Shown here one piece after another: positions 1 to 33,481 of a stretch of 33,481 nt of DNA (within the stretch, counting starts at the first letter, position 1; every line of letters starts with the position of its first letter). The notes beneath the pieces were generated by a model, which was not told where the DNA came from, did no database searches, and was given only the letters and a program-made list of their open reading frames with translations. Both the position numbers and the translations under genes were made by a program. This DNA is from Hyphomicrobium sp. (GTDB lineage Bacteria > Pseudomonadota > Alphaproteobacteria > Rhizobiales > Hyphomicrobiaceae). The stretch is taken from NCBI RefSeq assembly GCF_020852195.1, contig NZ_JADZBI010000088.1, forward strand, positions 1 to 33,481. The letters are read 5' to 3'.

Positions 1-2
1 CG

Positions 3-431
3 GCGCAGGAGTACGGCGGCCTGATCAAGCACGGCGCCAAGCTGCTTTTCGCCTTCGCCGAGGCGACCGTGCCCAAAGTCACGCTGATCACGCGCAAGGC
101 TTACGGCGGCGCCTACGACGTCATGAGCTCGAAGCACATCCGCGGCGACGTGAACTACGCTTGGCCGTCGGCCGAGATCGCCGTCATGGGCGCCAAGGGC
201 GCGGCCGAGATCCTCTACCGCGCCGACCTCGGCGACCCCGAGAAGATCAAGCTCCGCATCGACGAGTACCAGAAGCGCTTCGCCAATCCGTTCGTGGCTG
301 CCGAGCGCGGCTACATCGACGAGGTGATCCTGCCGCACGGCACCCGCCGGCGCATCTGCCGTGCACTGAACATGCTGCGCAACAAAACCCTCGAGAACCC
401 CTGGAAGAAGCACGACAACATCCCGCTGTGA
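3..431 (+). CDS. pccB: Propionyl-CoA carboxylase beta subunit, C-terminal part (5' end outside window)
   Basis: This is the carboxyltransferase subunit of a biotin-dependent acyl-CoA carboxylase, which moves CO2 from carboxybiotin to propionyl-CoA to give methylmalonyl-CoA. The frame is open from base 3 and ends at TGA 429-431, so the last 142 residues are visible. They contain the typical C-terminal features of the PccB family: the [18 protein letters not shown] region, then [11 protein letters not shown], the [15 protein letters not shown] motif, and a terminal segment with the motif GYIDEVI followed by a basic stretch and [11 protein letters not shown]. These identify PccB rather than AccD, whose C-terminus differs. 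The family assignment rests on recognised motifs. Substrate preference (propionyl- versus other acyl-CoA) is inferred. The biotin-carrying alpha subunit is not in the window. Confidence 0.93.
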
Positions 432-543
432 TGGGGGCTGGCGCTTGTGGTTTTTTATCGTCCTCGGCATGAGGTCGAGGGCGATACGCTGAGTTTGGGA
501 AGGCACGACAGCTTCCTGCTGTCGGGAACGATGGGGGGACACC

Positions 544-858
544 ATGAAGGGCTTGGCATCGCGCGCGGCCGCATTGGCCGCAGGACTTGTCGTGGCAGGA
601 GGCGCGGCCGTTGCCCAGCTCGCGCCGGCTGCGTTGGAGGCGGCGGAAGCGAACTTCAAGCAAGCGAACGTGAGCGCCAGCGGTGCACTGACGGCGCAGG
701 AGTTCAAGGCCTTTATCGACCTCAACGCCGCTGCCGGCATCGGCAAGGCGTCGAAGATCAAGTCCTTCAACGCCTACGACAAGGCCTTCGCCGGGGTCGA
801 TGCCGATAAGGATGGCGTCGTGACGTGGGACGAGTACGTGCGCGCCCAGGGCAACTGA
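544..858 (+). CDS. Secreted EF-hand domain protein
   Basis: A 104-aa protein with an N-terminal signal peptide: basic MKGLASR, then an Ala/Gly/Val-rich hydrophobic stretch with likely cleavage after AVA near residue 24. A degenerate first EF-hand region (around GALTAQEFKAF) is followed by a canonical calcium loop, DADKDGVVTWDE, at about residues 86-97, with acidic residues at loop positions 1, 3, 5 and 12. The role is probably periplasmic Ca2+ binding; no partner is evident. The G-rich run GGGGGGAC just before the ATG serves as ribosome binding site. The gene stands alone between pccB and the next small gene, and nothing links it to either. The domain call is firm, the biological role unknown. 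Confidence 0.82.
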   Translation: MKGLASRAAALAAGLVVAGGAAVAQLAPAALEAAEANFKQANVSASGALTAQEFKAFIDLNAAAGIGKASKIKSFNAYDKAFAGVDADKDGVVTWDEYVRAQGN

Positions 859-1016
859 GCGGGCGCGATCTGCCGGCCAACGGAAGCGCGGTACAGCGCA
901 CGAGGCGCAGCGGCGTCCTTGTGCTCTCTCGCGCACAAACTTCGCCTCAAGGCAGCCAAATCTGCCTGCTACGAAAGACGCGTGCGGACTGTCGAAGGAA
1001 GCGGGGCTGTCGAAGG

Positions 1017-1259
1017 GTGGGGGCCTTGAAGCTGCATCAGTTCGAAATGCACGGCGTCGGCCGTGCAATGCTGGTTCATATTGTGCTGGGTGACAACGAG
1101 ACGGACGTGAACGCGTCGCGTCAATGGCTCGAGGCAACCGTCGAGGTCCCGATCAAAGGCTCGATGGACGAGGAGGGCCTTCGTACCGCGGCCATGACCT
1201 TCCTCCGCGATACGCTGAATGCGGAGATCGCCGCGTTGAGGTGCGGCCAGCTGGGCTAG
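1017..1259 (+). CDS. Small conserved hypothetical protein
   Basis: An ORF that gives about 80 aa if GTG 1017 is the start, 77 aa from TTG 1026, or 70 aa from ATG 1047. I cannot decide among these because none has a well-placed Shine-Dalgarno; GAAGGAAG at 994-1001 best suits GTG 1017. The visible protein has a VHIVLGDNETDVNASRQW segment followed by a helix-rich C-terminus, and no membrane segment or signal peptide. No family is recognised. The frame looks coding because the acidic/hydrophobic pattern is protein-like and no competing frame is convincing. It precedes the methyltransferase by about 230 bp of unassigned DNA. Confidence 0.5.
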   Translation: MGALKLHQFEMHGVGRAMLVHIVLGDNETDVNASRQWLEATVEVPIKGSMDEEGLRTAAMTFLRDTLNAEIAALRCGQLG

Positions 1260-1486
1260 CCTCTTTCCGGATTGGATCGAAAAGCAGCCACCCCATCCGG
1301 AAGCCATCGCAGATCGATCGCTTCCGGGTAAGGGCGCGCGTGCGTGCTCCTCCGGTGCGCAGTCCGCGGGCGTCCCCCTCCGGTTGCTTGCCTAGGAACC
1401 TGCAGGTCGATAAGTTTTCCTTGTTCAGGAGCAACGGGGCCGCGCGCCGCCGAAGGGCGACGTGTGTCCAAGCAAGGGACCTTACA

Positions 1487-2338
1487 TTGACGTCCGACAT
1501 CAGGTCGCACGCGCGACCTACGTGCGAGGTGTGCCTGCAGTCCGGTGCCACCGTCGTACATAAGTACACACGCAGCCGCTGGCCTGTCGTGGCGTGTAAC
1601 GCATGCGGCTTCGTCTATCTCGGCGAGGTGCCGGCGTACGAGGACCTTTCGGTGAACCTCGCCTGGGAGAAGCAGCACGCCGAGGAGAAGGCACGGCGCA
1701 AAAGGACCAACAGGCACGCGCGCCTGGACGCGCTGACGCGCTTTCGGCTGAAGCTCGGCAAGCTCGTGGATCGCGCGCGTCACGCGCGCAGCGTACCCGA
1801 TATGGGCCGCGTGCTCGAGATCGGCTGCGGAGGATCGACGCGCATTCCGGAGGGGCCAACGCCCTACGGCATTGAGATCAGCGAGGGCTTGAGCCGCAAG
1901 GCACGCCCGATCTTCGAGGCGCGCGGCGGCGCCGTCTATCACGAGCCCGCCACCACCGGCATCGAGCGGTTTCCCGAAGACTTCTTCGACAGCATCATCA
2001 TGCGCAGCTACCTCGAGCACGAGGCCCAGCCGCGTCTCATCCTGGAGCGGGCATTCAAGCGCCTGAAGCCGGGCGGAACGATCCTGCTGCGCTCCCCCAA
2101 CTACAACTCAGCGAACCGCTACATCATGGGCTCGACCTGGTGTGGCTTCCGCTTCCCCGATCACGTCAACTATTTCACGCCGCGCTCGCTGTGCACCCTG
2201 GCGGAGAGCATCGGCTACGAGTTCCGCTGGAAGAACTGGATGTCGCTCTTCGACGACAATCTGATCGTCGAGCTGAGACGGCCGGAGAGGGAGCGGGCAC
2301 AAGCAAGGCCCGGTTTGGTCGCGGCAGTCGTTCCTTGA
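1487..2338 (+). CDS. Class I SAM-dependent methyltransferase with N-terminal zinc-binding-type cysteines
   Basis: A 283-aa protein. I place the start at TTG 1487 because AAGGGA at 1474-1479 sits 7 nt upstream and the reading frame before it is not protein-like. The first 40 residues contain two cysteine pairs (CEVC and CNAC), a treble-clef or zinc-ribbon arrangement common before sugar or lipid methyltransferases of the Methyltransf_23 type. The SAM-binding motif I is VLEIGCGGSTR; the acidic residue at the end of strand 2 is in GIEISEG, and LERAFKRLKPGGTILLRSPN is the post-motif segment. The C-terminal part, NYFTPRSLCTLAESIGY, is typical of that group. The substrate is unknown; a role on surface polysaccharide is an inference, supported weakly by the convergent acyltransferase 20 bp away. 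Confidence 0.8.
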   Translation: MTSDIRSHARPTCEVCLQSGATVVHKYTRSRWPVVACNACGFVYLGEVPAYEDLSVNLAWEKQHAEEKARRKRTNRHARLDALTRFRLKLGKLVDRARHARSVPDMGRVLEIGCGGSTRIPEGPTPYGIEISEGLSRKARPIFEARGGAVYHEPATTGIERFPEDFFDSIIMRSYLEHEAQPRLILERAFKRLKPGGTILLRSPNYNSANRYIMGSTWCGFRFPDHVNYFTPRSLCTLAESIGYEFRWKNWMSLFDDNLIVELRRPERERAQARPGLVAAVVP

Positions 2339-2357
2339 GGCGCTGCGCGCCCTTGGC

Positions 2358-4421
2358 TCACTTCGCATCAAGCTCCGGCAGCGACGCATAGCGCGCGAGG
2401 TAGGCCGAGCCGAGCGCATTGAGGTGGCCCCTGTCGCGGTAGAGCAGCACGTCGTCCTTGAACGCGCTGCAGAGGACGTCGCTGCAGAGCAGCGCACGCA
2501 TGTCGAGGAACGACACGCCGTCGTCGGCGCGGTCGATGTCCTCTATGGCGGCTTGATAGGGACCGATGTCGCGGTCGACCTCTTCGCGCGGGACCGTGCA
2601 GTCGACCTCTTCCGTGTCCTTGCGCGCCGCCTGCGCCAGGCATCGGAGTGAGAACGTCTGGAAGTGCGGCACCTGGCCGATGATCAGCACCTTGATGCCG
2701 CGCTTGCGGAAGATGGCGACCGTTGCCGCGGTGAACTCGCCGAACGTGCGCGCGTCACGGGCCGCCGACAGATCCGCGACCCGGTTGGCGACCGGCGTCT
2801 CATCGGTCCAGGACCACGAGAGGATGGCGATCTTGAGCCCCGGGTTCTGGTCGAGAAACTCCACGATCGTTTCCTGGTAGCGCGCGCACGTCTCCTCCTG
2901 GCTGGTGGGACGGTGGTACCCGACGCCGATCAATGGCGGGCAGGTGCTTTGCGTCACCTGCCGCCCGGAAAGCCCTGCCTTGCCGGCGAGCTCGGCGATC
3001 ATCGGCACGAAGTGATCGGCGTTCGAGTCGCCGAACACGGCGATGTCGTAGGATGCGCGCTCGGCTAGCGGGGCGCCGAACGTGCAGTGGGGGGTATGTC
3101 GGAACGCCAGATCGTGGCCGTCGCAGGAGCGGCGCAAGGGATTTCCTTGCGAGGCGGCGCGGTACACCTCGTAGGCGCGAACATCCAGCCGCTGCGGCAG
3201 GCCGCGCCCGAGAATGCCCACGGCGGCCAGCACGGCGAATGCAGTCCCCGCCGCCGCCGTACGCTTGAAGAGCGCGGCCGGCGGAAGCGTGTAGAGTCCC
3301 ATACGCCGCGTTAGCGCCTGCTCGACCAGGAGCCAGGAGAGCGCCGCGAGTATCAGACTGACGGCGACGAGTGCTGCGGCTTCGGGCGCATCCGGGCCGC
3401 GCCCCAGCCAGTAGGCCGCGAGCGCGAGCGCCGGCCAATGGTAGAGGTAGATCGAGTAGCTCATCTTGCCGGTAAGCACGACGGGCTTGAGCGAGAGAAG
3501 CCGCGAGACCGGCGTCGGGCCAAACAGGCCGGCGGCGATCAGGAGCACGCTGCCCACGATGGCCGGCACCGCCGCCAGGCCCGGAAAGGATATGCCGGCA
3601 TGAAGTGCGGCGGCCGACCCCGTGACGAGCACGAGCCCGGCGAAATCCAGCACCGCCCGTTTCGATACGGTAGGCGCCTTGATGAAGGGAAGGGCGAGCG
3701 CGAGCGCACAGCCGGCAATGAGTTCGAAGGCGCGCGAGAGCGGTAGGTAGAACGCGAGGTTTGCATCGCTGCGCGCACTGAGCTCCGAATGGACAAGGGA
3801 GAGCACCGCCAGCGCCAGTGCCGCCGCGACGATCCGCGGGCGTGTCACGAGCTTGCGGACCATGAGCAGGAGCAGCAGCGGCCAGGTGAGATAGAACTGG
3901 TCCACGACGGCGAGCGACCACATGTGGAGCAGCGGTGCCTCGGCGGACGGCGCGTCGAAATATCCGGAGTTGAGGTAGAAGTAGATATTGGCCGTCATCG
4001 TCCAGACGGCGATCAGGCTCTCGCTGTAGGTAGAGAGAGCGTCCGGCATGAGCACGAGGACCGACACCGCCGTGACAAGAAGGCAGCAGACGGCGGCAGC
4101 CGGCACCAGCCGCCGTGCTCTGCGGCCGAGGAAGCCGGCATAGGAAAAGTTCCCCTGCTCCATGTCGGCTGCGATCTGGCGCGTGATGATGAAGCCCGAG
4201 ATGACGAAGAACACATCGACGCCGACGAAGCCGCCCGGCAGCACTGAAGGCCAGGCATGAAAGACGACGACGAGCGCGACAGCAAGCGCGCGCAGGCCGT
4301 CGACGTGCGGCAGGTAGGGCAGGGATGCGGACTCGACAGGGGATGCGCGGGACAATTGAGGCGCCTGAGTTGAAGACCTGAGCGTGACCTTCGGTTGATC
4401 GCGAACAACCTCGCTCGACAC
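2358..4421 (-). CDS. Membrane acyltransferase (OafA/YrhL type) fused to SGNH domain
   Basis: A 687-aa integral membrane protein. Residues 36-380 form the acyltransferase-3 domain with about ten transmembrane helices; the signature at its start is HVDGLRALAV with the conserved Arg44 and the catalytic-type His55 in VVFHAW, followed by GVDVFFVISGF. A soluble C-terminal SGNH/GDSL-like domain begins near residue 452 with the nucleophile motif FGDSN (about 457-461) and closes with the D-x-x-H motif, Asp663 and His666 in DRGHLN. Proteins with this layout O-acetylate exported polysaccharides or lipid-linked sugars: the membrane part carries the acyl group across and the SGNH part transfers it. The acceptor cannot be told from sequence. 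The start ATG 4421 lacks a strong Shine-Dalgarno. The gene converges on the methyltransferase with a 19-bp gap. Confidence 0.92.
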   Translation of the reverse strand: MSSEVVRDQPKVTLRSSTQAPQLSRASPVESASLPYLPHVDGLRALAVALVVVFHAWPSVLPGGFVGVDVFFVISGFIITRQIAADMEQGNFSYAGFLGRRARRLVPAAAVCCLLVTAVSVLVLMPDALSTYSESLIAVWTMTANIYFYLNSGYFDAPSAEAPLLHMWSLAVVDQFYLTWPLLLLLMVRKLVTRPRIVAAALALAVLSLVHSELSARSDANLAFYLPLSRAFELIAGCALALALPFIKAPTVSKRAVLDFAGLVLVTGSAAALHAGISFPGLAAVPAIVGSVLLIAAGLFGPTPVSRLLSLKPVVLTGKMSYSIYLYHWPALALAAYWLGRGPDAPEAAALVAVSLILAALSWLLVEQALTRRMGLYTLPPAALFKRTAAAGTAFAVLAAVGILGRGLPQRLDVRAYEVYRAASQGNPLRRSCDGHDLAFRHTPHCTFGAPLAERASYDIAVFGDSNADHFVPMIAELAGKAGLSGRQVTQSTCPPLIGVGYHRPTSQEETCARYQETIVEFLDQNPGLKIAILSWSWTDETPVANRVADLSAARDARTFGEFTAATVAIFRKRGIKVLIIGQVPHFQTFSLRCLAQAARKDTEEVDCTVPREEVDRDIGPYQAAIEDIDRADDGVSFLDMRALLCSDVLCSAFKDDVLLYRDRGHLNALGSAYLARYASLPELDAK

Positions 4422-4719
4422 CTAGGGTGCTAACTTGATCCAAATGCGTCGCGACCCGCACGTGCGCGACGAGGTGAAGTCAGGAACCCCGGATGCCGGA
4501 ACGGCGTTGGCATGTGACAATTGCGCTGGAATTTACATTTTCGGCGACAACACGATCAAGAAGGGACTGCTGCGATGCGGCATTGCAGCGCGAAATAGTT
4601 CGCGCACTGACAGCATCATGATCGCCTAACTACAAGCGAATTAAAGTGATCTGATGCGGCTCCGAAATCGTAGTATACCGTTCATCAGCCGGGACCAACC
4701 TATGAAAGGAAACACAGCC
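4422..4719. other. Intergenic region without a supported gene
   Basis: This 298-bp stretch separates two divergent genes and must hold both promoters. It is visibly AT-richer than its surroundings. I find no tRNA, repeat or convincing small gene in it; the open frame 4435-4629 has no ribosome binding site and no recognisable protein features. Confidence 0.5.
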
Positions 4720-5022
4720 ATGCGAAGCCTTATCGCCATGGCCATGCTCGGAGCAGGCGCTATCATCTTTGCTGCCACTGCACCCGCTCCCGCTCAGGCC
4801 ATGACCGCCGCGGGCGCCGGAATAGCCAAATCGGCTACCGCTGGGGAAAGCGCAGTCCAGGAAGTTCGGAGGCGTTGGAAGCGGCATCGGCATTATCATC
4901 GCCATCGCTGGCACCGGCGCCACTATTACCGGCCGTACTATTACGGCGGCTACTATCCGTACTATTACCGCCCCTACCGCTACTATCGTCGTCCGCGCGT
5001 CGGCATCTACTTCTCGTTCTAG
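4720..5022 (+). CDS. Exported His/Arg/Tyr-rich small protein
   Basis: A 100-aa protein. ATG 4720 is chosen over the in-frame ATG 4702 because AAAGGA at 4704-4709 lies 10 nt before it and a signal peptide begins exactly there: MRSLIAMAMLGAG, an Ala-rich core, and an APAQAM cleavage region near residue 28. The mature part is short and strongly biased. First comes a basic stretch with alternating His and Arg (VRRRWKRHRHYHRHRW), then a Tyr/Pro/Gly-rich stretch (YYGGYYPYYYRPYRYY). Such small exported proteins are frequent in Bradyrhizobium and Hyphomicrobium relatives; their function is unknown. Metal binding through His, or a cell-surface/adhesive role for the Tyr-rich part, is speculation. A rho-independent terminator follows 31 bp after the stop, so the gene is monocistronic. 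Confidence 0.82.
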   Translation: MRSLIAMAMLGAGAIIFAATAPAPAQAMTAAGAGIAKSATAGESAVQEVRRRWKRHRHYHRHRWHRRHYYRPYYYGGYYPYYYRPYRYYRRPRVGIYFSF

Positions 5023-5053
5023 ACGCGAAGACGTCGCTCCACTCACGTGCATG

Positions 5054-5082
5054 GCCGCGGGCAACACGCCCGCGGCTTTTTT
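5054..5082 (+). terminator. Rho-independent terminator
   Basis: A perfect 9-bp GC stem, GCCGCGGGC (5054-5062) and GCCCGCGGC (5068-5076), with loop AACAC, is followed directly by six T residues. It ends transcription of the exported His/Tyr-rich protein gene. Confidence 0.9.
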
Positions 5083-5231
5083 GTTTGCTTAGGTAGTAGG
5101 CTTTTTGAGCCCATCTCCGACAGGAGCGCGCCGTCGGCACGCTGACAGGCTTGCGCGGCGATCTTGAAACGCTGCGCCCGCACCATACCTACGTGCGAAC
5201 GCCGGCTTGAGCTCGAGGGGGAGCCGCACGC

Positions 5232-5783
5232 ATGCTGATCCGCGACACGTCCGCCGGCTACGGCCTCGTGAGCCGTCTGTTTCATTGGCTGATGGCGCTC
5301 GCCATCTTCGCCATGTTCGGCCTCGGACTCTGGATGGTGGGCCTCAGCTACTACAGCCCTTACTATCACTCGGCGCCGAGCCTTCACAAAAGCGTCGGTA
5401 TCCTGCTTCTCATCGCTCTCGCGCTCCGCTTCGGCTGGCGCCTCGCCAACGTGAGGCCGAGCGACGACGACCTCAAGCCGTTCGAGCGCACGGCCTCGCG
5501 CATCGTGCACTGGGGGTTCTACCCTCTGCTCCTTGCACTGATGGTGAGCGGCTATCTGATCTCGACGGCAGACGGCCGTCCGATCGAGGTGTTCGGGCTC
5601 TTCAGCGTCCCCTCGCCCGGCGAGAACAAGGGCCTGGAGGACACCGCCGGCGCCGTTCACACAATTCTTGCGTACCTAGTGATCCTGATCGCAGCCGTTC
5701 ATGCGGCCGCGGCCGTGAAGCACCACGTCATCGACCGCGGGCGCTCGCTTTCGCGCATGTGGTCCGGACCTCCCACGAGTTGA
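5232..5783 (+). CDS. Cytochrome b561 family protein
   Basis: A 183-aa four-helix membrane protein of the bacterial cytochrome b561 (YceJ/CybB) family, which carries two hemes b and moves electrons from quinol or similar donors across the inner membrane. The N-terminus RLFHWLMALAIFAMFG is the usual first helix with heme-ligand candidate His18; further ligand candidates are His52 (SLHKS), His93 (IVHWG), His143 and His157 in the last helix, AVHTILAYLVILIAAVHA. Length and helix spacing are normal. The next gene, YceI-like, begins 26 bp downstream on the same strand. b561/YceI pairs are a well-known conserved arrangement and probably form one operon. Confidence 0.9.
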   Translation: MLIRDTSAGYGLVSRLFHWLMALAIFAMFGLGLWMVGLSYYSPYYHSAPSLHKSVGILLLIALALRFGWRLANVRPSDDDLKPFERTASRIVHWGFYPLLLALMVSGYLISTADGRPIEVFGLFSVPSPGENKGLEDTAGAVHTILAYLVILIAAVHAAAAVKHHVIDRGRSLSRMWSGPPTS

Positions 5784-5809
5784 GTTCATCCATCGCAAAG
5801 GACTGTCCC

Positions 5810-6388
5810 ATGAAGCTTCGTCTTGCTCCCCTCGCTCTTGTGGCCGCTCTCGCCTTGCCTGCCGCCGCTCCCGCGGCCGACTACACGATCGACAGCAAGG
5901 GCGCCCATGCCTCGATCAATTTCCGCATCCAGCATCTCGGCTTTAGCTGGCTGACTGGGCGCTTCGATCGCTTCACCGGCAGCTACAGCTACGACGAGAA
6001 GGCCCCGGAGGCTTCCAAGGTCAGCGTCGAGATCGAGACGGCGAGCGTGAACTCGAACCACGCCGAGCGCGACAAGCACCTGCGTGATCCCGACTTCCTC
6101 GACGTTGCGAAGTTCCCCAAGGCGACCTTCGTCAGCAAGAAGGTCGAGCCCGCCGGCAACGGCAAGGCGAAGATCACGGGCGACCTGACCCTGCGCGGCG
6201 TCACCAAGGAGGTCACCATCGACGCCGAGTACGTGGGCGGCGGCGCGGATCCCTGGGGCGGCGACCGCACCGGCTTCCACGGCACGACGAAACTTGCGCT
6301 CGCCGACTTCGGCATCAACTTCGATCTCGGTCCGGCCTCCAAGGAGGTCGAGCTGACGCTGAACGTGGAAGGCGTCGAGAACAAGTAG
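5810..6388 (+). CDS. YceI family periplasmic protein
   Basis: A 192-aa protein. The start ATG 5810 is fixed by a clear signal peptide (MKLRLAPLALVAALALPAAAPAA, cleaved before DYTIDSKG). The mature protein shows the YceI lipocalin-like pattern: YTIDSKGAHASINFRIQHLG at the start, FDRFTGSYSYD, then the KHLRDPDFLDVAKFPKATF signature, DLTLRGVTKEV, and WGGDRTGFHGTTKL near the end. YceI proteins are ten-stranded barrels that bind polyisoprenoid or amphiphilic ligands such as long-chain quinones; the exact ligand here is inferred. Placement 26 bp after a b561 gene supports a shared role in quinone or redox chemistry at the membrane. The protein is full length. Confidence 0.93.
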   Translation: MKLRLAPLALVAALALPAAAPAADYTIDSKGAHASINFRIQHLGFSWLTGRFDRFTGSYSYDEKAPEASKVSVEIETASVNSNHAERDKHLRDPDFLDVAKFPKATFVSKKVEPAGNGKAKITGDLTLRGVTKEVTIDAEYVGGGADPWGGDRTGFHGTTKLALADFGINFDLGPASKEVELTLNVEGVENK

Positions 6389-6410
6389 GCTGCGCGGCGA
6401 CGTGCGGCCC

Positions 6411-6530
6411 CTGGGTCCCGGCTCTCGCGGCTTGCGCCGCTCGGCCGGGATGACAGGAGCGCCGCGCCCTCAACGTGTCATCCCGGAAAGGCGAAGGCGC
6501 GAGCCGAAGCCTTATCCGGGATCCAGGGGG
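6411..6530. repeat. REP/BIME-like palindromic intergenic repeat pair
   Basis: Two inverted units lie between the convergent yceI and permease genes. CCGGGATGACA (6445-6455) pairs with TGTCATCCCGG (6476-6486). Each half is itself a hairpin: TCCCGGC/GCCGGGA at 6417-6450, and TCCCGGA with TCCGGGA in the second unit. This layout is typical of the extragenic palindromes scattered through rhizobial and hyphomicrobial genomes. It may double as a bidirectional transcription barrier. Confidence 0.65.
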
Positions 6531-6555
6531 GCCACACGGCAACCCTGCGCCTGCC

Positions 6556-8289
6556 CTACGCCCCGCTGTCGCCCGCGCGCCCGGCGATCGCGCGGTGCAG
6601 CACCACCAGCGGCACCAGCCCCGCGAGCACGATGGAAAGCGCACCGAGCGCGCCGCTTTCGATCTGCTCGAGAGCCGCGAACGCGTAGACGTGCGTTGCC
6701 AGCGTCTCGAAGTTGAACGGGCGCAAAAGCAGCGTCGCCGGAAGCTCCTTCAGCGCATCGACGAACACGAGCAGCCCCGCCACGCCGAGCGCCGGCGCCA
6801 GCAGCGGCAGATGGATGCGCCAGAGCGCCGACGCGGCCGTCTCGCCGAGCGCGCGCGCCGCCGCGTCGAGGTTGGGCGAGATACGCTCAAGCCCGGCCTC
6901 GATGCCGCCGCGCGCAACGGCAAGGAAGCGGATCACGTAGGCATAGACGAGCGCCGCCACCGATCCGGAGAGGATGAGGCCGGTCGATACGCCGAGGAGG
7001 TCGCGCGCCAGCGCATCGACGCTGTTATCAAGAGCGGCGAGCGGTATCAGCACGCCGAGCGCCAGCACCGCGCCCGGCAGCGCATAGCCGAACCCCGACA
7101 TCTGCGCGGCAAAGCGTGTGAAGCCGGTCTTGGCCACGCGCGGCGCGTAGCTGAGCAGCAGGCCGAGCGCGACCGCGACCAGGGCGGCAAGCGTGGCGAG
7201 GAAGAGGCTGTTCCAGGCCGCGCGCAGGAATCCGCCCTCGATGGCCACCGAGATGTGTCTCACGGCAAAGCGCGCGAGCAGCAGGAACGGCACCATGAAG
7301 CCAACGATGAACGGCAGCGAGCAGAGGAAGGCTGCTCCATAGCCGCGCCAGCCTTCGATGTCCTGGAACGGAATGGCGCGGTAGCGTCCCGTCGTGTGGT
7401 GGATCTTCGCACCGCCGCGCGCGATGCGTTCGGCCGCAAGCAAGAGCACGATGAGCACGAGCATGACGGTCGCGAGCTGCGCCGCCCCGCCGAGGTTCGA
7501 GCGCTGCAGCCACGTCGCATAGATGCTGGCCGAGAGCGTCTCCACGCCGAGATGCTGCACGGCGCCGAGGTCGTTCAGCGTCTCCATGGCAACGAGCGCG
7601 GCGCCGGCGGCGAGCGCCGGCCGCGCAAGCGGCAGCGCCACGGCCCAGAACGTTCCCATGGAAGTCCGTCCCAGCGTGCGCGCGACCTCGAGCGCGCACA
7701 CCGACTGCTGCACGAACGTCGCCCGTGCGGCGAGATAGACATAGGGGTAGACCACCGCCGACATAACGAGCGTCGCCCCGCCGAGCGAGCGGATGTCCGG
7801 AAACCAGTAGTCCGCCACCGTCCATCCGAACAGCGAGCGCAACCCGGTCTGCACCGGGCCGGCGTAGTCGAACAACTCGCCGTAGCAATAGGCGGCGATG
7901 TAGGTCGGGATCGCGAGCGGCAGCACGAGCAGCCGGTCGAGCACGGCGCGTCCCGGAAACCTGTACATGGTGACGAGCCACGCGGTGCCCGTGCCGACGA
8001 CCAGCGTGACGAGGCCGGTGCCGAGCACGAGCAACAGGGTATTCTGCAAGGCAATCGGCAGCACGGAGCTGACCAGATGCGGCCAGTCGTTCGCATTCGC
8101 GGTGGCGGCGAGATAGAGAACGGCCGCGATCGGCAGCGCAATGACGGCGAGCACGAGTGCGGCCGTGAAACTCCAGCCCGGGGCGTGGGAGCTGGCCCGC
8201 CAAGCCGAGAAAGCGCGTCTCAGGCTTTCGAGGGCGCCGCGCTGGGGATCGGCTGAGGTCGGGGGCGTAAGGCTCATCGCCGGGACCAT
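6556..8289 (-). CDS. fbpB: Ferric iron ABC transporter permease (FbpB type)
   Basis: A 577-aa inner-membrane permease with two consecutive binding-protein-dependent transport domains, about twelve helices in all, the usual size and layout for FbpB/SfuB iron permeases. The first domain holds the EAA-type loop EVARTLGRTSMGTFWAVALP; the second has AAARALGETAASALWRIHLP, the loops that dock on the ATPase. The start could be ATG 8289 or ATG 8277 (MSLTPPT); neither has a strong Shine-Dalgarno. It lies downstream of the binding-protein gene on the same strand, with a hairpin between them. The ATPase gene (fbpC) is not next to it; the following gene is on the opposite strand. The transporter therefore borrows an ATPase from elsewhere or has lost its own. 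Confidence 0.9.
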   Translation of the reverse strand: MVPAMSLTPPTSADPQRGALESLRRAFSAWRASSHAPGWSFTAALVLAVIALPIAAVLYLAATANANDWPHLVSSVLPIALQNTLLLVLGTGLVTLVVGTGTAWLVTMYRFPGRAVLDRLLVLPLAIPTYIAAYCYGELFDYAGPVQTGLRSLFGWTVADYWFPDIRSLGGATLVMSAVVYPYVYLAARATFVQQSVCALEVARTLGRTSMGTFWAVALPLARPALAAGAALVAMETLNDLGAVQHLGVETLSASIYATWLQRSNLGGAAQLATVMLVLIVLLLAAERIARGGAKIHHTTGRYRAIPFQDIEGWRGYGAAFLCSLPFIVGFMVPFLLLARFAVRHISVAIEGGFLRAAWNSLFLATLAALVAVALGLLLSYAPRVAKTGFTRFAAQMSGFGYALPGAVLALGVLIPLAALDNSVDALARDLLGVSTGLILSGSVAALVYAYVIRFLAVARGGIEAGLERISPNLDAAARALGETAASALWRIHLPLLAPALGVAGLLVFVDALKELPATLLLRPFNFETLATHVYAFAALEQIESGALGALSIVLAGLVPLVVLHRAIAGRAGDSGA

Positions 8290-8454
8290 GGCGGCGCCGG
8301 CAACGCGGCGTCAAGATCTTCCTGATTTCGGAAGTTGGGTTAACCGGATTGGGGATGCGCCCATTTGCGGGATGAGCAACGAGCGTATCACCCGTCCCCA
8401 GGACTTTCGTCCTTGCACGCCACGAGAGCGCAGCCGGATCAGAAGGGCGCGAGT

Positions 8455-8485
8455 GAGCGGCGGAGCGTCATCTGCTCCGCCGCTC
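8455..8485 (-). promoter_or_regulatory. Intercistronic hairpin between binding protein and permease genes
   Basis: A perfect 12-bp stem (GAGCGGCGGAGC, 8455-8466; GCTCCGCCGCTC, 8474-8485) with a 7-nt loop begins 8 bases after the binding-protein stop codon. There is no T-tract, so it is more likely an RNA-stabilising or partial-termination structure. Such structures keep the binding protein more abundant than its permease. Confidence 0.6.
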
Positions 8486-8492
8486 GCAGATA

Positions 8493-9554
8493 TCAGGAGC
8501 TAGGCCCGGCGTCGAAGCGGACCTTGTCGACCAGCTCGGACGCCTTCTTGCGCAGCTTGGCAATCTCGGACAGCGGGATCGGGTCGGCCTTGAGCTCGCC
8601 CCAGCTCTTGACGAGGTCGGACGTCTTGGCGCCGGCGATCACCGGGTACTCGCCGTTCCGCTCCGCATAGATCTCCTGCGCCTCGGGCGAGGCAAGGTAC
8701 TCGACGAGCTTCACGGCGTTGTCCTTGTTCGGTGCATGCGCGATGAGCGAGGCGCCGGAGACGTTGACGTGGGTGCCGCGGTCCGCCGCGTTCGGGAAGA
8801 TGATGCGCACCGACTCGGCCCACACCTTCTGCTCCGGGTTCTTGAGCATCGCCGCCATGTAGTAAGTGTTGGAGATGGCGAGGTCGCAGAGACCGGCGTG
8901 GATATCGCGCACGCCCTCGCGGTCGCCACCGGCCGGCTTGCGGGCCAGGTTGTCGCGCAGTCCCTTGAGCCAGGCTTCCGCCTTCTCCTCGCCGTCATGG
9001 GCAATGATCGAAGCGATGAGCGCGATGTTGTAGGTATGCTGGCCGGAGCGGACGCAGATCTTGCCCTTCCATTTCGGGTCGGCAAGCTCCTCGTAGGTGA
9101 TCTGGTCCTGCTGCACGCGCTCCTTCGAAGCGTAAACCACGCGCGCGCGCCGCGTAAGCGCCACCCAGTGTCCCTCGGGATCGCGTAGCGCGGCGTCGAC
9201 GGACTCCTCGATGACCTTGGACGTCAGCGGCTGCGTGATGCCGGCTTCCTTGGCGCGGATAAGCAGGCCGGAATCCGGCGTGAGCAGGATGTCCGCCGGG
9301 CTGTTGCGGCCCTCGGCTGCGATGCGCTCGATGAGGCCGTCCCGGGAATAGATGACGTTGACTTTGATTCCCGTCTCTTTCTCGAAGGTCTTGAAGATCG
9401 GGTCAGTGAGGCCCGGCTCGCGATAGGAGTAGACGTTCACCTCCCCTGCGGCGCGCGCCTCCAGGCTCGGGGCGGCAAGCAGGGCCAGTGCAGCAAGCAT
9501 CGGCGACGCCAGCGCAAGCGCCGTGCCGCGAAGGGTGGATCGAGAGACACTCAT
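8493..9554 (-). CDS. fbpA: Ferric iron ABC transporter substrate-binding protein (FbpA type)
   Basis: A 353-aa periplasmic binding protein of the FbpA/FutA/IdiA class. The N-terminal signal peptide runs through an Ala/Leu-rich stretch to about residue 35 (SLEARA). The mature start EVNVYSYREPGLTDPIFKTF is diagnostic, as is the iron-ligand tyrosine pair in ISNTYYMAAML around residue 230. Later segments KDNAVKLVEYLASPEAQEIYAE and NGEYPVI are also family-typical. It captures Fe3+ and delivers it to the permease encoded next. Upstream, 220 bp separate it from the histidine kinase gene on the same strand and must hold its promoter; I saw no clear Fur, Irr or RirA box there. Confidence 0.93.
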   Translation of the reverse strand: MSVSRSTLRGTALALASPMLAALALLAAPSLEARAAGEVNVYSYREPGLTDPIFKTFEKETGIKVNVIYSRDGLIERIAAEGRNSPADILLTPDSGLLIRAKEAGITQPLTSKVIEESVDAALRDPEGHWVALTRRARVVYASKERVQQDQITYEELADPKWKGKICVRSGQHTYNIALIASIIAHDGEEKAEAWLKGLRDNLARKPAGGDREGVRDIHAGLCDLAISNTYYMAAMLKNPEQKVWAESVRIIFPNAADRGTHVNVSGASLIAHAPNKDNAVKLVEYLASPEAQEIYAERNGEYPVIAGAKTSDLVKSWGELKADPIPLSEIAKLRKKASELVDKVRFDAGPSS

Positions 9555-9774
9555 GGGTCGTTCTCCAATAATCGGGGGTCAAGGTCCCGCTATCGGCTGG
9601 CCATCGCGTGTGCAACGGGGGTTTCTCGCGATCGAGCCTGCAAGACGCGCCGTCCATAGAGCAGCACGCGATAACTACGTCAAGAAAGTCAACAATTGTC
9701 GGCGGCGTCTGACGCACTTCCACAATTCTGCAATATTGGCTGCCCGCTATCCCGTGGCGGAGGGGGGCAGCCGT

Positions 9775-11091
9775 TCAGACCGGGACCACCCGATCCTTTG
9801 CGAAGAAGATCGACGCCGATGTGCCCTTGCCGGGTGTGCTCTCGATGACGAGTTCCGCTCCGTTGGCCGCGGCGAGGGCCTGCACCAGAGGAAGGCCAAG
9901 GCCCAGGCCCAGCCCGTCCGCTGCGCCGCGTGCCCCCGGCCGTGGGCACTGGTCTGGCGCGCGCAGCCGCTCGAGCTCGCGATGCGGGAGACCGGGCCCG
10001 GTATCCGAGACGGCGATCACGAGCGGCCCCTCCCCGTTGTAATGCGCGCCGACTGTCACGTGCCCTCCGTGCTGCGTGAACTTGAGCGCGTTGGTCACGA
10101 GGTTGAACACCATCTGCCGGAGGCTGGTCGCGTCTGCGATGACATGCGGCAGGCGGGGGGTGAGGTCGAGCGTGAGCGCGATGCCGGCCGCTTCGGCCAG
10201 CGGGCCGAGCTGGGAGACCAGCGCCTGCAGCACGTCTCCGACATCGATCTCGGCAAAGGCGAGGTCGCGCGCAGCGTCCGTCTCCACGCGGCTATCGGCG
10301 AGCATGCGGTCGATGAGCCGCAGCACGTGCTGCGCGCTGCCGTAAATGTCGCTCGCGTAGCCGACGTAGCGCGCGCCCCCGAGCGGCCCGAAGCGCTCGT
10401 CCTTCATGATCTCCGCCGCGGCGGCGATGGCGGCAACCGGCGTCTTGAGCTCGTGGGCGAGGCTGGCGCTGACGGACACCGGCAAGAAAGGCTCGGCGTG
10501 GGCCGGATTCGTTGCGCGGGTCGGCCCGGCCCCCTCGGACGGAGCGGCAGAACCGGAGGCGCCTGCGTCGTCGGGCGGCTGCGCCCTTTTGCCCACGCTG
10601 GTTCGCCGTTCGGGCTGGGCGCCTGTCATTTGGCCCTCGCGGATGCGCCGCGCGATCTCCTTGAGCTTGGCGTCATCGCCGGTGAAGGGCGCAGGTGGCC
10701 CCGCAGTACGAGGCACCGTCGCCCCGGATGCGTCCGACAGCGCGGTGACGACGGCAAGGCTGTGGGGCGCCGCGCCGAGAATCTCGACGCGGCAGCGGAG
10801 GGAGACGGCACCGTCCCGGCCCCAGAGCACCAGGCGCTCCGCTGCGGCGCTGTCCCGGCCAGGCGCCGCGGCGAGGCTGCGCAACCGGGCCAACGCCGGC
10901 ATGCTCGCATCGAGCAACGGCGGCGCACCGTCGTCCTCGAGGCCGAGCAGCACGCTTCCGGCCGCACTGGCAGCGAGGATGCGCCCGCCAGCGATGTCGA
11001 TCATCCACGCGGCGCGACCGCCGGCCTCAAGCTGGGAGAGTGCCAGCGCGGGCAGGTCTTCGGCAAACGCCTTGATGTGCGCCCGTTTCAT
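9775..11091 (-). CDS. Sensor histidine kinase (orphan, soluble)
   Basis: A 438-aa kinase with no transmembrane helix, hence cytoplasmic. Residues 20-120 look like a PAS-type sensory domain (AAWMIDIAGGRILAASAAG). The dimerisation/phosphoacceptor domain has the H-box SLAHELKTPVAAI with His213. The ATPase domain shows the N-box around 330-334 (NLVTNALK), G1 box DTGPGLP at 363-369 and G2 box GLGLGLGLPLV near 393-403. The Pro/Ala-rich linker at 155-200 is low complexity. No response regulator gene is adjacent, so the partner and signal are unknown. Starting ATG 11091 is followed by MKRAHIKAFAEDLPALALSQ. The gene faces away from the tRNA-His promoter region on its upstream side. Confidence 0.88.
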   Translation of the reverse strand: MKRAHIKAFAEDLPALALSQLEAGGRAAWMIDIAGGRILAASAAGSVLLGLEDDGAPPLLDASMPALARLRSLAAAPGRDSAAAERLVLWGRDGAVSLRCRVEILGAAPHSLAVVTALSDASGATVPRTAGPPAPFTGDDAKLKEIARRIREGQMTGAQPERRTSVGKRAQPPDDAGASGSAAPSEGAGPTRATNPAHAEPFLPVSVSASLAHELKTPVAAIAAAAEIMKDERFGPLGGARYVGYASDIYGSAQHVLRLIDRMLADSRVETDAARDLAFAEIDVGDVLQALVSQLGPLAEAAGIALTLDLTPRLPHVIADATSLRQMVFNLVTNALKFTQHGGHVTVGAHYNGEGPLVIAVSDTGPGLPHRELERLRAPDQCPRPGARGAADGLGLGLGLPLVQALAAANGAELVIESTPGKGTSASIFFAKDRVVPV

Positions 11092-11270
11092 GGGCGGAGC
11101 TTAGAGCATGATCGCTCCGGCCCAAACTCCGTTGCAGGACCAGCCCTTAACCCGATGAGGAAAAGTGTGAATTTGCCCGCCGGCTGCGCCCTGGCGACGG
11201 GCGAGCCTGCCGTGCGGTATCGAGTGCGGAAGGAGCGTCCGTCGGCCTGGCTGGAGCCTAGCAATGAGGG

Positions 11271-11299
11271 TTGCAGCCGAGGGGCGGCGCTTCTATAAG
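11271..11299 (+). promoter_or_regulatory. Candidate original promoter of tRNA-His, now reading into the element
   Basis: TTGCAG at 11271-11276 and TATAAG at 11294-11299 are separated by exactly 17 bp, a good sigma-70-type match in an otherwise GC-rich stretch. The direction is toward the orphaned tRNA-His 5' half at 11373. After integration, transcripts from here would run through the half-tRNA into the integrase gene. The assignment is inferred from sequence pattern and position. Confidence 0.5.
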
Positions 11300-11369
11300 C
11301 TGCATCTCCTCGGCGGCGAGGCGATCCGGTTTTGCGTCACCGGCGTCGGCGCGCGAGTGAGCTCACGAA

Positions 11370-11413
11370 TAAGCCGCCTTAGCTCAGTTGGTTAGAGCGC
11401 TAGATTGTGGATC
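11370..11413 (+). repeat. Left attachment site (attL): orphaned 5' half of tRNA-His
   Basis: These 44 bp are identical to 30821-30864. They comprise 3 bp of leader and tRNA-His from its first base through the anticodon GTG and into the 3' strand of the anticodon stem. After base 11413 the sequence diverges completely, so this is a relic that cannot fold as a tRNA. Confidence 0.92.
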
Positions 11414-11423
11414 ACGCTCCACA

Positions 11424-11441
11424 GAAAACATTGATGTTTTC
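11424..11441. repeat. Inverted repeat next to attL
   Basis: GAAAACAT (11424-11431) and ATGTTTTC (11434-11441) form a perfect 8-bp inverted repeat with a 2-bp spacer, 11 bp inside the element. It is AT-rich in GC-rich surroundings and could be a protein-binding site for the integrase or a regulator. It lacks the G+C stem expected of a terminator. Confidence 0.45.
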
Positions 11442-11551
11442 GGCTTCGCTCAGTGTCGCGCCAGGACGGGTTAATAAGCAAGGAATTTCATGTTGTTGTA
11501 GCCGTCAATTCACGTCAGCGCGCGACATGATCAGGCGTGACGCGACGTAAC

Positions 11552-11573
11552 CAGCAGTGACAGGGCAGTGACG
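11552..11573 (+). promoter_or_regulatory. Left-end CAGTGAC tandem pair (probable integrase/excisionase arm sites)
   Basis: Heptamer CAGTGAC occurs at 11555-11561 and 11566-11572, spaced 11 bp (one helical turn). The 22-bp block is repeated exactly at 30748-30769 near the other end of the element. Placement 139 bp from the core site and directly before the integrase gene fits arm-type recombinase or directionality-factor binding sites. Confidence 0.6.
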
Positions 11574-11578
11574 GGGAA

Positions 11579-12832
11579 TTGCCTAGCTGCTATGTCGAGC
11601 ACATGCAGAAGCTCGCTGACAATGACCGCGCGATACGCGGCTGCCGACCGAAATGGGGCCAGACGCGCACTCGTTGGACGATAGACGGCCGCAAGGGCCT
11701 CTATGTAGATGTCAGCGTGAAGCCGAACGCGCCGACCGACGAGACGCAACGCGAGCGCGATGACTTCCGCCGCGTCTATTATTGGCGCGATCAGCGCAAG
11801 GGCGGCGGTTTTGTCCGCCTTGACGACGTAGAGCGTCTTTCGCTCGCCCAGGCGTGGAAGTCGGCAACCGACCGCGCTGCGAATGTAACGCTGCGCGGCC
11901 GCCGCGCGGGCCGCGTCACCTTCGGCAGCCTATTTGACGACTGGCTGAAGCGCCACGCAAAGCCAAACAAAAAGAGCTGGGAAGCCGACGATGCGCTTTA
12001 CAAGCGGCACATCAAAAAGCACCTGGGGAATGCAGTCGTCAGTGAGCTTAAGCGCGGTGACTATGTTGATGTTCTCGACAAGATTGCCCGAGTGGCGAGC
12101 GGCATCCAGGCCAACAGGTCACAGGCGCTCATAACCGCGGTGCTCAATTGGGCCGTGGCTGAGGACAAGATTGACGATCACCCCGCGCGCGGCATCAGGA
12201 AGCGCGCCAAAGAGAAGTCGCGCGACCGCGTGTTGTCGGCCGACGAGATCAAGAAATGGTGGGTTGCTTTGGACGAGCAGGCGACGCCACGGATGGCGCG
12301 TCTGTTGCGACTTCTCTTGCTGACGGGCGTGCGTCTCTCCGAGGCATGCGGGATGGCGCGCGCTGAGATACAGGGTGATCTTTGGGAGATCCCCGGCGAG
12401 CGCACCAAGAGCGGCTTGCCGCATGTCGTGCCGCTCGCGCAAACCGCGGCCGAGATCGTTGCCGCGGCCATCGCCGAAGCAGGCGAGTCCGCGTTCGTAT
12501 TTCCCGCATTCGATCGCCACCGCATGATGGAACAGGCGGTCACGCGCCACGCCCCTGATCGTGCGTATGCGCGCATCGCGGTCAAACTCGAATTCGTTGA
12601 CACGGACGGAAAGCCGAACACCGGCATTCATGACTTGCGGCGCACGATGGCGACCAATCTGGGGCGGCTCGGCATCTCAACCGAGATGATCGACCGCGTG
12701 CAAGGCCGTGGCGCGCGCGGGAGCAAGGTAAGCGGCATCTATAACCGCCACGAATACCTTGCCGAGCGTCGCGACGCGTTAGAGTGCTGGGAGCGCGAGG
12801 TGCGGCGGATTGTGGGGCAGAAGCCGACGTAG
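11579..12832 (+). CDS. int: Tyrosine recombinase (P4-type integrase) of the element
   Basis: A 417-aa site-specific recombinase, expected to integrate the element at tRNA-His. The N-terminal arm-binding region includes RWTIDGRKGLYVDV; a SAM-like core-binding domain spans about 115-205 (TFGSLFDDWLKRHAKPNKKSW onward). The catalytic domain has Arg in LLLTGVRLSEACGM, Lys in ERTKSGLPHVVPL, the His-x-x-Arg box in GIHDLRRTMAT and the Tyr nucleophile in VSGIYNRHEYL. The usual second His of this family, in an LNH-type motif before the Tyr, seems replaced by VQGRG. The start is TTG 11579, preceded closely by GGGG, or ATG 11603; I cannot decide. A perfect 37-bp hairpin follows the stop codon. Confidence 0.92.
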   Translation: MPSCYVEHMQKLADNDRAIRGCRPKWGQTRTRWTIDGRKGLYVDVSVKPNAPTDETQRERDDFRRVYYWRDQRKGGGFVRLDDVERLSLAQAWKSATDRAANVTLRGRRAGRVTFGSLFDDWLKRHAKPNKKSWEADDALYKRHIKKHLGNAVVSELKRGDYVDVLDKIARVASGIQANRSQALITAVLNWAVAEDKIDDHPARGIRKRAKEKSRDRVLSADEIKKWWVALDEQATPRMARLLRLLLLTGVRLSEACGMARAEIQGDLWEIPGERTKSGLPHVVPLAQTAAEIVAAAIAEAGESAFVFPAFDRHRMMEQAVTRHAPDRAYARIAVKLEFVDTDGKPNTGIHDLRRTMATNLGRLGISTEMIDRVQGRGARGSKVSGIYNRHEYLAERRDALECWEREVRRIVGQKPT

Positions 12833-12836
12833 CTCA

Positions 12837-12873
12837 TGCTTGTAGCGCGCGGCGCTGCCGCGCGCTACAAGCA
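12837..12873. promoter_or_regulatory. Perfect 37-bp hairpin downstream of int
   Basis: A 17-bp perfect stem (12837-12853 with 12857-12873) enclosing only GCT starts 5 bp after the integrase stop. The core is very GC-rich. No T-tract follows, so it is not a standard intrinsic terminator. It could end or protect int mRNA, or be a binding site or replication structure. Confidence 0.6.
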
Positions 12874-12987
12874 GCGGCCACAGACGCGATGCGACGTGCT
12901 GAATTCCGCGGATAAGTGCACACAGTTGTTTGATCAGCCAGCAGAGCGCGCGTAGCCTTGCATCTTAGGCAAGGATTGGCGGGCAGC

Positions 12988-13323
12988 ATGCTCAGTTCCA
13001 GTGACTTCGATAGAGTGCAGGGGCACTTCGCGAGCCAAGCACAGGTGCTCAAGCGCTATCAGTGGGGATCAATCGCGGTCGCCGTCGTAGCGCTGGCGTT
13101 TCTCGCCTACGAACCCTCAACGTTGGCCATGGTCGCGTTTGTGGTCGGGTTCGTCTACTGGCGGGACACACGTAATCGGCAGCAGGCGCTGGAACGCGCC
13201 GTGCTCGAGGCGCCCATTCTCATGCAACTCGCAGACAAGGTGGATCGTATTGCAGGCCAATCCGAACCGCGCGCCAATCCCATTAAAGAGTATCTGGCGA
13301 GCCGTCAGAGCGGCGGCGGTTGA
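12988..13323 (+). CDS. Small membrane protein, unknown function
   Basis: A 111-aa protein starting at ATG 12988 (GGCGGG upstream). Two short hydrophobic segments at about residues 27-41 (GSIAVAVVALAFLAY) and 45-58 (LAMVAFVVGFVYW) form a helical hairpin, leaving an N-terminal polar arm and a charged C-terminal tail (RDTRNRQQALERAV ... LADKVDRIAGQ). No family is recognised. It is convergent with the second recombinase gene: its stop ends at 13323 and the other stop begins at 13324. Holin-like, inhibitory or structural roles are all possible; nothing in the sequence decides. Confidence 0.65.
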   Translation: MLSSSDFDRVQGHFASQAQVLKRYQWGSIAVAVVALAFLAYEPSTLAMVAFVVGFVYWRDTRNRQQALERAVLEAPILMQLADKVDRIAGQSEPRANPIKEYLASRQSGGG

Positions 13324-14307
13324 TCAGCCCCGCCCCCGTTTCCCCGCCAACAGCGCAGCCGGATTCACCTTGAACAGCTCGGCTTCCTTCACGTATTCCC
13401 GCACCATGTTCACTGATGCGTGCCCCGACTGGCGCGCCAGCGCCAGCACGTCGAGTCCGTTGTTGGCAGCGTCAACGAGGAAGCCGCGGCGCAGCGCGTG
13501 GCCAGAGAAATCATCGCCCAAACGCGCTTTCACAATCGCGTTGATTGAGTGGCCGCTGATGCGACCGCCAACCTTGCCGTGGCGGTTGATCTGCCGGAAC
13601 AACGCGCCCTCGGCAATGCCGGCCGCCTGCATCCATGCCTGTACGGCTTCAACCGCGCAGGGTTCGCAACCGTAGGGCACGGCGTAACTCTCCTCGCCGC
13701 CTTCCTGATTTGTCTTTGACACGTTCAGGCGGATCACAAGCCCCTCTTTAACGAACTCGACATGGCCCGCGGCGCCGTCAGTGAGTGCCGACGTTACGTC
13801 TAGGCCGGCAAGCTCGCTGCGCCGACGCGCTGCCCAGAAGCCCAACAGGATGATTGCCCGGTCGCGCAGCCCGCGCAGATCATCCCCGAACTCGGGGAGC
13901 GTGGCGTCCAGCACTTCGCGCGTCGCGGCCTTGGCCTTCCTGGGCTTGCGCTTGTTGAGCCGACGCACGCCGTCCATGACGCCCTCATAGAGCGACGTGT
14001 CGAAGCCGACGCCGGCGTGCCGGTGCGCATGAACAATGGCCGCGAGATGTGTGTTGATCGTGCTGGGGGCAAGCCCCCTGCGCTTCAGGCTCGCGAGGTA
14101 CGCTTTGACGTGCTGCGGCTCGGCTGGCATGGGCCGCGCGCCGCGCGGCGCGCACCATTCCATGAAGGCCGCGAAGCACCGTCCGTATAACCTGCGTGTT
14201 GAGTCCGCTCGGGCACCCCGTAGCAACTCGCGCACCTCCTCAACCTCATGCTCTGCAAGCAGGTTGTAAGGGCCGTCATTCTGCAGTGCCAGCGTGTTCA
14301 TTCTCAA
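13324..14307 (-). CDS. Second tyrosine recombinase (XerC/D-like)
   Basis: A 327-aa recombinase, unrelated in detail to the element's P4-type integrase. The core-binding domain spans about residues 16-115 (ADSTRRLYGRCFAAFMEWC). The catalytic domain keeps every expected residue: Arg162 in AARRRSELAGL, Lys198 in VSKTNQ, His270 and Arg273 in GHALRRG, His296 in QSGHASVN and Tyr305 in MVREYV. It should be active. Proteins of this short type often act on plasmid dimers, integrons or as a second integrase. The start is probably ATG 14301 (MNTLALQN) or ATG 14307. Two recombinases of different type in one 19-kb element suggest either a composite history or a dedicated dimer-resolution or DNA-inversion function. 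Confidence 0.9.
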   Translation of the reverse strand: MRMNTLALQNDGPYNLLAEHEVEEVRELLRGARADSTRRLYGRCFAAFMEWCAPRGARPMPAEPQHVKAYLASLKRRGLAPSTINTHLAAIVHAHRHAGVGFDTSLYEGVMDGVRRLNKRKPRKAKAATREVLDATLPEFGDDLRGLRDRAIILLGFWAARRRSELAGLDVTSALTDGAAGHVEFVKEGLVIRLNVSKTNQEGGEESYAVPYGCEPCAVEAVQAWMQAAGIAEGALFRQINRHGKVGGRISGHSINAIVKARLGDDFSGHALRRGFLVDAANNGLDVLALARQSGHASVNMVREYVKEAELFKVNPAALLAGKRGRG

Positions 14308-14974
14308 TCCCCCGATGCTTCTGGATTACGAAGACTTCAATTTGCGTAAGTCAGAATCAGGGGTGTTGTCGAGTGGAATTTCTGTTGCTGCTGCGCCCCA
14401 AAACCAACGAAGCGCCGACACGGTTTCCCGTATCAGCGCCTCTGAGTCACACGGGTGATGCAGCGCCCTGCCGGCTCGATAACGGAGTCAGGTGACAACT
14501 GTTCCGCGCAACCCCCGCTGCAGAATCCGAAACCCCCACTCGCCTGTGGCCAGCTGTACGAAGTACCGCCAGCCACCAGCACGCAGCAGCGCGCGCCCAC
14601 ACGGTGCACGTCGTCGGCGCCGGCAGCAGCTGGCGCAGCATACGGCGCACGGGGCGGCCGGGGGCGTCGCGCGAAGGGACCCGGCGCGGCCGGGGTGCCG
14701 GCGGACCCGCCCCCGGGCTTGAGCCCAAGGGAACCCATCTCGATGGAACTGCACGGGTACCAGATACCAGCGCGCTCACGCATAGGGCGCAGACTCGGGA
14801 GGGGTGGCGGGTTCTTGCCGACGAAATGCGAGTGGGAGACGCGGGCGCAGAAAATTTTCTGGGAAATTTTACTGGGTCGCTTGTAGGCGCAGTGGACAAG
14901 TCTCGGAAACCGTTGCGACACGCAGCTGGCGCGCACTACCCATTGTGATGAGTTCAAGCAGGGTGTGACCCCCA
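14308..14974. other. 667-bp region without a convincing gene; structured and compositionally split
   Basis: This is the longest apparently non-coding stretch of the element. Its middle (about 14590-14730) is extremely GC-rich with runs such as CCCGCCCCCGGG and the near-palindrome GGGCTTGAGCCC. Near 14851-14876 it switches to AT-rich direct repeats AAATTTTCTGGG and AAATTTTACTGGG. Frames open here (for example 14455-14886 plus, or 14488-14754 minus) give biased, non-protein-like translations. A replication origin for the nearby primase-helicase, or a structured RNA, are both possible. Confidence 0.4.
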
Positions 14975-15934
14975 ATGGCGAACCCGGCGCATAGAGACTT
15001 CCGCATAGCCACAGCAAACGAGTTCGCTAGGCTAGAACAGCGGTACAACTCGACCTTGTTCCAGCTTTTCAGTATTGACCAAGAGCTTGTCGATCAAATC
15101 GGCGAGTTGTGTGGCGCGCTCACTGTGGGGCATCCGCCATTCCCGATCGCCCTGCATATAGTTGAGTTGAGGGGCTTCAAAGCTCCAAAGGTTGAGATAG
15201 TTCGTAGTCCCTCCAGGCCGGTGACACTCACCGCCAAGTTAGGCGAGCTATCGCTTCCTGATGGAAAGTACCTTTCTATCTGCGCTCCGGTCGTTCACAC
15301 CAATACCGGCACGCAGGAAAAGGAAGCCCGCGAGGCGATTGCCCGCTCACTGGGGTTGTTTGTTGCCTCACTCGGGCGAGGCTTCCTCATTGGTAGAGCG
15401 GCAGAGTTCGTCGTTGCCGCCGGAGATGAGCTTCGGCAATCGTTCATCAGCGACGCGATCCGCGCGCCTCAGGCGTGGGACTTCGCGCGATGGGGGCACT
15501 CAACTGACTTATCAGACCTTGCGAAGGCCATTGAACTGTCCGACGCCGATTTGCGGAGTCGGATTGCTTACGGTGCATCGATCTTTGGTCGCGCGGCGCT
15601 CGAGCATGACGATACCTTTAGATTCACGCTTTATTGGTTGGCTTTGGAGGTCATCGCCGATGGTGGAGAAAAGGAAGTCACAGGCCACCTCGCGAACGCC
15701 TACAACATCGATTTGAAGGCCGTTCGCGATGGTTTGGAATTGCGGCATTGCATACGGATGCGAGCGGATCTTTTTCACAAGGGCCAGCCGCCGCAACTAA
15801 CGCCGCGTACAGAACGCCTTTTGCAGGGGTTCTTTTTGGATCTTCTCCGCTACGAGCTCGGTTTGCCCTGTAACAGGCTTGTTGAGCAGTTGATTGCATC
15901 GGAGGCCCGCACGGCAAGTGCGGGGATGCCGTAA
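14975..15934 (+). CDS. HEPN-like protein (Apea-type), putative ribonuclease
   Basis: A 319-aa soluble protein. The C-terminal third resembles the HEPN helical bundle of the Apea group. A helix with FTLYWLALEVIADG is followed by RMRADLFHKG, in which Arg263 and His268 make the R-x4-H motif of catalytic HEPN RNases, and then a closing helix, ERLLQGFFLDLLRYELGL. The first 190 residues match nothing I recognise and may sense a trigger. HEPN RNases are common effectors in abortive-infection and toxin-antitoxin systems. No nucleotidyltransferase antitoxin gene is adjacent; the gene stands alone. ATG 14975 has only a weak Shine-Dalgarno. The family assignment is by motif and helix pattern, not by search. 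Confidence 0.6.
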   Translation: MANPAHRDFRIATANEFARLEQRYNSTLFQLFSIDQELVDQIGELCGALTVGHPPFPIALHIVELRGFKAPKVEIVRSPSRPVTLTAKLGELSLPDGKYLSICAPVVHTNTGTQEKEAREAIARSLGLFVASLGRGFLIGRAAEFVVAAGDELRQSFISDAIRAPQAWDFARWGHSTDLSDLAKAIELSDADLRSRIAYGASIFGRAALEHDDTFRFTLYWLALEVIADGGEKEVTGHLANAYNIDLKAVRDGLELRHCIRMRADLFHKGQPPQLTPRTERLLQGFFLDLLRYELGLPCNRLVEQLIASEARTASAGMP

Positions 15935-15953
15935 ACATCTGCCCGCCTCCTCA

Positions 15954-15982
15954 CCGAAAACCGCACACCGCTCCTGTACAAT
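15954..15982 (+). promoter_or_regulatory. Candidate promoter for the virion-type operon
   Basis: TACAAT at 15977-15982 matches the sigma-70 -10 box in five of six positions. A poor -35 (CCGAAA, 15954-15959) lies 17 bp before it. It is 33 bp upstream of the TTG start of the 62-aa gene and is the only good -10 box in the 80-bp gap. Confidence 0.35.
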
Positions 15983-16014
15983 GATGCCCACAGCATCAGC
16001 CGCAGGAGCACCTG

Positions 16015-16203
16015 TTGTCCGACAAGGTCAGAACGAACCACCTCCGCCGCCTTGCCCACCGCGCCGGGCTGCGGATCTCCACGCTGAACACGCCCGCCGG
16101 CCGCATCTTCGCCGTGATCGACGGCAGCCGCATTGTCGTGACCTGCGTCGGTTTTGAGGCCGTGTCGCAGCAGCTGGCTGCCCGGCAGCAGGCTGCTGCA
16201 TGA
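16015..16203 (+). CDS. Small basic protein, unknown function
   Basis: A 62-aa protein starting at TTG 16015, chosen because AGGAG at 16004-16008 lies 6 nt upstream. An N-terminal basic helix (RTNHLRRLAHRAGLRISTL) is followed by a beta-rich part (GRIFAVIDGSRIVVTCVGF) and an Ala/Gln tail. It is first in a same-strand run with the amber-split ORF, the 68-aa gene and the 734-aa gene. No family is recognised. Confidence 0.6.
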   Translation: MSDKVRTNHLRRLAHRAGLRISTLNTPAGRIFAVIDGSRIVVTCVGFEAVSQQLAARQQAAA

Positions 16204-16226
16204 GAACTCAAAGGGAGGAGTAGAAG

Positions 16227-16304
16227 ATGGACCCCTACGGACCGCCAATGCCGAACGCGTTGAACCTCATCGGAAAGCTGACCCTGGATCAGAAAGACCG
16301 CTAG
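16227..16304 (+). CDS. 25-aa ORF, amber-terminated, in frame with the next ORF
   Basis: ATG 16227 follows AGGGAGGAG (16212-16220), the strongest ribosome binding site in this part of the window. It encodes MDPYGPPMPNALNLIGKLTL followed by DQKDR and an amber TAG at 16302-16304. The same frame stays open afterwards (codons for QSQRR) into the 83-aa ORF, which lacks its own binding site. The likely original gene was one 114-codon ORF with a CAG-to-TAG change. Alternatively the two parts are translated by reinitiation or by amber readthrough. Confidence 0.5.
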   Translation: MDPYGPPMPNALNLIGKLTLDQKDR

Positions 16305-16319
16305 CAGAGCCAGCGCAGA

Positions 16320-16571
16320 ATGGCACTCGCAGGCGCGCTCATGAATCAAAATATGTCTCAAGGCGCGGGGGCGTTCGAAGGGCTCATGTCAGGGGCCAGC
16401 AAGGGGCTCGGCACGTCGATGTTTCTGAGCGAGTTGGGCAATGCCCGAAAGGGCTCGGGCGCGTCGAGAAACGACTCCAGTTGGGGCAGAGGCTTCGGTG
16501 AATCCGCATTCGGCCCTGACAGGATCGGGATCCGTGACGGCATCCGAGGCTTGCTCGGGTTGTCCAAATGA
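16320..16571 (+). CDS. Gly/Ala-rich phage-type protein, downstream part of amber-split ORF
   Basis: Eighty-three codons from ATG 16320 with no Shine-Dalgarno of its own. The translation has a Gly/Ala/Met-rich amphipathic segment (MSQGAGAFEGLMSGASKGLG) and a flexible Ser/Gly tail ending in IRGLLGLSK. Such compositions are frequent in small internal or head-associated phage proteins that precede ejection-protein genes; this is an analogy, not a match. It is in frame with the 25-codon ORF upstream across one amber codon. Its stop overlaps the next start (ATGA at 16568-16571), so translation of the following gene depends on ribosomes arriving here. Confidence 0.55.
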   Translation: MALAGALMNQNMSQGAGAFEGLMSGASKGLGTSMFLSELGNARKGSGASRNDSSWGRGFGESAFGPDRIGIRDGIRGLLGLSK

Positions 16572-16774
16572 TGACGCCTGAAGAAACGGACGCCCTCATC
16601 GTCGAGTGCAGCGAGGCCGAGCTGGGCGTGCACATGTTCGTCGGCAAACTGAAACAGCTGAATGCAGCCGGCATGGATCTCGGAGTGACTCCCGAAATTC
16701 TCGAAACCGTGCTGCTGATGATCAATCACTTCTATGGGCGCCTCGTCGTGCCGCCCGAGGGAGCGCCCAATTGA
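16568..16774 (+). CDS. Small acidic protein of the virion-type operon
   Basis: A 68-aa protein, MMTPEETDALIVECSEAELG then a helical region ending HFYGRLVVPPEGAPN. Its start overlaps the stop of the preceding ORF by the ATGA junction, and its stop TGA overlaps the ATG of the 734-aa gene in the same way (16772-16776), so all three are translationally coupled. Predicted mainly alpha-helical with no membrane segment. Its function is unknown. Position and coupling suggest a partner or chaperone of the large protein downstream. Confidence 0.65.
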   Translation: MMTPEETDALIVECSEAELGVHMFVGKLKQLNAAGMDLGVTPEILETVLLMINHFYGRLVVPPEGAPN

Positions 16775-18978
16775 TGGCCGAGAAGACCAAGAAGCCGGCT
16801 GGCATGTTCGACGACTTGATCGCCGAAGCCGAAGCCGCGCGGCCGAACCGCTTCACGAAATACGCACCCGAGGTCACGACGACGGGTAGCAATCGGTTTG
16901 CGAAGTATGCGCAGCAGCCGCAAGGTGGCAATTTCTTCGATCAATTCGACGAGCCGCGGAAGCCGAATTTCTTCGACCAGTTCGACGAGGACGATAGGGC
17001 TGCTGCTGCAGCACAGGGTGCGCAAGCACCGGGTGCTGCCGAAAGCGTGCCTGAGCGCGGCTTAATCGAAGGCATCGTGAGCGACGTGCGGAACATGCTC
17101 GGTTACGAGCAGACGCCGCAAGAGAAAGCGCAGCGCGCAAAGGCGCACGCGAAGTTCGAAGAGGATCGCGGCGGGGGCGGCTGGAAGGATACGCTGTTCT
17201 CGAAAGACGGCGCTCGCCTCGTTGCACAAGGAGCCAGCCTTGGGTTAGCGGATGAAGCAGAAGCCGCGATCCGATCGCTCGGCAGTGAGACTTACGATCA
17301 GGCGCTCGAGTCCATCCGCAACGACCTCGCCGCGGCGCGCAACAAGCCCGGCAGCCTGTTGCTCGAAATGGGAGCGGGTGCGCTCGTGCCGGGCGGCGCC
17401 GCTGTGCAGAGCTTGCGCACTGCGCCAAGCATTTGGCGCGCGGCGAAATACGGCGCAGGGCTCGGCGGCGCTGCCGGTTTCGCTGGCAGCGAAGGCGCGT
17501 CCAATCCCGACGCCACGATGGCCGATCACCTTGCCGAGCGACTCCCCAATGCCGCTTTCAGCGCTGCGCTCGGCGGCACCGCGGGCGCCGTTGTTCCGGC
17601 TGTCGGCGCAGCTGGTCGCGCGGCGACAGGCATCGCCGCGGCGCGGTTGGGCATCGGCAGCGAGAAGTTCGCGCGGGAAGCTTTGGCCGACGCGTTACGT
17701 GCCGAAGCCCGCGCCAGCGGGCGCAGCACAGACGCTGTATTGCAGGAGCTTGAGGACACGGGGCTGCCGCTTGCGCTGGCGGGCAATCAGTCCGTGAATC
17801 AGCTCGCGCACCGGGCGGCCGAAGCGTCGCCGGTTGCTCGGCGTCAGCTCATTGACACCATTGCGGACGCGGAAGGCGGCGCAGGTCGTCGTGTCGAGCG
17901 CGCCATTGATGACGCCATGGCCGGCGAACGGGCCGGCGATGTCGCATTCGCCATTCAAGATGCCCGTCGGCTCGGCGCGAGCCGTGGTTATGACGCACTC
18001 TATGGGCGCAACGCCGTGTCGGACATGAGCGCTGCTATCGACCCCACACGTCCGACCATGCAGGCGGCGATCAATCGGGCGAACCGCTGGATCCGCGACG
18101 AGAACGGACTCGAGATCAATGACGTGTCCGCGATGACCGGCAAGCAAACCGACTACCTGGTTCGCGCTCTCGACGATGCGGTGGACAGAGCATTTCGTTC
18201 GGGCTCTGGTCAGCACGGCGCCCGGCTTGCCGAGCAACGCGACAACTTCCTGCGTTCGGCATATCAAGCCCGCCCGGAGTATCGAGACGTGCGTGCCGCC
18301 TATGCCGCCGACAGCGATAGCCTACGCGCCATCGAAGCAGGACGCGGCGTGAAGCTGAAAGACAGCGCGGGCACCGAAGAATTCACGGCGCAGCTTGCCG
18401 ACATGGCCCCCCGTGATCGGCAGTACGCACGTCTCGGCGTGCTGCAGAACCTCCGGGATGACGTGCGCAATACTGCGACTGCGCCGAACGCCATCAGGAA
18501 CGTGGCAGAGTCGCCCGCTCGTGCGCGCAACCTCGCGGATATCCTTTCACCGTTGGCCGACGAGACTGCGCCCGTGCTGGGCAATCGGCAGCGTGCTGCA
18601 CTCGAGTCTCTGCCCGGCGTGATCGACAGGGAAGCCAGGGGCGTGCGCGGGGCACAAGCACTGAGACAGAACTTCCCCGACCACACTGGCGGGCTCAGGG
18701 CCGCGCTCGCCGGCGTCGATCCGTCGAGCGTGGCGACGCAGCCGAAAGCGTCGCTCACCCGCATCGCTGCACGCTACGCGTTGGACCCCATGAACCCCAA
18801 GCGCGCTGCACTTGTCTCTCAGCTTCTGCGTGACGATTGGCACCGCTCGATACCGCAGATCCGACGGCAGCTGGCACAGCGCGGTGTTGATGTTGGTGCG
18901 CTCACGACGCGGTGGAACGCTGCGCTGGCTGCGGCGGGTGCCAGCGGGCACGGGTATCGGCCGGCGCCGGTGCAGTAG
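16774..18978 (+). CDS. Putative phage ejection (internal virion) protein
   Basis: A 734-aa protein. The start ATG 16774 overlaps the previous stop. The N-terminus has short repeated linear motifs: NRFTKYA and NRFAKYA, then FFDQFDE twice. Short Phe/Asp repeats of this kind are characteristic of DNA-transfer proteins of podophages and related prophages. A long Gly/Ala-rich hydrophobic segment follows (about residues 145-300; GASLGLADEAEAAIRSLGSE and GAGLGGAAGFAGSEG), suited to membrane insertion. The remainder is a long Ala/Arg/Asp-rich helical domain with many RAVD- or DAVDRAF-like helices. The assignment comes from architecture and gene order; no single diagnostic motif proves it. An intrinsic-type hairpin ends the operon 22 bp downstream. 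No portal, capsid or tail gene accompanies it. Confidence 0.62.
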   Translation: MAEKTKKPAGMFDDLIAEAEAARPNRFTKYAPEVTTTGSNRFAKYAQQPQGGNFFDQFDEPRKPNFFDQFDEDDRAAAAAQGAQAPGAAESVPERGLIEGIVSDVRNMLGYEQTPQEKAQRAKAHAKFEEDRGGGGWKDTLFSKDGARLVAQGASLGLADEAEAAIRSLGSETYDQALESIRNDLAAARNKPGSLLLEMGAGALVPGGAAVQSLRTAPSIWRAAKYGAGLGGAAGFAGSEGASNPDATMADHLAERLPNAAFSAALGGTAGAVVPAVGAAGRAATGIAAARLGIGSEKFAREALADALRAEARASGRSTDAVLQELEDTGLPLALAGNQSVNQLAHRAAEASPVARRQLIDTIADAEGGAGRRVERAIDDAMAGERAGDVAFAIQDARRLGASRGYDALYGRNAVSDMSAAIDPTRPTMQAAINRANRWIRDENGLEINDVSAMTGKQTDYLVRALDDAVDRAFRSGSGQHGARLAEQRDNFLRSAYQARPEYRDVRAAYAADSDSLRAIEAGRGVKLKDSAGTEEFTAQLADMAPRDRQYARLGVLQNLRDDVRNTATAPNAIRNVAESPARARNLADILSPLADETAPVLGNRQRAALESLPGVIDREARGVRGAQALRQNFPDHTGGLRAALAGVDPSSVATQPKASLTRIAARYALDPMNPKRAALVSQLLRDDWHRSIPQIRRQLAQRGVDVGALTTRWNAALAAAGASGHGYRPAPVQ

Positions 18979-19000
18979 GCTCTTGCATCGGAGCGGACAT

Positions 19001-19030
19001 GGCGTCGGTAGTGTTGCTACCGACGCCTTT
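19001..19030 (+). terminator. Hairpin terminator of the virion-type operon
   Basis: An 11-bp perfect stem, GGCGTCGGTAG (19001-19011) with CTACCGACGCC (19017-19027), loop TGTTG, followed by TTT. It lies between convergent genes and can serve the plus-strand operon; the T-tract is short, so efficiency may be modest. Confidence 0.7.
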
Positions 19031-19040
19031 CGATGCGCCG

Positions 19041-19829
19041 CTATGCTGCTGCATCGGCGTTGGCCGCCTCAAGTTCGTCCAGAACGCGATTGCCGAGATC
19101 AACGACCGTGTTGAAGTCCGCTAGAAGCTGCGCGTGAAAACCAACACGGCCAGCTTCCTCGACAAACGAATGCTGCATCCAGGCTCGGAAGTGCATCAAC
19201 TCATCGCGCTGTGCCTTGAGCTGAGTCGCAAGATCCAAATCGCCATGGAGCAAGGCCTGCATTTCGTCCTGCTCGAGTTGCTTGTATTTATCGGCATCGG
19301 CTGCGAATACGACATACGGCGGAATGTAGAGAGGGATTCTGTGAGCCAAGGCGTCGCGGAAATCTTTCAGATACTCGTTGAACCAAGGATCAAACGTGGC
19401 TAGGTGAGCACGGAATTCAGCACTAAAGCTGTTCCGAACTGCGTTGTTCCCAGGCTTCAAACCGACCCATTGGTCAGGGAGCGGCGCGCCGCTGGCTTGC
19501 GTAATGTTCCGTTCGCATACCCAAACCCAAGCGAGGTTGTCGCATGCCCCGTACGCATGCACGACGGACGCCTGCACGTTGACTTCGGCGTTGTGGCGTA
19601 CTTCGTCGTCGGGTGGTTCGGCCTGCCCCGGCGGCAGTTCGCCAAAGACATTGTGTACGCACGTCGCTATCGACCTAAGGCGCCGAACAAAGCCGTGGTG
19701 GGCCATCTCTCGGGCGCGAGCATTCCGGAACGGCCACGCGAGGAATCTTTCGGTCAGCAGTGCGGTGGCTTCTGGCACCTTGGCTTGTTCTTCAGCAAGC
19801 TCTGCGAGCGCCGCGGCGGTATACGTCAT
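19041..19829 (-). CDS. HEPN-like protein, second of the element
   Basis: A 262-aa soluble, mostly helical protein. The middle contains FRDALAHRIPLYIPPYVV, where Arg158 and His163 form an R-x4-H motif at the C-terminal end of a helix, as in HEPN RNases. The region before it (HAYGACDNLAWVWVCERNI, residues 91-109) would be the paired helix that carries the conserved acidic/polar residue. The IPLYIPP sequence after the motif recurs in an uncharacterised bacterial family, as far as I remember. The last 60 residues are a charged coiled-coil-like helix. It stands alone on the minus strand, convergent with the virion-type operon across a terminator. A defence or abortive role is an inference from the motif. 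Start ATG 19829. Confidence 0.55.
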   Translation of the reverse strand: MTYTAAALAELAEEQAKVPEATALLTERFLAWPFRNARAREMAHHGFVRRLRSIATCVHNVFGELPPGQAEPPDDEVRHNAEVNVQASVVHAYGACDNLAWVWVCERNITQASGAPLPDQWVGLKPGNNAVRNSFSAEFRAHLATFDPWFNEYLKDFRDALAHRIPLYIPPYVVFAADADKYKQLEQDEMQALLHGDLDLATQLKAQRDELMHFRAWMQHSFVEEAGRVGFHAQLLADFNTVVDLGNRVLDELEAANADAAA

Positions 19830-19961
19830 TGGCAGGCCCTCTTACGACTGTGCGCTGGGCGCAGTTCCTGCTGAGTCTTTGCCCCCATCAAGGTGTTCAG
19901 CGGCTATATCGACAGGATTGTCGCCACGTCTCGACGGCCTTAATGCCTGCCCCCCTTGCGC

Positions 19962-20273
19962 CTAGTCGCCCCGCCGACACTCCGCCTCCTCACAATACGC
20001 CTGCAGACACCATCGCAGCATCTCCCCCGTCGTGATGCCGTACTCCCGCGCCAGCCTTTCGAGCGCCATGTGCTCGCTGCGCGTCAGCGACGTGCTCACC
20101 TCATGCTGCGGCTCGGACACGGGCGGCTTCGGCTCGCGTCTCCGCTTCACGGGCTTGGCAGCAGCCAGCGTTAGCGCCGAAGGCGCGTCCGCCAACTGCT
20201 GCACATTGCGCGCCTGAGCACGGGCGAGATTCCGCGCGAGCATTTCGTCAACGAGCGCATCGAGGTCGGTCAA
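19962..20273 (-). CDS. Putative ribbon-helix-helix-type regulator
   Basis: A 103-aa protein, last of a four-gene minus-strand operon. The start is TTG 20273, which overlaps the TGA of the gene before it (TTGA), so it is translationally coupled. The C-terminal part, TSLTRSEHMALERLAREYGITTGEMLRWCLQAYCEEAE, has the strand-helix-helix pattern of a CopG/Arc-like DNA-binding domain, preceded by a basic Pro/Lys/Arg linker (VKRRREPKPP). The N-terminal 25 residues are acidic and helical. A regulatory role is likely but untested. Confidence 0.55.
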   Translation of the reverse strand: MTDLDALVDEMLARNLARAQARNVQQLADAPSALTLAAAKPVKRRREPKPPVSEPQHEVSTSLTRSEHMALERLAREYGITTGEMLRWCLQAYCEEAECRRGD

Positions 20274-20485
20274 CGGCGGTAGATGCCCATGCGGTCGTGA
20301 CGGTCGCGGGCGTCGGCGAACAACTCGATTGCCTGCGCCAGTCGCTGGCGTAGCGTGCGTTGCTGCCAGAACGGCGCGTTATCGAAACGGCGTAGCAGCT
20401 CGGCCTCGGCGGCTTCGTTGCGCCCCAAAAGGGCGTACAGGACCACCACGTGATCGGGATCGATGTCTGTTGGTTCACGGGCCAT
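20270..20485 (-). CDS. Small hypothetical protein in four-gene operon
   Basis: A 71-aa protein from ATG 20485 (MAREPTDIDPDHVVVLYALL). It is predicted helical with a charged C-terminus (FADARDRHDRMGIYRR) and no membrane segment. It overlaps the preceding gene by 11 bp and the following gene by 4 bp, as expected for a coupled operon. No family is recognised. Confidence 0.5.
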   Translation of the reverse strand: MAREPTDIDPDHVVVLYALLGRNEAAEAELLRRFDNAPFWQQRTLRQRLAQAIELFADARDRHDRMGIYRR

Positions 20486-20939
20486 GGGATGCCGCCGCGT
20501 CAGCAGCGTTCGCGCTGCGCGGTCTGCGCTTTGCGGCGCGTCGCGAGGGGCGGTAACGCCCTTCGGAAAGTTCACCTCCAGGCGCAGTCAGAACGGCAAG
20601 CGCATGGTGCGTGTGTGCCTGCGACGCCAGTCCCTCCGCCTGATCCAACCAGTGCGGCAACGTGATTGCGTCAGGCGTCTCTGCGATGTTGAATTCCAGA
20701 TGAAAGAGGCGTCTGTAGTCAGAGACGGTAACCTTGAGCCCATTGGCAATGGGAATGAAGCAGACGACATGCTCCTCGTAGAACACCGGATGTACGAAGC
20801 CGCGTTTGAGGCGCCGGAGTGCATTCGCAAACCAGCGGTCCTCGCTCGGAGCCATCGGCGATAGGTGGAGCGGATCGGTTACGAGCGAGTAGATGCCGAT
20901 GTAGGCGGTTAGCGGCATCGTGTTTGCGGATGCGTTCAC
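20475..20939 (-). CDS. Hypothetical protein in four-gene operon
   Basis: A 154-aa protein. GTG 20939 is chosen because it overlaps the stop of the 57-aa gene (GTGA) and has GGGAGG 7 nt upstream; ATG 20918 would leave both unexplained. The core is alpha/beta (IGIYSLVTDPLHL ... GFVHPVFYEEHVVCFIPIANG ... YRRLFHLEFNIAETP) and looks like a globular domain of about 105 residues. After it comes a basic low-complexity tail (RYRPSRRAAKRRPR), possibly nucleic-acid binding. I do not recognise the family. Confidence 0.6.
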   Translation of the reverse strand: MNASANTMPLTAYIGIYSLVTDPLHLSPMAPSEDRWFANALRRLKRGFVHPVFYEEHVVCFIPIANGLKVTVSDYRRLFHLEFNIAETPDAITLPHWLDQAEGLASQAHTHHALAVLTAPGGELSEGRYRPSRRAAKRRPRSANAADAAASHGP

Positions 20940-21109
20940 TGCGCGGCCTCCCTGGCCAGCACGGCGAGCACCACGTCGCGCACGAAAACCGACACAGGTT
21001 TTCCGTGCGCACGAGCCTGACGGCCGAGCGCAGCAGCATCCGCGCGGCGCAGCCATGTTCTTACGGGCGCAGAAAGCGCCAGCTTTTCAGGTTTCTTCGG
21101 TGGAGCCAT
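20936..21109 (-). CDS. 57-aa ribbon-helix-helix-like protein, first gene of the operon
   Basis: A short gene easily missed: ATG 21109 preceded by GGAGG with a 6-nt gap, ending at TGA 20936-20938, which overlaps the GTG of the next gene. The sequence MAPPKKPEKLALSAPVRTWL leads into an Arg/Ala-rich helix and then KPVSVFVRDVVLAVLAREAAQ. Strand-helix-helix with Ser-Val-Phe-Val-Arg before the last helix matches small plasmid or phage ribbon-helix-helix repressors. It lies beside three copies of a GGTCCGC site and is the natural candidate for the protein that binds them. A CATCTG/CAGATG hairpin (21120-21134) sits next to its ribosome binding site and could modulate its translation. Confidence 0.6.
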   Translation of the reverse strand: MAPPKKPEKLALSAPVRTWLRRADAAALGRQARAHGKPVSVFVRDVVLAVLAREAAQ

Positions 21110-21119
21110 TTACGGCCTC

Positions 21120-21360
21120 CATCTGTTTCAGATGGGTCCATGATAACAGGTCCGCTATTCCATTCTGGCGGACCGCAAAAAGGAAAGGCGGGCTCTTGGA
21201 GGAGCCCGCCCATTTGTCTTGACCAACCAGCGAGAGACTTTCGGGAGCGCAGTGCAGGTTATTAACCGGCAAGGTCGTGTCGCTCTCCGAATGCCCGCAC
21301 AGTATATCAAATCGTCGCATTAACACCAAGACAAAACAGCGCATTACGCGGACCGCATAA
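21120..21360. promoter_or_regulatory. Divergent control region with three GGTCCGC operators and a hairpin
   Basis: Between the minus-strand operon (start 21109) and the primase-helicase (start 21444). The palindrome GCGGACCGC occurs at 21168-21176 and 21348-21356; the latter sits inside the longer imperfect palindrome TTACGCGGACCGCATAA (21344-21360). A half-type copy, GGTCCGC, is at 21149-21155. On the minus strand a hairpin (stem 21187-21195 with 21202-21210) followed by TTTCCTTTTT looks like an attenuator or insulating terminator. The layout resembles a repressor-controlled replication switch. Confidence 0.55.
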
Positions 21361-21443
21361 CAGACTGTGGTAACATTGGGCACGAATCGAATGCGGGCTG
21401 TCGTGGCTCGTCGGTTCGCAGGACTGACCGATGCGAGTAGTCA

Positions 21444-24400
21444 ATGCCAATGGATTCTGTTTCTGCGCCCATTGATGGGCGTAATGCTGCTGCGTTTGCG
21501 GTTAATAACGCCGCACTGCCAAGCGATCTGATAAATCTGCATTTGCAGCACCCGCCGGCGGCGGTCCCCCAAACGCACACCAATCGCGGGGTAACAATCG
21601 CCACCCCGCACGACCATTCACTGTGTGTGCGAGGCCCCTCCTATGAAGTGCAGAAGACCTTTCGCCTTGCGAATCCGACGCATCACCCGGTGCATCCGCG
21701 CGGGACGTGGGACGACGCCTGCGATCCCACTGCTGGCAAGTGGGAAGAACTTTCCCGCATCTCATTCGGCGCGCACGCCTCCCATGAAGTCTGGCTCGAT
21801 GAGCTGCGCGATTGGGCTGAATTGCTCGATGGCTTGGCCGCGCAGCCCGACGCCGGACTCATTCTTGGCCGCTTGAAACACGACGCGCGCAGGGATGCAT
21901 CCCGCGGTCGCTGGCTCGTGTCCGATCGTCAGGGCCGATATGACGACGTGCCGTCGCGTTGGCTGCTGGTCGATCTCGACCATATGCCCGGCGAACCCGA
22001 AGCCGCGTCCGGCGTGCTGCCGGACTACATCTCGGATACGATGCCGGAGCTTTCGGCGTGCGCCTACGTCGCAGCGTTTACAAGTTCTGCCGGCATCAAA
22101 GGGGCACGTGTCCGACTCGTGTTCGAGCTTGCGGCACCGCGCACGCTGGCTGCAATGCGCAGCTTTGCGCAGATGGTCAACACGCGTGCCGGCGTCGAGA
22201 TCATCGACTCGAGCCTCTACACGCCGGGCCATCTGGTCATCACGACGGCACCGCGTCTGTTCGCCAGCGTCGCGCAGGGCAACATCGTCACCGCGCAGCA
22301 GTTGCCGCGCCCAGTGCGCGATGCCGCATGGTTCGTGGCAGGTGACTTGGCCAGCATTCCCGACGCGGCAGTAACATTTGTTACTGGCGACGCAGCCTAT
22401 GTGCCAAAGGGCCAACGCAGCGAGTCTATGACCAAGGCTGCAGCTGCCGAGCTGCTGCAGGCGCTCGGGCCGGGCAGCTACAGCGTCAACGTGCACCGTT
22501 GGCTTTGCCATGTGGCCTGGACAGCGCCCGCGCATCGCGGCGACGCTGCATTCAACGAAGCGGTTTCGATCATCCAAGACCGAATCCGTGAGACGAGCGA
22601 ACCGGCGCGGCTCGGTGAGCGACTTCGCATCCATGGCAACGAGTGCTCACTGCGTCGCGCTTGGGATTCTGCTCTTGAACGCAAAGCGCAGCAGCTGACC
22701 AAGCGCGTGATTATCGGCGCGGCACCTGCGCCCGTCGTCGCGTCTTCTCCCGTCAGCTTGTCCGCGCTCGGCGTCAACACCGCGCACGCAATCGACTTGA
22801 GCGCAGCCCATGCGGTTAGCACTGCGCAAGCTGTGCCGCCGCCAACGATCGACAACGTGCGCGCGCAACTCAAAGCCGATTTCAAAGCCGAGGCAACTGC
22901 GATCACCCGCGGCGCCAAGCGACATGTGCTGTTCAAACACGCACCGGGAGCCGGCAAGACCACGGCGCTGCTGGAAGTGCTGAACGCAGGGCACATCAGC
23001 AGCAATCTGACACGCATCGCTGTGCCCACGCACGCGCTGGCGGAACAGCTTGTCGCTGACATCAAAGCGCACGCGCGTGGCATCGGCGATCAGGGCGGCG
23101 GCATGCATTACGACACCGATCTCGTCGCATCGGTGCGGCACCATAAGGGGCGCGGGCAGCCGGGCATGTGCCCCGATCCCGTGTCGAAACCCAAGGCGGA
23201 TCTGGCCGAGAGCTTCGGCGTGCCCGTGAAAAGACATGTGTGCTCGGGCTGCGCGACCGAAAAGGCCGGCAATTGCCCCTGGCTCGCCCAAGCTGACGAC
23301 GACGGCAACGGCGTGATTGTCGAAGCGCACCATGCGGCCAATTCGCCTGTCGAGCGCCGTGCGGATCTCGTCATCAACGACGAGGGCACCATCGGGGCCG
23401 CGATTCAAACGGGCGGCGATAGCGTGCCGATTGCCGATCTCGCCAACACGGCGACCATCTACGCGGTGCGTGAGGGTTACGCGCTCGGCGCTCGCCTAGG
23501 CCGCGCCACGCTCGATCTCAGCACCTATCGCACTGAGCTGCGGCTTGCCGTCGGGGCAAGCATCCCGAAAAAGGAGGGCGAGGCGGGCAAACTGCTGACC
23601 TGCGCCATTCCGTCGCTCGTTGCCGATGTGACCTTCGAAGCGCGACGCGGTATGCGCACGGAGACGCGCACCGGCACCGGGGCGGCGCATGCCATTGAGC
23701 TCGAAGCGCGGTTGCAAGCGACGCTGTTCGCTCGCATCGCCAACGATAAGACGCCCGACGCAAATCGGAAGGACGCTGTTGCCTCTTTGCGAACATCGCA
23801 AGCAGCAACGCTGCTCTACCAAGCAATCGACGCGTCGGCGCGGCGCAGTTACGTGTTCGGCGTGGCCGCATATTTCCAGGGCAGCGGCAAATCGCGCGTT
23901 AACCGGGTGAAGTGCGTGCGGCGCGCACCTCGGCCGGCAGCCGAGTCGTCAATCTCATTTGACGGCACGGCCGACGTGGACGTGTGGCGTGCTCTTGTTG
24001 CCACCACGGGCGCGCCCTTCGAGCAACAGGTTTACGACGCTACACCGATCATCCCCGCGGGCGCCGTGACTGTGCACCATTACGCAGACAAGGCCGGCGC
24101 GCTCGCATCGCTGCTGTCGCCGCCAAAGCCGACCACCGCAGAGGCCGCCGCCAACGAGCTGCGCACGCAGTTGCTTGAGCTGTCATCGCGGCCGTGGGCG
24201 GTCGCTGCTTACGGCGATCTCCCCACGCGGCTCGCGGACGCAGAAACGCTCGTTGCTGCCGGCCGCGCCGAGAGTGACCGCAAACGACGAAACGCGGACA
24301 CGACTCTCAAGATGTTGTGGCGTTTCGTGTTAACCGAAGCCGTGTCCCATATTTCGCGCGCCGTGCCCGTCGCCGGGGAACAGGTGTCCACCCTGCTGAT

Positions 24401-25358
24401 AGCGCAAAAGGCCGTCATCGAGCGTCTACGGGGCATGGGGCTGCCTTCTACGGTGGTCGCCGTGCACTTCGGCGCGCTTCGCGGGTTGAACGACTTCAAA
24501 GACGTGCCGTGCTGCATCGTGATCGGTCGCCCACGCCCATCCGACATCGACTTGGAGTTGATGACCGAGGCGCTGCATTCGCATAATCCCGCCGTCACCG
24601 AGATCGCGCGGCGGGTATCTGGCTGGACTGAGGAACACCCCGACGCACGGGTTGCGGCTGTGCAGCGGGTAACCGCTGCTGCCGAGGTGAAGCAAGCCGT
24701 GGCGCGTATGCGGCCCTACGATCGCACTGTCGCTAACTCTTGCACGGTGCATGTGTTCGGTGCGTATGACTGCGGGCTGCCCCCGGAGCTGGTGCAGCTG
24801 CGTGCGTGGTCAGACGCCGACCGGTCGCCGGTCGAGGTGGCGCTGGCATACGGCGCGGTGTTCTCGGATGCGCGTCTTAATCAGCAATCTTACGGAGGGC
24901 TGTTCCCGAAGGCGGATGCGTCCGGGCGTGGCCTCGTTGGTCTTGAGCAACGTCGCAAGTTCACCCTGCTTGTGAGGAACATGCGGCGACAGTTTGAGGT
25001 CGAAAAGAAACTCGGTGCTTATCCCTATAAAGAAAGAAGGGATGGGGTTAATGAATTTCCTATTAGGCGTAAGCACCGAGTTTCGGACGCCCTATCTTTC
25101 GCTGCCGACGGCGCAGATTCCGTACCCGGCCGGACGCACAAACTGGTGCGGTTGCGCACCGATGCGACGCGCGGCCCGGCGACGCTGGCGCTCGTCAACG
25201 CGGACTGGACGCAAGCACGCGCAGAGCAGCTGCTGCGCTGCCCGATAACCCATTGGCACGAGATGGGCGCCGACGAGGTGCTCGCGATCGGTGGGCGCCG
25301 ACGGCCGCGCCTTGCAGTACGTGAGTACTGCCGACACATGAGCGCGGTGCCTGGGTAG
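21444..25358 (+). CDS. Primase-helicase replication protein
   Basis: A 1304-aa protein, the largest gene of the element. Residues 80-290 look like an archaeo-eukaryotic primase domain: Asp177 and Asp179 in LLVDLDHMPGEPE, TSSAGIKGARVRLVFEL (213-229), and a third acidic residue, Asp255, in IIDSSLYTPGHLVITTAPR. A helicase follows, with Walker A HAPGAGKTTALL (Lys505) and a Walker B-like LVINDEGT (642-649). Four cysteines lie between them, Cys576, 600, 603 and 611, which could hold zinc or an iron-sulfur cluster. HFGALRGLNDFKDV (1008-1021) and an arginine-finger-like VKQAVARMRPYDR belong to the second helicase lobe. It probably initiates and unwinds the element's own replication. The start ATG 21444 lacks a good Shine-Dalgarno; ATG 21450 is an alternative. 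Confidence 0.75.
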   Translation: MPMDSVSAPIDGRNAAAFAVNNAALPSDLINLHLQHPPAAVPQTHTNRGVTIATPHDHSLCVRGPSYEVQKTFRLANPTHHPVHPRGTWDDACDPTAGKWEELSRISFGAHASHEVWLDELRDWAELLDGLAAQPDAGLILGRLKHDARRDASRGRWLVSDRQGRYDDVPSRWLLVDLDHMPGEPEAASGVLPDYISDTMPELSACAYVAAFTSSAGIKGARVRLVFELAAPRTLAAMRSFAQMVNTRAGVEIIDSSLYTPGHLVITTAPRLFASVAQGNIVTAQQLPRPVRDAAWFVAGDLASIPDAAVTFVTGDAAYVPKGQRSESMTKAAAAELLQALGPGSYSVNVHRWLCHVAWTAPAHRGDAAFNEAVSIIQDRIRETSEPARLGERLRIHGNECSLRRAWDSALERKAQQLTKRVIIGAAPAPVVASSPVSLSALGVNTAHAIDLSAAHAVSTAQAVPPPTIDNVRAQLKADFKAEATAITRGAKRHVLFKHAPGAGKTTALLEVLNAGHISSNLTRIAVPTHALAEQLVADIKAHARGIGDQGGGMHYDTDLVASVRHHKGRGQPGMCPDPVSKPKADLAESFGVPVKRHVCSGCATEKAGNCPWLAQADDDGNGVIVEAHHAANSPVERRADLVINDEGTIGAAIQTGGDSVPIADLANTATIYAVREGYALGARLGRATLDLSTYRTELRLAVGASIPKKEGEAGKLLTCAIPSLVADVTFEARRGMRTETRTGTGAAHAIELEARLQATLFARIANDKTPDANRKDAVASLRTSQAATLLYQAIDASARRSYVFGVAAYFQGSGKSRVNRVKCVRRAPRPAAESSISFDGTADVDVWRALVATTGAPFEQQVYDATPIIPAGAVTVHHYADKAGALASLLSPPKPTTAEAAANELRTQLLELSSRPWAVAAYGDLPTRLADAETLVAAGRAESDRKRRNADTTLKMLWRFVLTEAVSHISRAVPVAGEQVSTLLIAQKAVIERLRGMGLPSTVVAVHFGALRGLNDFKDVPCCIVIGRPRPSDIDLELMTEALHSHNPAVTEIARRVSGWTEEHPDARVAAVQRVTAAAEVKQAVARMRPYDRTVANSCTVHVFGAYDCGLPPELVQLRAWSDADRSPVEVALAYGAVFSDARLNQQSYGGLFPKADASGRGLVGLEQRRKFTLLVRNMRRQFEVEKKLGAYPYKERRDGVNEFPIRRKHRVSDALSFAADGADSVPGRTHKLVRLRTDATRGPATLALVNADWTQARAEQLLRCPITHWHEMGADEVLAIGGRRRPRLAVREYCRHMSAVPG

Positions 25359-25475
25359 ATCGGGAGGGGAATTACGCGGGGGGCGACATGGGGATAATCT
25401 GGGCGGCATCGCATCAACAGCCCCGGCCCGTGGTATTGATCAGCCTAGTGATTGAGTCCGAAGGCGGAGACAGCA

Positions 25476-25646
25476 ATGCTGGAAATCCTCGCGACCGTCA
25501 TACTGATCGGCCTCATGCTTGTGCCGCTGGTCAACGTTCTTGTTGGCGTAGTTGCCGGCTTCATGCTGTTCGGCTTCTTTGGCGCGATCGCGGGGTTCGT
25601 GATCGGCGCGGGGCTGACAGGAATGATGACAGACGGTTTTCACTAG
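25476..25646 (+). CDS. Small two-helix membrane peptide
   Basis: Fifty-six codons from ATG 25476 (GGAG at 25466-25469, 6 nt upstream). Two hydrophobic helices, LATVILIGLMLVPLVNVLVG and FMLFGFFGAIAGFVIGAGL, are joined by almost no loop, and the tail TGMMTDGFH is short. Size and pattern would suit a holin, a pore-forming toxin or an inhibitory membrane peptide; the sequence alone does not decide. It sits 117 bp after the primase-helicase. Confidence 0.6.
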   Translation: MLEILATVILIGLMLVPLVNVLVGVVAGFMLFGFFGAIAGFVIGAGLTGMMTDGFH

Positions 25647-25704
25647 AGATCGCATTCAATCTGCGCAGCAGCCAGGAAGCCGGGCCAGCCCCCTGACGTG
25701 CGTC

Positions 25705-26244
25705 TCATGCGGACGCAGGCTGCATCGCCCCCACCGCTGTCCTGAGTCCCTCGATCACGCCCACCATGGCGTCTACGTCCCCCGGCGCGGCGGTGCGCAG
25801 TTGCTCGGCAGCGAAGTCGCACGCGAGGTCAACGGGGGGCCAAGCGCGCCCAAGCCGCTCGGCAGCCTGCTGTTCGATGTCGTGCTGGACGGGTAGGCGG
25901 AGGCCCATCGCGAGCCGCATGCGCTCCGTGAGGCGCGCCTGGGCCGCCTCAACCGCGGCGTGATGTGTGTCGGCATCAGCATCTGACCACGTTTGCGATG
26001 CGACCGCGGTCAGATCCTCGATGGCCGCCTCCACAGCCCACGCGATACCGAAGCTCTGCGACTTGCCGCGTGCCGCCTCTGCGTACTTGGTAATCTCGGA
26101 CACGATCTCGGCCGGCGCACGCCGGACAAAACGCGGCGTGTCCACGCATCCGTCTTCGACAAAGATGGCCGTCTCGCCCACGGCCGACTGGTTATCGGTT
26201 TCAACCCAGGCGCCACGCCCAGCTTGCATATGAATGACGATCAT
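25705..26244 (-). CDS. Hypothetical soluble protein
   Basis: A 179-aa protein. ATG 26244 overlaps the stop of the HTH-protein gene upstream (ATGA), so they form a coupled pair. The N-terminus (MIVIHMQAGRGAWVETDNQS) is beta-like and includes VETDNQSAVGETAIFVEDGC. The rest is Ala-rich and helical, with many charged residues. There is no signal peptide or membrane segment, and no family is recognised. Confidence 0.65.
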   Translation of the reverse strand: MIVIHMQAGRGAWVETDNQSAVGETAIFVEDGCVDTPRFVRRAPAEIVSEITKYAEAARGKSQSFGIAWAVEAAIEDLTAVASQTWSDADADTHHAAVEAAQARLTERMRLAMGLRLPVQHDIEQQAAERLGRAWPPVDLACDFAAEQLRTAAPGDVDAMVGVIEGLRTAVGAMQPASA

Positions 26245-26657
26245 GAGAGTTTCCTTTTGCTCGTTGAAGTAACGTCATGAAAACTCGAGGATTCGTCACG
26301 CCAGATCAAGTGTTTTGGAAACGCTACATCTTGGAGTGTTTGCCGTTCGATTTTAGAAATACTGGTGCGGCTAACGTCGAATACGCGAGCAATGGACGCT
26401 ATGCTTCCCCCGGCTAAGTTGAAATAGAATTGCGAGCGGGCCAGATTTCTGAGCGAATTCAGCAAAAGCGTTCCAACGCCTGCGCGCCGACACCATCCCC
26501 GGGGCACCTGCTCCGCCCCAGCTCTTGCATGCGTGAGCGCGGAAAATCGGGGCGCAGACTGGCCACGCTGGGCCGCGTCGTGGGACCACCGATGCATGTC
26601 CGAGCGACGCGCGCGCCGGCAGTGCATGACCAGCAACGAGTCGGCAACGCGACTCAC
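26241..26657 (-). CDS. Helix-turn-helix protein (start uncertain)
   Basis: The reliable part is the C-terminal 75 residues. GGSIASIARVFDVSRTSISKIERQ is a clear helix-turn-helix with the recognition-helix pattern VSRTSISKI found in phage HNH-type and repressor proteins; a basic tail follows. GTG 26657 gives 138 aa, but the first 60 residues are Arg/Ser/Cys-rich and not protein-like, so the true start is probably further in (for example near 26500). Overlap of its stop with the next ATG supports translation. It may regulate the divergent membrane-wHTH gene at 26740. Confidence 0.5.
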   Translation of the reverse strand: MSRVADSLLVMHCRRARRSDMHRWSHDAAQRGQSAPRFSALTHARAGAEQVPRGWCRRAGVGTLLLNSLRNLARSQFYFNLAGGSIASIARVFDVSRTSISKIERQTLQDVAFPKHLIWRDESSSFHDVTSTSKRKLS

Positions 26658-26739
26658 GTATCATTAAACGCATACGGCGCCACCCTGGCAGGTCGCGCCG
26701 CACACTTGAAGCTCACCTGCGGTAACAGGAGAACTCCCG

Positions 26740-27969
26740 ATGACTACGCGTAGCGCCCTTTCCGGCGCGAATCCAGCGCGCAATGCGCCTACACCTAACG
26801 ACGCCTCAAAGCCTTCGGCATTGCAGCCTGTTGCGCATATCGGCGCAACCAACTGCAACACTCCCGACGCCAACAAGCCGCTGCGCTTGGCACTCCTGGC
26901 TGCAGGCTTGCTCTTGGCGGCCGTTTCGATCGCCTTGGCAGCATCGGCTGGCTACGCAAGGGGTGCGACTCAGCTTGAGGCTGTGGTCTGGTCGGTCGCA
27001 GGAATCGCCCTCGCCATTGTCTCTCTGACCGGCCTCGCTGCCGCGATTTCGACACGCGGCACAATGCGTCGCGCGGCATTCACCGCATGGCTGATCGCGC
27101 TCGCTTTCGTGATCGTGGCGGGCTTGGGCAGCCAGCATGGGGGGCGCGAGCTGGCCACACGCACCGATAACGCCACGACCGGCGACCGCACGCGCGCCGA
27201 GGCTGTGTACAAGCGCGCCGCCGCCGATCTCGCCGCGCTCCCCGCGGCACGCCCGGCCGGCGTGATCGACAACGAGCTGGCGGTGCTGCTGAAGGACACG
27301 CGCCTGCGCGGGTGCGCCGGCTGGCTCGAAAGCAAGCGCCTCCGCACCGTCTGCGTGGAGAAAGTCGAGCCCCTGCGCGCCGAGCAGTCGATAGCGCATG
27401 AGCGCCAGCGACTGCAGCAGACCATGGACAACGCCACCGCCGCGCTCACCGCCGCCAAGCCGACGACGCCCGCGAATTCGGACGCCGCCGCCGTCGCCCG
27501 CTACCTCGCGGCGCTGGGTGTCGTGCTCCCTGTCGATCGGCTCGCGGATTTGATCAGCCTGTTAACGGTTGTGGCGATCGAAGTCGTCGGCGCAGTGGCG
27601 CTCGCGCTCGGTAGGCAGCACCCTGTGGCGCAGCCACCAAGTGCTGCGGTGAACGTTCACGAACAGCCGCGCGACGGGGGCGCGCTGACGCTGCAGGCGC
27701 CTGTGAACACGCCACCCCGGCCCGGTGTTCAAAGCCTGCCGAATCGGGGCCTGAACGCGGATACGACGGCGACGATTGAACGCTTGAAGGCGCGCATCCT
27801 TGGCGATCTTGAACGCGGCCCGCGTGCATGTTCACAGCGTGCGCTCGCTGGCGAGTTCGGCGTGTCGGTTGGTTACGTGAACAAGGCGCTCAAAGAGCTT
27901 GCGCATGGTGGTCGCGTTAACGTGTTGGCGTCTCGCGTAGGGACGCGGCTCGAGCTTGCGACGGCATGA
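26740..27969 (+). CDS. Membrane protein with C-terminal winged-helix domain
   Basis: A 409-aa protein with AGGAG 10 nt before ATG 26740. Three transmembrane helices at about 48-70, 79-103 and 112-130 are followed by a roughly 135-residue charged coiled-coil-like region with a Cys pair near Trp (CAGWLESKRLRTVC, 192-205). A fourth helix spans about 269-290 (ADLISLLTVVAIEVVGAVALAL), and a Pro-rich linker leads to a winged-helix domain at 343-405 (RACSQRALAGEFGVSVGYVNKALKEL). The DNA-binding end should be cytoplasmic if the four helices span in series. A membrane-anchored regulator, or an anchor for the element's DNA, are both plausible. No family name is certain. Confidence 0.7.
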   Translation: MTTRSALSGANPARNAPTPNDASKPSALQPVAHIGATNCNTPDANKPLRLALLAAGLLLAAVSIALAASAGYARGATQLEAVVWSVAGIALAIVSLTGLAAAISTRGTMRRAAFTAWLIALAFVIVAGLGSQHGGRELATRTDNATTGDRTRAEAVYKRAAADLAALPAARPAGVIDNELAVLLKDTRLRGCAGWLESKRLRTVCVEKVEPLRAEQSIAHERQRLQQTMDNATAALTAAKPTTPANSDAAAVARYLAALGVVLPVDRLADLISLLTVVAIEVVGAVALALGRQHPVAQPPSAAVNVHEQPRDGGALTLQAPVNTPPRPGVQSLPNRGLNADTTATIERLKARILGDLERGPRACSQRALAGEFGVSVGYVNKALKELAHGGRVNVLASRVGTRLELATA

Positions 27970-28121
27970 CAATCACGGGCGGCGCCTACGGGCGCTGCTT
28001 CTTGCTTGACGGCAAGGGCCTCGCATATCAGGCGGTCAGAGTGTTGCACTCAGCGAACTACAAGGCGCCAAGCGGGCCAGTCTCAGTGCAGAAAGATGTA
28101 CTTTCCGAGTGCGCCGACTAG
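27966..28121 (+). CDS. Possible 51-aa coupled small ORF
   Basis: ATG 27966 overlaps the stop of the membrane-wHTH gene (ATGA). The ORF runs MTITGGAYGRCFLLDGKGLA and on to TAG 28119-28121, overlapping the 3' end of the convergent minus-strand gene by 39 bp. The coupling and the sensible composition argue for translation; the overlap and lack of any known relative argue against. Confidence 0.35.
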   Translation: MTITGGAYGRCFLLDGKGLAYQAVRVLHSANYKAPSGPVSVQKDVLSECAD

Positions 28122-28817
28122 ATTGTCGTAAGTGCCTCGCACCTCACTCAAATGTTCACTTTTGAAGTCAAGCCACGCCTGCGCAGGTGAGTTGTCCCCC
28201 TCTTCGCGCTCAGAGAACGTCACTCCGAAAATCCTCAGCTGTTTCCGAACTTCGGCTTGCCATTCAGCGCTCGCGTGAGTCTCTGCCCCTTCGGTCACAA
28301 CGGTCGCAAGGTTCCGACGCGCCCGAGGAAATTGGCGACAAGCAATCTCCATATAGATAACCGCCGCCCCGACCTCCGGTCCCAATAAATCAGTTGCCAG
28401 CTTGTGAAAGGTCAGCAGTTTTCGCTGCGCATCGTCGCACTCCGCAACTCTCCGCGAGCCCTCTCCGGAAAGAAAGTATTCGATAATATTCGTATCTGGC
28501 ACCAGCAGTTTATCCTTAAGGACCACCGGAGCGCAGGCACGGCGCGCAGCGTGAAAAGAGTTGTCTGCGACACGCAGTATTTCGGAAGCAAGATCACTGC
28601 GTCTTCTTGCATTCTCTTGCCTCTTCCATACCGATAACGCGCGGCTGGCAATCACTGCACCGCAGAGAGTCCCAAGCCCCTGCATCCAATCTGTTATGTT
28701 CCCGCCTCTCAGAAACCAGATTGCAGCTTCCGAATTGATCGAAACAGCCAGCAGAATCGCGAGGACGGCGCAGGAAACGATTGCGATCGGATCAACCCAG
28801 GAATGGTATTCTTCCAC
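28083..28817 (-). CDS. Membrane protein with large cytoplasmic domain, unknown
   Basis: A 244-aa protein starting at GTG 28817, with GAGGTG on the minus strand about 6 nt before it. Two transmembrane helices at roughly 8-27 (VDPIAIVSCAVLAILLAVSI) and 45-63 (MQGLGTLCGAVIASRALSV) precede a soluble helical domain of about 180 residues rich in Arg, Glu and Ala (KRQENARRRSDLASEILRVA ... EIACRQFPRARRNLATVV). This membrane-hairpin-plus-helical-domain plan is found in many uncharacterised bacterial proteins. It is convergent with the preceding gene. Function unknown. Confidence 0.7.
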   Translation of the reverse strand: MEEYHSWVDPIAIVSCAVLAILLAVSINSEAAIWFLRGGNITDWMQGLGTLCGAVIASRALSVWKRQENARRRSDLASEILRVADNSFHAARRACAPVVLKDKLLVPDTNIIEYFLSGEGSRRVAECDDAQRKLLTFHKLATDLLGPEVGAAVIYMEIACRQFPRARRNLATVVTEGAETHASAEWQAEVRKQLRIFGVTFSEREEGDNSPAQAWLDFKSEHLSEVRGTYDNLVGALGKYIFLH

Positions 28818-29058
28818 GGCAACACCTCAATGATGCAACAACGGTCGAGCTTGACGCGTACTCGATCATGACGCCGCCGTCGAACGCGCGTCGATCAATC
28901 ACGAGCGGATGCCGGTCCCTGCTAACGGCGGAGTCGGATTGGGGGCCGTGGCTGCACGGGGTGCCGGAGGAAGCATTCGCGGTATGCCGCCCGTGCGCGG
29001 CGGATCGAATGTGGATCGCTGGGGGCGGGTTTCGAGAAGCGCGACATTGGCGCAGGGC

Positions 29059-29226
29059 TCATTCGATGAGCCATTTGGCGGTTTCAGGAGTCAGGATCGC
29101 CAACGAGAAAAAGAGCAGTGCGCCCATCATAATGGCGGAAGTAATCACCATCCCAAGACCAAATTCGCGATCGGACGGGGTTCGCTGCTTTTCGGGGTAC
29201 AGCCGGGACCAGTCTTCATCGCTCAT
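29059..29226 (-). CDS. 55-aa single-helix membrane protein
   Basis: A short gene with GGGAG on the minus strand 5 nt before ATG 29226. The acidic/basic N-terminus MSDEDWSRLYPEKQRTPSDR is followed by one transmembrane helix, MVITSAIMMGALLFFSLAIL, and the tail TPETAKWLIE. No family is recognised. It lies 52 bp after the lipoprotein gene on the same strand and is probably cotranscribed with it. Confidence 0.55.
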   Translation of the reverse strand: MSDEDWSRLYPEKQRTPSDREFGLGMVITSAIMMGALLFFSLAILTPETAKWLIE

Positions 29227-29278
29227 TTCGACTCCCGATAGGCGTCAGTTGTCAAACGCCACCAGAAGAACCTCATGC

Positions 29279-30040
29279 TCAACTGGCCACTTGCTTTACG
29301 GCAAACTCGTGCATTTCGCCTGCGAACTCCACTTGCACGATGTACTCGGTCGGTCCTTTGGTCGGATGCGTCAGGCGGTCAAGTACGACCGTGCCACCGT
29401 ACCATTCGCCAGGGAGCACCGTGTTGTCTTTGAGGATCGTCTGCTGAAGGCCGCTCAGATTGCGCTCGCCTTCAATGCGAAGTCGATCAAAGTCATTCGC
29501 TGTTTCCGCGTTCGCAGCCTGCTGTGCGATTTGCGCGCGAAGCGGATCGTATGTAGTCGCGGTGTAAGTCCCGTACGCTCGCCCGCCGTAACCGTAGGTG
29601 TTCACACCGCCTGTTGAGGTAACATAGCCGGCGTTGGCGGCCGACATTGCTCGAGCCGTTCCCGACAGCACCGCTGCGAACGCCTGGACTGCTTGCTTGT
29701 CCTTTTCCTCCTGCACAAGCTCGTCGTATCGATGCACGCGAACGGCGACATGCTTGCCTTCAACGTTTTGCCGCGCCGAGATAGAGGACTCGAGAAGGTC
29801 ATGCGGCGCGCCGCTCATATTGTTGACGACGATCGTGAACGCTGGCCGGGCGCTTCCGTCTATGACGCGCGAATTGGGCTTAAGCATCACGACGTGCTTC
29901 TTGCGCGAAACTAAGGCGGGCACGCCGTCGCGAATGATGGATTCTTGTCCGGGTGCAGCCGCCAAGTGGATCGTTTGTGGTTGAGAACAGCCAGCGGCAA
30001 GTAATGCAAACGCACAGGTAGTTGCGGATCGCAATAACAT
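29279..30040 (-). CDS. Putative lipoprotein
   Basis: A 253-aa exported protein with a lipobox: ATTCAFALLAAGC, cleavage before Cys18. ATG 30040 follows a G-run (GGGGGG). The mature protein begins SQPQTIHLAAAPGQE and has a central region rich in Ala, Gly, Tyr and Thr (STGGVNTYGYGGRAYGTYTA). The C-terminus looks like a beta-sandwich (LPGEWYGGTVVLDRL ... EYIVQVEFAGEMHEFAVKQ). It should be anchored in the outer or inner membrane. Surface exclusion or phage-receptor masking would fit an integrated element, but nothing in the sequence shows it. Confidence 0.72.
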   Translation of the reverse strand: MLLRSATTCAFALLAAGCSQPQTIHLAAAPGQESIIRDGVPALVSRKKHVVMLKPNSRVIDGSARPAFTIVVNNMSGAPHDLLESSISARQNVEGKHVAVRVHRYDELVQEEKDKQAVQAFAAVLSGTARAMSAANAGYVTSTGGVNTYGYGGRAYGTYTATTYDPLRAQIAQQAANAETANDFDRLRIEGERNLSGLQQTILKDNTVLPGEWYGGTVVLDRLTHPTKGPTEYIVQVEFAGEMHEFAVKQVAS

Positions 30041-30140
30041 TGTGTCCCCCCAACATTCATGCGTGAAATGAGGGGAAGAGTAGATCCGTTAACGCACGAG
30101 TCGCAACACGCGTCGCGATTGTGGGGGGATGCCCTGTGGG

Positions 30141-30701
30141 CTATCGCAGCGCATCATCCGCAAGCTGTTGATTCAGAATGCCGATAGCAACAGCACGGCG
30201 ATCCTCGTCGGTGCCGCCCAACAGCGCGTCCGCATGATCTCCACAGAGATGCTGCGCGATCGGTAGTAGCACCGGCATCAACCCGGCCGCGACGAGCATC
30301 GCCGGTACTTGCTCGAGCTGTGCAAACGCATCTGCGGTCAGCGGTACATTGACCGAGACGAATGAGCCAGTCGGCAGCGCGACGCCTGCGCGTCGCGCTA
30401 ATTCGGTGGCAGCGTCGGAAATGACATCCTGAAGCTGTTCGGCTTTGAGCGTCGTCGGATCGGTCACTGCGCGGTCACTGATAGCGGCGATCTGATCGGC
30501 GTTCCTCTGTTCAAGCCATTCGACGATCACAGCCAGCCGCCAGCGGTTTTCCTTGGTTGGAATCCCGTCCGGCTTTGGGAACTTGCCACGCGCCATCAGG
30601 CGCTGTATCTGACGCCTATCCAAGCCAGTCGCCTCGGCAATTTCGACGTAGCCGACGTATCGAGGTAGCTCTGTACGGGCAGCAGTGACGGCATTGGACA
30701 T
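30141..30701 (-). CDS. Putative excisionase / recombination directionality factor
   Basis: A 186-aa protein at the right end of the element. Residues 14-62 form an AlpA/MerR-like winged helix: YVGYVEIAEATGLDRRQIQR, then LMARGKFPKP, then an RWRLAVIVEWLEQRN segment, the usual pattern of excisionases. The remaining 120 residues are helical and not recognised, unusually long for an excisionase. Its gene and upstream region contain inverted GTCACTG heptamers (30463-30469, 30474-30480, 30711-30717) and direct ones (30683-30689, 30751-30757, 30762-30768), suggesting that it or the integrase binds here, possibly with autoregulation. Start ATG 30701. Confidence 0.65.
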   Translation of the reverse strand: MSNAVTAARTELPRYVGYVEIAEATGLDRRQIQRLMARGKFPKPDGIPTKENRWRLAVIVEWLEQRNADQIAAISDRAVTDPTTLKAEQLQDVISDAATELARRAGVALPTGSFVSVNVPLTADAFAQLEQVPAMLVAAGLMPVLLPIAQHLCGDHADALLGGTDEDRRAVAIGILNQQLADDALR

Positions 30702-30747
30702 GTTGCGACCGTCACTGATTTGCGGGTAAGCCGCAAGCTCGCGTGAG

Positions 30748-30769
30748 CAGCAGTGACAGGGCAGTGACG
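30748..30769 (+). promoter_or_regulatory. Right-end CAGTGAC tandem pair (probable arm sites)
   Basis: Exact 22-bp copy of 11552-11573, with CAGTGAC at 30751-30757 and 30762-30768 (11-bp spacing), 52 bp from the core site. Pairs at both ends in the same orientation are expected for integrase or directionality-factor arm sites. Confidence 0.6.
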
Positions 30770-30776
30770 AGTAGTG

Positions 30777-30805
30777 TTGACGGTGACGAGCTACAGTAGC
30801 TAACT
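30777..30805 (+). promoter_or_regulatory. Candidate element-supplied promoter of tRNA-His
   Basis: TTGACG (30777-30782), 17-bp spacer, CTAACT (30800-30805). Initiation about 7 bp later would leave a leader of about 11 nt before the tRNA at 30824. It lies wholly inside the element, so the working tRNA gene now depends on it. Confidence 0.5.
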
Positions 30806-30820
30806 CACTGTAATTTCTTG

Positions 30821-30864
30821 TAAGCCGCCTTAGCTCAGTTGGTTAGAGCGCTAGATTGTGGATC
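30821..30864 (+). repeat. Right attachment site (attR) within tRNA-His
   Basis: Identical to 11370-11413 over 44 bp. The element contributes this 5' half; the chromosome contributes the tRNA 3' half from 30865. Confidence 0.92.
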
Positions 30865-30900
30865 TAGAGGTCCCCCGTTCGAGCCGGGGAGGCGGTACCA
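30824..30900 (+). tRNA. tRNA-His (GTG)
   Basis: A complete 77-nt gene including encoded CCA. The acceptor stem GCCGCCT pairs with AGGCGGT, with G1 opposite U72. The D-arm contains AGCTCAGTTGGTTAGAGC; the anticodon arm is CTAGA, loop TTGTGGA (anticodon GTG), TCTAG; the T-arm CCCCG TTCGAGC CGGGG is standard. The discriminator is A73 and there is no encoded G-1, as known for Alphaproteobacteria. The gene was reconstituted by integration of the element: bases 1-41 from the element, the rest chromosomal. Confidence 0.97.
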
Positions 30901-31001
30901 AACAAAATCAATGACTTACGCAAGATCGATCTGGCCAGTGATTAACGTATATATAGCGGCCAGATAGCGGAATTCCCTCGCTAGCCACATACAACTCACC
31001 C

Positions 31002-31475
31002 GTGCGGGTTGTTGCCTCGTTGGTCCCAAATCAGCGAGTCTTCGCTGTGTGGCTACCTGCCACGGCGGAAGCCAAGCGGGCTTTCGGGACGTTCTGGCGG
31101 CAGTCGGCGCGGGTCGCTGGCTCGGAGAGCGAACTCACGGAGATCGCTATTGCGAAGCTCGAAAGCTTGCGGCTCGGTCTCGTCGAGCTTTTCCATTTCG
31201 ACAGCGAAGAGTTCTGGTTCCGCGGCGGCCATCTTCTGCTACGGGGCAACAACGGTACCGGTAAATCGAAAGTCTTGTCGCTGACACTGCCGTTCCTGCT
31301 CGACGCCAAGATTAAATCCTCGCGCATCGAGCCGGATGGTGATGCCGGCAAGCGAATGGCCTGGAACCTCCTTCTCGGTACGCAAGAGCGGCGTACGGGC
31401 TATGCCTGAATCGAGTTCGGCCGCCGCGCTGCCGGGCAGCGAGCACTTCATCACGCTGGGTGCTGGGCTTTTTTT
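31002..31475 (+). pseudogene. Broken start of a TIGR02680 SMC-like ATPase (Wadjet JetC-type)
   Basis: The N-terminal ATPase part is unmistakable: LRLGLVELFHFDSEEFWFRG, then HLLLRGNNGTGKSKVLSLTL with Walker A GNNGTGKSK, then PFLLDAKIKSSRIEPDGDAG and MAWNLLLGTQERRTGYA. A TGA at 31407-31409 replaces the Trp codon expected before IEFGRR. The match continues after it, then shifts +1 between about 31428 and 31438 into SEHFITLGAGL. Beyond about 31475 nothing matches, and the opposing regulator gene begins. Full-length relatives exceed 1300 aa. The family is the SMC component of Wadjet plasmid-defence loci (type III, from memory). GTG 31002 marks the open frame only; the family-like sequence starts near 31140. 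Confidence 0.8.
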
Positions 31476-31569
31476 GCCGCCGTTGGGGAGATCGCTCGCC
31501 CTGCAGCGGATGTTGGCCGCCATTTTCTGGTCGGGAGACGCCAATCGTCTGGAACTGCGTCTGGGCGCA

Positions 31570-33159
31570 TCATAGCGGAACGCGCTGGTTCGTCGCGAGC
31601 TTGGGGAAGAGGTGTGCCAGACTGGCCGGAATGACGTCAGGGCCGTGGATATTGCTGAGATGAACGGCCAGTCCATGCAGGATATTCTTCTGATGGTGAC
31701 GCCGCTCGAACTGCCGGGCGCTGACCCGGTGGAGATGCGTCAATAGCCGTCGGCCGGCTTCGATCGTGACCGCGGCGAGAATCGGTTTGAGTGCCGGTGG
31801 AACGGTGCGCGCCTTGGGCGAGAGAAAGAACAAGCCGAGCTTGAGTCGAGTGAGGGGCGCGACCGTATAAAGCTCGGCGGTCAACTGGGCCGCGTCGCTG
31901 CGCCGATCGGCCGCGAGCAAGGCCGTTCCCTTGAGGACGAGCAGATAGACATGGAACTCGGAACCGGGTTCGCTGAACTCCATCGCGCGGTCATAGAGGT
32001 CGATGGCACGATCGATCTCCCCCTGACAAGCAAGGATCTGCGCTTTCATGGCGAATGCCGCCGCGAAGGCCGTGCTCGCCTGAAATGCTTCGTCAGTCAG
32101 CGTGCCGGCGAGCTGCAGATGGCCTCGATCGACGAAGCGCAGGACCTTTGCGATCCCGAGCAGCAGCATGGGCTCGCCCCGGGCTTTTGGCAGCGCATCG
32201 AGCGCCAGGCGCTCGATGTCGTCCTCGATGGCGAGCCATTCCTCGTCCGACAGGGGCGGCGTCTCCGCTGAAAGAGGCCCCTGCATCAATTGGGCATAGC
32301 GGTTGAGAGCGAGCAGCACCGAAAGAGAAGGATCGTCCGGATTGGCGGCATGCGCCTCCTCCAGCCGGTGCGCATTGTGGCGCCAGCTTTCGCGGTCAGC
32401 GGCGAGCAGCACCGCCGCGTCGTGCATCCGCAGATGCAACGGCCGGTCACCCGGCGTTGGCTGCTGGCCGTCTGGGAGCGCGGCATGGGCCCAGATGGAT
32501 TGCACGAGGGATTGCGCGAATGTCTCCAGCTCCGCGTTATCCGGCGACAGCGGCAAGGTCAGGCGAAAGGGCGCGATCGGCGTATTGGTTCGACCGTCCC
32601 GGAGGACGAGCGCCATATGCATCTGCCGGTCTTCAGGAAGCAGACCGATTTCTAGGCTATGGACGATGTCACCCGCCGCCCCCTGCTCGAACCGCCACTG
32701 GGGCATGAGCCGCACCTTGTGGCTTTGCCCCAACACCGCCCCGACGTGCTTCACGACGCGCTCCACGATGGCGGTCGCACGGCTGTTTCCGGAACCGAGG
32801 CCATAGACAGGACCAACAAGAAGAAAGGCCGAAACCGGCTCGACCCCGATCGGTGTGGCAACCCAGACATATCCCTCGCCATACTGGGTGGCGATGAACC
32901 GCGGCGTTCGGGCGTCGTCGCCCAAGCGCTTGCGCAGCCGGTTGATGAGATAGTCGATATTACGTTCGCCGAGTTCGCCGCCTGCATCGCCGAGACCTTC
33001 GAGCAGCGTCGGCCTCGTCACCAGCCGGTTCGGCTGCTGTGTCAGTTGCAGGATCAGGGCCCGTTCCTGCCGGGTCAGCCGCAGAACCGTTCCGTCGTCC
33101 CGCGTCGCAGACAGCATGTCGGGCTGGAATACGAGATCGGCATAACGAATGGACTGCAT
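31570..33159 (-). CDS. Winged-helix transcriptional regulator with TPR-like region
   Basis: A 529-aa protein from ATG 33159 (GGGGAG just upstream); ATG 33177 would add six residues without a better binding site. Residues 10-100 are an OmpR/PhoB-type winged helix: LRLTRQERALILQLTQQPN, RPTLLEGLG, then NIDYLINRLRKRLGDD, and TQYGEGYVWVA, the wing. There is no transmembrane helix. Residues 110-230 have a fold I cannot name; from about 250 onward, helical repeats such as AFAAAFAMKAQILACQGEID and AIDLYDRAMEFSEPGSEF look like tetratricopeptide units. The plan resembles adenylate-cyclase-like or HilA/CadC-type regulators without a membrane anchor. The target is unknown. Its 3' end abuts the JetC-like remnant. 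Confidence 0.82.
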   Translation of the reverse strand: MQSIRYADLVFQPDMLSATRDDGTVLRLTRQERALILQLTQQPNRLVTRPTLLEGLGDAGGELGERNIDYLINRLRKRLGDDARTPRFIATQYGEGYVWVATPIGVEPVSAFLLVGPVYGLGSGNSRATAIVERVVKHVGAVLGQSHKVRLMPQWRFEQGAAGDIVHSLEIGLLPEDRQMHMALVLRDGRTNTPIAPFRLTLPLSPDNAELETFAQSLVQSIWAHAALPDGQQPTPGDRPLHLRMHDAAVLLAADRESWRHNAHRLEEAHAANPDDPSLSVLLALNRYAQLMQGPLSAETPPLSDEEWLAIEDDIERLALDALPKARGEPMLLLGIAKVLRFVDRGHLQLAGTLTDEAFQASTAFAAAFAMKAQILACQGEIDRAIDLYDRAMEFSEPGSEFHVYLLVLKGTALLAADRRSDAAQLTAELYTVAPLTRLKLGLFFLSPKARTVPPALKPILAAVTIEAGRRLLTHLHRVSARQFERRHHQKNILHGLAVHLSNIHGPDVIPASLAHLFPKLATNQRVPL

Positions 33160-33198
33160 TGGCCCTCCCCGGTGCATCAGCGAGGAGAAGCGGACACT

Positions 33199-33399
33199 CT
33201 ACTCTTCCCCCCGCGTCATTGACTGGCCGTCCGACGCCTCTTGGTACTGATTGCCTTGGTACAGAGCATAGTCATCAAAATGCACCACGTAATGGCATTT
33301 CTGCCGCCCGCCAGGCAAACACCCCCGAAAGAGCGCCTGGGTTCCCGCGTCCAAATACTGGTGCGAGATTGTTTTGCTATGGCGCTCAGAGACGGCCAT
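33199..33399 (-). CDS. Short uncharacterised ORF at the window edge
   Basis: The open minus-strand frame ends at TAG 33199-33201. From ATG 33399 it gives 66 aa (MAVSERHSKTISHQYLDAG ... CHYVVHFDDYALYQGNQ), but the frame stays open toward the right edge and the true start may lie further up or outside. No domain is recognised. It is 40 bp upstream of the regulator gene on the same strand and could be cotranscribed. Confidence 0.35.
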   Translation of the reverse strand: MAVSERHSKTISHQYLDAGTQALFRGCLPGGRQKCHYVVHFDDYALYQGNQYQEASDGQSMTRGEE

Positions 33400-33481
33400 C
33401 GGACGATCACGGTCATCTCCTCGGCAGGCGTCTGGACCAAGCGCCAAGCGCGCCGGCACGGGTCACGGGAGAAGGGCATCC

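Follow-up and report, generated by a model that had tools for sequence, protein, structure and literature searches.

How does a mobile element come to rebuild the front half of a tRNA gene, when elements that integrate into such genes usually supply the back half? The question is raised by the Hyphomicrobium sp. assembly GCF_020852195.1, where positions 1-33,481 of contig NZ_JADZBI010000088.1 (33,481 nt, hereafter the window) contain an element flanked by a dead 5' half of tRNA-His at one end and the complete gene at the other. The answer that we favour, with considerable confidence, is that a tyrosine-integrase island has integrated into the anticodon loop of tRNA-His with its attP core inverted relative to the module shared by its relatives, hence the 5' restoration.

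The island is bounded by a direct repeat at 11370-11413 and 30821-30864, first proposed in a sequence-only reading, whose copies are identical at 44/44 positions, cannot be extended on either side and begin 19,451 bp apart, giving a bounded unit of 19,451 bp. Among the 16 direct-repeat families listed between 11300 and 30950 (minimum 18 nt) it is the longest and the only perfect one. The same reading took the left copy for a dead 5' half and the right copy for part of a complete tRNA, and this holds, as ARAGORN finds tRNA-His(GTG) at the right junction only, the sole tRNA it detects in the window:

11370-11413, forward strand: dead 5' half of tRNA-His at the left junction (tRNA nucleotides 1-41 plus 3 bp upstream), adjoining the integrase; 44/44 repeat
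30821-30864, forward strand: element-borne 5' half at the right junction; 44/44 repeat
30824-30900, forward strand: restored complete tRNA-His(GTG), called by ARAGORN; the genome yielded no other

The right copy comprises 3 bp and positions 1-41 of this tRNA, and the left copy consists of the same 44 bp with divergence directly after. The anticodon arm reads CTAGA (stem), TTGTGGA (loop) and TCTAG (stem), and since the repeat ends with tRNA position 41, identity stops 2 nt past the anticodon loop. In the draft genome (4.24 Mb, 267 contigs) an 80-bp tRNA-His query gave one full-length match, at the 30824-30900 locus, its only other matches being the dead half and a stretch of 21 nt; RF00005 gave 46 tRNA matches, on whose loci ARAGORN calls one tRNA-His. 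A complete tRNA and a cognate end fragment in direct orientation thus bound the element, as in the Islander signature of a tRNA-integrated island. The genes considered within it are:

11603-12832, forward strand: tyrosine integrase (Pfam PF00589, 4.3e-15; start chosen by alignment)
13324-14307, reverse strand: second tyrosine recombinase (PF00589, 4.9e-11), XerC-like, below the NCBIfam cut-off
16606-18978, forward strand: phrog_5880 protein (8.3e-30)
21444-25358, forward strand: near-orphan protein of 1304 aa (phrog_3712, 1.1e-4; weak helicase/origin-binding similarity)
26740-27969, forward strand: protein with C-terminal winged-helix similarity (sub-threshold GntR/HTH_24)
29279-30040, reverse strand: lipoprotein-like ORF (by eye), no Pfam or PHROG match
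30141-30701, reverse strand: AlpA-like protein at the restored-tRNA end (PF05930, 2.5e-4, 21.3 bits against a cut-off of 21)

The integrase and AlpA-like genes lie at opposite ends, the former by the dead half and the latter by the restored gene. The integrase matches phrog_1 (3.2e-49), with Xer models far under their cut-offs, and the unit therefore contains the non-Xer tyrosine recombinase that the Islander signature includes. The AlpA-like protein matches excisionase PHROGs (to 4.7e-8), DNA-binding phrog_597 (1.6e-8) and, weakly, terminase-small-subunit phrog_57 (2.1e-5), and is probably an excisionase or regulator. The 1304-aa protein is perhaps a replication protein; it has weak matches in three of 396 other genomes of the order and no close copy in these or in viral, phage and plasmid searches, with no match by tblastn against phages and plasmids, none among PDB sequences and nothing in viral contigs. 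PADLOC, run on ten element proteins, returned a single weak match, to PbeA (0.0012), for this same protein, and a 790-aa element protein gave no tblastn match in phages.

As to the class of the element, the Pfam and PHROGs scan of its ORFs, small overlapping ones excepted, gave no portal, capsid or tail match as expected of a prophage, and no relaxase or type IV secretion match as expected of an integrative and conjugative element. Prophage-related matches comprise phrog_5880, a family of unknown function, in one ORF, a homologue of which (locus L373) lies within a prophage among capsid and DNA-ejection genes, and the terminase match of the AlpA-like protein, a helix-turn-helix protein. Phage satellites of the P4/PICI type carry Int, an AlpA-type regulator and a replication module and have no capsid set of their own; here Int and an AlpA-like gene are present and the candidate replication protein is weakly supported. 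The 19.45-kb integrative element, in which no conjugation or capsid genes are recognised, would be a phage-satellite-like or phage-derived island. It is another example of an already known type, and the interesting part is the reversed docking described below.

The ends of the element carry further repeats and promoter motifs:

11271-11298, forward strand: native tRNA-His promoter motif TTGCAG-N16-CTATAA, now preceding the dead half
11546-11573, forward strand: left arm-type repeat with two CAGTGAC units, a 28-nt repeat 93% identical to 30742-30769
30742-30769, forward strand: right arm-type repeat (28-nt repeat with CAGTGAC clustering)
30777-30805, forward strand: candidate element promoter TTGACG-N17-CTAACT, 18 nt before the restored tRNA (score 9/12)

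Eight of the nine CAGTGAC sites in the window, a motif chosen after the repeat listing had been viewed, fall within 568 bp at the two element ends, two of them inside the AlpA gene. Taken as sequence repeats, they would correspond to the arm-type sites that flank the core in lambda-type Int/attP systems, and Int and Xis would bind there. A near-copy of the anticodon loop in inverted orientation (6/7), right after the core, was discounted, since 3.4% of random 50-nt stretches have one.

The TTGCAG-N16-CTATAA motif, chosen after the relatives' loci had been viewed, precedes tRNA-His in 7/7 same-genus relatives and in 0/2 from other genera. In the window it is found at the dead half only and is absent from the 400 bp upstream of the restored gene, so that the restored tRNA-His would have to be transcribed from element DNA. 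The candidate element promoter is weak, its score (own scan with two -10 consensuses) being attained in 1.3% of random 122-bp stretches, and standard promoter and terminator scans of both element ends found none and missed this candidate too. Judged by position, the host tRNA promoter would be aimed at the integrase gene, which would be transcribed from it.

In the proposed mechanism, a lambda-type tyrosine integrase would recombine within the 7-bp anticodon loop of tRNA-His, the presumed crossover site. The attP would be ordered as in the relatives (AlpA, arm sites, tRNA-half core, arm sites, integrase), with the tRNA core inverted relative to the AlpA/Int module. Given the palindromic anticodon stem, the half-sites would be equivalent and the direction would be left to the loop sequence. 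Inversion of the loop would let the element in the opposite way round, bringing its AlpA end up to the tRNA 3' half, and the element would then have to provide both a 5' half and a promoter; the dead half would remain at the integrase end together with the native promoter. What this scheme takes directly from the DNA is the repeat, the single complete tRNA-His, the gene order, the end repeats, the intact sites, the stranded promoter motif and the opposite orientation in relatives. The placement of the integration in the anticodon arm, already part of the sequence-only reading, is backed by the integrase, the AlpA-like gene, the end repeats and the intact loci in relatives.

On this scheme the element would be mobile, yet it is possible, if only tentatively so, that it integrated as proposed and is now a fixed relic with an inactive integrase, an account that is compatible with the proposed origin and does not compete with it for the same odds. 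The full catalytic set of lambda-type Int is R-K-HxxR-H/W-Y; the window integrase has R, K, HxxR and Y, and its second catalytic His (the H/W position) is replaced by Arg, which makes its present activity uncertain. Among 83 aligned rows this column holds His in 80, Arg in the window integrase only, one Gln and one gap. The lack of a close copy of the 1304-aa protein points the same way, whereas the intact integrase ORF with its remaining catalytic residues, the 44/44 identity of the end repeats and the preserved arm repeats speak against a relic.

The case for an inverted core comes from the integrase relatives, where the best tRNA fragment upstream of int was recorded at 80 loci. A 3' part antisense to the integrase was found at 52 of them, a 5' half in sense at two and a 5' half antisense at none; the rest comprise 19 loci without a tRNA fragment, three with other antisense pieces, three with a full tRNA and one (L173) with a 3' half in sense. 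Four cases of a 5' half in sense are known in all, the window element and three others, two of these among the 80. One locus (L170) was scored as 5' although BLAST ran to position 49 (script class 'other, sense'), as direct comparison gave 40 bp of identity, and another (L200), at first taken for a 5' case, was dropped because the tRNA model scores a weak full-length tRNA there. A second complete 5' island occupies tRNA-Ser (40-bp repeat, ~19.96 kb), and a third, in tRNA-Gly of genome G009, is split over contigs. Genome G026 has the same target as the window in the opposite direction: a dead 3' tRNA-His half adjoins an integrase of 41-44% identity, and the intact tRNA-His, the gene that is restored there as in the window, has an AlpA homologue close by on its 3' side. 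The ends in G026 and G009 each lie on two contigs, so their pairing is one that we infer. Relative G006 has a 14.5-kb island in tRNA-Thr that likewise combines a related integrase with an anticodon-arm fragment, and that shares with the window element phrog_5880 and the lipoprotein-like gene (61% identical). In contrast to the window element, the G026 and G006 islands restore the 3' half, their direction relative to the tRNA being opposite.

The 5' and 3' forms alike turn the anticodon side to the integrase, a pattern suggestive of an unaltered attP module docking in reverse. In the tRNA-Ser island, two ORFs close to the restored tRNA were scanned and neither is AlpA-like, so the case for a fixed module does not extend there. 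A further 80 loci on viral contigs, more distant (most at 25-30% identity), were kept out of the counts, with L200 in the first tree only; the viral contigs searched with the integrase alone gave no relative. At several of these distant loci the integrase is preceded by a 3' half of tRNA-Thr in sense, which is another geometry, and the orientation rule is therefore claimed for the nearer relatives only.

It is improbable that the 5'-restoring elements represent an old integrase lineage with a special mode of its own and did not arise by flips of a shared module. The tree of 56 labelled rows (without L200) requires four changes of docking direction, and a single clade of 5' cases is rejected by the AU test (p = 1.3e-5, for a group picked after the labels were seen); the long branches of the tree, its modest support in parts and the small number of 5' cases, four, leave this lineage some room. 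The first tree, with L200, gave five changes against a shuffled-label mean of 4.9. The labels are scattered, the number of changes about equalling that of shuffled labels, and the 5' cases are few. That docking direction at the palindromic anticodon arm flips repeatedly among related integrases, with the AlpA-core-Int module fixed, is a proposal that we consider evenly poised; each flip would turn a 3' into a 5' island, place the tRNA under an element promoter and, provided that the native promoter survives as it does in the window, int under that of the host.

The target locus in relatives was expected to be an intact tRNA-His formed by joining the window flanks, which was borne out in part. 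The joined flanks give a tRNA-His identical to that of relative G004 over 80/80 bp, an intact gene follows the shared promoter motif in 7/7 same-genus relatives and in G003 a single alignment covers the motif through the whole tRNA. The right flank, a CadC-like gene, was not found next to tRNA-His in any of the seven relatives from the genus, so that synteny confirms the left flank of the uninterrupted site only. Of 103 genomes of the family that were searched, 100 gave a match, and no relative among the matches listed has this dead 5' half while lacking the element; the only other listed row above 95% identity covering just the 5' half (G105) was rejected since its contig ends inside the gene. 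A fragment in G140 was likewise set aside as lying at a contig end, and G005 and G007, with ~14-15 kb between histidine kinase and tRNA-His, were dropped as carrying no element of this type, the stretch examined having no second tRNA-His half. An origin of the 5' half by duplication of the tRNA region or by homologous recombination, instead of site-specific integration, is very unlikely, for although the non-syntenic right flank indicates some rearrangement near the tRNA-His site, identity stops within the anticodon arm, which is also seen in many relatives, the integrase and arm repeats adjoin the ends, and the tRNA-Ser and tRNA-Gly 5' islands share the integrase-end geometry.

The claim that the element supplies the 5' rather than the usual 3' half is correct, and such restoration is known and uncommon: as far as the consulted parts of these reports go, it applies to 159 of 3,919 islands in Islander (PMC4383910) and to 9 of 88 phage-related islands of Sinorhizobium meliloti (PMC11476347). 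The Islander 5'-fragment islands resemble that of the window in having a tyrosine integrase, a split tRNA gene with its 5' fragment left behind and a restored gene, and an anticodon crossover class is counted; in the sections consulted, the 5' islands are counted and not attributed to reversed docking of a shared AlpA/Int module (PMC4383910). In the S. meliloti study the word promoter is absent from the main text, and no orientation analysis was met in the portions consulted (PMC11476347). Archaeal pTN3-type elements, as described in the excerpts consulted, also use a tRNA 5' half as attB and part the restored tRNA from its original promoter, but their integrase gene is itself split on integration, whereas the window integrase is intact beside the dead half (PMC8371274, PMC5495485). 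A survey mainly of titles and abstract beginnings found no description of reversed docking, which does not prove its absence.

The literature on islands restoring the front of a tRNA gene, to the extent surveyed, offers more counting than explanation, and a shared module with reversible docking would be a simple, testable cause, under which an essential gene is predicted to exchange its promoter. If this is true, the only tRNA-His of the host would be transcribed from mobile DNA with the host promoter pointing at the integrase, and because a single-copy essential tRNA would then rely on an element promoter, the host would depend on the element unless it is precisely excised.

The window is contig C96 in its full length (33,481 bp) and belongs to a draft genome of 4.24 Mb that holds one tRNA-His against 46 RF00005 matches in all. 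The 44-bp direct repeat claimed by the sequence-only reading is confirmed as perfect, and the landmarks are as follows.

11370-11413 and 30821-30864: perfect 44-bp direct repeat
11603-12832, forward strand: tyrosine integrase gene int, beside the dead half (PF00589, 4.3e-15)
16606-18978: phrog_5880 protein (also at 12032-14116 in locus L372 and 8899-11100 in locus L373)
21444-25358: 1304-aa near-orphan, weak helicase and origin-binding similarity
30141-30701, reverse strand: AlpA-like gene (PF05930 just above cut-off; excisionase PHROGs to 4.7e-8)
30824-30900: complete tRNA-His(GTG), the sole window tRNA by ARAGORN

The right copy is part of the complete gene and the left is a dead 5' half that ends past tRNA position 41, two bases beyond the anticodon loop. 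The proposed boundary in an anticodon stem-loop with inverted symmetry is likewise supported, and the arm (CTAGA-TTGTGGA-TCTAG) is a perfect inverted repeat flanking a 7-nt loop.

The expectation that relatives would carry an intact tRNA-His joining the element's flanks held for the joined sequence and the left flank, whereas synteny does not confirm the right flank. The left flank (YceI, ABC permease, solute-binding protein and histidine kinase) runs into an intact tRNA-His in the same-genus relatives G001-G004, and its permease adjoins an intact tRNA-His in G006 of the same genus. Joined in silico, the window flanks form a complete tRNA-His, identical to that of G004 at 80/80 bp, and a single alignment to G003 (77%) covers 189 bases of the window, running from the promoter motif described below through the entire tRNA-His. 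Left flank and tRNA-His are separated by other genes in G005 and G007, and the stretches fetched from these two genomes contain no second tRNA-His half. Histidine kinase and tRNA-His are about 14-15 kb apart there (G005:C3:237761-252998; G007:C3:1570179-1584000), and the G007 ORF adjoining the tRNA-His 3' end is presumably a serine recombinase; the 3' side of tRNA-His varies among relatives. The 20 stretches fetched from relatives showed no copy of the right flank's CadC-like gene close to tRNA-His, so the right side is unconfirmed by synteny; the gene's long matches within the genus (G001, 43%; G007, 41%) and a partial match of 94% in G004 lie on contigs other than that of tRNA-His.

Restoration of the 5' rather than the 3' half is uncommon, as had been supposed. 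The Islander account counts 3' fragments in 3,760 islands and 5' fragments in 159 (PMC4383910), and the figure for S. meliloti is 9/88 (PMC11476347). Archaeal pTN3-type elements are described as using the tRNA 5' half and cutting the tRNA off from its promoter (PMC8371274, PMC5495485), and bacterial cases with a new promoter as seldom met (PMC8371274, citing Williams 2002). As far as these accounts go, the window element is therefore of a known, uncommon kind. In a survey of 103 family genomes, 100 of which gave a match, and counting only fragments clear of contig ends, the window genome alone has a long tRNA-His 5' fragment among the matches listed, and 3' fragments occur in nine genomes (G009, G018, G026, G064, G067, G074, G102, G110, G123).

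Orientation was scored in 80 integrase loci among the matches listed from genome_contigs (more than 80 matched), using the best tRNA fragment, from a 119-tRNA library, in the 1.3 kb preceding the integrase match. A tRNA 3' part, mostly from the anticodon arm onward and sometimes beginning about 10 nt later, lies antisense to the integrase in 52/80 of these loci. A 5' half lies in sense in two (tRNA-Gly in L158; tRNA-Ser in L170, scored 'other' by the script and counted here as a 5' half) and a 3' half in sense in one (L173); the remainder are three other antisense pieces, three full tRNAs and 19 with none, and a 5' half antisense to the integrase was the best match in none of the 80. The anticodon side faces the integrase in both main arrangements, and the window shows the 5' half in sense. 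The tRNA-Pro 3' half of L173 (9365-9413), the sole exception to the antisense rule among the 80 loci listed, perhaps derives from a neighbouring element.

At the opposite end of the element, AlpA has 16 matches outside the window, from 14 family genomes, and eight of these loci contain a tRNA (ARAGORN). The AlpA gene lies 3' of the tRNA on the same strand in seven of the eight (tRNA-Pro four times, tRNA-His twice, tRNA-Arg once); in the last the tRNA is called as tRNA-SeC, doubtfully, and lies on the opposite strand. The window AlpA, by contrast, precedes the tRNA-His 5' end and is directed away from it. At this target G026 has the conventional arrangement, with an AlpA homologue immediately 3' of an intact tRNA-His on one contig and, on another, a dead tRNA-His 3' half beside an integrase 41-44% identical to that of the window, whereas the window carries the 5' form.

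Other 5' islands were found. In Phenylobacterium (L170/L332, NZ_JANINU010000084.1) a 40-bp repeat accompanies a dead tRNA-Ser 5' half beside an integrase, and the same contig carries a complete tRNA-Ser(TGA) at a distance of about 19.96 kb; two ORFs scanned near this complete gene are not AlpA-like, so this locus displays the module's integrase end and not its AlpA end. One G009 contig carries tRNA-Tyr, a dead tRNA-Gly(TCC) 5' half and an integrase, in that order, and another an AlpA gene (PF05930, 1.1e-8) just upstream of a complete tRNA-Gly and directed towards it, followed by an ORF that we take to be EF-Tu; we infer that these are two ends of one island. A dead tRNA-His 3' half just downstream of that integrase (L088, G009:C44, 7028-7071) suggests stacked or tandem elements. 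In L158 a tRNA-Gly(GCC) 5' half accompanies the integrase, and the other end was found neither in the locus nor in 16 fetched stretches covering part of that genome's 45 tRNA matches.

Among the 56 labelled rows of an 83-integrase tree, four changes are required to account for the four 5' cases, and a single clade of the four is rejected (p 1.3e-5), the 5' group having been defined after the labels were seen and the tree being a quick one with some long branches. The window integrase falls in a ten-row set (98% SH-aLRT) whose other rows comprise five 3' halves antisense, one shorter antisense piece, the 3' half in sense of L173 and two with none.

The arrangement also bears on expression of the tRNA. 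The motif TTGC(A/C/G)G-N16-CTATAA, written after inspection of the relatives' flanks, starts 44-213 bp before tRNA-His in 7/7 same-genus relatives and was not found there in two relatives from other genera. The window copy (11271-11298) stands ahead of the dead half and none occurs within 400 bp upstream of the restored gene, which has therefore lost that promoter. A candidate TTGACG-N17-CTAACT lies in the 122-bp gap between the AlpA-like gene and the restored tRNA-His, ending 18 nt upstream of the latter; an equally good score occurs in 1.3% of random 122-bp window stretches, and a standard promoter scan returned none in the gap. No terminator-like site was found between the native promoter and int.

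The integrase has Arg in place of the second catalytic His of tyrosine recombinases (motif RVQGRG; His in 80/83 aligned rows), and the AlpA-like gene also matches terminase small subunit weakly (2.1e-5). A 28-nt repeat (93% identical) is present at both ends, some 130 bp in from the left junction and some 50 bp in from the right one. Its unit CAGTGAC, picked post hoc, has nine window copies on both strands, eight of them within 568 bp at the element's two ends, two of these in the AlpA gene; by their sequence, these clusters look like arm-type integrase sites. The element further encodes a second tyrosine recombinase and a lipoprotein-like ORF, and another of its proteins has a winged-helix match. 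The 1304-aa protein has weak matches in 3/396 other genomes of the order and none in phage, plasmid or PDB-sequence searches. Portal, capsid, tail, relaxase and secretion genes were not matched among the element ORFs scanned. GC content is 62.4% in the element, 66.3% in the left flank and 62.4% in the right.

G006 carries a 14.5-kb conventional island in tRNA-Thr, with a 49-bp repeat and an integrase next to the dead 3' half. Like the window element, this island has a phrog_5880 protein and the lipoprotein-like gene (61% identity over 240 aa), and none of its ten ORFs scanned matches capsid. In a G409 prophage, phrog_5880 is flanked by a tail fibre and by a protein that matches DNA ejection weakly (8.2e-5), preceded by terminase, portal and capsid genes; no capsid, portal or large-terminase match lies beside it in the window element or the G006 sibling. 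As a lead only, the window element may be a satellite-like island carrying one phage ejection-type protein, and possibly the sibling is too.

Seven nucleotides is the size of the classical overlap region (PMC8371274), and with equivalent half-sites the direction of integration would be set by overlap identity. In the direction of the integrase, the window loop reads TTGTGGA and that of G026 (L114) reads TCCACAA, its reverse complement, so the same module is presented with its overlap inverted. As far as the accounts cited above go, a repeated flip of this sort, i.e., reversed docking of a fixed AlpA-core-Int module at the anticodon arm, is not described. A first flip at a single-copy gene was possibly tolerated through a spare tRNA copy, or followed from mis-oriented integration and then imprecise excision. 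By its geometry, the 5' type would have to bring in a promoter to drive the tRNA, and the native promoter, where retained as in the window, would point through the dead half into int.
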